Assembly: GCF_030538285.1 (NCBI RefSeq)
Contig: NZ_JAUNUG010000021.1
Span: 1 to 51,541, forward strand
DNA: 51,541 nucleotides
Reading direction: 5' to 3'
DNA from: Corynebacterium sp.
GTDB lineage: Bacteria; Actinomycetota; Actinomycetes; Mycobacteriales; Mycobacteriaceae
The translations under genes were made by a program, and so were the position numbers. The notes under the pieces were generated by a model. It had not been told where the DNA came from and did no database searches. It saw only the letters and a program-made list of their open reading frames with translations. This document shows, in pieces, positions 1 through 51,541 of this stretch (its first letter is position 1; every line of letters starts with the position of its first letter).

Positions 1-1781
<1,781 letters not shown>

Positions 1782-1879
1782 GGAGGTACCTCACAGGTGG
1801 GATGTTGAATTTGTCAAAGGCGGTGGTGTTGCGTGGCACCACCTGTCACACTCCTGACGCTACAGGAGTGCAGGGGGTG

Positions 1880-3898
1880 CTAGGCGCGGTAATCGCTGAC
1901 GTTGCGCCAGGCGAGGGCCTCTCGGGCGTCGGCCGGGACGGTCGGCAGGACGAGGATGTGCGCCACGTCGAACTCGGGGGTGAGCTGGACGTAGTTGTGC
2001 TCGCCCCAGGTCCAGGTGGCGCCGGTGACGGCGTCGTGCACCGGGAAGGTGGCACCCGGGTGCTGGCCGATGGCCTCCAGGTCGAGGTGCACGGTGCCGG
2101 CCTGGGTGTGGTAAGTGTCCAGATTGACCACGACGAGCACGACATTGCCGGTGGCGGGGTCGACCTTGGAGTAGGCCAGGATCTGCTCATTATCGACGTC
2201 GTGGAAGTGCAGGTTGCGCAGCTGCTGCAACGCCGGGTTCTCGCGGCGGATGTGGTTGAGCAGGGTCAGGTACGGCTCGAGCGAGTCGCCGGAGGCCAGC
2301 GCACCCTCAAAGTCGCGGGGACGCAGCTCGTACTTCTCGGAGTCGAGGTACTCCTCGGATCCCTGGGCGACCGGCTCGTACTCGTAGAGCTCGTAGCCGG
2401 AGTACACGCCCCACAGCGGGGAGAGGGTCGCGGCGAGGGTGGCGCGGGCGGCGAACATGGCGCGGCCGCCGACCTGCAGGGACTCGTGGAGGATGTCCGG
2501 GGTGTTGACGAACAGGTTCGGGCGGGAGTAGTCGGCGGCGTCCCGGATCTCGGAGGCGAACTGGGTGAGCTCCTCCTTGGAGGTCTTCCACGTGAAGTAG
2601 GTGTAGGACTGGGAGAAGCCGAGCTTGGCCAGGCCGTAGAGGCGCGGGGCGCGGGTGAAGGCCTCGGCGAGGAAGATGACATCCGGGTCGGTCTTGTGGA
2701 TCTCGCGGATCAGCCACTCCCAAAAGTTGGCCGGCTTGGTGTGCGGGTTATCCACGCGGAAGGTGCGCACGCCCAGGTCCACCCAGTGCTTGACCACCCG
2801 GTAGACCTCCTCGTACACGGCCTTGGGGTTGTTGTCGAAGTTGATGGGGTAGATGTCCTGGTACTTCTTCGGCGGGTTCTCGGCGTAGGCGATGGTGTCA
2901 TCGGCGAGCACGGTGAAGAAGTCACGGTGGTCGGTGGCCCAGGGGTGATCCGGGGCGGCCTGCAGGGCCAGGTCGAGGGCGATCTCCAGGCCGAGCTCCT
3001 CCGCGCGCTTAAGCAGTGCGACGAAGTCCTCCTCGGTGCCCAGCTCCGGGTGGACGGCGTCGTGGCCGCCTTCCTTGGCGCCGATGGCCCAGGGGGAGCC
3101 GACGTCGTGCGGCTCGGGGGTCAGGGTGTTGTTGCGGCCCTTGCGGTTGATCTCACCGATGGGGTGGATCGGGGGGAAGTAGACGGTGTCAAACCCCATG
3201 GCGGCGACGCGCTCGAGGGCGTCGGCGGTGGTGGCGAAGGTGCCGTGGACCGGGTTGCCTTCCTCGTCCCAGCCGCCGGTGGAGCGGGGGAACAGCTCGT
3301 ACCAGGAGTTGACCAGCGCGTCGCGGCGCTCGACGAGCAGCTCGCAGACCGGGCCCTTGGTCAGCAGCTCGCGCAGGGGGTGGCGGTGCAGGACGGCGGT
3401 GACGACCTCGGACAGGCCGGTCTCGACGCGCTTGTCCAGGGAAAGCTCCTCGTCGCGCAGGGCGGTGGCGGCATCCTTGAGCACCCCTGACACGGTCGAC
3501 GGGGCATTGGCAGCGGCGCGGTCGAAGAGGTCCGCGCCGTGGGCGAGGTCATTGGCCAGCTCAGCGGCGGACTGGCCGGCGTCCATCTTCTTGGTGACGG
3601 CGTTGCGCCAGGTGGCGAAGACATCCGACCAGGCGTCGATGCGGAAGGTCCACAGGCCGGGGGCGTCGGGCACGAAGACGCCGTGGACGCGGTCCTGGTT
3701 GTGCGGATCGGTCGTCATGGCGATGGCGACGGTCTCCCCCTCGGGCGGGGTGATGTTCAGCGTCGCGGCGATGGCGTCATGGCCCTCGCGCCAGGCCAAG
3801 GCGGTGACGGGGACGACCTCACCGACGACGGCCTTGGCGGGGTACTGCCGCCCGGTGATCTGGGGGCGGACGTCATCGATTCCGAGTCGACCGGTCAT
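1880..3898 (-). CDS. glgE: Alpha-1,4-glucan:maltose-1-phosphate maltosyltransferase GlgE
   Basis: GH13_3 enzyme that extends alpha-1,4-glucans from maltose-1-phosphate, the TreS-Pep2-GlgE route of actinobacteria. It has 672 residues, normal for the family. An N-terminal beta-sandwich is followed by the barrel motifs FRVDNPHTKP (nucleophile Asp, about 383) and IFLAEAFTR (acid Glu, about 410). An in-frame GTG lies at 3907, but GGAAGG stands 8 nt before ATG 3898, so I prefer ATG 3898. It is divergent from the ABC ATPase gene at 4001, with about 100 bp between them. Its product feeds the branching enzyme encoded next. Confidence 0.95.
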   Translation of the reverse strand: MTGRLGIDDVRPQITGRQYPAKAVVGEVVPVTALAWREGHDAIAATLNITPPEGETVAIAMTTDPHNQDRVHGVFVPDAPGLWTFRIDAWSDVFATWRNAVTKKMDAGQSAAELANDLAHGADLFDRAAANAPSTVSGVLKDAATALRDEELSLDKRVETGLSEVVTAVLHRHPLRELLTKGPVCELLVERRDALVNSWYELFPRSTGGWDEEGNPVHGTFATTADALERVAAMGFDTVYFPPIHPIGEINRKGRNNTLTPEPHDVGSPWAIGAKEGGHDAVHPELGTEEDFVALLKRAEELGLEIALDLALQAAPDHPWATDHRDFFTVLADDTIAYAENPPKKYQDIYPINFDNNPKAVYEEVYRVVKHWVDLGVRTFRVDNPHTKPANFWEWLIREIHKTDPDVIFLAEAFTRAPRLYGLAKLGFSQSYTYFTWKTSKEELTQFASEIRDAADYSRPNLFVNTPDILHESLQVGGRAMFAARATLAATLSPLWGVYSGYELYEYEPVAQGSEEYLDSEKYELRPRDFEGALASGDSLEPYLTLLNHIRRENPALQQLRNLHFHDVDNEQILAYSKVDPATGNVVLVVVNLDTYHTQAGTVHLDLEAIGQHPGATFPVHDAVTGATWTWGEHNYVQLTPEFDVAHILVLPTVPADAREALAWRNVSDYRA

Positions 3899-4000
3899 GT
3901 GCTGCACCTTCCACAGTGAGGGGTTCGAATTACCCCAACGAGCCTAGTCCAGCTGTGTCAGTTCCACAGGGGAGCAACAAAATCGGCCACAATGGGGGAT

Positions 4001-4831
4001 GTGACTGACTACAACGAGACCAACGAGGATCTGCTGGTCGATTTCCGCGACGTGACCTTCAAGCGTGGGGGACGCAACCTCGTCGGCCCCGTGACGTGGC
4101 AGGTGGAGCTGGACGAGCGCTGGGTGATCATCGGCCCCAACGGCGCCGGTAAGACCACGCTTATCCGCATGGCCGCCGCCGAGGAGTTCCCCAGCTCGGG
4201 CCGTGCTTTTGTCATGGGCGAGCAGTTGGGCCGCACCGACATGCGGGATCTGCGGGCCTCGATCGGCGTGTCGTCCTCGGCGCTGGGTAACCGCATCCCG
4301 GACAATGAGAAGGTCGGCGACCTGGTGGTTTCCGCGGGTTATGCCGTGTTGGGCCGCTGGCGGGAGGAGTACGAGGAGATCGACTTCGAGCAGGCCCATG
4401 AGATCCTCGACCAGGTCGGTGCCTACCATCTGCAGGACCGCACGTGGGGCACCCTGTCGGAGGGTGAGCGCAAGCGCGTGCTCGTCGCCCGGGCACTGAT
4501 GACCAACCCCGAGCTGCTCATCCTCGACGAGCCGGGCGCGGGCATGGATCTCGGCGGCCGCGAGGACCTCGTTGGCTACCTCGGGGATCTGGCGATGGAT
4601 CCGGATGCCCCGGCGATCGTCATGATCACCCACCACGTGGAAGAGATCCCCTTCGGGTTCACCCACGCCATGCTTCTCGACGAAGGCGCCGTCGTCGCCC
4701 AGGGCCTCATCAATAATGTGCTGACCAGTGAGAACCTCTCGAAGGCCTTCCATCAGCCCATCGAGGTTTCCCGCATCGGGGAGCGCTACTTCGCCCGCCG
4801 CACCCGCCGTCGTCCGGCGCACCGGGCGTGA
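4001..4831 (+). CDS. ABC transporter ATP-binding protein (stand-alone)
   Basis: 276-residue ABC ATPase with every catalytic motif intact: Walker A GPNGAGKTT (about 46), signature LSEGERKRV (about 152), Walker B LLILDEPGAG (about 172) and H-loop MITHHVEE. No permease gene lies beside it. The sequence is of the type annotated as a YlmA/ModF-like or iron-complex-like ATPase, so the partner and substrate are unknown. An in-frame ATG lies at 3992. However, a -10-like CACAAT (3988-3993) followed by exactly 7 nt places transcription at GTG 4001, so a leaderless GTG start is favoured. Confidence 0.88.
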   Translation: MTDYNETNEDLLVDFRDVTFKRGGRNLVGPVTWQVELDERWVIIGPNGAGKTTLIRMAAAEEFPSSGRAFVMGEQLGRTDMRDLRASIGVSSSALGNRIPDNEKVGDLVVSAGYAVLGRWREEYEEIDFEQAHEILDQVGAYHLQDRTWGTLSEGERKRVLVARALMTNPELLILDEPGAGMDLGGREDLVGYLGDLAMDPDAPAIVMITHHVEEIPFGFTHAMLLDEGAVVAQGLINNVLTSENLSKAFHQPIEVSRIGERYFARRTRRRPAHRA

Positions 4832-4890
4832 CAGCCACCTAGACTGATCTGAGACCGCAAGTACTGCTGCATTCCCAGGGAGGTGAAGGC

Positions 4891-5706
4891 ATGCCCCAGC
4901 GCAAGGCGCCCACTGGTTACGACCAGGCACGGCTGTCCACCACCATCATCCTGGTCCGCGATTCCGCGGATGGCCTGCAGGTGTGGGCGCAGGAGCGGGT
5001 GTCCACGATGCGTAACTATCCGGGCATGACCGTGTTCCCGGGCGGGGGAGTGGACAGCCGTGATTTTCCCTCCGGCACGTGGGACACTTCGGATCTGTGG
5101 ACCGGCCAGCCCGTCGAGCAGCTGGCGGAGCGCCTGGGGTTGAGCCCGGAGCAGACCCACGCCGTCGTCTTCGCCGGGGTGCGCGAGCTTTTCGAGGAGA
5201 CCGGGACGCTCCTGGCCGTCCACGGCAACGGGGAACCCATCACGGATGTCACCCCCTATCACCAGGACCGGGTGGACCTGATTTCCCACCGGATCTCGCT
5301 GACGGACATGCTCACCCGCCGCGACCTGCGCGTGTGCTCCGATCTGGCGCGCCCCTGGGCCCGCTGGGTCGGGGGCTGGCGCGAGATGCACTGGTTCGAC
5401 ACCGTGTCTTTCGTCGCCGTCGCCCCGCCGGGCCAGTCCCCGGACGGTGAGACCTCCGAAGCCGATGACGCCGGCTGGTTCTCACCGCAATTGCTTCTCG
5501 ACGGCTGGCGCCACGGCCTCGTCCGCCTCGCCATCCCGACCTGGGCGCAGCTGAGCTTCCTCGCCCAGTTCCCCACGGCGGCCGCAGCCCTGGCCGGAGC
5601 CAATGCCGCCGACCTCACCCCGGTTATCGGCGATCCCGTCGATGACCCCCGCTACGCCGAGTACTTCACCACCGCGTGGGTGGACCGGATCCGCCCCGAA
5701 CGCTGA
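4891..5706 (+). CDS. Nudix hydrolase, NUDT19-like with split Nudix box
   Basis: 271 residues. The Nudix motif is present but divided: FPGGGVDSRD near residue 47 supplies the Gly-rich start, and the catalytic helix GVRELFEETG follows about 40 residues later. The same arrangement with an insertion is known for NUDT19-type hydrolases, some of which act on CoA derivatives. That substrate is an inference here. GGGAGG 10 nt before ATG 4891 is a good ribosome site, and TAGACT at about 4839 could be the -10. The stop overlaps the next start (TGATG), so the two genes are probably translationally coupled. Confidence 0.87.
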   Translation: MPQRKAPTGYDQARLSTTIILVRDSADGLQVWAQERVSTMRNYPGMTVFPGGGVDSRDFPSGTWDTSDLWTGQPVEQLAERLGLSPEQTHAVVFAGVRELFEETGTLLAVHGNGEPITDVTPYHQDRVDLISHRISLTDMLTRRDLRVCSDLARPWARWVGGWREMHWFDTVSFVAVAPPGQSPDGETSEADDAGWFSPQLLLDGWRHGLVRLAIPTWAQLSFLAQFPTAAAALAGANAADLTPVIGDPVDDPRYAEYFTTAWVDRIRPER

Positions 5707-6854
5707 TGGCCTACACACTCGCAGAGGTCGCCTTCCTGGCGGCCCACTCGGACGACATTGTGGACGCCACCGCCGGGCTTTCATTCACCCGCACTTCTGT
5801 GCTTGACGACGCCGCCGCCCTCCGCGCCCGTTTCGGCGAACATGGTCGGGCCGTCGCCGAGCTGGCCCAAGCCCGCCGCGCCGCGGCGGCCGGAGGCAAG
5901 TTCCCCGCCCACTGGCTCACCGACCTCGACGCCGCCCAGCAAGCGACGCCGCAGGCGGTGGCGGCGCAACGCGCCGCCCGCCTGCGGCGCATCCTGGGCG
6001 AGGACGCACTCATCCATGATGTGACGTGCTCGGTGGGGACGGAGGGGGCGTCGATAAGCGGGCCGTACCTGGGCAGCGACCTGGACCCGGTCCGACTGGC
6101 GATGGCACGGCACAACCTGGGTGCCAATGCCTGGCTCATCCGGGCGGATGCGACGGTGCCGGCCAGCCGTGGCGCCGATGTGATCGTGGCGGATCCTGCC
6201 CGGCGGGCAGGGGGAAGGCGCATCACCCGCCCTGATCAGCTGCTCCCGCCGCTGCCGGCTCTGCTGCACGCCTGGCCCGGCCAGGAGATGGCCGTGAAAT
6301 GCGCGCCTGGCCTGGACTTCTCCGGGTGGGAGGGGCTGGTGAGCCTCGTCTCCCTCGACGGCGGGGTTAAAGAAGCCTGTCTGTATACCCCAGGATTAAG
6401 TGAGGGTGCCCGGCGTGAGGCAATAGTCATCAGCGGCGAGCATGTCGATCAGCTCACAGACTCCCAGCCGGATGATGTCGGCGCGGCAGAACCGGGACGG
6501 TATCTCATCGACCCGGACGGGGCAGTCGTGCGCGCCGGGCTCGTGCGCCACTACGCGGCCCGGGAGGGATTGTGGATGCTCGATGAACGCATCGCCTACC
6601 TCACTGGCGACCGCATTCCCGCTGGACGCAGCGGTTTTCCCATCCAGGAGATCGTGCCGCTGAAAAAGCTCAAGGCGGCGCTGGGCCCGGATATCGGCTC
6701 GCTGGAGATCCTCGTGCGCGGTGTGGACGTCGATCCGGACGTACTGCGGAAGAAGCTCAAGCTGAAGGGCACGCGCGCGGCGGCGGTGGTGTGCACACGG
6801 ATCGGCACCCAAGGGGTGGCCATCGTGTGTGGGCCGCGCGAACACCGAAACTAA
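5706..6854 (+). CDS. Class I SAM-dependent methyltransferase with THUMP-like C-terminal domain
   Basis: 382 residues. The middle holds a Rossmann methyltransferase core: SVGTEGASISGPYLGSDLDP matches the SAM loop and acidic residue, and VIVADPARRAGGRRI the DPARR catalytic-loop signature of this actinobacterial family. The C-terminal approximately 80 residues (KKLKAALGPDIGSLEILVRG...) look like the THUMP-like domain, suggesting RNA as substrate; this is inference from the family. ATG 5706 overlaps the Nudix stop. A GTG at 5676 in frame lies inside the Nudix gene and is less likely. One GGCGTCGATAAGC copy (6047-6059) forces a rare ATA codon. Confidence 0.85.
   Translation: MAYTLAEVAFLAAHSDDIVDATAGLSFTRTSVLDDAAALRARFGEHGRAVAELAQARRAAAAGGKFPAHWLTDLDAAQQATPQAVAAQRAARLRRILGEDALIHDVTCSVGTEGASISGPYLGSDLDPVRLAMARHNLGANAWLIRADATVPASRGADVIVADPARRAGGRRITRPDQLLPPLPALLHAWPGQEMAVKCAPGLDFSGWEGLVSLVSLDGGVKEACLYTPGLSEGARREAIVISGEHVDQLTDSQPDDVGAAEPGRYLIDPDGAVVRAGLVRHYAAREGLWMLDERIAYLTGDRIPAGRSGFPIQEIVPLKKLKAALGPDIGSLEILVRGVDVDPDVLRKKLKLKGTRAAAVVCTRIGTQGVAIVCGPREHRN
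6047..6059 (-). repeat. Interspersed 13-mer GCTTNTCGACGCC, copy 1 (N=A)
   Basis: In the methyltransferase gene; reads Ala-Ser-Ile-Ser with a rare ATA codon. Confidence 0.75.
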
Positions 6855-6887
6855 GGGTTGCCTTGGTTGTACCGGCGGAGCCTAGCG

Positions 6888-6893
6888 TAGACT
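6888..6893 (+). promoter_or_regulatory. Probable -10 of the etfB-etfA-nifS operon
   Basis: TAGACT about 40 bp before etfB, in a region without other coding potential. TTGGTT at about 6873 is a weak -35 candidate with a long spacer. It implies a leader of about 34 nt carrying the AAAGG ribosome site. Assigned by eye only. Confidence 0.45.
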
Positions 6894-6933
6894 CTCTGCA
6901 GACTTCCCCTAACCCCTAGAAAGGTGACTGCCG

Positions 6934-7731
6934 ATGCCCGCGATCGTGGTACTCGTCAAGCATGTTCCGGACACCTGGTCCCGGAAGACACTCGAGGCCG
7001 ATCACACTCTGGACCGTGACAACGTTGATTCCGTCATCGACGAGATCAACGAGTTCGCCATGGAGCAGGCCCTGCAACTGCGCGACGACAACCCCGACGC
7101 TGGTTACCGCGTCATCGCCGTGACCATGGGGCCCGCCGGGGCCGATGAGACCCTGCGCAAGGCCCTGGCCATGGGCGCCGACGATGCAGTTCACCTCCGC
7201 GACGATGCGCTGGCCGGCTCCGACCTGCTGGGCACCACCTGGGCGCTGACCAACGCCATCAACACCATCGAGGACGTGGCACTGATTGTCGCCGGTAACG
7301 CCTCCTCCGACGGGGCCATGGGCGCATTGCCCGGCATCCTCGCCGAATACCGCCAGTTCCCGGCGCTGACCGGTGTGCGCTCCGTGGCGCTCAAGGACGG
7401 GGCTGTCACCGGTGTCCGCGAAACCGCCGAGGGCCGCTATGAGCTCTCCGCCCAGCTGCCCGCGATCATCTCCGTGACGGATAAGGCCCCGAAGCCGCGT
7501 TTCCCCAACTTCAAGGGACTCATGGCCGCGAAGAAGTTCGAGATCACCGTGCTTGACCTGGCCTCGATCGGCGTTGACCCCGGGCAGGTCGGACTGGGGC
7601 ACGCTGCCACCGCCGTCACCGGCGCCACGCAGCGTCCCGCGCGCACTGCAGGTGACGTCATCGGCGGCACCGATTCCGGCGTCGCCGCCGGCAAGATCGC
7701 CGACTTCCTGTCCGAAGAGAAGTTCCTCTAG
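6934..7731 (+). CDS. etfB: Electron transfer flavoprotein subunit beta (EtfB/FixA)
   Basis: 265-residue beta subunit of the electron transfer flavoprotein. It accepts electrons from acyl-CoA and related dehydrogenases together with the alpha subunit in the cytoplasm. VLVKHVPDTW at the N-terminus and the AMGADDAVHLRDDALAGSD segment are family hallmarks. AAAGG lies 8 nt before ATG 6934. etfA follows after 27 nt, so this is a standard etfBA operon. Confidence 0.95.
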   Translation: MPAIVVLVKHVPDTWSRKTLEADHTLDRDNVDSVIDEINEFAMEQALQLRDDNPDAGYRVIAVTMGPAGADETLRKALAMGADDAVHLRDDALAGSDLLGTTWALTNAINTIEDVALIVAGNASSDGAMGALPGILAEYRQFPALTGVRSVALKDGAVTGVRETAEGRYELSAQLPAIISVTDKAPKPRFPNFKGLMAAKKFEITVLDLASIGVDPGQVGLGHAATAVTGATQRPARTAGDVIGGTDSGVAAGKIADFLSEEKFL

Positions 7732-7758
7732 CCCTCGACCTCACAAAGGAGCATGCAC

Positions 7759-8709
7759 ATGTCCACTGTTTACGTCCTGGTCGAGCACGATGGTTCCCAG
7801 GTAGCCCCCGTCACCGCTGAGCTCATCACCGCTGCCCGCCCATTGGGCGCGGTCACCGCAGTCGTCGTCGGCATCCCCGGTGTCACCGAGACCCTCCAGC
7901 GTGCCCTGGCCGAGGCCGGGGCCGAGGTCATTGTCGCCGCCGAATCCGCCGATACCCACCGCCGTTACCTGCTGCCGCAGGTCGACGCCCTGCACGCGCT
8001 GGCCGCCCACAACCCCGGGCCCATCGTCGTGGCCGCCGGGGCCGCGGGCAATGAGATCGCCGGCCGGCTGGCCGCCCGCCTGGCGTCCGGAGTGCTGTGC
8101 GATGTGGTGGGCATCAACGCCGACCGCACCGCCTCCCAGTCCGTGTTCGGTGACCAGGTGCAGGTGTCCGCTGCTGTCGGCGGCGCGTGCCCCATCTACA
8201 CCCTGCGCCCGGGTGCGGTGGAGGCCGCCCCCGTGGCCGGCGCCGGTGCGGTGACCGCTCTGGAGCTGCCCGGTGCAACCGCCAAGGATGTCACTGTCAC
8301 CGGGTTCTCCCTGGCCCGTCGTGGCAAGCGTCCGGACCTGAGCACCGCGAAGGTGGTCATTGCCGCCGGTCGCGGCATCGGCTCGAAGGAGGGCATGGCC
8401 CTGGCGGAAGAGCTGGCGGATGCGCTCGGTGGTGCCGTCGGCGTCACCCGCGACATCGTCGACCTCGACTACTATGACGGCGCGTATCAGATCGGCCAGA
8501 CCGGAGTCACCGTGGCACCGGACCTCTACATCGGTCTGGGTGTCTCCGGCGCGATCCAGCACACTTCAGGTATGCAGACCGCGAAGAAGATCGTGGTGAT
8601 CAACAACGACGAGGACGCCCCGATCTTCCAGATCGCCGACCTCGGTGTCGTCGGTGACCTCCACGAGGTCGTGCCCGCCCTCATCGCGGAAATCCGGGGG
8701 CGACGGTAG
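7759..8709 (+). CDS. etfA: Electron transfer flavoprotein subunit alpha (EtfA/FixB)
   Basis: 316-residue alpha subunit, the FAD-binding partner of EtfB. The C-terminal FAD domain is clear: VIAAGRGIGSKEGMALAEEL, then GQTGVTVAPDLYIGLGVSGA and IVVINNDEDAPIFQIADLGVVGD. An in-frame ATG exists at 7753, but AAAGGAG is correctly spaced (7 nt) for ATG 7759. The stop is directly followed by the start of the cysteine desulfurase gene. Confidence 0.95.
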   Translation: MSTVYVLVEHDGSQVAPVTAELITAARPLGAVTAVVVGIPGVTETLQRALAEAGAEVIVAAESADTHRRYLLPQVDALHALAAHNPGPIVVAAGAAGNEIAGRLAARLASGVLCDVVGINADRTASQSVFGDQVQVSAAVGGACPIYTLRPGAVEAAPVAGAGAVTALELPGATAKDVTVTGFSLARRGKRPDLSTAKVVIAAGRGIGSKEGMALAEELADALGGAVGVTRDIVDLDYYDGAYQIGQTGVTVAPDLYIGLGVSGAIQHTSGMQTAKKIVVINNDEDAPIFQIADLGVVGDLHEVVPALIAEIRGRR

Positions 8710-9825
8710 ATGCGTCACTTCCTCGACCACGCGGCGACCTCGCCCATGCGGCAGGTGGCCGTTGATGCATGGGTGGAGCACGCCGGGATGCTCAACCCCG
8801 GAGGTCAGTACGCCGCCGGGCGCGCCGCCCGCCGGGTGCTCGATGATGCCCGCGACCTCATCGCCGAGCTTCTCGACGCCGACCCGGTCGAGGTCATCTT
8901 CACCGGTTCCGGCACGGAGGCCGACAACCTGGCCGTGACCGGCCTGTTCCGGGCCTCCGACCTGACACGCGTGGTCACCTCGCCTCTGGAGCACTCGGCG
9001 GTGTATGAGACGGTGCAGGCCCTCGGTGCGGACGTGGTGTGGCTGCCCGTCGCCGACGGCCGGGTCAGTGATCTGGCGGCGCTCGATGAACCGGCTGCCC
9101 TGGCGGCGTGCATGTGGGCGAACAATGAGACCGGCGCGGTGCAGCCGGTCGCGGAGATCGTCGCCCGGGCCTCGGCGGCGGGCACCCCCGTTCACGTGGA
9201 CGCTGTGCAAGTTCTCGGCCGTCTGCCCGTCTCATTCCGGGAGCTGGGGGCGACCACCCTGGCGGCCAGCGCCCATAAATTCGGCGGCCCCCGCAGCGCA
9301 GGACTGCTGCTGGCCCGCCGCAGCCCCGCGCCCGCGCCCGTGCTGCACGGTGGCGGTCAGGAGCGGGGGATCCGCCCGGGCACCCTGGACGTGGCCTCCG
9401 CCGCTGCCATGGCCGCGGCACTGCAGGAGGCGGTAACCGACATGGCCGCGGAAAAAACGCGCCTGTCCGCGCTGCGCGATCGTCTGCGCGAGGGCATCCT
9501 GGCCCGGGTGGATGATGTGGTGGTGCACACCTCGGAGCCCGCGCTGCCCGGACACCTCCATCTGTCGTTCCCGGGCGCGGAGGGGGACAGCCTCATCATG
9601 CTTCTCGATGCCCTCGGCATCGCCGCCTCCACCGGTTCCGCGTGCGCCAGCGGTGTCAACCGGGCCAGCCGAATCCTCCTGTCGATGGGGGTCAATGAAC
9701 GAGCCGCCCGAGGGGCGGTGCGTTTCACCCTGGGGCGTACCTCCACGGACGCGGATGTCGACGCGGTGCTCGCCGTGATCGAGGATGTGGTGGCCCGGGC
9801 GCGGTCGGCGGGGATGGCCGGCTGA
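8710..9825 (+). CDS. Cysteine desulfurase, NifS/IscS family
   Basis: 371-residue PLP enzyme that takes sulfur from cysteine as an enzyme-bound persulfide. The Schiff-base Lys is in SAHKFGGPRSAG (about 190) and the persulfide Cys in STGSACASG (about 312). ATG 8710 abuts the etfA stop, so it is in the etf operon. mnmA, which needs such sulfur for tRNA 2-thiouridine, lies 2.6 kb downstream, so sulfur supply to MnmA is a plausible job (inference). An exact motif copy sits at 8868-8880, in the LLDA reading. Confidence 0.93.
   Translation: MRHFLDHAATSPMRQVAVDAWVEHAGMLNPGGQYAAGRAARRVLDDARDLIAELLDADPVEVIFTGSGTEADNLAVTGLFRASDLTRVVTSPLEHSAVYETVQALGADVVWLPVADGRVSDLAALDEPAALAACMWANNETGAVQPVAEIVARASAAGTPVHVDAVQVLGRLPVSFRELGATTLAASAHKFGGPRSAGLLLARRSPAPAPVLHGGGQERGIRPGTLDVASAAAMAAALQEAVTDMAAEKTRLSALRDRLREGILARVDDVVVHTSEPALPGHLHLSFPGAEGDSLIMLLDALGIAASTGSACASGVNRASRILLSMGVNERAARGAVRFTLGRTSTDADVDAVLAVIEDVVARARSAGMAG
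8868..8880 (+). repeat. Interspersed 13-mer, copy 2 (N=C)
   Basis: In the cysteine desulfurase gene; reads Leu-Leu-Asp-Ala. Confidence 0.75.
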
Positions 9826-10044
9826 TCAGTCCCAGGAGCGGCGTCGGAAAGCAATTACCCGCCGCAGGTCCCGCGCGCGGTGCGGATCGAAACGGGCGGC
9901 GTCCAGGATGTGCTCGGCGGCATCCTCCGTCAAGCGCACCGCCCCCTCGGCGACAGTGCCCGCGACGGAGCGGGGCAGACCGAGGTCATCAGTAAACATC
10001 AGGAAACGGCGGCGGGTGAGCCCGGTGGTCGAACCACGGGTCAC
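9826..10044 (-). CDS. Hypothetical small protein (72 aa)
   Basis: GTG start at 10044, stop abutting the cysteine desulfurase stop (convergent). The product is basic with many Arg and no membrane segment; the middle reads TVAEGAVRLTEDAAEHILDA. I do not recognise a family. It lies 41 bp downstream of the spermidine-synthase-like gene on the same strand. A perfect palindrome (10060-10075) sits just upstream of the start and may be its operator. The existence of the gene is supported mainly by its snug fit between neighbours. Confidence 0.5.
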   Translation of the reverse strand: MTRGSTTGLTRRRFLMFTDDLGLPRSVAGTVAEGAVRLTEDAAEHILDAARFDPHRARDLRRVIAFRRRSWD

Positions 10045-10059
10045 CTCACATCTTTAAGG

Positions 10060-10079
10060 CGGCACGATCGTGCCGTTTT
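10060..10079 (+). repeat. Perfect 16-bp palindrome followed by TTTT (terminator or operator)
   Basis: CGGCACGATCGTGCCG then four T on the plus strand. It could end plus-strand transcription from the desulfurase operon. Alternatively it is an operator 16 bp upstream of the minus-strand gene starting at 10044. On the minus strand no T-run follows, so it is not a terminator for the spermidine-synthase-like gene. Confidence 0.55.
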
Positions 10080-10085
10080 CCTGCT

Positions 10086-11006
10086 CTAGGTGCTGTTTGA
10101 TTCGCTTGTCGACGGCACATCGGTACGATCGTGCCGCTCGTCCAGGGTGCGGGGGAGGGTGCCGTCGAAAAGCGCGCGCGTCCAGCGCTCATCCTTGTAG
10201 TGGGCGGGAACGGCCCCGCCCAGCAGCACCCGGGCCAACTGCGCAGCCGCGATCGAGCCCTCGGCGGGCAGCTCGTGGTCGGAGCCGATGAGGATCATGT
10301 TCCCGTAGCGGCGCCCCTTGAGCATCGGCGGATCCGCGATGACCGCGACGTGCTCGAATACCTCCGCCATGCCCGCCAGCTCTGTTTTCGTGCCGATGAG
10401 GCTGGAGTAATCACCGCAATTGGAGATGTACAACCCGCCGGGCGTGAGCGCGGCGTGGACCGCGCGGAAAAACTCGGGCGTCGTCAGATCCAGCGGGGTG
10501 CGGTTACCGGCAAAGACATCGCGGATGATGATCTCCCGACTGCCGGGATAGAAACCGCGGGTGACCTCCCCGGCCTCCCCGACGCGGATCTTCACCGTCG
10601 GGGCGCGGGGAATGTCGAACCATTCGCGGACATAATCAGCCAGCTTCGCATCGAGTTCGACGACGGTGTGGCGGGAGGAGGGCCACAGGTGCGCGAAGTA
10701 GCGTGCCAGCGAACAGGCGGCACCGCCCAGATGCGTGACGCGGAGGGAGGCGGGATCGAAGCGGGAGTCGACCTGCTGCTCAATGATCGCCGCGATCCAC
10801 CGCATGTACTCGAACTCGAGGACGTCCGGGCGCCCGATCTGCACATGTGAGCTGGGCACCCCGTTGATCATGAGGGTCCAGGCGTCCGGGTGGAAGGTGT
10901 CCGGGACGAGCTCCGCGGTGCCGGTGGAGATCTCGTAGGTGCCCTCCGCCGCCCCGGTCGACGGTGAGTCGGCGTGGTTCTTGCGGTTTCTCCGGGAGCG
11001 GGCCAT
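10086..11006 (-). CDS. Spermidine-synthase-fold SAM-binding protein
   Basis: 306 residues with the Rossmann core of polyamine aminopropyltransferases: HLGGAACSLARYF (nucleotide loop), VVELDAKLADYVREWF and EIIIRDVFAGNRTP. The usual GGGDGG loop is altered. The second Asp of the D-x-x-D-P substrate region is not seen, so true spermidine synthesis is doubtful. Actinobacteria have many such 'spermidine synthase-like' proteins of unknown substrate. ATG 11006 has TACCAT 8 nt upstream, suggesting a near-leaderless mRNA. Both termini are charged and low-complexity. Confidence 0.78.
   Translation of the reverse strand: MARSRRNRKNHADSPSTGAAEGTYEISTGTAELVPDTFHPDAWTLMINGVPSSHVQIGRPDVLEFEYMRWIAAIIEQQVDSRFDPASLRVTHLGGAACSLARYFAHLWPSSRHTVVELDAKLADYVREWFDIPRAPTVKIRVGEAGEVTRGFYPGSREIIIRDVFAGNRTPLDLTTPEFFRAVHAALTPGGLYISNCGDYSSLIGTKTELAGMAEVFEHVAVIADPPMLKGRRYGNMILIGSDHELPAEGSIAAAQLARVLLGGAVPAHYKDERWTRALFDGTLPRTLDERHDRTDVPSTSESNST
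10121..10136. repeat. Near-copy of the 10060 palindrome
   Basis: CGGTACGATCGTGCCG differs by one base from the palindrome at 10060-10075. The centres are 61 bp apart. It lies inside the 3' end of the spermidine-synthase-like gene. Confidence 0.5.
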
Positions 11007-11030
11007 GAATGATCATGGTAGCCGGTGTGA

Positions 11031-12173
11031 TCAGGGGCGGAGCGAGGGGTTGGACAGCAAGTGATCCGCGGCGAAGGGGAGGGCGAACTGGAGGAAGCCG
11101 TAGGACGGAACTATGACCAGTGAACGTTCGAGAAGAGCCTTGCGTGCCATCGACAAGGCATTGGCCGGCACCCCCAAGTGTTCGGCAATGGCGCCTGTGC
11201 GCACGGGCTCACCCGCGGGGGACAGCTCCGCCAGAGCGTAGAGCAGGCCCAACTGTTGATCGGGGACATCGCGGAAGGAGGGCCCGTGGATTTGAATTCC
11301 GATCCTCTCCACCGCACTGTCCCTGATTGATCCAATGTGGTGGGATGTGATCTGGTTCGACTTCTCCTGATTGGCGCGTGCCCAGGACAAGGATCCGACG
11401 ACCTGCATGAGGTAGGGATATCCCGCGCTGAGGGATACGGCAGCGTCGACGGCGTCGGCGGTCATTGCTCTGCCTCCCGATTGTGCGGTATCGACGAAGA
11501 GGATCCGTGCTTCGTCTTCGCTCACTACGGTCAGATCCACGCGGTGGGCACGCCGCAGGAACGTCGTTCCTTCCTGTTGTAGAAGCTTATCGACGCCCGC
11601 CGGCAGGCCAGCTGCCGCAAAGGCGATGTCGTAGTTGTCCCTCATCAGATCCTGGACCGCCGTGGCCAGGACGTGTTGGTCCTGGGGGTCGGCGCTCTGC
11701 AGTTCGTCGAGGGTGATGAGGATGCCGGAGCCGCGGTCGCGGAGGAGTCCGGCGACGTGCCGGAGGCGGGTGATCAAGGTGGGGGTTGGTGCGCTGTGTG
11801 ATGGATCAGCGACCGAGGTGATGCTCCCCATCCCCGCCAGGGACATACCGGTGAGCATCCTTTTGCCGGATGGTCCCTCCAGCTCTTCTGCTATGTGGGG
11901 CAGGGTGGTGTCGGTAAGCGTGTCCACCATGCCTATTCCCGGGTAAGCACGCACGGGAACCCAGCCCTGAGATTGAGCGGTGTCCTCTAGTTCGTTGAGG
12001 AGAACTGTTTTACCGATTCCGCGGGCGCCAGACAGGATCAAAGTCCGGAACGGGCTGCCGATCCCCTCGGCGAGTCCGAGCGAGAAGGCATCCACGAGGG
12101 TTGAACGGCCTGCGAGCACCGTGGGGGAGACCCCGAAGCTGGGGCGGAACGGGTTCCGGAGAGGATTAACCAT
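11031..12173 (-). CDS. AAA ATPase with C-terminal winged-helix region, possible autoregulated accessory gene
   Basis: 380 residues. Walker A is GARGIGKT (49-56) and Walker B ILITLDEL (151-158). The C-terminal part (ELSPAGEPVRTGAIAEHLGV...) reads as a winged helix, as in Orc1/Cdc6-like and archaeal-type ATPases. Function is unknown. ATG 12173 is 7 nt after TAAACT (12186-12181, minus), so the transcript is probably leaderless. That -10 is embedded in one of two exact 17-bp direct repeats. Codon use is visibly less G+C-rich than in neighbours, which suggests transfer. It separates the desulfurase and mnmA regions. Confidence 0.75.
   Translation of the reverse strand: MVNPLRNPFRPSFGVSPTVLAGRSTLVDAFSLGLAEGIGSPFRTLILSGARGIGKTVLLNELEDTAQSQGWVPVRAYPGIGMVDTLTDTTLPHIAEELEGPSGKRMLTGMSLAGMGSITSVADPSHSAPTPTLITRLRHVAGLLRDRGSGILITLDELQSADPQDQHVLATAVQDLMRDNYDIAFAAAGLPAGVDKLLQQEGTTFLRRAHRVDLTVVSEDEARILFVDTAQSGGRAMTADAVDAAVSLSAGYPYLMQVVGSLSWARANQEKSNQITSHHIGSIRDSAVERIGIQIHGPSFRDVPDQQLGLLYALAELSPAGEPVRTGAIAEHLGVPANALSMARKALLERSLVIVPSYGFLQFALPFAADHLLSNPSLRP
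11585..11597 (+). repeat. Interspersed 13-mer, copy 3 (N=A)
   Basis: In the minus-strand AAA ATPase gene; reads Gly-Val-Asp-Lys. Confidence 0.75.
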
Positions 12174-12180
12174 GCCACTG

Positions 12181-12197
12181 AGTTTAGATCTTTTAGA
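12181..12197 (-). repeat. Operator-like direct repeat, promoter-proximal copy
   Basis: On the minus strand TCTAAAAGATCTAAACT. Its last six bases, TAAACT, are the probable -10 of the AAA ATPase gene. An exact second copy lies 28 bp upstream. Confidence 0.7.
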
Positions 12198-12208
12198 ACT
12201 CCGTTGGC

Positions 12209-12225
12209 AGTTTAGATCTTTTAGA
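12209..12225 (-). repeat. Operator-like direct repeat, distal copy
   Basis: Second exact copy of TCTAAAAGATCTAAACT, 28 bp from the first. It is immediately preceded by a further AGATC, so AGATCTAAA is partly iterated. The AT-rich block stands out from the G+C-rich surroundings and touches the stop codon of the 31-residue ORF at 12227. Confidence 0.7.
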
Positions 12226-12226
12226 T

Positions 12227-12322
12227 CTAGTTGTAGCGCGGCAGGAACAGGTGATAGATCAGCGTGCCGATAAGTTCAGAGATCGAGTGGGCAGAGGACA
12301 TCAGGTCAGGGAGGATGAACAT
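12227..12322 (-). CDS. Putative 31-residue leaderless small protein
   Basis: ATG at 12322 to TAG at 12227. The product starts MFILPDLMSSAHSISELIGT and continues with a hydrophobic segment ending in basic residues, so it may be a membrane-active microprotein. TAGGCT (12334-12329, minus) ends 6 nt before the ATG, the same spacing as other leaderless genes here. The stop overlaps the edge of the repeats that precede the AAA ATPase gene. No family was recognised. The 66 bp between it and mnmA would hold two divergent promoters. Confidence 0.5.
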   Translation of the reverse strand: MFILPDLMSSAHSISELIGTLIYHLFLPRYN

Positions 12323-12388
12323 GACCCCAGCCTAGTTTCGGAAATGCCCGCGCGGGCGATTACGCTGCACACCTGAAAGGGAGGAAGT

Positions 12389-13474
12389 ATGCGCGTACTG
12401 GCAGCGATGAGTGGCGGCGTCGATTCGGCGGTCGCCGCCGCGAGGATGGTGGAGGCTGGCCACGATGTGGTCGGCGTACACCTGGCGCTCTCACGTGACC
12501 CGCAGACCGTGCGCGAGTCCTCCCGTGGCTGCTGCTCCCTGGAGGATTCGGCGGATGCGCGCCGGGTGTGCGACACCCTCGGCATCCCCTTTTACGTGTG
12601 GGATTTCTCGGACCGCTTCCAGGCGGACGTCATCGATGATTTCGTGGATTCCTACGCCCGCGGGGAGACCCCGAATCCGTGCCTGCGTTGCAACGAGAAG
12701 ATCAAGTTCGCGGCCCTGCTCGACCGCGCGGTGGCGCTCGGTTTTGATGCCGTGGCCACCGGCCACTATGCGCTTATCGACGACGCCGGGCACCTGCGCC
12801 GCAGCGTTGATCCAGCCAAGGATCAGTCTTATGTGCTCGGCGTGCTTACCCGCGCCGAACTTGACCGTTGTCTGTTCCCGGTGGGCAACACGGAGAAGCC
12901 GCAGATCCGCGAGGAGGCTGCCCGCCACGGCTTCTCGGTGGCGAAAAAGCCTGACTCCTACGACATTTGCTTCATCCCGGACGGCAACACCCAGGCCTTT
13001 CTCGGCTCGCGCATCGGGCTGCGGCCAGGCATGGTCGTGGATCAGAACGGCCGCGAACTGCGCGACCATGATGGTGCTTGGAACTTCACCATCGGCCAGC
13101 GCAAGGGCCTTGACCTGCGCGATCCCGCCGTCGATGGTCGGCCCCGCTACGTCACGGATATCGACGCGGCCAGCGGCACCGTCACCGTCGGTCCCCGCGA
13201 TGCGCTGTCTGTCGGCGTCATCCACGCTGACCGGCTCAAGGTGCTCCACCCGGACATGGCGGGGGAGTTCGATGCCCATGTCCAGGTCCGCGCCCACGGT
13301 GGGGTGGTGGCCTGCCGCGCCGTCGTCTGGGAGGATAAGATGACGCTCACCCTGGCCGAGCCCCTGCAGGGAGTGGCCCGCGGCCAGGCCGCCGTGCTCT
13401 ACCAGCCGGATCCGGATGGTCAGGGCGATATCGTCCTCGGGTCCGGCACGATCTGCGGGACGGAGACAGCGTGA
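12389..13474 (+). CDS. mnmA: tRNA-specific 2-thiouridylase MnmA
   Basis: Forms 2-thiouridine at wobble position U34 of certain tRNAs using ATP and sulfur from a cysteine desulfurase. It has 361 residues. The PP-loop is [10 protein letters not shown] (about 8-17). The catalytic cysteines lie in [10 protein letters not shown] (about 98) and [14 protein letters not shown] (about 193); TGHYA and the C-terminal beta-barrel GQRKGL region are also present. GGGAGG precedes ATG 12389. The stop overlaps the next start by 4 nt (GTGA). Confidence 0.96.
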
Positions 13475-14463
13475 GCGCCTATGGCCTCGGGCCCCTGCCG
13501 GGCACCTCGCTTAGCGACGCCGCCGACATCATCCGCTCCGAGACCGGCGACCTTCCGCACGTCCCTGACCTGCCGGCCCGCGGTCTCGGCGCCGACGGAG
13601 TGGGCCGCACTGCTGCGCTGCTGGAGGCCGTGAGCGTCGACCGCGGCCCGCGCTCATGGATCATGACCGACCGCCCGCAGCTGCTCACGCGCCGCACCCG
13701 CGATCTCCTCGACCGGGACCTCGATGAGCTCGAGGAAGCCTGGGGCACCACCGTGCCCGACCTCAAGGTGCAGGTCACCGGACCCTGGACGCTGGCCGCC
13801 TCCATCGAGCTGGCCAGCGGCCACCTGGTGATCACCGACCCCGGGGCCCTGCGTGACCTCACCGAGGCACTCATCGAGGGCGTCAACGCCCACACCGCTG
13901 AGCTGGCCCGCCGCTTCCGCGCCGAGGTGGTGGTCCAGCTCGACGAATCGTTGCTGCCCGAGATCGCCGCCGGCCTGCCCGGTACCACCCGCTTCAACCC
14001 CATCCGCCCCGTCAACCCGAGGGACCTGGCCGAACGCCTGGCGGGTGTCGTGGAGGGGCTGGATGCGGAGCGGGTCCTGCTCAACCAGACCGGCTACGCG
14101 CCTTTGTGGGAGGTCGCCCGCGACTCCCGCGCCGAGACCGTCCTCGTCTCCCTCGACCAGGTTCAAGGTACCGCCCAGTACGACGGCTTCGGTCACACCA
14201 TCTCCGCCGGGACCCGCATCGGCCTGGGTGTTACCGGCCCAGCCGATCGCGTCGACGAACTCCACGAGCGCCCCCGCGAGCGGGCCGTCGCCGTCGCGCG
14301 TTTCTGGGAGCGTCTGGGCCTGGACCCACAGTGGCTCACCGAGCGCATCGATGTTCACCCCCGCGCCGGGATCCTCGAGGGGACACTTCTCGGAGCCGCC
14401 AACGCCTACCGCATGGCCCGGATCGTCGACCACATGCTGCGCACCGACGCCGGGGACCTGTAG
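13471..14463 (+). CDS. MetE-like (UROD/MetE superfamily) protein, C-terminal-domain type
   Basis: 330 residues related to the catalytic C-terminal half of cobalamin-independent methionine synthase, the form found next to mnmA across mycobacteria and corynebacteria. [15 protein letters not shown] and [17 protein letters not shown] fit this fold. The zinc-binding HxC/C set of true MetE is not evident in the translation, so methionine synthase activity is uncertain. GTG 13471 overlaps the mnmA stop, implying coupling. Confidence 0.75.
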
Positions 14464-14473
14464 CCACATAACG

Positions 14474-15352
14474 ATGACTGGCTTACCTCCCGCTGGTCCT
14501 GCGTGGGCCGGTTCCCTCATGGGCACCTCGATTGCCGCGACGCTGACCCTCATGCACGGCCTGGTGTGGCCGGGCCTGGCGCTCCTTCTCTTAGCCACCG
14601 GCCTGCTGGTCGCCTTCACCTTTGGCTGGCTACGGCACCGCAACCCCAGCTTCACCCAGGAATTCATGGGCCCGTGGGGCATGGTGTCCATGGGTGTCAT
14701 GGCTTTGGGCAGCGCGTGGACCACCGCCACCGACCTGCTCACCCCGCAACTGATCACCTGGCTGATCGGCATGCCCCTAGCTGTGGTGGTGTGTCTGCGG
14801 CAGTTGCGCCGCTTCCACGGTGCCCCGAGCTTTCTCTGGGGACTGGCCGTAGTGTCCCCGATGGTGGCGGCGACCTCCGGAGGCCAGCTCGCCCTGGTCC
14901 TGGATTCGCCGTGGGCGCAGGTCATTCACATAGTCGCCCTGGGGTGCTTCGTCCTCAGCCTGGTCACGGGCGTGCCGTTGTTTATTCGCGTCTACGTCGC
15001 GCGACCACGGATCCCCGCGGCGTTTGCCGGCACGGCGTGGATCCCCCTCGGTATCGTCGGCCAGTCCACTGTCGCGGCCCACGTGGTTTTCGCGTCACCC
15101 CGAGCCGACACTTACGGCATCGTCATGCTCACCCTCGGGATGCCGATGATCGCCTACGCCGCCTGGCACTTCTGGGGCCGGGCGGTACGCAGGTGGGCGG
15201 AGTACACGCCCGGCTGGTGGGGATCGACATTCCCGACGGGCACCCTGTCCCTCGGCGCCGCTTATATGGGGTGGGAACAGGTCAGCGCGGGGTTTCTCGG
15301 GCTGCTGCTCGTGCACTGGGCCCTATGTGTGGCCCGGTTTGCCTCCCGCTGA
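14474..15352 (+). CDS. TDT-family (TehA/SLAC1-like) membrane transporter
   Basis: 292 residues forming about ten membrane helices. The N-terminal PAWAGSLMGTSIAATL matches the GP-W...MGTxxxA start of the tellurite-resistance/dicarboxylate/sulfite transporter family. ATG 14474 lies 10 nt after the MetE-like stop with no strong ribosome site; a second in-frame ATG at 14519 would cut into this motif and is less likely. The substrate is unknown (anion, C4-dicarboxylate or sulfite in the family). Confidence 0.78.
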   Translation: MTGLPPAGPAWAGSLMGTSIAATLTLMHGLVWPGLALLLLATGLLVAFTFGWLRHRNPSFTQEFMGPWGMVSMGVMALGSAWTTATDLLTPQLITWLIGMPLAVVVCLRQLRRFHGAPSFLWGLAVVSPMVAATSGGQLALVLDSPWAQVIHIVALGCFVLSLVTGVPLFIRVYVARPRIPAAFAGTAWIPLGIVGQSTVAAHVVFASPRADTYGIVMLTLGMPMIAYAAWHFWGRAVRRWAEYTPGWWGSTFPTGTLSLGAAYMGWEQVSAGFLGLLLVHWALCVARFASR

Positions 15353-15471
15353 TCGGGCGTCGATGTCCCTGAGATGATGCAACCCGGGTGGGCCAGCCAT
15401 GAAAGCCCAGGTCGGGTGTGGCTGTTGTGGCGCAGGACAGGGGGTTGCGTCACTTCAGGGACAACCCACGC

Positions 15472-16152
15472 CTATCCCTGCATCGGCCAGGCGGTGTTCA
15501 CATCCGAGGCATCCTTGCCCTGCCCCTGCAGGTACTTAGCGAAGTCCATCTGCCGGTCGTGGTGGCCGACGGCCTGGAACTCCATGAGCTCACCCTCGGA
15601 CATCCGGGTCAGCTCCGGCCACTGGCGGGCCTGCTTCCAGGCGATGCGCGCGGCGGCGAGAGCATCAGAGGTGGCCTCATGCGCATTACCCAGTTCCACG
15701 CCATAGTGTTCGGACATGGCGCCCAGGTTGCGCTTGCCCCTGCGGTAGGGGTCTTTCACCCGGTCGACGACATAGGGGTCGAACACCGGGCCCGTCACCA
15801 CGAAATCACCGGTGAGTTGACGCAGGACTGTCAGGTCGTAGCAGGCGTTGTAGACCACCAGGGTCAACCCGTCCTCCCAGGCCTTCTTTATCGCGGCGAC
15901 GGTGTCAGCGAGCACCTCATCGTGGGGGCGGCCCTCGGCGCGGGCCTTCTCCGTCGTGATGCCGTGGATCTTCGAGGCTTCCTCGGGTATCTCTACCCCA
16001 GGGTCGGCGAGGTGTTCGATGGCGTTGACCTCGCGGCCATCGATACGCACCAGAGCCGAGGTGACGATGCGCGCCTCCTTCGGGAAACGGGAGGTGGTCT
16101 CAAGGTCGAAGGAAAGCATGCGGGAGGCATCGAAGCCGCTGAATCCGGTCAT
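15472..16152 (-). CDS. 3'-5' exonuclease, DnaQ/DEDDh family
   Basis: 226 residues. The exonuclease motifs are SFDLETTS (DxE), NACYDLTVLRQ and a C-terminal HEATSDALAAARIAW (H...D). It resembles stand-alone epsilon-like exonucleases used in repair or RNA processing. An upstream in-frame ATG lies at 16182. TAGGGT (16165-16160, minus) is exactly 7 nt before ATG 16152, so the shorter leaderless form is preferred. The 119 bp between its stop and the TDT stop hold nothing recognisable. Confidence 0.88.
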   Translation of the reverse strand: MTGFSGFDASRMLSFDLETTSRFPKEARIVTSALVRIDGREVNAIEHLADPGVEIPEEASKIHGITTEKARAEGRPHDEVLADTVAAIKKAWEDGLTLVVYNACYDLTVLRQLTGDFVVTGPVFDPYVVDRVKDPYRRGKRNLGAMSEHYGVELGNAHEATSDALAAARIAWKQARQWPELTRMSEGELMEFQAVGHHDRQMDFAKYLQGQGKDASDVNTAWPMQG

Positions 16153-16185
16153 GGTCTCAACCCTAGACTGCCCACCCGACATGAC

Positions 16186-16449
16186 TCACCCGCGGCGTTG
16201 AAACAGCTGGTAGGCGATGGTTCCGGCGAGCAGTCCGACGAGCGCGCACGCCAGCCACCACAGCCACACCGGGATCGCGCTGTTCCACGGCACCGCCACG
16301 ACTCCGATGACCACGGCCAGCGCCAGGGTCGCTAGGAGGTCGACCACGAGGGCGCGTGGAGAGCGCCCGGGGCGTCGCACCTTGCGCAATGACAGTGCCA
16401 CGGAAATGAACAGATAGATCAGCAGCCCCCAACCGATGATGGTGATCAT
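16186..16449 (-). CDS. Small integral membrane protein (87 aa)
   Basis: Three hydrophobic stretches (1-20, 36-55 and 58-80) separated by a basic segment, ending in QLFQRRG; no family recognised. ATG 16449 directly abuts the stop of the serine hydrolase gene, so it is the last gene of the wHTH-hydrolase operon. Confidence 0.7.
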   Translation of the reverse strand: MITIIGWGLLIYLFISVALSLRKVRRPGRSPRALVVDLLATLALAVVIGVVAVPWNSAIPVWLWWLACALVGLLAGTIAYQLFQRRG

Positions 16450-17417
16450 CTACTTCACCTCCAGGAGTGCGAGTGCGATCTCGTCCACGCCGGCCATGGT
16501 GTCTGCCGCGACATACGCCGCCCGGCCGGCTTCCTCGTCGACAATAAGTGTCGTTGAGTAGCCGTAGGTGCCGCCGTGGTGGACCCGGCGGCCTTCATCA
16601 TCGGTGCTCCAGGTGTAGTCCGGAACACCGTTGTCCAGCACAAAAGTGGCGTAGCGGGCCATGTCGGCGGCGGTGGAGCGCAGACCGCCGGTGGGCATGT
16701 AACCCCCCAACTCCCAGGGCTCGGCTTGCTTTCCGGTCGGCATGAAGCCTCGTGGGGCATCGTCGGGCACGGAGCCATTGGTCATCGGGTAGGTGTCCGT
16801 CATGCCCGCCGGGGTGAGGATGTGGTCGTCGACCAGCTGCTCCCAGGTGGTGTCGGCCTCGATGGCCAGGAGTTGTCCCAGAAGCGCGACGCCGAGGTTC
16901 GAGTACTCCTCCTTGCCGCGGTTGTTCAAGGATGCAGCTAGCGCGTCGTCAACGACCTGCTCGCGGGTGATGCCAGCATAAGGGTTCGCACCGGTGAAGC
17001 TGGTGAGGAGGGAACCCAGCAGGAATCCGCCGGGTAGCCGGGGTAATCCTGAGGTGTGGTCGGCGAGCTCACGCAGTGTGATGTCGGCGATCTCGGAGCC
17101 TTGCGCGTCGATGATCTCCCTGACGGGGGTCTCCTCCAGACCGCGTTCGGCGAGGATGTGGGCGGTGAAGGTCTTGGTCACCGAGCCGATCTCGAACTCG
17201 GTGTGCTCATCCGCGCCGAGACCGGCGAAACGGGCCCCGTCGGAGTCGATCAGTACTGCACTGATGTGGTGATGGCCGGAGCCGGCGGCGTCGGCGAGGC
17301 GGGCGGACAGCTCCGGGTCGCCGGTGCGTTCCTCGGAGAGGTGCAAGGGGCGGGGTCCGAGCCAGAGAAGCAGGCCTGTGACGCTCAGGGCGGCGATGGC
17401 GGCGATGGCATAACGCA

Positions 17418-17418
<1 letters not shown>
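16450..17418 (-). CDS. Serine hydrolase, class C beta-lactamase/AmpC-like
   Basis: 322 residues. An N-terminal hydrophobic segment (4-22) marks a secreted or anchored protein. The three serine-hydrolase motifs are present: SVTK (nucleophile Ser and Lys), YSN, and HHGG near the C-terminus. Members include esterases, D-aminopeptidases and cell-wall peptidases, so a penicillin-degrading role is only one option. ATG 17418 overlaps the stop of the wHTH gene (TAATG), indicating coupling; sequence upstream in the same frame belongs to that gene. Confidence 0.86.
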
Positions 17419-19972
<2,554 letters not shown>

Positions 19973-19978
19973 GGCGGT

Positions 19979-20323
19979 TCAGGCGCGCCGGGCCGCGGGC
20001 AGCAGTGCCGCCACCAGGTAGACGAGCACCGCGATGGGTGGGAGCAGGACTCCGAGGATGTTGAGGGCGGCATTCGTGCGGCTCGGGTCCAGGGCCCACA
20101 GCACCAGCCACGATCCCCAGCCGATGAGCGCGGTGAGCCCGGCTGCGGTGCCGACCCACAGTGGCGCGATGGGGCCGTTACGGATGAGGGCGGTCAACCC
20201 GACGGCGAGGGCCGCCACCACCCCAATCCCGGCCAGGATCATGATGTCGATCGACGCGGCGAGCCACGCGAGAGCGAAGAGAACGGCGTGAATGGCAGCG
20301 GCTATCAGGAAGAGGTTCCGCAC
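19979..20323 (-). CDS. Small four-helix membrane protein
   Basis: 114 residues with about four membrane helices and an Arg-rich C-terminus; no family recognised. AAGGA 7 nt upstream selects GTG 20323 (RNLFLIAAAIHAVLF) over the earlier in-frame start at 20371. It converges on ligA with 6 nt between the stops. A second membrane protein of similar size follows upstream on the same strand. Confidence 0.65.
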   Translation of the reverse strand: MRNLFLIAAAIHAVLFALAWLAASIDIMILAGIGVVAALAVGLTALIRNGPIAPLWVGTAAGLTALIGWGSWLVLWALDPSRTNAALNILGVLLPPIAVLVYLVAALLPAARRA

Positions 20324-20390
20324 GGGAGAGTCCTTGCGTCGGAAATGGTCCGTCGACCACGACGGTATCAAGTTCGCACGGTGACGATGT

Positions 20391-20738
20391 TTAGGCTCTG
20401 CGCCCGGCGGTCAAGGCAGCCAGCAAAAACAGCAGGCCGGACAATGCCGGCAGGTACACCCAGAGCGGGTGCGGGAAGCGCGCCCAGAAATACGGGTGGG
20501 TAAATCCGTGGCTGGCCAGCATCCCCGCAGCCGCAACACCGGCCGTACCAGCCACAAGCCCGCAGAACTGCGCGAGAACTGCTGTTGGTCTGAGGAAAAG
20601 GTAGACGCAGATCGCCAGACTCGATACGCAGGCGATCACGGCTGCGAGGCCGATTCCGCGACCACTTTCCCCGGCCAGAGCCAAAAGCAGCAGTACCTGG
20701 ACCAGGAATCCTCCCAGGAGAACAAACCGCGTCGACAT
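20391..20738 (-). CDS. Small membrane protein (115 aa)
   Basis: Four hydrophobic segments; the C-terminus AALTAGRRA resembles that of the neighbouring 114-residue protein (LPAARRA). I did not recognise a family. The start ATG 20738 is 3 nt after the stop of the ACT-domain gene, so the two are probably cotranscribed. Confidence 0.6.
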   Translation of the reverse strand: MSTRFVLLGGFLVQVLLLLALAGESGRGIGLAAVIACVSSLAICVYLFLRPTAVLAQFCGLVAGTAGVAAAGMLASHGFTHPYFWARFPHPLWVYLPALSGLLFLLAALTAGRRA

Positions 20739-20741
20739 AGC

Positions 20742-21413
20742 CTAACTCAGGATCGCACCGACGATACGGCCGAGCTGGCCGAGGTGCTCCACCTCACTGG
20801 CCAGGAAGTCGGGTCCGCCGGTGCGACCGACGATGAGTACCATGCCGGTCGAGCCCAGGGGAGTGGCCGCCAGCGAGGAGTCGAGCAACCCCCACGTGTC
20901 GGGAATCCAATCCTCGTCCTCCGGGTTGAGGATGCGCGCGGCGGTGACGTCGATGTCATTGGGGTGGGATCCGTCATCCTCCGGGGCGGCCATGGAGGCG
21001 GCGACGCGGGAGATCTCATCGGCGGAGGCTTTGTCGTCGAGGACGATGGCCCAAGACGCAGTCATGGAGCGCGGCGTCACGGTGACCAGCTCCTCCATGG
21101 CGCGCGGGATGTTGCGGGAGTGGACTGCCACCTCGGCGAGCATCTGGATCTGGCCGCGGCGGTCGACGCGCCCGGAAAATGGGCGGATCGAGTCGACCTC
21201 CACGCCGTCGATGGTGTCGGCGGCAGTAATGAGGGAATCGGCCATGGCCCCCTTGGGCAGCGAGACGACAATGTCGTCCATGACAGTGCCGTCGGGGAAG
21301 GATTCAACCACGTCGACGGATTCAATGTTGCCGTCCACCAGCCCGATCGCCTCCGCGAGTTGTCCGAGGCTGCCCGGGGTGTCGGGGAGCAGGACGCGGA
21401 TGAGATAAGACAT
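20742..21413 (-). CDS. ACT-domain amino-acid-binding protein
   Basis: 223 residues. The N-terminal YLIRVLLPDTPGSLGQLAEA is a classic ACT domain start, which usually binds an amino acid as regulator. The rest (SMTASWAIVLDD..., STGMVLIVGRTGGPDFLASE) is conserved in corynebacterial homologues upstream of gatC as far as I know, but has no assigned function. It is divergent from gatC, with about 160 bp between the starts. An AAAGG lies too far (about 15 nt) from ATG 21413 to be a clear ribosome site. Confidence 0.78.
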   Translation of the reverse strand: MSYLIRVLLPDTPGSLGQLAEAIGLVDGNIESVDVVESFPDGTVMDDIVVSLPKGAMADSLITAADTIDGVEVDSIRPFSGRVDRRGQIQMLAEVAVHSRNIPRAMEELVTVTPRSMTASWAIVLDDKASADEISRVAASMAAPEDDGSHPNDIDVTAARILNPEDEDWIPDTWGLLDSSLAATPLGSTGMVLIVGRTGGPDFLASEVEHLGQLGRIVGAILS

Positions 21414-21576
21414 GAGGAAGTGGCCGACCTTTCATCAAACATATTGCAAGGGAGTGATTTCAATCATAGAGAACAATCCGGCGACGACGGGGACATACCT
21501 CAGATAAGTTTCGCGTGGGGCCCTGCAGTAGCATGGACGGAGTTCATTCCACGATGCGTAAAGGACGAATTCCGCA

Positions 21577-21873
21577 GTGTCTGAAATTTCGCGTGATGAG
21601 GTCGCTCACCTCGCCATGTTGTCCCGGCTCGCGCTGAGCGAGGACGAGCTCCAGCTCTTCGCGGAGCAGATCGACGAGATCGTCGACGCCGTCTCCGCCG
21701 TCCAGAAGGTCGACGCCGAGGGAGTGGAGCCGATGAGCCACCCGCACTCGATCGTCACCCCGATGCGTGAGGACGTTCTCGTCCCCACCCTCACCGCCGA
21801 GCAGGCCCTCGACCAGGCCCCGGCGTCCGAGGACGGCCGTTTCATGGTTCCGCAGATCCTGGGTGAGGAGTAA
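21577..21873 (+). CDS. gatC: Asp-tRNA(Asn)/Glu-tRNA(Gln) amidotransferase subunit GatC
   Basis: 98 residues, typical for GatC, which stabilises GatA and Gat[19 protein letters not shown] at the N-terminus and [16 protein letters not shown] are family signatures. Start GTG 21577 follows AAAGGA at 11 nt. gatA begins 4 nt after the stop. gatB is encoded 11 kb away in this window, the corynebacterial arrangement. Confidence 0.94.
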
Positions 21874-21877
21874 TCAC

Positions 21878-23365
21878 ATGACCAGCTACATCGTGCCCGA
21901 TACCGGGCTGACCTCTCTCAGCGCCGCCGAACTGGCGGAGAAGATCCACTCCCGCGAGATCACCTCGCGTGAAGTTGTCCAGGCGCATCTGGACCGCATC
22001 GCGGAGACTGACGGGGAGCTCAACGCTTTCCTGCACGTCGGCGCGGAGGCTGCGCTGGCGGCCGCGGACGACGTCGATAAGCGTCTCGACGCCGGGGAAA
22101 CCCCCGCCTCGCCGCTGGCCGGCGTGCCGCTGGCACTCAAAGACGTCATCGTCACCGCCGATGCCCCGACCACCGGCGCGTCGAAGATCCTCGAGGGCTG
22201 GATGAGCCCCTACGACGCCACCATCACCCGCAAGCTGCGCGAGGCCGGCATCCCGATCCTGGGTAAGACCAACCTCGATGAGATGGCCATGGGCTCCTCG
22301 ACAGAGAACTCTGCCTTCGGCGCGACGAAGAACCCCTACGACCTGGAGCGCACCCCGGGTGGTTCCGGCGGCGGCTCCGCGGCGGCAATCGCGGCGGGCC
22401 AGGCTCCGCTGGCGATCGGCACCGACACCGGTGGCTCCATCCGCCAGCCGGCCGCGCTGACCAACACCGTCGGCGTCAAGCCGACCTACGGCACCGTCTC
22501 CCGCTACGGTTTCCTCGCCGCCGCTTCCTCCCTGGAGCAGGCCGGCCCGACGGCACGTACGGTTCTCGACGCCGCGCTGCTCCACGAGGTCATCGCCGGA
22601 CACGATCCTTTTGATGCCACCACCGTCGACCGCGAGCTGCTCAGCGTCGTCGCCGCCGCCCGCGAGGGTGCCAACGGTGACCTGACGGGCCTGAAGGTCG
22701 GCGTGGTCAAGCAGCTCAACCGCGACGAGGGCTTCCAGTCCGGTGTCCTGGCGAATTACCGCGCGTCACTCGACCAGCTGGCTGAGCAGGGCGCGGAGAT
22801 CATCGAAGTCGACTGCCCCCACTTCGATGACGCCTTGGCGGCCTACTACCTCATCATGCCGTGTGAGGTCTCCTCCAACCTGGCCCGTCTGGACGGCATG
22901 CGTTATGGTCTGCGCGTCGGCGACGACGGCACCCACTCCGCCGAGGAGGTCATGGCCCTGACCCGCGCCGCCGGTTTCGGCCCGGAAGTCAAGCGTCGCA
23001 TCATCCTGGGCACCTACGCCCTGTCGGTCGGCTACTACGACGCCTACTACCTGCAGGCCCAGCGCGTGCGTACCCTCATCGCGCAGGACTTCGCCAAGGC
23101 CTACGAGCAGGTGGACGTGCTGGTCACCCCGACCACCCCGACCACCGCCTTCAAGCTGGGGGAGAAGGTCTCCGACCCGGTCGAGATGTACAACTTCGAC
23201 CTATGCACTTTGCCGCTCAACCTGGCGGGCCTGTGCGGCATGTCGGTGCCGGCCGGTTTCGCGGAGGACACCGGCCTGCCGGTGGGCCTGCAGATCATGG
23301 CGCCCGCGTTCGCGGATGATCGCCTGTACAAGGTCGGCGCCGCCTTCGAGGCCGGGCGGGCCTAA
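21878..23365 (+). CDS. gatA: Asp/Glu-tRNA amidotransferase subunit GatA
   Basis: 495-residue amidase subunit that liberates ammonia from glutamine for correcting Glu-tRNA(Gln) and/or Asp-tRNA(Asn). The Ser-cisSer-Lys triad is visible: Lys in LALKDVIV (about 88), Ser in [10 protein letters not shown] (about 163) and nucleophile Ser in [10 protein letters not shown] (about 187). ATG 21878 is preceded by GGTGAGGAG. Two inverted near-copies of the 13-mer motif lie at 22070-22093. Confidence 0.96.
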
Positions 23366-23476
23366 CCCCGCCCCGCGACGTCGTGATCGCGTTGCATTGG
23401 GGTGAGGCCGCCGGAGGTGGATGAAGGATCTCTCACCAGGGATTCATGGCCCTTTCACGGCCGAGCCTTTTGATGG

Positions 23477-23505
23477 AGTGGAACCCGGACAGACCGGGTC
23501 CCACG
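23477..23505 (+). promoter_or_regulatory. Hairpin in the leader of the P-loop/ABC-like operon
   Basis: GTGGAACCCGG (23478-23488), loop ACAGA, then CCGGGTCCCAC (23494-23504): 11-bp stem with one mismatch. It lies just before AAAGG and ATG 23523. No T-run follows, so it is not a simple terminator. The rest of the 157-bp region after gatA also carries short GGCC-type inverted repeats. I could not match it to a known riboswitch. Confidence 0.5.
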
Positions 23506-23522
23506 CCTGAAAGGTTCCCGCC

Positions 23523-24680
23523 ATGAACACTCTTACCTCTCTTCACGATCTCACCCACCAGGTGCCCGCCGTCGCCGAGCTCCTCGACACTTCCGCCCCC
23601 GCCGATGCCGCCTGCGGCCCGCTGCGCCGCCTTGAGGTGCCGGCGCGGTTGCAGGGCAGTTACACGACACGCTTCGTCGATAAGCAGTTGGCCGCTGACC
23701 CAAGCGCTTTCCACCTTGTCGCCGGCGCCGAGGTATCCCCGCTGCCGGGCGATGTCGTGCTGGCCCGCGTGACGGAGATCCGCAACCACCGCCGCGTCGA
23801 AACACCCGACTCCCGCAAGGCCATCCTTTTCCCGGGGGCGCTCATCCTGTTGGCATACGGCCACCGCTACGCCGCCGACCAGTTCCTCGCGCATGTTCCC
23901 GCGACCCTGGATCACTGTCACCTCGTCGCCGCAGGAGGTATCGCCGGGGTGGTCACCCACGCCCACGATAGCGTCGATGAACCGACGCTCATTGAGCCAC
24001 TGGGTCTGCTGGCCACCAGCGAAGGCGTGGTGAACATCAGCCAGGCCGCGCCGTATTCCAACCCGCTCGATGTTGTGGCACGCAGGAGCCGACCCCGCGT
24101 CATCGCCGTGCTGGGCACATCCATGAACTCCGGCAAGTCGACTGTCGCCGCCTGCCTGGTCAACGGGCTGAGCGCTGATGGACACCGCGTGGGTGCCGGC
24201 AAGATCACCGGCACCGGAGCCGGTAACGATCGCATGCACTATCACGACGCCGGGGCACACGCCGTCATCGATTTCACCGACTTCGGCTACCCCACGACCT
24301 TCCGCCTGGAATTCGCGGACATCGGGGCCCTGACGATCAACATGATCCACGCCCTGGCGGACACGGGCGCGGACACCGTCATCGTCGAGATCGCCGACGG
24401 CATCTACCAGGGCGAAACGGCCCGCCTCCTGCGCGATGAGACCTTCCGCGCCTGCGTCGACTCGGTTGTTTTCGCGGCCACGGATGCTCTCGGGGCCCGG
24501 GCCGGTGTCACCGAGCTTCTCGACGCCCACCTCCACGTCACCGCCGCCGCCGGAGTCATGACCGCCTCCCCGTTGGCCGCGGCAGAAGCAGGCGCGGTGC
24601 TCGCGGACGTCGGCGTGCCTGTCATCGGCACCTTTGACCTGACGGACCCGGCCGTCGCCCGCGGCCTGTTGCCGCAGTGA
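23523..24680 (+). CDS. P-loop NTPase of unknown function (DUF1611/MobB/BioD-like)
   Basis: 385 residues. The first approximately 190 residues are a domain I do not recognise. The C-terminal half is a P-loop domain: VLGTSMNSGKSTVAACLVNG (Walker A, about 200), GAGKITGTGAGNDRMHYHDAGA and VIVEIADGIYQGETARLL, the layout of dethiobiotin-synthetase/MobB-like enzymes and of DUF1611 proteins. AAAGG precedes ATG 23523. The stop overlaps the start of the degenerate ABC gene (TGATG), so the two are coupled. An exact 13-mer motif lies at 24515-24527. Confidence 0.6.
   Translation: MNTLTSLHDLTHQVPAVAELLDTSAPADAACGPLRRLEVPARLQGSYTTRFVDKQLAADPSAFHLVAGAEVSPLPGDVVLARVTEIRNHRRVETPDSRKAILFPGALILLAYGHRYAADQFLAHVPATLDHCHLVAAGGIAGVVTHAHDSVDEPTLIEPLGLLATSEGVVNISQAAPYSNPLDVVARRSRPRVIAVLGTSMNSGKSTVAACLVNGLSADGHRVGAGKITGTGAGNDRMHYHDAGAHAVIDFTDFGYPTTFRLEFADIGALTINMIHALADTGADTVIVEIADGIYQGETARLLRDETFRACVDSVVFAATDALGARAGVTELLDAHLHVTAAAGVMTASPLAAAEAGAVLADVGVPVIGTFDLTDPAVARGLLPQ
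24515..24527 (+). repeat. Interspersed 13-mer, copy 5 (N=C)
   Basis: In the P-loop protein gene; reads Leu-Leu-Asp-Ala. Confidence 0.75.
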
Positions 24681-26227
24681 TGCCGCGCGTCTGGGCTGGA
24701 TCGCGCCGCCGTCACCTCACCTGCCTCGCCGCCCTCGGCGTGCTGCAGGCGGCGCTCGCGCTCATCCTCGCGCTCGGGGTTACCCGGGTGCTGGCTGGCG
24801 ACGGTCGGGCTGAGCTCATCGGTGTGCTCGCCGCTGCGGTAATCGGCATCGGCGGGGCCCGGTGGGTGGAGCGCATCGTCGCGGAGCGGCTGGGGCAGTC
24901 CTATGTCCACGAGCAGCGCCGCCAGCTGCTCACCGCGGCCCTGGCCCCCGACCATCGGGCCTCGCTCGGCGTGACGGTCACCCGGGCCAGCAATGATCTG
25001 GCCGCGGTGCGCAACTGGTTGGCACTGGGCATCGTGCCGCTGGTCACCGGCATCCCGCTCATCCTGGGCGTGCTCGCTGGGCTGGCGGTCCTGGACTGGC
25101 GGGTGTTCGCCGCCGTCGGCACACCACTGCTGCTGGTGGGACTAGCGGTGCCTGCCCTGGCGCACGCCACCTTCACGCGCTCCCGGGCGCTGCGCCGCCG
25201 CCGTGGGCGCCTGTCCGCTCGGATCGCCGATGTGGTTGTCGCCCGGGAATCGGTGCTGGCCTCCGGGGCGGTGCGCCGCGAACTCAATGCCGTCGATCGG
25301 GATTCGCAGCGCGTCGTCGCAGCCGCCGTCTCCCGCTCGGTGATCACCGGGCTCACGCGCGGGGCAACGGCCACCGCCGCCTCCTTGGCGACAGTTGCCG
25401 TGGTGGCGCTGGCGGCGGCCGGGCGCCTGGACCCGGCCGGGGTGGCCGGCGCGATGACCTTGCTCGGTGTGCTCGCCACCCCGGTCACTGACATGGGGCG
25501 TGTCGTGGAATACCGACAGAACTATCAGGCCGCGGCCCGCATCCTGCGGCCCTTGAACGAGCGCGCCGCCCGCTTCCGTGCCGAGGAGGAGCACCGCGCC
25601 CAGGAGTGGCAGACTTCCGGGGAGAACTCCGGCATCGTGGAGGTCCGCGACCTGCTCATCGATGAGCAGCAGGTGCCGGGGCTGGCCGCCTTCCCCGGTG
25701 ATCGCGTCCACGTCCGGGGGAGCGATCCACGCCGGGTGTCCGCGGTCATCTCCGCCCTGGCCCGGGGTGAGGTGGATATCGGTGGGGCTGACATGCGCCG
25801 CGCGCCGGGCAAGGCCCGCCGGGAGCTCATCGGCGTCGCTTGCGCGGACCTGCCCCTGGAACGCGGTTCCGTCTCCCGGCTGACCAGCCTTCGGGTACCC
25901 GATGCCGCGCCCCTCGAGGTGCGACGGGTGCTGGAGCGTGTGGGGCTGCGCGAGAGCATCGCCACGTCGGGGAAGGGGGTGCGGACGCTGTTGAAAAACG
26001 GCGGTGCCCCCTGGTCACCCGATGAGGTGGCGCGCCTGAAGCTGGCCCGCGCGCTACTGCGACAGCCGCCGCTGTTGGTGATCGGCCACCTGGATACCGA
26101 TCTTGATGCGGCAGGCCGCGCCCAACTCGGCGAGATCATCCTCTCCTACCCGGGCGTCGTGGTGTTCAGCGCCCCGAGCCTGCAGTTCCCCGATGGGAGC
26201 ACCATTGATTGGATGGTAGACACCTGA
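24680..26227 (+). CDS. ABC-exporter-like protein with degenerate nucleotide-binding domain
   Basis: 515 residues in the architecture of an ABC half-exporter. About six membrane helices (1-300) with the intracellular-loop pattern RASNDLAAVRNWLALGI come first, then an NBD-sized domain. That domain has lost every ATPase motif: the Walker A position reads RGSDPRRVSAV (about 343), the signature WSPDEVARLKLARAL, the Walker B LLVIGHLDTDLD (both catalytic acids replaced), and the H-loop VVVFSAPS. It should not hydrolyse ATP alone. No intact partner half is adjacent; the neighbour is a P-loop protein. The frame is open throughout, so it is not a decayed pseudogene. Confidence 0.75.
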   Translation: MPRVWAGSRRRHLTCLAALGVLQAALALILALGVTRVLAGDGRAELIGVLAAAVIGIGGARWVERIVAERLGQSYVHEQRRQLLTAALAPDHRASLGVTVTRASNDLAAVRNWLALGIVPLVTGIPLILGVLAGLAVLDWRVFAAVGTPLLLVGLAVPALAHATFTRSRALRRRRGRLSARIADVVVARESVLASGAVRRELNAVDRDSQRVVAAAVSRSVITGLTRGATATAASLATVAVVALAAAGRLDPAGVAGAMTLLGVLATPVTDMGRVVEYRQNYQAAARILRPLNERAARFRAEEEHRAQEWQTSGENSGIVEVRDLLIDEQQVPGLAAFPGDRVHVRGSDPRRVSAVISALARGEVDIGGADMRRAPGKARRELIGVACADLPLERGSVSRLTSLRVPDAAPLEVRRVLERVGLRESIATSGKGVRTLLKNGGAPWSPDEVARLKLARALLRQPPLLVIGHLDTDLDAAGRAQLGEIILSYPGVVVFSAPSLQFPDGSTIDWMVDT

Positions 26228-26231
26228 TAGC

Positions 26232-26250
26232 TTAGGGTGACCTAACGCCA
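26232..26250 (+). promoter_or_regulatory. DtxR/IdeR-type iron box
   Basis: TTAGGGTGACCTAACGCCA, with the palindromic core TTAGG-n4-CCTAA of the DtxR consensus and 13 of 19 consensus positions. It lies 18 bp before the GTG of the siderophore-interacting protein gene and predicts iron-dependent repression. Confidence 0.8.
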
Positions 26251-26267
26251 TAGAGGAGTGTCGACCC

Positions 26268-27029
26268 GTGACCGCACCCGCCCGCAAACATCGCCCCGCC
26301 CGCACCGCCACCGTCACCGCGGTCCACCGCCTGACCCCGGAACTGGTGCGCATCAGCTTCGACTGCCCCGAACTCATCGGCGCCGAACTGCCGCACACCG
26401 ATCACTACATCAAAATCTCCTTCGGGGAGATGGTCACCCGCACCTACACCTTCCGCCGCATCGACACCGCGACCGGGCTTTTCGACGTCGACTTCGTCAC
26501 CCACGGCGACGAGGGCTTGGCCGGGCCGTGGGCCCAGCGCGCCCAGGTGGGGGAGAAGATCACCTTCCGCGGCCCCGGCGGGGCCTGGCACCCAGAGGAA
26601 GGCTATGAACACTTCGTGTTCGCCGGTGATGAATCGGCGGCCCCGGCGATTGCGGCGGGCGTCGAGAAGCTGCCTTCCGGTGCTACCGCGGACGTCTATA
26701 TCGAGATCGCCGACGCGGATGCCACCTTCGCCATGCCCGAACCGGAAGGCGTGACCCTGCGATGGGTGGCCCGCGAGGGCGCCACCCACGGCACGGCCCT
26801 GTCGGAGGCGGTGCGGGAGGCCGGCATCCCCCAAAAGCGCACGAGCTGGTTCATCCACGGCGTGGCCGAAATGATCAAGGAACTGCGCCGTTACCTGTTC
26901 ACCGAGCACGGCATCGACCGCGGCGACGTGTCCATTTCGGGCTATTGGCGCATCGGTATGACCGAGGACCAGTGGCAGGCCTCCAAGCGGGAGTTCAATG
27001 CCGAGCTGGAGGCCGCCGAGGGGCGCTAG
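26268..27029 (+). CDS. Siderophore-interacting protein (ViuB/SIP family ferric reductase)
   Basis: 253 residues. FAD-binding RTYTFRRID matches the RxYTxR flavin motif; VDFVTHGDEGLAGPWAQRA and the C-terminal YWRIGMTEDQW are SIP-family hallmarks. It releases iron from ferric siderophores by reduction in the cytoplasm. GTG 26268 has GAGGAG 9 nt upstream. The DtxR-type box just before it indicates iron control; the C. glutamicum homologue in this position is, as I recall, a DtxR target. An exact 13-mer copy is at 26658-26670. Confidence 0.92.
   Translation: MTAPARKHRPARTATVTAVHRLTPELVRISFDCPELIGAELPHTDHYIKISFGEMVTRTYTFRRIDTATGLFDVDFVTHGDEGLAGPWAQRAQVGEKITFRGPGGAWHPEEGYEHFVFAGDESAAPAIAAGVEKLPSGATADVYIEIADADATFAMPEPEGVTLRWVAREGATHGTALSEAVREAGIPQKRTSWFIHGVAEMIKELRRYLFTEHGIDRGDVSISGYWRIGMTEDQWQASKREFNAELEAAEGR
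26658..26670 (-). repeat. Interspersed 13-mer, copy 6 (N=C)
   Basis: In the siderophore-interacting protein gene; reads Gly-Val-Glu-Lys. Confidence 0.75.
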
Positions 27030-27353
27030 CTACTTCAGGTCAGAGAGTACGCACGCGGCACCGCCGGCCACCGCGGTCACGGTGAGCACCGCTGGCCAGG
27101 AGCCGATCTTCTTCGCCAGGGGGTGCGAGGCTCCGAAGCCACCGACGTACAGCGCGGTGAGGCCGGCGGTGGTCACGGGGTCGGTCTTGGCCAGCCAGGA
27201 GCGGATCGCCCAGCCACCGGCGGCGGCCAGCACCGCACCACCCAGGGGGCGGATACCGGTTTCACGGGCGGTCAGCCAGCCGCCCATGAGGCCGAGCGTG
27301 ACGACGGCCGCGGTAGAGACGTTCTCAGGATTCTTGATGTCAATCATTGCCAT
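27030..27353 (-). CDS. Conserved hypothetical membrane protein (107 aa)
   Basis: 107 residues, N-terminus MAMIDIKNPENVSTAAVVTL, then three to four weakly hydrophobic Gly/Ala-rich helices. I recognise no functional family. The stop abuts the stop of the siderophore-interacting gene (convergent). The true start may be the second Met (27347). It is divergent from the MFS gene, with the starts 33 bp apart. Confidence 0.65.
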   Translation of the reverse strand: MAMIDIKNPENVSTAAVVTLGLMGGWLTARETGIRPLGGAVLAAAGGWAIRSWLAKTDPVTTAGLTALYVGGFGASHPLAKKIGSWPAVLTVTAVAGGAACVLSDLK

Positions 27354-27386
27354 GCCCTCACCCTACCGACCCGTAGGATGAGCCAG

Positions 27387-28583
27387 GTGATGGTCTGGAT
27401 CTATCTTTCGTCGGCGGCGACGTCGATGCTGGGCAACGCAGTCGCGACGATCGTCTGGCCCTGGCTGGTGCTGGAGCGCACCGGCAACCCCGCGGCGGCC
27501 GGTCTGGTGGCCGCGGCAATCGCCGTGCCGTCACTGGCGGTGGCGTTTCTCGGCGGGCACCTCATCGACACATTTGGGCGCAAGCCGATGTCGATCATCT
27601 CGGATGTCATCTCCGGACTGTCAATCGTCGGCGTCATCCTCGTCGACCAGGCTGTGGGCTTGACTATGGCGTGGTTTATCGCCCTCGGCATCATCGGCGC
27701 GGTCGGCGACATCCCCGGCATGGCCGCCCGCTCCGCACTCGTCGGCGACGTTTCCCGCACCTCCGGGCGCACGGTGGATTTCATCGCCGGGCTCAACCAA
27801 TCCATCGGCGGCATGGCCTGGCTCATCGGCCCGGCGATCGCCGGCTTCCTCATGGCGGCCCTGCCCATCGAACTGGTCCTGTGGATTACCGCCGGCTGCT
27901 CGCTGCTCGCCGCCGGGCTGACGGCGCTGTTGCGCCTGGTGCCCGCCGAGAACGTGGATATCGACGTCCCCGATCTCGGGGCCCTGCGCTCCTGGGCGGA
28001 AGTCGTGCGCCCCGCGCCGATCCGCCTGTTGGCGGCCATCACGTTCGTCTCCGCGGCGCTGGTCAGCCCCTACCTGGCGGTGCTCATGCCCGCCCACTTC
28101 CAGCTTATCGACGCCCCCGTCCAGCTCGGCCTCGCCATGTCCGCCTACGCCGTCGGCATGATGGCGTCCGGCTTCCTCATCGCCGCGGTGGGCACCGCCC
28201 GCCGGCGCACCATCTGGGCGGCGGCCATGGTCTGCTACCTCGCCGGCTTCTCGCTGATGGCGGCGCTGCAGTATCCGTGGCTGGTCATCATCGGCATGGC
28301 CATCGCCGGGCTCGGCGGCGGGCTCATGGGCCCGCTGCAGATGGTCCTGGTGACCGAGATCATCCCCGAGCGCCTCCGCGGGCGCGCCTTCTCCGTGTTC
28401 ATGGCGATCGGGCAGTTCTCCGCCCCTATCGGGCTCATTGCCGCCACCGGCCTGCTCACCCAGGTCTCCATCTACGCCACCGCCGCGGTGCTGGCCATCG
28501 CGTGGGCGGTGATCTCCGTGTGGGCGATTACGCGCGGGCTCACCGTCCTGCGACCGGTCGCAGGGCTAGAGTCGACACAATGA
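27387..28583 (+). CDS. MFS transporter (12-helix, EntS-like)
   Basis: 398 residues with about 12 membrane helices; motif A is GGHLIDTFGRKPM after helix 2. It belongs with EntS-like and macrolide-type exporters. Beside a siderophore-interacting protein, siderophore export is a reasonable guess but not shown. TAGGAT (27374-27379) lies 7 nt before GTG 27387; ATG 27378 in the same frame overlaps that -10 and is less likely. The stop overlaps the next MFS gene by 4 nt. An exact 13-mer copy is at 28103-28115. Confidence 0.85.
   Translation: MMVWIYLSSAATSMLGNAVATIVWPWLVLERTGNPAAAGLVAAAIAVPSLAVAFLGGHLIDTFGRKPMSIISDVISGLSIVGVILVDQAVGLTMAWFIALGIIGAVGDIPGMAARSALVGDVSRTSGRTVDFIAGLNQSIGGMAWLIGPAIAGFLMAALPIELVLWITAGCSLLAAGLTALLRLVPAENVDIDVPDLGALRSWAEVVRPAPIRLLAAITFVSAALVSPYLAVLMPAHFQLIDAPVQLGLAMSAYAVGMMASGFLIAAVGTARRRTIWAAAMVCYLAGFSLMAALQYPWLVIIGMAIAGLGGGLMGPLQMVLVTEIIPERLRGRAFSVFMAIGQFSAPIGLIAATGLLTQVSIYATAAVLAIAWAVISVWAITRGLTVLRPVAGLESTQ
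28103..28115 (+). repeat. Interspersed 13-mer, copy 7 (N=A)
   Basis: In the first MFS gene; reads Leu-Ile-Asp-Ala. Confidence 0.75.
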
Positions 28584-29974
28584 GTTCCACCGTCCTGCCC
28601 CCGGCCCAGGCCTGGCGGGCACTCGCCGCCCTGTGCCTGGGGTTTTTCATGATCCTCATCGATCAGACCATCGTCGCGGTGGCCACCCCGGGGATCATGG
28701 CGGATTTTGACGCCCGCCTAGACCAGGTCGTGTGGGTCAGCTCCATCTACCTGCTGTGCCTGCTCGTCCCGCTGCTGTTCACCGGCCGCCTCGGCGATCG
28801 TTTCGGGCAGCGCCACCTCTTCCGCGTGGGCATCATCGTGTTCACCCTCGCCGCACTCGCCGCCACCCTGGCCCCGACCCTGGAGCTGCTCATCGCCGCG
28901 CGCGCCGTGCAGGGCATCGGCGCGGCGATCCTCACCCCGCAGACCATGAGCGTGATCAACCGCGTCTTCCCCCGCGAACGCCGCGGCTCCGCCCTGGGCG
29001 TGTGGGGCGCGGTCGGCTCGGTGGCCACCCTCATCGGCCCGGTGCTCGGCGGGTTCATCGTGTCCAGCGTCGGCTGGCGCGGCGTGTTCCTCATCCACCT
29101 GCCCGTGGGCATCCTGGCGGTGGTGCTGGCTACCCTGTGGGTGCCGCGCCTGCCCACCTTCGCCCGGCGTATCGACACCCCTTCTGTCGCCGTGTCCTTT
29201 ATCGGCATGACCGCACTGGTCGTCGCCGTGCAGCAGGGCCCGGGCCTGGGGTGGCCCGCCTGGGCCATCGCCCTCGGGATCCTCGGGCTGATCTTCATCG
29301 CCCTGTTTGTTCGCCTGCAGGCGAACGCGGCGTCGAGAAGCACGGAACCCCTGGTGCCGCTGCAGATGTTTCGCAACCGTAACTACTCGCTCGGCGTGTT
29401 TTCGATTGCGACGATGGGGTTCACGGCGTCGTCGATGATGCTGCCCGTCATGCTGTGGCTGCAGGACGGGCAGGGTTTAAGCTCCCGCGATGCTGGACTC
29501 ATGCTCATTCCGATGGCCGTTGTCGCGGCGGTCGCCTCGCCCCTGATCGGCCCCGCCGCCGATCGGCTGGACCCGCGGCTGCTCTCAGTCGGTGGTTTCG
29601 GCACGATGATCGCCACCCTGCTGCTCATCGCCTGGCTGATGGTCAGCGACGCGCCGTTGTGGATCTTCCTCGTGGCGGCGGGCCTGCTGGGGGTCGGCAA
29701 TGCGCTGGTGTGGGCCCCGAACTCGGCGACCGCGATGCGCACCGTCGACATCGCCTACATGGGGGCCGCCGCCGGTGTCTACAACACTGGACGGCAGACA
29801 GGTGCGGTGCTGGGTGCTGCCGCCGTCGGCGCGGCGATGCAGGTCGGCGCGGTTACTTACGGTTTCGTCCCTGGCCTCGCGGTGGCGTTGCTCCTGCCCG
29901 CCGCCGTGCTCGGTCTGGGCCTGGTGGCTGTGGCCTTCTTCCGCCCCGAAGCGCAGGTAGGACCACAGGTCTAA
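28580..29974 (+). CDS. MFS transporter, DHA2 (EmrB/QacA, 14-helix) family
   Basis: 464 residues with about 14 helices. Motif A is [14 protein letters not shown], followed by [19 protein letters not shown] (motif C region). DHA2 proteins export drugs or metabolites by proton antiport. ATG 28580 overlaps the previous stop (ATGA), yet TAGAGT ends 7 nt before it, so it may be both cotranscribed and transcribed alone without leader. The 13-mer copy at 29329-29341 forces a rare AGA codon. Confidence 0.9.
29329..29341 (-). repeat. Interspersed 13-mer, copy 8 (N=C)
   Basis: In the second MFS gene; reads Ala-Ser-Arg-Ser with a rare AGA codon. Confidence 0.75.
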
Positions 29975-30017
29975 CCACAGCGTGCCGAACAATCCTTCGG
30001 GAAGTAAGGTGGGTTTC

Positions 30018-31049
30018 ATGCGACTTGCCACCCTGACCTCCGGCGGCGACTGCCCCGGCCTCAACGCCGTCATCCGCGGCATCGTCCGTACCGCCAGCTC
30101 CGAATTCGGCTCCACCGTCGTCGGCTACGAGGATGGTTGGCAGGGCCTCCTGGAGGATCGCCGCGTCGATCTCTACGACGATGAGCACATTGACCGCATC
30201 CTCCTGCGCGGCGGCACCATCCTGGGCACCGGTCGCCTGCACCCGGACAAGTTCAAGGCCGGCCTGGAGCAGATCAAGGAGAACCTCGCCGACGCTGGCA
30301 TCGACGCGCTGATCCCCATCGGCGGCGAAGGCACCCTCAAGGGCGCGAAATGGCTCTCGGACAACGGTATCCCGGTCGTCGGCGTGCCCAAGACCATTGA
30401 CAATGACGTCAACGGCACCGACTACACCTTCGGCTTCGACACCGCCGTGGCCGTCGCCACCGACGCCGTTGACCGCCTGCACACCACGGCCGAGTCCCAC
30501 AACCGCATCCTCATCGTCGAGGTCATGGGCCGCCACGTCGGCTGGATCGCCCTGCACGCCGGTATGGCCGGCGGCGCCCACTACACCGTGATCCCGGAGG
30601 TGCCCTTCGACATCTCCGAGATCTGCAAGAAGATGGAACGCCGCTTCCAGATGGGCGAGAAGTACGGCATCATCGTCGTCGCCGAGGGCGCTGCCCCCAA
30701 GGAAGGCACGATGGAGCTCAAGTCCGGCGGCGTCGACCAATTCGGCCACGAGGTCTTCACCGGCATCGGCCAGCAGATCGCCGATGAGATCCATTCCCGC
30801 CTGGGCCACGACGTCCGCACCACGGTCCTCGGTCACATCCAGCGCGGTGGCACCCCGACCGCCTTCGACCGCGTCCTGGCCACCCGTTATGGTGTGCGCG
30901 CCACCCGTGCCGCGCACCGCGGTGACTTCGGCACCTGTGTGGCTCTCAAGGGCGAGCGCATCGAGAACATCCCGCTGCAGGAGGCCGTCGGCCAGCTCAA
31001 GACCGTCCCCATGGACCGCTGGGTCACCGCCCAGGCGATGTTCGGCTAA
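30018..31049 (+). CDS. pfkA: ATP-dependent 6-phosphofructokinase
   Basis: Phosphorylates fructose-6-phosphate in glycolysis. It has 343 residues. [16 protein letters not shown] begins the protein; [11 protein letters not shown] carries Gly at the position where pyrophosphate-dependent enzymes have Asp, supporting ATP use. [12 protein letters not shown] holds the catalytic Asp, and [11 protein letters not shown] is typical of actinobacterial PfkA. TAAGGT (30005-30010) is 7 nt before ATG 30018, so the mRNA is probably leaderless. Confidence 0.95.
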
Positions 31050-31054
31050 GAGCA

Positions 31055-32008
31055 GTGACCTCCCTGGCTGGTGACATCGTCCTCTACGACTCCGAGGACG
31101 GCGCACCGGCTTTGTCCGTCCGCCTGACGGATGACACGGTGTGGCTGACGCAGGCGCAGCTGGCGGAGCTTTTTCAGACGTCGCGGACCAACATCGTTGA
31201 ACATATCGGCAACGTGTACGCGGACGGTGAACTGGAGAAGTCCGCAACCTGTCGGGATTTTCGACAGGTTCGAATCGAGGGAAAACGACAGGTCAACCGC
31301 GCGATCCCGCATTACAACCTCGATGTCATCATTTCCGTGGGATACAGAATCAAGTCCCAGGTAGCTACACGATTCCGGATTTGGGCTACCGATCGACTCC
31401 GGGAATACCTCGTGCAGGGATACTCCATCAATCGGCAGCGTCTGGATGAACTGGGCGCGGTAGTCCGAATCCTCGGGCGTGCGGATGATGAAGCGGTGGC
31501 GGGAATCGCCGATGTGATCGGTCACTACCTGCCTGGTCTCCACCTGCTGCGTGACTTCGACGAAGGAGAGATCGTATCGGCCCCGGCCGCTCTGCCGGAA
31601 TGGACCCTGACCGTGGATGAAGCGCGATCAGTCATTGCGGAGGTAGCGGCCAGCTTTCCCATGGACAGTCTCTTCGGTAATGAGCCGGGGGAAGGCCTGG
31701 AAGGGATCACCCGAGGGATCTATCAGACTTTCGGTGGGGATGACCTGTATCCGACGGTCGAGGAAAAGGCGGCGAACCTGCTCTACCTCGTCGTCAAGAA
31801 CCATCCGCTGTCCGACGGCAACAAACGCAGTGCTGCCGCGTTGTTCGTCACTTTTCTGGCCAGGAACGGGGCACTTTTCGACGAGCACGGGAGGCCCCGC
31901 TTGTCCAACAATGCTCTCGCGACCATTACTCTCATGACCGCGATGAGCGAGCCCGCGGAAAAGGATCTTATCGTGGCGCTCCTGATCCGCATGCTCACCG
32001 ACGATTGA
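31055..32008 (+). CDS. RhuM-Fic/DOC two-domain protein
   Basis: 317 residues. The N-terminal half (WLTQAQLAELFQTSRTNIVEHI..., RQVNRAIPHYNLDVIISVGYRI) is the RhuM domain known from pathogenicity islands. The C-terminal half is a Fic/DOC fold with active-site motif HPLSDGNKRSA (250-260), where Leu replaces the usual Phe and Lys follows Asn as in Doc-type enzymes. Such enzymes transfer AMP or phosphate to proteins. It sits between pfkA and mug with visibly lower G+C codon use and contains no 13-mer copy, which suggests acquisition. GTG 31055 starts 6 nt after pfkA. Confidence 0.85.
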   Translation: MTSLAGDIVLYDSEDGAPALSVRLTDDTVWLTQAQLAELFQTSRTNIVEHIGNVYADGELEKSATCRDFRQVRIEGKRQVNRAIPHYNLDVIISVGYRIKSQVATRFRIWATDRLREYLVQGYSINRQRLDELGAVVRILGRADDEAVAGIADVIGHYLPGLHLLRDFDEGEIVSAPAALPEWTLTVDEARSVIAEVAASFPMDSLFGNEPGEGLEGITRGIYQTFGGDDLYPTVEEKAANLLYLVVKNHPLSDGNKRSAAALFVTFLARNGALFDEHGRPRLSNNALATITLMTAMSEPAEKDLIVALLIRMLTDD

Positions 32009-32009
32009 C

Positions 32010-32525
32010 ATGCGTGACCTCAACCTCGAGCACTGCCGACTCCTCGTGGTCGGCATCAACCCGGGACTGGTCTCCGAAGCAGTCGACGCGCCTTTCGCCC
32101 GCCCGGGGAACCGTTTCTGGCCGGCGCTCCACGCCGCAGGCATCACCGATTCGCTTATCGACGCCCGCTCCGGCCTCACCCCCGCTCACCTGGCGGAACT
32201 GCGCCGGGTTGGCCTGGGTTTCACCAATCTCGTGCCCCGGGCTACGGCCGTTGCCTCCAAGTTGAGCCGTGAAGAGTACGAGGAGGGCGGCCGGGTACTG
32301 GAGGAGAAGGTCGCCCGCCACGGACCGCAGATTGTCATGGTCGCCGGGATCGGTGCCTACCGGCTGGCTTATCGACGCCCGCGTGCCCGCGTCGGCCTCC
32401 AGCCCACGTCGATCGGCGGTGCTGAAACCTGGGTCGTGCCCAACCCCTCCGGCCTCAACGCCCACGAGACCGTTCATTCCCTGGCGCGCGCCTACCGCGA
32501 GGTGTGGGAGCACCTCTATAGGTAG
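32010..32525 (+). CDS. mug: G/U mismatch-specific DNA glycosylase (Mug/TDG family)
   Basis: 171 residues. Active-site motif VVGINPGLVSEAVDAPFARPGNRFW and the intercalation-loop motif NPSGLN identify the Mug branch of uracil-DNA glycosylases, which removes U or ethenocytosine opposite G. ATG 32010 follows the RhuM-Fic stop by one nucleotide. It converges on prpF with a 10-bp overlap. Two exact 13-mer copies, 214 bp apart, lie inside it in different reading frames. Confidence 0.92.
   Translation: MRDLNLEHCRLLVVGINPGLVSEAVDAPFARPGNRFWPALHAAGITDSLIDARSGLTPAHLAELRRVGLGFTNLVPRATAVASKLSREEYEEGGRVLEEKVARHGPQIVMVAGIGAYRLAYRRPRARVGLQPTSIGGAETWVVPNPSGLNAHETVHSLARAYREVWEHLYR
32153..32165 (+). repeat. 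Interspersed 13-mer, copy 9 (N=A)
   Basis: In mug; reads Leu-Ile-Asp-Ala. Confidence 0.75.
32367..32379 (+). repeat. Interspersed 13-mer, copy 10 (N=A)
   Basis: Second copy in mug, in another frame; reads Ala-Tyr-Arg-Arg with a CGA codon. Confidence 0.75.
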
Positions 32526-33466
32526 GCTTGCCCGCTCATCAAGATCCGGGCGGTGCGGGGCAGTGCCACCCATTCGAGCTCCTCGCCTTCAGCTCGCGCG
32601 GAGACCTCGACGTCGCCCTTGAAGTGCTGCAAAGTCAGTGCTTCCCGAGGTCCCGGAAGTACATCCTCGATGACGGTGTCGCCGAGTGCCACCGCGGCCG
32701 CCAGCGCGAGGATGCCGGTGCCGGGCAGGGCGTGGTGGATGCGGCCGACGCTCGTCATGACGACGCGGAGATCTGTACCCGGGGCGACCATGGCCACCCG
32801 GGGAATGGCTTTCGAGGGTTCGAGTCCCATGGCTTGAGCAGCGGCCACGCGGAGTCTTTCCAACCGCTCGAGTAGCGCAGCGTCGGCGTTGAGGGCGGCC
32901 ATCCCCAGGGCAGGATCCACGCCGACATCTGCGGCGCGGGTGATGACGATGGGGTTGGCGACGTCGATAAGCGACACCTCCACCCCATCCACCTGGCAGC
33001 GGCGGCCGGCGGGGAAGATGGAACCGCATTTCTCGCCGCCGGGGTTAAGAAAACGCATGTCGACGCGGTCGTCGTCAAGTACGAGCTCGAACTTAGCCTG
33101 CGAGTTGAGGTTCCACACGGTGGCGCGAGTGGCGCTGATAAGTCCGGTGTGGCGAGCATAATGCAGGACCGCGGAGGAGATGTTGCCGCAGTTACCCGAC
33201 CAGTCGACGCTCCTTTCGGTGGGGGAGACCTGCGCGAAAAGCGTCTCCAGGTCGGCGCGTTGCGAGGTGCCGACGAACATCACCTTCGAATTCGAGCTCA
33301 CGCCACCGCCCAGACCATCGACAGCCTGCGGATCCGGCGAACCGATCAACCGCAGGCACAACTCATCGCGCTCGGCCTGGGTGGCAGGCAGCGCGGACAT
33401 CGGCAGGAAGCAGGCTCGCGAGGTGCCACCACGGGCAATGGTGAGGGGCAGTGATTCCGGGAACAT
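32516..33466 (-). CDS. PrpF-family isomerase (methylaconitate isomerase-like)
   Basis: 316 residues, shorter than the usual 370-400 of PrpF. RGGTSRACFL at the N-terminus, SGNCGNIS (catalytic Cys region) and NPGGEKCGSIFPAGR (second Cys) are family motifs. PrpF enzymes isomerise small dicarboxylic/tricarboxylic acids, for example 2-methylaconitate in propionate breakdown. No other methylcitrate gene is nearby, so the substrate is open. Its start region is divergent from the BASS transporter, 23 bp apart. Confidence 0.82.
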   Translation of the reverse strand: MFPESLPLTIARGGTSRACFLPMSALPATQAERDELCLRLIGSPDPQAVDGLGGGVSSNSKVMFVGTSQRADLETLFAQVSPTERSVDWSGNCGNISSAVLHYARHTGLISATRATVWNLNSQAKFELVLDDDRVDMRFLNPGGEKCGSIFPAGRRCQVDGVEVSLIDVANPIVITRAADVGVDPALGMAALNADAALLERLERLRVAAAQAMGLEPSKAIPRVAMVAPGTDLRVVMTSVGRIHHALPGTGILALAAAVALGDTVIEDVLPGPREALTLQHFKGDVEVSARAEGEELEWVALPRTARILMSGQAYL

Positions 33467-33489
33467 GACCTGAGCATAAGGTGCCGGGC

Positions 33490-34464
33490 ATGGAGAAAAC
33501 CACGAACCAGACCCAGGACCGTGCGGCCTACATCGCCGCGCTGGGATTCCCCGTGCTCGTCGTCATCGGCGGAATCATCGGATTCTTCGCCGCCGACGCG
33601 GTGCAGACCATCTCCGGGTGGACCAACACCTTGCTGGCGATCGTCATGTTCTGCATGGGACTGACGCTGCGCCCCGTCGACTTCGCCCTCGTCGCCCGAC
33701 GCCCGCTGCCCGTTCTGCTCGGCGTCATCGCCCAATACGTCATCATGCCGGCCATCGCGCTTGCCGTCGTGTGGATGCTGCAGCTCCCCCCGGAAATCGC
33801 CGCCGGTGTCATCCTCGTCGGCTGTGCGCCCGGCGGAACCAGCTCCAACGTCGTGTCCTACCTCGCGCGTGGCGACGTCGCCCTGTCCGTCACCATGACC
33901 TCCGTCTCCACCCTCCTCGCACCGCTGCTCACCCCATTGCTCACCCTGTGGCTGGCCGGGCAGTACATGCCTCTCGACGCCGGGTCCATGGCCTGGTCCA
34001 TCGTCCAGATCGTGCTCATCCCCGTCATCGCGGGCCTGGTTATCCGCCTGCTGATCGGTGGCCTGGCGGAGAAGATCCTGCCGGCCATGCCGTGGATCTC
34101 GGTGGCCGCTATCTCGACGATTGTCGCCATCGTCGTCTCCGGGTCCCGCGACAACATCGTCTCCGCCGGCCTCATCGTGCTGGCCGCCGTCATCCTGCAC
34201 AACGGCATCGGCTACCTGCTGGGCTACCTGGCGGGCAAGGTCACCCGCCAGCCCGAGGCTGCCTCCCGCACCATGGCGATCGAGGTCGGAATGCAGAACT
34301 CGGGGCTGGCCGCCGGGCTCGCCGCACAGTACATGTCCCCGCTGGCCGCGCTCCCGGCCGCGGTGTTCTCCGTGTGGCACAACCTCTCCGGCGCGATCGT
34401 CGCGGCCCTGTGCCGCGCCGCCGACAAGCGACAGGCCCAGCGGGAGCTGCAGCCTGCCGCGTAG
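33490..34464 (+). CDS. Bile acid:sodium symporter (BASS) family protein
   Basis: 324 residues and about nine to ten helices. GCAPGGTSSNVVSYLARGD is the BASS core motif, and EVGMQNSGLAAGLA the second half-repeat motif. Bacterial members carry organic acids, pantoate or similar; divergence from the PrpF-type isomerase hints at an organic acid substrate (inference). TAAGGT (33477-33482) ends 7 nt before ATG 33490, favouring it over GTG 33481. Confidence 0.88.
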   Translation: MEKTTNQTQDRAAYIAALGFPVLVVIGGIIGFFAADAVQTISGWTNTLLAIVMFCMGLTLRPVDFALVARRPLPVLLGVIAQYVIMPAIALAVVWMLQLPPEIAAGVILVGCAPGGTSSNVVSYLARGDVALSVTMTSVSTLLAPLLTPLLTLWLAGQYMPLDAGSMAWSIVQIVLIPVIAGLVIRLLIGGLAEKILPAMPWISVAAISTIVAIVVSGSRDNIVSAGLIVLAAVILHNGIGYLLGYLAGKVTRQPEAASRTMAIEVGMQNSGLAAGLAAQYMSPLAALPAAVFSVWHNLSGAIVAALCRAADKRQAQRELQPAA

Positions 34465-34524
34465 AAACACGACCCGAGCACCCGATGAGCACGGACCCTG
34501 ACAGGAAGGGCTAAAATCCGGACC

Positions 34525-36030
34525 ATGACTGCCGCGATTCACGACCTGATGGACTTCGACGAGGTCCTGGAGAAATTCGACCCCGTGATGGGCCTCGAGG
34601 TCCACGTCGAGCTGGCCACGGAGACCAAAATGTTCTCCACCAGCTCCGCCCACTTCGGTGCCGAGCCGAACTCCAACGTCGACCCCGTCTCCCTCGGCCT
34701 GCCCGGCGCCCTCCCGGTGGTCAACGCCAAGGGTGTCGAGTGGGCCATCAAGATCGGCCTGGCGCTCAACTGCCAGATCGCCGAGTCCTCCCGATTCGCG
34801 CGCAAGAACTACTTCTACCCGGACCAGCCGAAGGGCTACCAGATCTCGCAGTACGACGAGCCGATCGCCTACGACGGCTGGCTCGATGTCGTGCTCGACG
34901 ACGGCACGCAGTGGCGCGTCGAGATCGAGCGCGCCCACATGGAGGAAGACACCGGCAAGCTCACCCACATCGGCGGCGTCGCCGGCCGTATCCACGGCGC
35001 CACCGCCTCGCTGGTGGACTGCAACCGCGCGGGCGTGCCGCTCATCGAGATCGTCACCAAGCCGATCGAGGGCGCCGGCGAGCGTGCCCCGGAGATCGCC
35101 CGCGCCTACGTCACCGCCCTGCGCGAGCTGGTCAAGGCCATCGGCGTCTCCGATGCCCGCATGGACCAGGGTTCCATGCGCGTCGACTCCAATCTCTCCC
35201 TGCGCCCGATCGGCCAGCAGGAGTTCGGCACCCGCACCGAGACGAAGAACATCAACTCGCTCAAGTCCGTCGAGCAGGCCGTGCGCTACGAGATGATGCG
35301 CCAGGCCGCCGCCCTTGAAAACGGCGAGGAGATCATCCAGGAGACCCGCCACTACCAGGAGCTCGACGGCTCCACCCGCAAGGGCCGCCGTAAGGAGTCC
35401 GCCGAGGACTACCGCTACTTCAACGACCCGGACCTGCCGCCGGTGCTCGCGCCGAAGGAGTGGGTCGAGGAGATCCGCGCCACCCTGCCCGAGCTGCCGT
35501 GGGTGCGCCGCGCTCGTCTGCAGGAGGAGTGGGGCATCTCCGACGCCGAGATGCGCGACCTGGTCAACGCCGGTGCGCTTGAGCCGATCCTGGCCACCGT
35601 TGAGGAAGGCACCACCGCCGATGAGGCGCGTGCCTGGTGGGTCAACTACCTCTCCGCCGCGGCCCGCGAGCGAGACGTCGAACTCGAGGCCCTGGCCATC
35701 ACCCCGGCGCAGGTCGCCGAGGTCGTCAGCCTGGTCAAGGAGGGCAAGCTCACCACCAAGCTGGCCCGTCAGGCCGTCGACGGCGTGCTCGCCGGTGAGG
35801 GCACCGTCTCCGAGGTCGTCGCCGCGCGTGGCCTGGAGGTCGTGCGTGATGACGGCGCCATCGAAGCCGCCGTCGACGAGGCCCTGGCCGCGAACCCGGA
35901 CATCGTCGAGAAGTACCGGGCCGGCAACACCAAGGTCACCGGCGCCATCGTGGGTGCGGTCATGAAGGCCACCCGCGGCAAGGCCGATCCGGCGCAGGTG
36001 AACAAGCTCATCGCGGAGAAGCTCAAGTAG
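34525..36030 (+). CDS. gatB: Asp/Glu-tRNA amidotransferase subunit GatB
   Basis: 501 residues. The tRNA-binding kinase-like subunit of the amidotransferase. [17 protein letters not shown], then [18 protein letters not shown], and the C-terminal YqeY/GatB domain with [12 protein letters not shown] are full-length hallmarks. TAAAAT (34512-34517) is 7 nt before ATG 34525, so it is probably leaderless and transcribed apart from gatCA. A strong hairpin terminator follows at 36051. The stop codon is immediately followed by a 13-mer copy. Confidence 0.96.
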
Positions 36031-36042
36031 CTTTTCGACGCC
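36030..36042 (+). repeat. Interspersed 13-mer, copy 11 (N=T), non-coding
   Basis: Begins at the last base of the gatB stop codon and runs into the intergenic region, so no protein constraint explains it. Confidence 0.75.
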
Positions 36043-36050
36043 GCGTCAGG

Positions 36051-36090
36051 GGGCGCGCAGACCAGGTGGTCTGCGTGCCCTCTATACTTT
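36051..36090 (+). terminator. Hairpin terminator after gatB
   Basis: Stem of 13-14 bp: GGGCGCGCAGACCA (36051-36064) pairs with TGGTCTGCGTGCCC (36067-36080) across a two-base centre. TCTATACTTT follows. It separates gatB from the restriction-modification cassette. Confidence 0.75.
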
Positions 36091-36181
36091 GCACCACATC
36101 CATGCGTACATTTGTTCTAGCGGATGTCCGGGGTGTGAGCTATCCTTTGCGTGATATCAAAACCAGTGAAGGGAGGAGAAC

Positions 36182-37813
36182 GTGACGACGTCAGTTCTAC
36201 GGGGGAGCGACACCTTCGGTGCCAGGAAGAAGAGGGGCGCTTTTTTTACTCCGGCGCCGATTGCGGACCTGCTGGTGAATGAATGCTGGGCGTCAGATTC
36301 CCGCCGTATCCTGGAACCCTCCTGCGGAGAAGCCGCGTTCCTGCTCAGCGCCGGCGAGAAAAGCGCCGGGGAAGGCAGGTTGGTCGAGCTGCACGGTGTG
36401 GAACTCCACGAAGAGTCCGCTGCGCATGCCCGTGCGTTGTTGAAAGCCAAGGGGCACCAGGCGAGAATCCGCGTCGATGACTTCTTTGATGTGCCCGGAT
36501 CCGCAGATTTTGACCTCGTCATCGGTAATCCGCCGTACATCCGATTCCACGACCATTCCGGAGAAAGCCGTCACAAGGCCCGGGAGGCAGCAGCGGCAGG
36601 TGGGGTAGAAATCAACGAACTCGCATCGTCATGGGCGGCATTCGTGGTCCATTCGACAACTTTCCTCACTACGGGCGGAACGCTGGGAATGGTTCTACCG
36701 GCGGAGCTTCTCTACACAGGGTACGCAGCCCCTATCAGGGCACTCCTGCTCCGCGAGTTTGCGGCGGTGAAGATCATCATCGTGGAGAACAATGTGTTCG
36801 CCGGGGCCCAGGAACAGGTATTGCTGGTAATCGGGGCAGGCTTCGGCACTGGTAGCGGAACAGAGTTGAAGTTCCGGACGCTTGAATCGGAGAAATGGCG
36901 GACATTTACCCCGGCATCCCCCGAAGCACGATGGACTGACATCTTTGGGCGCGCAGATACCCGCTCGATGCTTAATGGTGCTGTGGCCACCGAATCTCTG
37001 GTGCCCCTCATCACGTGGGGGAGTGTCCGCCTGGGAGCAGTGACCGGTGCGAACGCATTCTTCACTATGACACCGGCAGAAGCCCGCGAGCTTGCAGTGC
37101 TTCCGGAGGAGACAGTCGCCTTATCGCCGCCCGGGTCTGTGCATCTTCGGAATCTCGAATTCAGCAAGGCGGATTGGGTGGAACAGGGAGCACGCGGTGC
37201 CGCGACCATTTTGTTCCGCCCCAGTGAGACACCGTCGCCCGGCGCACTGCGAAAGATCGCGGAAGGCGAGGAGGCAGGAATCGACCAAAGATACAAGTGC
37301 CGCGTTCGTAAGCCCTGGTGGCAGACCCCGTTGCCGGAGGTTCCCGATCTGCTGTTGACCTATATGAATCTGGGAACCCCTCAATTGGCCACCAACTCAG
37401 CGCGGGTCAACCACATTAACTCCGTGCACGGGGTGTACATCACCCCAGAGTTGCGTGAGCTGGCCGCGCAGTTTCTTCCCCTCGCGGCACTCAACAGCGC
37501 CACCGCCACCGATGCTGAACTCAGCGGCCGCAGTTATGGCGGAGGCCTGCTCAAACTGGAGCCCGGTGAAGCCCGACGTTGGTTGTTGCCGTCGCCGGTG
37601 GTTGTGGCCTCGCTCGCCCAGGAACTATCGCAGCTGAAGGAAAAGGTGCGGGGGTGTCTGCACGGCAACGACTTGGACGGCGCGATGGATGTTGTCGATG
37701 AAGTTCTACTTCCCCGGCTGGGTTTTAGTCCGCGTGAGGCAGAGGCGCTGCGGCGCGAAAGGATCGACCTCAAGGCTAAAAGAATGCAGCGGTCGAAAGG
37801 ATCTCGAACGTGA
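36182..37813 (+). CDS. Type II N6-adenine DNA methyltransferase (TaqI/Eco57I-like)
   Basis: 543 residues. An N-terminal KKRGAFFTPAPIADLLV motif X is followed by SAM motif I ILEPSCGEAAFL (about 43-54) and catalytic NPPY (116-119), the gamma-class order, with a large C-terminal target-recognition region. It should protect host DNA from the nuclease encoded next. GGGAGGAG precedes GTG 36182. Codon use is clearly less G+C-biased than in gatB or the aldo/keto reductase on either side, and no 13-mer copy lies in it. The recognition sequence cannot be read from the protein. Confidence 0.9.
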   Translation: MTTSVLRGSDTFGARKKRGAFFTPAPIADLLVNECWASDSRRILEPSCGEAAFLLSAGEKSAGEGRLVELHGVELHEESAAHARALLKAKGHQARIRVDDFFDVPGSADFDLVIGNPPYIRFHDHSGESRHKAREAAAAGGVEINELASSWAAFVVHSTTFLTTGGTLGMVLPAELLYTGYAAPIRALLLREFAAVKIIIVENNVFAGAQEQVLLVIGAGFGTGSGTELKFRTLESEKWRTFTPASPEARWTDIFGRADTRSMLNGAVATESLVPLITWGSVRLGAVTGANAFFTMTPAEARELAVLPEETVALSPPGSVHLRNLEFSKADWVEQGARGAATILFRPSETPSPGALRKIAEGEEAGIDQRYKCRVRKPWWQTPLPEVPDLLLTYMNLGTPQLATNSARVNHINSVHGVYITPELRELAAQFLPLAALNSATATDAELSGRSYGGGLLKLEPGEARRWLLPSPVVVASLAQELSQLKEKVRGCLHGNDLDGAMDVVDEVLLPRLGFSPREAEALRRERIDLKAKRMQRSKGSRT

Positions 37814-38691
37814 GCTATGAGCTGAGTGATGTGCTGGCGTCTCTGGACAGGGAGGGGACGCCGTGGATGAGGGTCGGGAAAACTACCGAGTATCGTTCGG
37901 ATAGACAAGCTCTGCGCCGACTCCTTGAGGTGCCGGTATCCCAGCATGCCCCCTCGCAGTCGGGCCGCGCAGCCAAGGCAGTTGATGCTTGGGTGGCGAA
38001 CGAGTTCAGGCGAGCTGGATTTGATCCGGATGCCATCTGGCCGCGAGCAGAACCACCATTTGTACTACCGCTTGATGTCCGCAACCTGCTTCATAAATTG
38101 ACGTCTGGCGTGGAGAAACAGGTGGCTGCCCGCCTGTTGAATATGCCATCTGTGGCTCCCAGGGACGGGAATTTTCTGGGACGCGCCTACGTGAAGCAGG
38201 TGGATGTCTCGATGTCTCATTGGTCAACGGGGCCTGAGCTGCTGGTGTCCACGAAGATGATGACTGCTTCCTTCGGGAAGAATCTGGCCAACCGCTTCGA
38301 GGAGGCCTACGGTGATGCCGGTAATCTTCGCGCGCGGTATCCACTGGCGGCCGTGGGGTTCATCTTCGTGCTGCATGCGTCAATAACCACCACGGAGCCG
38401 GCGGCTTTCGCGAAGGCCGTCGACATGATGCGCAAGCTTCGCAATAACGGCGACGGGAACGGCTATACGGCTACCTGTCTCATCCTCGTCGACTGGGATG
38501 AATCCCAGGAGAGTCCTGTCGTGAGCTTCCCCGAGGCAGAAGATCCCGAAGTGGATCCCAGTGCGGCACATAGCGTCCCGGAAGATCTGTCCGCTGACAG
38601 ATTCTTTGAGAAGATGGTCCATCACATCCTCGACGCAGCGCCCGTTTCTTTTCATGCTGGTGCCAGAGAAAAACTGAACAGGGCTCGCTAG
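37810..38691 (+). CDS. Probable type II restriction endonuclease
   Basis: 293 residues. It overlaps the methyltransferase stop by 4 nt (GTGA), the usual tight coupling of a restriction-modification pair. The central VDVSMSHWSTGPELLVSTKMM (about 131-151), with Asp132, Glu143 and Lys149, fits a variant PD-(D/E)xK nuclease core, followed by a predicted alpha/beta region. I do not recognise a named family with certainty. Low-G+C codon use matches the methyltransferase, supporting transfer of both as one cassette. Confidence 0.72.
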   Translation: MSYELSDVLASLDREGTPWMRVGKTTEYRSDRQALRRLLEVPVSQHAPSQSGRAAKAVDAWVANEFRRAGFDPDAIWPRAEPPFVLPLDVRNLLHKLTSGVEKQVAARLLNMPSVAPRDGNFLGRAYVKQVDVSMSHWSTGPELLVSTKMMTASFGKNLANRFEEAYGDAGNLRARYPLAAVGFIFVLHASITTTEPAAFAKAVDMMRKLRNNGDGNGYTATCLILVDWDESQESPVVSFPEAEDPEVDPSAAHSVPEDLSADRFFEKMVHHILDAAPVSFHAGAREKLNRAR

Positions 38692-38736
38692 GGTTTTTCT
38701 CCTCTAGAAACGGCTAACGGGGGCACAATGGGATCC

Positions 38737-39816
<1,080 letters not shown>

Positions 39817-39857
39817 CGCGCACCCGGGCCCGCGGGCGATGGCCGGTGGTGTGTCAC

Positions 39858-40544
39858 CTACATCAGAACAAGCTTGAGGGCCAGGCCGCACATGACGATG
39901 CCGATACCGATGTTCACCCACCGCCAGACATTCGGGCGCGACAGGGGCTTGCGCAGCAGTGCGGCTCCGTAGCCGACGGTGGGGAACCACACGAGTGCCG
40001 CGATGAAGGCGCCGAGTGCGAAGAGCCAGCGGCCGTCGGTGCCGTACTGGTTGGCGATACCGCCGACCATCACAACCACATCGACGTAGGCGAGCGGGTT
40101 GAGCCAGGTCAAAGCCAGGGTGGTGCCCACGGCGGAAAGCCACGTGGGACGCTGGGTGGGGCGCCTCAGGGCGTTGCCGGTGCGGGTCTGTGTGAGCACC
40201 GCGCTGCCGCCCGAGCCATCCGGGGCCGGCCCCACGGGAGCGGTCTCGACGACGGTGATCGCTCCGGGGCGGGCGGCATCGCGGAAGTTGGTCCAGGCGA
40301 ACCACAGTAGATAGGCGGCGCCACCCCAGCGCAGAATCTCCAGCAGCAGGGGAGCGGAGTCGACGAGCACGCCAACCCCGGCCACGCCGGCGGTGATAAG
40401 GAAGATGTCGGAGATGATGCAGGTCAGCACGACGGCGGTGACGTGCTGTCGCTTGATTCCGGACTTGAGCAGGAAGATGTTCTGCGGCCCGACGGCGATG
40501 ATGAGGGAGAGTCCCAGGAACAGACCTGCAACGATGATTGACAT
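39858..40544 (-). CDS. lysE: L-lysine/L-arginine exporter LysE
   Basis: 228 residues and about six helices. The N-terminal LSLIIAVGPQNIFLLKSG is the LysE family motif, and NPLAYVDVVVMVGGIA the second-repeat motif. A polar loop of about 45 residues (95-140) splits the halves. LysE removes excess lysine and arginine from the cell. It is divergent from lysG, as in C. glutamicum, with a T-N11-A box between them. CAGAAT 6 nt before ATG 40544 suggests a leaderless mRNA. Confidence 0.95.
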   Translation of the reverse strand: MSIIVAGLFLGLSLIIAVGPQNIFLLKSGIKRQHVTAVVLTCIISDIFLITAGVAGVGVLVDSAPLLLEILRWGGAAYLLWFAWTNFRDAARPGAITVVETAPVGPAPDGSGGSAVLTQTRTGNALRRPTQRPTWLSAVGTTLALTWLNPLAYVDVVVMVGGIANQYGTDGRWLFALGAFIAALVWFPTVGYGAALLRKPLSRPNVWRWVNIGIGIVMCGLALKLVLM

Positions 40545-40580
40545 GCCCTCATTCTGCGTCCGCCGACCGATGAAGTCCAG

Positions 40581-40603
40581 TTAATCGATCTTCAGCTGAT
40601 TAA
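40581..40603. promoter_or_regulatory. LysG operator (T-N11-A box) between lysE and lysG
   Basis: TTAATC (40581-40586), 11 nt, GATTAA (40598-40603): a perfect dyad of the LysR-type form. Its right half overlaps TAAGAT (40601-40606), the probable -10 of lysG, so binding would repress lysG while allowing activation of lysE. Confidence 0.75.
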
Positions 40604-40613
40604 GATTGGCTTC

Positions 40614-41477
40614 ATGAACTCGTTGCACCTGGAATCCCTCCTCGCCATCGTCGACGAGGGCAGCTTCGAGGCCGCCGCGCACAGTCTCGGCATCACCCCC
40701 TCGGCCATCAGCCAGCGCATCAAAGCCCTGGAACGCGACACAGGCCGGGTGCTCGTGCGGCGTTCCACCCCGGCCACCGCCACTGAGGCCGGGGAGATCC
40801 TCGTCCAGGCGGCCCGCCGCATGCGCCTGCTCCAGGCGGAGACGGATGCCCGCCTGGAGGGGCGCCTGGGCCAAGTACCCTTGAGCATCGCGGTCAACGC
40901 CGATTCGCTGGCCACGTGGTTCACGCCGGTGATGTCGGATGTCGCGGACTTCGAGGGCGCCACCTTGCGGATCCGCATCGAGGACGAGGCCCGTACCCTC
41001 GCCCTCCTTCGCCGCGGGGATGTGCTCGGCGCCGTCACCCGTGAATCCCGCCCCGTCTCCGGGTGCGACACCATCCCGCTGGGTGTCGTGCGTTACCGCG
41101 CCGTCGCCACGCCGGAACTGGCCGCCGCCTACCCCGGCCCGGACTACTCGCGGATGCCCACGCTGCGCTATGGACCCGGTGATGCTCTGCAGGCAGCGGA
41201 CCTGGAGGAACGCCTGGGTGTGAATCAGCAACGCCCCCGGATGTCGGAAATTCCATCATCGGAGGCGTTGGCACGGGCGACGTTGCGCGGGTTGGGGTGG
41301 GGGCTGATGTCCGAGCTGCAGGCGGACATCCACTTACGCCGCGGGGATCTGGTCACCCTCGACGACAGTGTTGTCACCGTCGCGCTTTATTGGCAGCGCT
41401 GGCGCCTGGAGTCCGAGTTGCTGGAGCGCCTGACGGACTCGGTCGTCGCGGCCGCCCGCCAGCTCCCGGCGGTCTAA
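40614..41477 (+). CDS. lysG: LysR-type regulator LysG (ArgP family)
   Basis: 287 residues. The N-terminal HTH (HLESLLAIVDEGSFEAAAHSLGITPSAISQRIKALE) is followed by a LysR effector domain. In C. glutamicum LysG with basic amino acids activates lysE. TAAGAT is 7 nt before ATG 40614, so it is leaderless. The stop overlaps that of the GST gene by 4 bp (convergent). Confidence 0.94.
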   Translation: MNSLHLESLLAIVDEGSFEAAAHSLGITPSAISQRIKALERDTGRVLVRRSTPATATEAGEILVQAARRMRLLQAETDARLEGRLGQVPLSIAVNADSLATWFTPVMSDVADFEGATLRIRIEDEARTLALLRRGDVLGAVTRESRPVSGCDTIPLGVVRYRAVATPELAAAYPGPDYSRMPTLRYGPGDALQAADLEERLGVNQQRPRMSEIPSSEALARATLRGLGWGLMSELQADIHLRRGDLVTLDDSVVTVALYWQRWRLESELLERLTDSVVAAARQLPAV

Positions 41478-42553
41478 CCGAACAGCTCCACCTGGAAGGG
41501 CTCGGGGTTTTTCACTTCCTCGCCCGCAGGCACAGCGCCCGGGAGGGTGACACCCTCAGCGAAGGGCTGGCCACCGAGGGCCTCGCGGCCGTGCGGGGTG
41601 GCCAGGCCAGCCAGGTCCGGGCCCTGCGGCACGATCTGGGTGGGGTTGACCTCCTTGTGCACGATGAAATAGTGCTCCTTGATCTCCTGGAAGTCGGTGG
41701 TGTCGCCGAAGCCGGGGAGCTGGAAAAGCTCGCGGAGGTATCCCCACAAGGCGGGCAGCTCGGAGATCTTGTTGCGGGAGGTCTTGAAGTGGGAGTAGTA
41801 CACGGCGTCGTGACGCACCAGGGTGACGAACAGGAAGATATCCGCGAAGGTGATGTGCTCGCCGACGAGGTAGCGGCGCGTCGACAAGCGGTCCTCTAAG
41901 AAATCCATCGTCTCCCAGAACCGGACATACGCGTCATCGTAGGCGTCCTGGGAGCCGGCGAAACCGCAGCGGTAAACGCCGTTGTTGACCTCGGTGTAGA
42001 TGCGCTTGGCCAGCTCATCGATCTCCGCGCGGTGCTCTTCCGGATAGAGGTCCGGGGCGCCCTCGCGATGGAACTTGGTCCACTGGGTCTGGAAATCGCT
42101 CACGATCGAGGGGTAATCATTGCTGACCACCTTCTTCGACTCAACCTCCACGATGGCGGGCACGGTGATGCCGCGCGGGTAGTCGGGGAAGCGGTTGAAG
42201 TAGGCGTCCTGCAGGCGCGGAATTTCCAGCACCGGGTCGACCTCGCCGGGATCGAGATCGAAGGTCCAGGAGCGGCGGTCGTGGGTGGGACCGGCCAGGC
42301 CTAAGGAGATGACATCTTCGAGGCCGAGCAGGCGGCGGGTGATCACCGAGCGGTGCGCCCACGGGCAGGCGCGCGCAGCGACCAGCCGGTAGCGCCCGGC
42401 CTCGACGGGCCAATGCACGGTGTCATCGTCCTGCGGCGCCTTCTCGCTCACGTCGGCGGTGATGCGGTCCTCGATGTATGTCGCGTCGCGCACGAACTCC
42501 CCGTCGGGGGATGCGTTCTGCGCGTCGCCTGCCCAATCCTCATTTGCTGTCAT
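41474..42553 (-). CDS. Xi-class glutathione S-transferase-like / thiol-dependent reductase
   Basis: 359 residues. The thioredoxin-fold active site ACPWAHR and the C-terminal segments NNGVYRCGFAGSQDAYD and HITFADIFLFVTLVRHD define the ECM4/glutathionyl-hydroquinone-reductase (Xi) family. Corynebacteria use mycothiol instead of glutathione, so that thiol is a likely partner (inference). A longer form from 42598 is open, but TACTGT (42566-42561, minus) is exactly 7 nt before ATG 42553, which I prefer. Confidence 0.9.
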   Translation of the reverse strand: MTANEDWAGDAQNASPDGEFVRDATYIEDRITADVSEKAPQDDDTVHWPVEAGRYRLVAARACPWAHRSVITRRLLGLEDVISLGLAGPTHDRRSWTFDLDPGEVDPVLEIPRLQDAYFNRFPDYPRGITVPAIVEVESKKVVSNDYPSIVSDFQTQWTKFHREGAPDLYPEEHRAEIDELAKRIYTEVNNGVYRCGFAGSQDAYDDAYVRFWETMDFLEDRLSTRRYLVGEHITFADIFLFVTLVRHDAVYYSHFKTSRNKISELPALWGYLRELFQLPGFGDTTDFQEIKEHYFIVHKEVNPTQIVPQGPDLAGLATPHGREALGGQPFAEGVTLPGAVPAGEEVKNPEPFQVELFG

Positions 42554-42620
42554 ATCAACAACAGTAGTGTTCGAACCCGCTGCCGTCAATGTCGCCACCC
42601 CCTGCTACGGTGACGACGCA

Positions 42621-43325
42621 ATGAAACGAGTGGTTGCAGTACTGGTAGCAGGCATCGTCGCCGTCATCGGCGCCGCCCTGCTTATCGACGTCCCCTCGTC
42701 CCCGACATCCCCACCGCCAGTCACCGAAGTCATCACGACGACGGTCGTGGAGACGACCGTCGCGGAACCTTCCCTGCTGGACTCATTGGAGGTGAAGGGG
42801 CGGGCGTCGAGAAGCGACTATGACCGGGCCGAGTTCGGCCAGGCCTGGAGCGATGACGTGCGCGTCGACGGCGGCCGCAACGGCTGCGACACCCGCAACG
42901 ACATCCTCCGCCGCGACCTCACAGACCCGGTCATCCGGCCCGGCACACACGGTTGCCTCGTCGAATCCGGCACCCTCCACGACCCTTATTCCGGGGAGAT
43001 CCTCGAATTCGTTCGCGGGGAACGCAGCGCTGAGGTCCAGATCGACCACATCGTTGCGCTTGCCGACGCCTGGCAGAAAGGCGCCCAAGCCTGGGACGAG
43101 GACACCCGCCGGGACTTCGCCAACGACCCGCTCAACCTCCTGGCCGTCGACGGCTCCCTCAACCAGCAGAAGGGTGCCGGTGACGCCGCCACCTGGCTGC
43201 CTCCCAACAAGGCCTTCCGCTGCGACTACGCCACCCGCATCGTTGAGGTGAAAGTCACCTACGGGCTGTGGGTCACTGCAGCCGAACGTGACGCGCTGGC
43301 GCGCGAACTCATGCGCTGCCCGTGA
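42621..43325 (+). CDS. Secreted HNH-family nuclease (DUF1524-like)
   Basis: 234 residues. The N-terminal MKRVVAVLVAGIVAVIGAALL is a signal peptide or anchor, then a Thr/Val/Pro-rich linker. The nuclease core contains VQIDHIVALADAWQKGA and the Asn-containing segment LNLLAVDGSLNQQKG; Cys pairs (GCDTRND...HGCLVES, FRCDY...LMRCP) fit a secreted disulfide-bonded protein. Related proteins are common outside cells in actinobacteria. TACGGT lies 9 nt before ATG 42621. Exact and near 13-mer copies lie at 42803 and 42680, the former with a rare AGA codon. Confidence 0.86.
   Translation: MKRVVAVLVAGIVAVIGAALLIDVPSSPTSPPPVTEVITTTVVETTVAEPSLLDSLEVKGRASRSDYDRAEFGQAWSDDVRVDGGRNGCDTRNDILRRDLTDPVIRPGTHGCLVESGTLHDPYSGEILEFVRGERSAEVQIDHIVALADAWQKGAQAWDEDTRRDFANDPLNLLAVDGSLNQQKGAGDAATWLPPNKAFRCDYATRIVEVKVTYGLWVTAAERDALARELMRCP
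42803..42815 (-). repeat. Interspersed 13-mer, copy 13 (N=C)
   Basis: In the HNH nuclease gene; reads Ala-Ser-Arg-Ser with a rare AGA codon. Confidence 0.75.
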
Positions 43326-43388
43326 TTACCCGGCGGCTCGCCGTTTCAAACACCGAGCACCGGGGGTGATCTGACTTACTCTGGCACC

Positions 43389-44300
43389 ATGACCGACAAG
43401 AACCTCAACCCCGACCGCGCGGGTTCGTACGACGCCGACGGCCTCGACGTGCCCACCTACAACAAGGACACCCCCGCCACCGACCCGGCGCCCCGCTCCT
43501 CGGGGTCCGGTTCCACGCCACTGAGCAAGGCCGAGCCCGCCGGCACCCCGGAGCCGACCACCCAGTTCTCCCAGACCTCCGGTGGACTCTTCGACCGCAG
43601 TGGCCGCGCCGCCCCGCAGGAAATCAAGCCCGCCGAGCCGACCTACGCCGACGAGGACTTCGCCCCCACCGGCTCCCACGAGACGGTCGCCTACGACCGC
43701 CCCGCAGAACCGGTCCCGGTGGCAGCGCCGGTGGATTACGAGACCTCCACCGCCGTCACGGAGGAGCCGCTCACCCCCGATTACCGCCGCGGCACCATGG
43801 ACTTCGGCCTGCTCATCATCCGCCTGCTGCTCGGCGCCTGGCTCATCCTCGAGGCCGTGGGCACCTTCTTCCGCCTCGGCGGCAACCCCGGCCTGTCCGG
43901 CCTGGAGACCGAATACGCCAACTATCTCGCCCCGGGCGGCCTGGCCATTATCGTCCCCTCGCTGCAGCTGGCGGCCGGCGTGTTCCTGGTGCTCGGCCTG
44001 ATTACGCCGCTGTTTGCGATGGTGGCCACCATCGTCACCTCTTTTACCGCCCTGCATGAACTGACCACCTCCGGCGCCGGTGCCAACATCTTCGCCTGGC
44101 CGGAGACGGTGTGGCTCTCGCTGGTGCTCCTGGGTATTTCCCTGGCGCTGCAGTTCACCGGTCCGGGCCTGGTCTCCCTGGACTTCGGCCGCAGCTGGGC
44201 CCGCCGCCCGCTGGTCAGCTCCTGGATCTTCATCCTGCTGGCTATCGCTGGTGCCGTCGCCCTGTGGTGGTTCGGCGCGGGAGTTAACCCGCTGGCTTAA
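43389..44300 (+). CDS. DoxX-family membrane protein with disordered N-terminal region
   Basis: 303 residues. The first approximately 130 are polar, Pro/Thr/Glu-rich and probably disordered in the cytoplasm. Then four helices follow: MDFGLLIIRLLLGAWLILEA (DoxX start), GGLAIIVPSLQLAAGVFLVL, LFAMVATIVTSFTALHEL and a C-terminal pair. DoxX proteins take part in redox/sulfur defence in mycobacteria; a role here is not established. TACTCT is 6 nt before ATG 43389. A terminator follows at 44317. Confidence 0.88.
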   Translation: MTDKNLNPDRAGSYDADGLDVPTYNKDTPATDPAPRSSGSGSTPLSKAEPAGTPEPTTQFSQTSGGLFDRSGRAAPQEIKPAEPTYADEDFAPTGSHETVAYDRPAEPVPVAAPVDYETSTAVTEEPLTPDYRRGTMDFGLLIIRLLLGAWLILEAVGTFFRLGGNPGLSGLETEYANYLAPGGLAIIVPSLQLAAGVFLVLGLITPLFAMVATIVTSFTALHELTTSGAGANIFAWPETVWLSLVLLGISLALQFTGPGLVSLDFGRSWARRPLVSSWIFILLAIAGAVALWWFGAGVNPLA

Positions 44301-44316
44301 AGCTCTGGCTTCGTCA

Positions 44317-44347
44317 GGCCCCGCTGTCAACAGTGGCGGGGCCTTTC
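44317..44347 (+). terminator. Rho-independent terminator after the DoxX gene
   Basis: GGCCCCGC and GCGGGGCC arms (44317-44343) with a short inner pairing TGT/ACA, followed by TTTCG. It lies 16 nt past the stop and also faces the minus-strand glycosyltransferase stop 97 bp away. Confidence 0.8.
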
Positions 44348-44439
44348 GCCTGCCTGGGGTTAGGTGACGTGTCGATCGCCCGGTGTTTGGGCATTTTTGC
44401 TGTGCACATGCATGGCCGATATGCCCATTTGCAGGGGGT

Positions 44440-45681
44440 TTAGCGTGGCACCCGCCGCAGCGCCACCGCCCACGCCACCATCACCGCACCCGCCAGCCAC
44501 ACGAAGTCCGAGACCAGCAGCTTCTGCCAGAAATCCAGCGCATGGATGTCGATGGAGTCCCCGTACCACCACTTCGGCGGCTGGGTAATCACCAGCGCAG
44601 TCCAAGTGAACACCAGCGAGCCCAGCACTACGGGCCCGCCGAGCACCGTCAGGCAGCGCCACGCCAGGACGGGCAGCAGCAGGGTGAGCCAGATCCAGTG
44701 GTGGGACCAGGAGACGGGGGAAATCAGGAGCATGATGAGGGCGTTGACTAAGGCGGCGTCGATAAGCATGTTGCGGCGCATCAGCGCCACCATGAACCAC
44801 CCACCCAGCACGATGACCAGCAGCGACAACCCCAACCACAGACCGTTGACCAGGCCGGAATGTGCGTCGAGTTCCGCGCCGGAGGTGAACCAGCGCATGA
44901 TCATGCCCTTGAGGGAGCTGTTGGACTGGTAGACGGTGTTGACCCCGAACTCGGAACTCGAGCCCATGTCCAGCAACACCGAGGTGTAGAACTCTCTGGT
45001 GGCATCCCAACGGAACAGCGCCGCTACACCGGTCGCCAGTAGGGCGGACACCCCGGCGACGAGGATCGCCCGGAAATCTCGGCGCAGCAGGAAGTACAGC
45101 AGCATCGCCAGGGGAGTGAGCTTGATCGCCGCCGCCAGCCCGATGAGCCAGCCCTGCGGAAACCGGCGTTTGCGGGGCACCAGATCCAGCACCACCAGCG
45201 CCATGAGCACGATGTTGAGCTGGGCGAACCCGGAGTTCAGCCACACCGGCTCGATAAGCAGCACCACCGGCCATACCGCGGCGGTCAGCGCCGCCAGCGA
45301 CCAGCCCCGGAGGCGGGTGGCGGCCCGCAGCACGAACCACAGGCACAGCAAAACCAGCCCGGCGGACAACATGATCATGAGGTCACCGGCGAGATCATCA
45401 TCCGCCGCGGTGAACGGCAGCATCACCAGCGCGCCGAAGGGCGGGTAGATGAAGGGCAGGGCCAGGTCCCCGGCGTACATGGGCACCGAGTACATCTCGC
45501 CGCCGTCGCGGAAGGCGCGCACTCCCTGCAGGTAGATGATCATGTCGACAGGGAAGTCGGTGAGCATCATCTGGCGCCCGACAACGCCGAAACCCGCGAC
45601 CATCCCCAAAGCTGCCATGATTTTCAGCAGCGTATCGAGGGGGAGGGTCGCGGGCTTCGAAAGATCAGTCACCCGGCTCAT
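44440..45681 (-). CDS. GT-C membrane glycosyltransferase (GT87/DUF2029, mannosyltransferase-like)
   Basis: 413 residues with about ten helices. The periplasmic loop FRDGGEMYSVPMYAGDLALPFIYPPFGAL (split here by a conserved Tyr-Pro-Pro) is typical of GT87 polyprenyl-phosphomannose-dependent alpha-mannosyltransferases. These build lipoarabinomannan in Corynebacteriales; which linkage is unknown. SPVSWSHHWIW near the C-terminus is another family motif. ATG 45681 is one base from the ilvD stop; TAGCAT 7 nt before GTG 45672 offers a leaderless alternative. Sequence further upstream in frame belongs to ilvD. Confidence 0.82.
   Translation of the reverse strand: MSRVTDLSKPATLPLDTLLKIMAALGMVAGFGVVGRQMMLTDFPVDMIIYLQGVRAFRDGGEMYSVPMYAGDLALPFIYPPFGALVMLPFTAADDDLAGDLMIMLSAGLVLLCLWFVLRAATRLRGWSLAALTAAVWPVVLLIEPVWLNSGFAQLNIVLMALVVLDLVPRKRRFPQGWLIGLAAAIKLTPLAMLLYFLLRRDFRAILVAGVSALLATGVAALFRWDATREFYTSVLLDMGSSSEFGVNTVYQSNSSLKGMIMRWFTSGAELDAHSGLVNGLWLGLSLLVIVLGGWFMVALMRRNMLIDAALVNALIMLLISPVSWSHHWIWLTLLLPVLAWRCLTVLGGPVVLGSLVFTWTALVITQPPKWWYGDSIDIHALDFWQKLLVSDFVWLAGAVMVAWAVALRRVPR
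44755..44767 (-). repeat. Interspersed 13-mer, copy 14 (N=A)
   Basis: In the minus-strand GT87 gene; reads Leu-Ile-Asp-Ala. Confidence 0.75.
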
Positions 45682-45682
45682 G

Positions 45683-47521
45683 CTAGTCGACCTGGCGCAC
45701 GGCTCCCTTATCAGCGGAGGTGGCCATGGAGGCGTAGGCCCGCAGGGCCTTGGAGACGTAGCGCTCACGCTGGGCGGTCCACGGCTTGTCCGCAGCCTCC
45801 ATTGCTTCTCGACGCCGCGCGATCTCCTCATCCGGCACATCCAGCGAGAGGCGGCGGGTGTGGACGTCGATGGTGATCGGGTCACCGTTTTCGATCAGCC
45901 CGATGAGACCACCGTGGGCGGCCTCAGGCGAGATGTGGCCGATGGACAGGCCCGAGGTGCCGCCGGAGAAGCGACCGTCGGTGATCAGGGCGCACTTCTT
46001 GCCCAGGCCGGCACCCTTGAGGAAGGACGTGGGGTGCAGCATTTCCTGCATGCCGGGGCCGCCGGAGGGGCCCTCGTAGCGGATGACCACGACCTCGCCG
46101 GCCTGGACCTCGCGCTTGAGGATGATGGACACAGCCTCCTCCTGGCTGTCGACCACGCGGGCCGGGCCGGTGAAGGTCCACAGCTCCTCCTCGACGCCGG
46201 CGGTCTTGAGCACGGAGCCATCCGGGGCGAGGTTGCCGCGTAGGACCACCAGGCCGCCGTCGGCGGAGTGGGCGTGCTCCACATCGTGGATGCAGCCGTT
46301 GACCTGGTCGGTGTCCAGCGAATCCCAGCGGTTGTCGGTGGAGAAAGGCTCGGTGGTGCGCACGCCACCCGGGGCGGCGTGGAAGAGCTCGACTGCCTCG
46401 TCGATGGCCTGGCCACCACGGATGTCCCAGTCGTCGAGCCACTCACCGATGGTGGGGTAGACCACGGAGTGGACGTCCTCGTTGAGCAGGTTCGCGCGGC
46501 GCAGCTCACCGAGGATGGCGGGGATGCCGCCGGCGCGGTGGACGTCCTCGATGTGGTAGATGCCGTTGGGGGCGACCTTGGAGAGGCACGGCACGCGGTG
46601 TGAGATCTCCTCGATGTCGGCGAGGGTGAAGTCGATCTCGCCCTCCTGCGCGGCGGCCAGGGTGTGCAGGATGGTGTTGGTGGAACCACCCATGGCCATG
46701 TCCAGCGCCATGGCGTTGCGGAAGGCGTCCTTGGTGGCCACGTTGCGCGGCAGGACGGACTCGTCCTCCTCGCCGTAGTAACGGCGGCACAGCTCCACTA
46801 TGGTCTCGCCGGCCTGCTCGAAGAGGCGGCGGCGGGCGGAGTGGGTGGCCAGGGTGGTGCCGTTGCCCGGCAGGGACAGACCCAGGGCCTCGGTAAGGCA
46901 GTTCATGGAGTTGGCGGTGAACATGCCGGAGCAGGAACCACAGGTCGGGCAGGCGGATTCCTCGATCTGGGCCAGGCCCTCGTCGGAGACGTTCTCATCG
47001 GCCGAGGCGGCGATGGCGGTGATGAGGTCGGTCGGGGTCTGGGCGATACCATCGACAACCACGGCCTTACCGGCCTCCATCGGACCACCGGAGACGAACA
47101 CGGCGGGGATGTTGAGGCGCAGGGCGGCGTTGAGCATGCCCGGGGTGATCTTGTCGCAGTTGGAGATGCACACCATGGCATCCGCGGTATGTGCGTTGAC
47201 CATGTACTCGACGGAATCGGCGATGATCTCACGCGAAGGCAGCGAGTAGAGCATGCCGCCGTGGCCCATGGCGATGCCGTCGTCGACGGCGATGGTGTGG
47301 AACTCCTTCGGCACGCCACCGGCGGCGCGGACAGCATCGGCCACGATGTCGCCGACGTTCTTCAGGTGCACGTGCCCCGGGACGAACTGGGTATAAGAGT
47401 TGACGATCGCCACAATTGGCTTTCCGAACTCGTTTTCCTTGGTGCCGGTGGCACGCCACAGGGCGCGGGCGCCGGCGGCGTTGCGTCCGACGGTGGTGAC
47501 TTTGGATCGAAGCGGGAACAC
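45683..47521 (-). CDS. ilvD: Dihydroxy-acid dehydratase IlvD
   Basis: 612 residues, almost the same as in C. glutamicum. Dehydrates 2,3-dihydroxy acids to 2-keto acids for isoleucine, valine and pantothenate synthesis. Fe-S cysteines lie in [15 protein letters not shown] and [25 protein letters not shown] 7 nt upstream supports GTG 47521, which abuts the PH-protein stop. It works with ilvB beyond mscCG in the same pathway. The 13-mer copy at 45804-45816 reads as Arg-Arg-Glu with a CGA codon. Confidence 0.96.
45804..45816 (+). repeat. Interspersed 13-mer, copy 15 (N=C)
   Basis: In minus-strand ilvD; reads Arg-Arg-Glu-Ala using CGT, CGA and GCA codons. Confidence 0.75.
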
Positions 47522-48028
47522 CTACTGCTCCTTCGGGTTGTCGGGGGTGGTCTGCTGTTCAGCCTGGTACGCAGCGTACTCCTCCTGCGTCATGAGAACC
47601 TGGCGGCCGTCGCGGTAGACGACAGTCACCTTCTCATCGGCGGCTTCCTGCGCGGCGGTGAGCACATCGGGGATGCGTCCGTGCGAGGCCTCCGCCAGCT
47701 GCGGCAGCGAGTTGAAGGTCACGCCGGGCATGACGTGCTCCTTCCCGTCGGTGGTGGTCAGCAGGGCGCGGGCCCCTTTGAAGCCGACACCGGCGACGTC
47801 CTCCCAGGCGGTGGTCTGCCCGCCGCGGAAGGCGTAGGTGATGTCCACACCACGCTCGCCGACCTCGGTGCGCGCCCGCAGCACCCACCAGATGAAGGCC
47901 GCCGGGATGAGCAGCAGCCAACCCAGGTACAGCGGGGCGGAGGGGATGACCAGCAGCGCGACGGCGATGATCAGCGCCGCCGCGAAGAGATTAGCCCGCT
48001 CGGGACGGAACTCCAGGGATGAACTCAT
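47522..48028 (-). CDS. PH-domain membrane protein
   Basis: 168 residues. SLEFRPERANLFAAALIIAV starts a two-helix hairpin, followed by a bacterial PH-like domain (VGERGVDITYAF...TAWEDVAGVGF) and a Gln/Glu-rich tail. Function unknown; the same gene sits between ilvD and yggB in C. glutamicum as far as I recall. TAGCAT (48041-48036, minus) is 7 nt before ATG 48028, preferred over GTG/ATG at 48037. Confidence 0.8.
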   Translation of the reverse strand: MSSSLEFRPERANLFAAALIIAVALLVIPSAPLYLGWLLLIPAAFIWWVLRARTEVGERGVDITYAFRGGQTTAWEDVAGVGFKGARALLTTTDGKEHVMPGVTFNSLPQLAEASHGRIPDVLTAAQEAADEKVTVVYRDGRQVLMTQEEYAAYQAEQQTTPDNPKEQ

Positions 48029-48038
48029 GGCGACCATG

Positions 48039-49535
48039 CTAGTTGAGGGGCTGCGTCGGCTCGGAGTTCGGGGTGTTCGGGGTGACCTGTGTTTCCGTGG
48101 CCTCCGGCACCTGCGTATCGACGCCCGGTTCCTCGGTCGGGGAGCTCGCCGTCGGCGCCGGAGGTACTGGTTGCAGCTGGGTCGGGGTGGGGGTGGGGGT
48201 GGCGGTGGGTTCCGTCCAGGTGGGTTCCGGCACCGGCTCTACCGTGGGTTCTGCGGTCTGGGTGGTTTCCGGGGCGGGGGTGCGCGGGGCCAGCACACCG
48301 GAGGGGCCGTCCTCGCCGGCATCAACGGTGAGCGTCTTGAGTACTAACAGCACGAACAACGCGCTGAACAGGTACATCGTGGAGGGGCGCACGCGGCCGC
48401 CGACCGAAGCCAGGCGCTTCCACTTCGACGTCGGCGAGTCGCTACGAAAGACCCCACCGGCCGGGGTCTCATCGTCGACGGTGTCCTCCGGCTCATCGCC
48501 CTGGGCGCCGCGCTCGACGACCGCTGGGTCCCGTCCTTCCTCATCGGCGAAGCCGACCGGGACCTCCATCTGTTGATCTCCGGCGGAATCATGGGGCGAG
48601 GAGACGGGGATGTCGATAAGCGGGACGTTGCTCAGAGCCGCGGTAGTGACGGTATCGACGCGGTCCTTGACGTCGCCGGTGATGGTGGTCGCCGAGCCGT
48701 ACTCGTTCCAGAATTCATCGAGGATCTCGGTGCGGATCGCGCGCTCGACGAACCAGTGCATGCCCGCCTGGACCTGGATCATGAAACGCATGTCCACCGT
48801 CCACGGCATGCCCACGGTGGCCGGCGGGTTGATGTTCACCGCCGGGTGGACGTCGAGTTCGCCGATGAGCTCCTTGGTTACTTCGGGGCGTCGCAAAGCA
48901 CGCCGCGTGGCGGCCTCCGCCCGATCAATCGCATCCTGCGTGTTGTCCGAACCCAGCAGCGGCACCGGGATGACAACCACGGCACGCGACCAGTAGTTGG
49001 AGGAGTTGATGCACACCCGTGCCGTGGAGTTCGGGATGATCACCGTCTCCTGCGCCAGGGTACGAATGCGCGTGGAACGCATGGTCACCTGAATGACCGT
49101 GCCCTCCACTGAGATCCCGTTGCCCTCGAAACGCACCCAGTCACCGACACCGAACTGCTTTTCCGTGAGGATGAAAAAGCCCGCCAGGAAATCCGCGATG
49201 ATCGACTGCGCACCGAAACCGATCGCCGCCGAGACCACCGTCGCCGGGATCGCCGCCCCCGCCAACGAGAAGCCCATCACCTGCAGGAAAAACACCAGGA
49301 GCAGGAAGAACGCGATCATCTGGAAAACATAGACGGACACGCCCGCCAGGGCCAGGCGGGTCTTCGACTCATCCGCATCCGTCGTCTCCTCCACACCGCG
49401 GGCCAACCACCGCTGCGCGAAACGGCCCACGCGGGGGACAAGTAGCGCGAGCACCAGAAGGAGGGCCAGGGACAGACCCACGTCGGCTATCCAATGCCAG
49501 GCGCGGATGAGAAGGTACGAGATGAAGTCGAGCAT
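48039..49535 (-). CDS. mscCG: Mechanosensitive channel of MscS type, MscCG/YggB-like glutamate exporter
   Basis: 498 residues. Three N-terminal helices and the MscS pore/beta domain (AIGFGAQSIIADFLAGFFILTEKQFGVGDWV) match C. glutamicum YggB, which gates glutamate efflux on membrane tension. After the MscS body (about 300) comes a corynebacterial extension: a charged linker, a fourth helix (TMYLFSALFVLLVLKTL) and a Pro/Thr/Glu-rich tail of about 110 residues placed outside the membrane. TATCGT (49548-49543, minus) is 7 nt before ATG 49535. Position next to ilvB supports orthology. Confidence 0.92.
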   Translation of the reverse strand: MLDFISYLLIRAWHWIADVGLSLALLLVLALLVPRVGRFAQRWLARGVEETTDADESKTRLALAGVSVYVFQMIAFFLLLVFFLQVMGFSLAGAAIPATVVSAAIGFGAQSIIADFLAGFFILTEKQFGVGDWVRFEGNGISVEGTVIQVTMRSTRIRTLAQETVIIPNSTARVCINSSNYWSRAVVVIPVPLLGSDNTQDAIDRAEAATRRALRRPEVTKELIGELDVHPAVNINPPATVGMPWTVDMRFMIQVQAGMHWFVERAIRTEILDEFWNEYGSATTITGDVKDRVDTVTTAALSNVPLIDIPVSSPHDSAGDQQMEVPVGFADEEGRDPAVVERGAQGDEPEDTVDDETPAGGVFRSDSPTSKWKRLASVGGRVRPSTMYLFSALFVLLVLKTLTVDAGEDGPSGVLAPRTPAPETTQTAEPTVEPVPEPTWTEPTATPTPTPTQLQPVPPAPTASSPTEEPGVDTQVPEATETQVTPNTPNSEPTQPLN

Positions 49536-49570
49536 GCCGACCACGATACGACTAACCCGGAACCTGTGTG

Positions 49571-49576
49571 TATGAT
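49571..49576 (+). promoter_or_regulatory. -10 box of the ilvB leader transcript
   Basis: TATGAT, ending 7 nt before the ATG of the leader peptide, so the transcript starts at or beside that ATG. The -35 region (about 49547) is weak. Confidence 0.65.
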
Positions 49577-49583
49577 GATCGGC

Positions 49584-49631
49584 ATGATCAACATTCGACT
49601 CGTGGTAGTAGCTGCGCGGCGCCTGCCGTAA
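49584..49631 (+). CDS. ilvB leader peptide (attenuation)
   Basis: 15 residues, MINIRLVVVAARRLP, ending in TAA. It contains Ile-x-Ile, Leu and three consecutive Val codons (GTG GTA GTA), so ribosomes would stall when branched-chain aminoacyl-tRNAs are short. It is nearly the same as the known C. glutamicum ilvBNC leader. Two in-frame ATGs at 49572 and 49575 lie within the -10 and are unlikely starts. Confidence 0.85.
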   Translation: MINIRLVVVAARRLP

Positions 49632-49652
49632 ACGACGCTACTTTCTAGTCGT
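49632..49652 (+). promoter_or_regulatory. Short leader hairpin (pause or antiterminator part) before ilvB
   Basis: ACGAC (49632-49636) and GTCGT (49648-49652) can pair directly after the leader-peptide stop. This is the expected place for a pause or alternative structure of an attenuator. Confidence 0.45.
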
Positions 49653-49660
49653 CTCGACAA

Positions 49661-49710
49661 GCGCCCTCGACAGCACCCACCATCAGTGCCTGTGCGGGGG
49701 CTTTGTCATT
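49661..49710 (+). terminator. ilvB attenuator terminator
   Basis: GCGCCC...CAGCAC (49661-49676) pairs with GTGCCTG...GGGGGC (49686-49701), with a bulge, followed by TTTGTCATTT. Placed between leader peptide and ilvB, it fits conditional termination. Confidence 0.75.
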
Positions 49711-49800
49711 TGCCAGCCGGAGGACCCGTGCGCACCACGCGGGACGCCACCGGGTAGCGTCCCAACTGCATTGTTCATGTGAATTTAGGAGCTAGATAAC

Positions 49801-51541
49801 GTGGCAGCTTCGCACACGCCCACCCCGGCCACGGTCGCCAAGAAGACCCCGGGGGACACCGCCCCGGAGCGCATGACCGGCGCCCAGGCGATCGTCCGCT
49901 CGCTTGAGGAGCTCGGCACCGACATCGTCTTCGGCCTGCCCGGTGGAGCCATCCTCCCGCTGTATGACCCCCTGTTCTCCTCCGAGAAGCTGCGCCACGT
50001 GCTGGTGCGCCACGAACAGGGATCCGGCCACGCCGCGACCGGCTACGCCCAGGTGACCGGCAAGGTCGGCGTCTGCATCGCCACCTCCGGCCCGGGCGCC
50101 ACCAACCTGGTCACCCCGCTGGCCGACGCCAACCTCGACTCCGTGCCGATGGTCGCCATCACCGGCCAGGTCGGGCGCTCCCTGCTGGGCACCGACGCCT
50201 TCCAGGAAGCCGATATCCGCGGCGTCACCATGCCGATCACGAAGCACAACTTCATGGTCACCGATCCCAACGACATCGCCCGCACCCTCATGGAGGCCTT
50301 CCACCTCGCGCTGACCGGCCGCCCCGGCCCGGTCCTCGTCGACATCCCGAAGGACATCCAGAACGCCGAGTTCGATTTCGTCTGGCCGCCGAAGATGGAC
50401 CTGCCCGGCTACAAGCCGGTGACCACCCCGCACTCCCGCCAGATCACCCAGGCCGTGCAGATGATCGCCGAGGCCGAGCGCCCCTGCCTCTACATCGGCG
50501 GCGGTGTCATCAAGGCCGATGCCCACCAGGAGCTGCTGGAGTTCGCCGAGTACACCGGCATCCCGGTCGTCACCACCCTCATGGCGCTAGGCGCGTTCCC
50601 GGAGTCTCACCGCCTGCACATGGGTATGCCCGGCATGCACGGCGCTGTCCCGGCGGTCGGCGCCATGCAGCGCTCTGACCTGCTCATCGCCATCGGCGCG
50701 CGTTTCGACGACCGCGTCACCGGCAACCTCGACGAGTTCGCACCGGACGCCCAGGTTATCCACGCCGACATCGACCCGGCGGAGATCGGCAAGATCCGCG
50801 AGGCCGCCATCCCGATCGTCGGCGACGCCCGCGAGGTGCTCTCCGCACTGCTGCGCACCTACAAGTCGCAGAAGAACCTCAACCCGCCGGCCATCTCCGA
50901 GTGGGTTGACTACCTCACTGACCTCAAGGAGCGCTTCCCGCGCGGCTATGACAAGCAGTCCGACGGCATGATGAGCCCGCAGTTCGTCATCGAGACCCTC
51001 TCCCAGGCTGCAGGCCCCGATGCCATCTACGTCGCCGGTGTCGGCCAGCACCAGATGTGGGCTGCCCAGTTCGTCGACTTCGAGAAGCCCCGCACCTGGC
51101 TCAACTCCGGTGGCCTGGGCACGATGGGCTACTCCATCCCCGCCGCCATGGGCGCCAAGGCCGGCCTGCCCGACGCCGAGGTGTGGGCCATCGACGGTGA
51201 CGGCTGCTTCCAGATGACCAACCAGGAGCTGACCACCGCCGCCGTCGAGGGCTTCCCCATCAAGGTCGCCCTGATCAACAACGGCAACCTGGGCATGGTC
51301 CGCCAATGGCAGACCCTGTTCTACGGGGGCCGCTACTCCAACACCAAGCTGCGCGAGCAGGACGAGTACGTGCCGGACTTCGTCACCCTCTCCGAGGCGC
51401 TGGGCTGCGTTGCTTTCCGCGTGACCAAGGAAGAGGACGTCCTGCCGACGATCCAGAAGGCCCGCGAGATCAACGACCGCCCCGTGGTCATCGACTTCAT
51501 CGTCGGTGAGGACGCCCAGGTTTGGCCGATGGTCGCCGCCG
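49801..51541 (+). CDS. ilvB: Acetolactate synthase large subunit IlvB (partial, C-terminus outside window)
   Basis: 580 residues seen; the family is about 600-630, so little is missing. TPP enzyme making acetolactate/acetohydroxybutyrate for branched-chain amino acids. The catalytic Glu is in [16 protein letters not shown] (about 73), the FAD region is central, and the TPP/Mg motif is [16 protein letters not shown] (about 467). TTAGGAG 9 nt before GTG 49801 is the ribosome site. Expression is probably controlled by the attenuator just upstream; ilvN and ilvC are expected past the edge. Confidence 0.96.

Follow-up and report, generated by a model that had tools for sequence, protein, structure and literature searches.

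The 51,541-nucleotide stretch of Corynebacterium DNA analyzed here (the window) raises the question of why one 13-mer, GCTTNTCGACGCC, recurs in it far more often than chance allows. All 15 exact copies reported by the first-pass annotation, 10 on the plus and 5 on the minus strand, were found in place, and its estimate of ca. 0.01 expected copies was reproduced by 100 dinucleotide shuffles. The ten one-mismatch copies that it named are present among a total of 20. Over the whole assembly (genome G000; 2,953,577 bases in 94 contigs) the 13-mer occurs 779 times, split 393 and 386 by strand, whereas the reversed pattern, used as a control, gave no copies on either strand. The over-representation claimed for the window therefore holds for the genome.

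The consensus was examined in a 377 kb sample consisting of the window and 20 stretches, together containing 97 exact copies. Position 5 of the 13-mer is unconstrained (A 61%, C 23%), position 6 favors T and position 12 favors C, positions 3 and 13 allow slight variation, and the remaining positions are almost strict. Because of this tolerance the 13-mer, over-represented as claimed, was replaced as consensus by a working core, GCTTNNCGACGNC (GCTT-NN-CGACG-N-C), with 10 fixed bases divided by two free bases. The core occurs 28 times in the window and 1563 times in G000, or once per 1.9 kb. In the list below exact sites match the 13-mer and core sites match the core.

5493..5505, plus strand, core site GCTTCTCGACGGC
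5801..5813, plus strand, core site GCTTGACGACGCC
6047..6059, minus strand, exact site GCTTATCGACGCC
8868..8880, plus strand, exact site GCTTCTCGACGCC
9840..9852, minus strand, core site GCTTTCCGACGCC
10104..10116, plus strand, core site GCTTGTCGACGGC, with the inverted next site (10161) 57 bases away
10161..10173, minus strand, core site GCTTTTCGACGGC
11585..11597, plus strand, exact site GCTTATCGACGCC
12772..12784, plus strand, core site GCTTATCGACGAC
13509..13521, plus strand, core site GCTTAGCGACGCC
19564..19576, plus strand, exact site GCTTATCGACGCC
22070..22082, minus strand, core site GCTTATCGACGTC
24515..24527, plus strand, exact site GCTTCTCGACGCC
26477..26489, plus strand, core site GCTTTTCGACGTC
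26658..26670, minus strand, exact site GCTTCTCGACGCC
28103..28115, plus strand, exact site GCTTATCGACGCC
29329..29341, minus strand, exact site GCTTCTCGACGCC
32153..32165, plus strand, exact site GCTTATCGACGCC
32367..32379, plus strand, exact site GCTTATCGACGCC
32960..32972, minus strand, core site GCTTATCGACGTC
36030..36042, plus strand, exact site GCTTTTCGACGCC, directly after the frame ending at 36030
39793..39805, plus strand, exact site GCTTCTCGACGCC
42680..42692, plus strand, core site GCTTATCGACGTC
42803..42815, minus strand, exact site GCTTCTCGACGCC
43058..43070, plus strand, core site GCTTGCCGACGCC
44755..44767, minus strand, exact site GCTTATCGACGCC
45804..45816, plus strand, exact site GCTTCTCGACGCC
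48887..48899, minus strand, core site GCTTTGCGACGCC

Near-misses are strongly enriched and the positions are graded in strictness. In the 377 kb sample, the top over-represented 10- and 12-mers of a de novo count almost all overlap the motif, and no AT-rich flank was seen beside it. The gaps between core sites (CV 0.90 and 0.91) are barely more even than random, and strand totals are about equal in user genomes. The DUS and USS uptake sequences are likewise short motifs, of about 9-12 bases, that recur hundreds to thousands of times.

Protein coding does not account for these copies. Synonymous-codon shuffles of the called genes in the 377 kb sample (30 shuffles) gave a mean of 2.4 and a maximum of 6 exact copies, compared with 90 observed. 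Of these exact coding copies 26 are antisense, all six frames are occupied, and another 6 exact and 11 further core copies are intergenic. The site at 36030, described earlier as intergenic, is so for practical purposes, since it overlaps the stop codon of the preceding frame by one base only. The motif also forces rare codons: CTT makes up 92 of the 160 leucine codons within L[ILVF]D[ASPTVG], against ca. 6% of leucine codons in general. The shuffles and the antisense and intergenic copies rule out an artefact of single-codon usage and support selection on the DNA itself, as the first-pass annotation had proposed. Neither of the refuting outcomes named there, counts close to expectation across the genome or an explanation through codon-preserving shuffles, was obtained from the genome count and the 377 kb sample. 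An RNA-level element was rejected because 26 of the 90 coding copies are antisense.

The motif is spread patchily over the genus. At least 150 core copies occur in 165 of 242 Corynebacterium genomes; a further 17 have a dialect that differs by one base, GCTTNNCGATGNC, and the other 60 have few copies of either. Lineages without the motif are scattered and include G043, G232, G132/G207 and G011/G012/G029/G113. Only two dialects were seen, with C or T at one place: D1 is the GACG form and D2 the GATG form, and 15 of the 165 users are mixed. The core counts make weak users of G173 (314 copies), G126 (104), G137 (104) and G202 (76); where included in the comparisons of aligned genes and Tad columns they were classed as motif-less, which leaves the D1/D2 result unaffected. 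G032 and G157 are weak D2 genomes by counts. Thirty other genera, represented by 348 genomes, showed no enrichment, and 55 other-genus records also indicate restriction to Corynebacterium.

Alignment of six genes by codon places 125 of 154 sites in 22 shared columns; 11 of these columns hold both dialects, divided almost wholly by lineage. The sites are thus substitutions within existing sequence at homologous positions, and the dialects belong to subclades around a kept core; both are properties of DUS and USS. Dialect is not a composition effect, because the Tad-locus G+C content of users spans low and high values in both D1 (53% to 71%) and D2 (54% to 67%).

On 18 plasmid-like contigs of D1 genomes, so named by size and not by annotation and covered for their first 20 kb or less, there were 0 exact copies where 36.5 were expected, and 2 core copies. 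As with DUS and USS, the motif is lacking from mobile DNA of the same cell, taking these size-defined contigs as such. No clear replichore polarity was seen in G224, where 80 core sites in 400 kb were leading-type and 72 were not. In the same genome 100 of 267 forward exact copies lie within the first 762 of 2533 kb, against 80 expected, an excess that may reflect a mild replichore bias. Both orientations are thus used without replication bias, as in DUS and USS, judged from the replichores of G224 alone and with its mild forward excess. The strong polarity of a replication site or of a segregation site, the latter suggested earlier, was not seen in G224, and such a function fits badly. Sites of the same orientation do avoid each other within 3 kb, whereas opposite ones do not: G224 has 46 same against 95 opposite (the shuffles averaged 64, and none of 2000 was as low) and G000 has 106 against 147 (P 0.008). 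This effect was not seen in the dialect-2 samples, with 10 alternating and 13 same in G027 and 31 alternating and 25 same in Tad loci.

Taken together, GCTTNNCGAYGNC is probably a DNA-uptake (self-recognition) sequence of Corynebacterium, uptake being the best fit among the functions listed in the first-pass annotation. To our knowledge, such tags have so far come from two Gram-negative families, and on the best reading this would be the first outside Neisseriaceae and Pasteurellaceae. We infer an uptake receptor as the recogniser, and propose the transport steps and the succession of switches and losses as follows. A DNA receptor of the competence apparatus on the cell surface would favor tag-bearing DNA, and might be carried by, or partnered with, a Tad pilus crossing the mycolic-acid outer layer. 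Preferential import of kin DNA followed by recombination would spread the tag and keep it at hundreds to more than 1000 chromosomal positions by molecular drive. A change in receptor specificity would convert sites one base at a time, from GACG to GATG, giving a dialect, and where uptake was lost the sites would decay. We lean slightly towards the fuller picture of an uptake system beyond the Proteobacteria, in a Gram-positive genus whose cells bear an outer layer of mycolic acids, having a new, perhaps Tad-linked receptor, two dialects at the same loci, a likely dialect reversal, several losses, and sites that are directional over a few kb. Passages of two papers offer precedents: DNA uptake in Liberibacter requires Tad pili (PMC8513845), and for the actinobacterium Micrococcus luteus the competence genes named include tadA1, tadA2 and comEA (PMC6667448). 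The avoidance between same-orientation sites within 3 kb argues against uptake, unlike the orientation-independent uptake described for H. influenzae in part of PMC1939737.

The main rival, which we consider unlikely, is a Chi-like recombination hotspot that a translocating helicase-nuclease of the AdnAB type reads in one orientation during break repair. The avoidance in G224 and G000, which concerns same-orientation and not opposite sites within ca. 3 kb, fits a site acting in one direction, and mobile DNA should likewise contain few Chi-like sites. The nuclease domain PF12705 is present in 41 of 41 genomes, mostly in neighboring pairs of long frames that presumably resemble AdnAB, but it is equally frequent in genomes without the motif. 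Known Chi sites show a leading-strand bias, which is not clearly seen in the 80 to 72 division in G224, and they are shorter than a core of ten fixed bases. The orientation effect is moreover unseen in G027 and the Tad loci of dialect 2.

It is quite improbable that the motif organizes the chromosome, as a site for a nucleoid protein, condensin loading, segregation or replication. Its genome-wide, near-uniform occurrence and its absence from plasmid-like contigs would suit such a role, but it is non-palindromic, has no clear polarity to origin or terminus in G224, is scarce or missing in 60 of 242 species of the same genus, changes dialect by one base, and has gaps just slightly more even than random. 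A restriction, methylation or defense tag resembling the highly iterated sequence HIP1 is highly improbable. HIP1 of cyanobacteria is abundant and tied to orphan methyltransferases, according to PMC4390886, and the window contains an N6-adenine methylase; the core here is long, split and non-palindromic, however, and this methylase lies within a core-free stretch (36043-39792). An artefactual origin in codon or dicodon usage, or in a frequent peptide (L-I/L-D-A), has negligible probability: the frame CTT NTC GAC GCC is common to 56 of the 90 exact coding copies, but the synonymous shuffles, antisense and intergenic copies, forced CTT codons, motif-free plasmid-like contigs and a GATG switch at the same places across whole lineages all oppose it.

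Returning to uptake, we searched for the recogniser among competence and Tad genes and did not find it. ComEC was found in 241 of 242 Corynebacterium genomes, with ComEA adjoining it in nearly all of 21 loci, and a TadE-like gene (TIGR03816) in 80 of 80, 77 of them above cut-off. These genes occur in motif users and also in genomes without the motif, and their presence is therefore no predictor of it. A second TadE locus was discarded, as its PF07811 matches were weak (15 of 59 genomes, none above cut-off). DUS and USS have a type IV minor pilin receptor of the ComP or ComN type; here the N_methyl prepilin family (PF07963) was found in 0 of 41 genomes, and the Tad pilins Flp, TadE1 and TadE2 have 0 columns separating D1 from D2, a separating column being one with a D1/D2 overlap of 0.15 or less. 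Such columns do occur elsewhere in the Tad locus (TadZ 14/346, TadA 14/375, TadB 10/259, TadC 3/183), as well as in the helicase (21/781) and topA (34/954).

ComEA was considered as dialect determinant because of the residue preceding its second GIG hairpin, compared with G131, G129 and G022 left out. In a first set all 7 D1 genomes had K there and all 5 D2 genomes had S. Further D1 genomes have R (G224 and G076) or Q (G234), the D2 genome G097 has Q, and six of six mixed genomes (G035, G052, G106, G222, G150 and G221) have S, a D2-type ComEA although their sites are mostly D1. These exceptions rule ComEA out. The adjoining HolA and nadD have more fixed D1/D2 differences than ComEA itself. Among the literature matches listed, none reported natural transformation in Corynebacterium and none described this motif; six motif strings of 10 to 12 letters occur in 11 papers, which by title and opening of the abstract are unconnected with a Corynebacterium motif.

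If the motif is an uptake sequence, this is a third origin of the trait. Because Corynebacterium has an outer layer of mycolic acids, such an origin would suggest that a tag is needed where DNA has to cross an outer barrier. Natural transformation in Corynebacterium and dialect barriers to gene flow among its species would then be predicted. If it is not, it is a genome-wide signal of some other, undescribed kind. Either way, the 165 users (15 mixed), 17 other-dialect genomes and 60 with few or no copies provide a ready design for a recogniser hunt.

Among known systems, Chi resembles the motif in its hundreds of copies, chromosomal enrichment and direction-dependent action. The Corynebacterium motif is longer, has one-base dialects and no clear replication polarity, and is missing from related species in which this class of nuclease domain is likewise present. 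HIP1, as described in part of PMC4390886, is likewise very abundant and patchy between species, but is a palindrome, which the Corynebacterium motif is not. The Pasteurellaceae USS (Hin and Apl types), as far as passages of PMC1626085 and PMC12616744 describe them, share a core with weaker positions and two subclade-specific types; the same passages report a weak USS motif in H. ducreyi, from a lineage with broken competence genes. Here, by comparison, two free bases divide the core, an AT-rich flank is unseen, and in two genomes sites of the same orientation avoid one another within 3 kb. The DUS of Neisseriaceae, with eight dialects (PMC3630211), differ from the present motif in sequence, in that its host is actinobacterial with the N_methyl type IV prepilin in 0 of 41 genomes, and in that only two dialects, C or T at one place, were seen. 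Both systems have numerous copies, and in both the dialects track phylogeny and retain a common core, with few bases changed around it.

The first-pass annotation had reported 15 exact copies of the 13-mer GCTTNTCGACGCC in the window, and all of them were confirmed at their positions, against 0.01 expected. With up to two mismatches allowed there were 59 copies, 20 of them with a single mismatch, compared to an expected 8.6. The whole assembly of the host genome (G000) contained 393 forward and 386 reverse exact copies and none of the reversed pattern, which served as a control. Since this assembly is recorded as 6.73% contaminated (96% complete), a few of the counted sites may stem from other DNA. 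A 377 kb sample of the genome, consisting of the window and 20 further stretches, held 97 exact copies, and nearly all of its top over-represented 10- and 12-mers overlap the motif. In the one-mismatch table of this sample position 5 was free, positions 6 and 12 tolerated change, 3 and 13 did so to a smaller extent, and the remaining positions were almost strict. Because of these tolerances, GCTT-NN-CGACG-N-C (dialect 1, D1) was used as the working motif; its copies are called core copies.

The motif is a signal at the level of DNA, neither protein nor RNA. A simple in-house script called 351 genes covering 91% of the sample. These genes contained 90 exact copies (64 sense, 26 antisense), whereas 30 synonymous-codon shuffles averaged 2.4 and never exceeded 6; for core copies the figures were 177 versus 11, with a maximum of 17. 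Coding copies were present in all six frames; intergenic DNA held 6 exact copies and another 11 core copies. Of the 160 leucine codons that open the favoured frame, L-[ILVF]-D-[ASPTVG], 92 were CTT, a codon that makes up about 6% of leucine codons overall.

In the genus, which is Corynebacterium, at least 150 D1 core copies were found in 165 of 242 genomes (hand tally), with the highest count, 1563, in the host genome itself. Fifteen of the 165 were mixed, combining mostly D1 sites with 95 to 137 copies of a second dialect, and 60 of the 242 had few copies of either, some of them above background (114 in G088, 104 in G126). Outside the genus, 348 genomes from 30 other genera of the family gave D1 counts of at most 187 and below 40 per Mb, versus 529 per Mb in G000; these counts equalled the reversed control or differed from it by a factor of up to about three. 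In 55 other-genus records (1.05 Mb) there were 6 D1 and 5 D2 copies versus 24 and 4 reversed controls.

The second dialect, D2, has GATG for GACG. De novo word counting in three genomes without exact copies (G027, G066, G241) showed that G027 uses GCTTNNCGATG, with 41 copies in 120 kb, where the D1 form occurred once and the reversed control twice; nothing clear emerged for the other two. In seventeen genomes of the genus GCTTNNCGATGNC (D2) was present 167 to 1090 times and D1 stayed below 150 copies. Species also vary in which bases they prefer at positions 5, 6 and 12, which is a finer level of dialect. Eight genomes (G005, G006, G022, G056, G070, G071, G083, G091) had about 700 to 1300 core copies and only 24 to 65 exact 13-mers.

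The Tad pilus locus was taken from 60 genomes and six genes were aligned as codons, giving 154 sites. D1 genomes contributed 100 D1 and 2 D2 sites, D2 genomes 49 D2 and no D1 sites, and genomes then classed as motif-less 3 sites. Each dialect covered both low and high G+C. In total 125 of the 154 sites fell in 22 columns common to at least two genomes. Eleven of these columns contained both dialect letters, D1 species carrying the D1 letter and D2 species the D2 letter, the sole exception being the D1 genome G217, where one column of the helicase had the D2 letter. In a tree built from two flanking genes, the helicase and topA, all 11 sampled D2 genomes formed one clade nested in D1, which also took in motif-less G043; further motif-less genomes were scattered at several other places. 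In the ComEC tree the mixed genomes G035, G052, G106 and G222 lay inside the D2 clade, for which a return from D2 to D1 would be the simplest explanation, judged from this one gene.

Plasmid-like contigs lacked the signal. From D1 genomes 19 secondary contigs were taken, up to 20 kb each and one of them masked, their status being judged by size; two of them, whose called genes were inspected by eye, encoded ParA-like and transposase-like proteins. Exact copies were absent versus 36.5 expected from own-genome density, and core copies numbered 2 in 317 kb. In the window, an N-6 adenine DNA methylase (Eco57I-like) and, after it, a 293-aa protein that matched no family occupy 36182-38691, possibly as a restriction-modification pair. 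No core site occurs from 36043 to 39792, a gap that might be in line with newly acquired DNA.

Orientation was examined in G224, a single-contig genome sampled as 20 evenly spaced 20 kb stretches. Exact copies (42 forward, 47 reverse) occurred on both replichores from end to end. The first 762 kb of G224 held at least 100 of 267 forward exact copies versus 80 expected, so a mild replichore bias is possible; if the list for this part is taken as complete, its forward sites were spaced more evenly than by chance (CV 0.79, P 0.008). Spacing of all core sites was near random (CV 0.90 and 0.91), but their orientation was non-random. Of the neighbouring core sites, 94 of 132 pairs in G224 and 110 of 174 pairs in G000 alternated in orientation. 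Core pairs within 3 kb were of the same orientation in 46 and opposite in 95 cases in G224 (label-shuffle mean 64, none of 2000 shuffles as low); in G000 the corresponding numbers were 106 and 147 (P 0.008). Alternation fell short of significance in the Tad loci of the other D1 genomes, where 71 neighbours alternated and 53 had the same orientation, and likewise in the D2 samples. In the G224 sample (stretches L029-L048) words of the TTTTCCCCGCGTAAGCAGGGATGAGCC type also marked a repeat with about 148 copies, probably a very long CRISPR array.

The orientation effect hints at one-directional action of a site with a reach of a few kilobases, and because of this behaviour of same-strand sites a Chi-like recombination site is the main rival explanation. 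However, the motif length argues against Chi, and there was no clear leading-strand bias, with 80 core sites in the leading-type orientation versus 72 in the other in the G224 sample. Among the matches listed, more than one adjoining pair of long PF12705 nuclease-domain frames occurred in G011, G024, G044, G060, G129, G132, G159 and G206.

A DNA-uptake sequence is the favoured explanation. The genomes have ComEC, ComEA and the Tad locus, and DNA uptake requires Tad pili in Liberibacter, according to PMC8513845; type IV prepilins were not found in the genus genomes tested. Because genomes that lack the motif possess the machinery genes too, and Tad pilins and ComEA do not change with dialect, the uptake reading rests on the site pattern. 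Some motif-less genomes show what looks like relaxation of ComEA and ComEC: G124 (L137) has a stop inside ComEC, in G207 (L131) comEA and comEC lie about 2.5 kb apart, and ComEA scores are weaker in several. G126, G137 and G202 have 76 to 104 core copies each. A TadE-like protein has a mid-protein insert in G137 and G202 and gives split matches in all three; together with the low counts this possibly represents a stage of decay.

Among the matches listed in the open-licence literature none concerned the motif or Corynebacterium uptake sequences. The features tested here mostly match those of uptake sequences, for which PMC12616744 gives Neisseriaceae and Pasteurellaceae as the only groups with known discrimination of DNA on the basis of such motifs.
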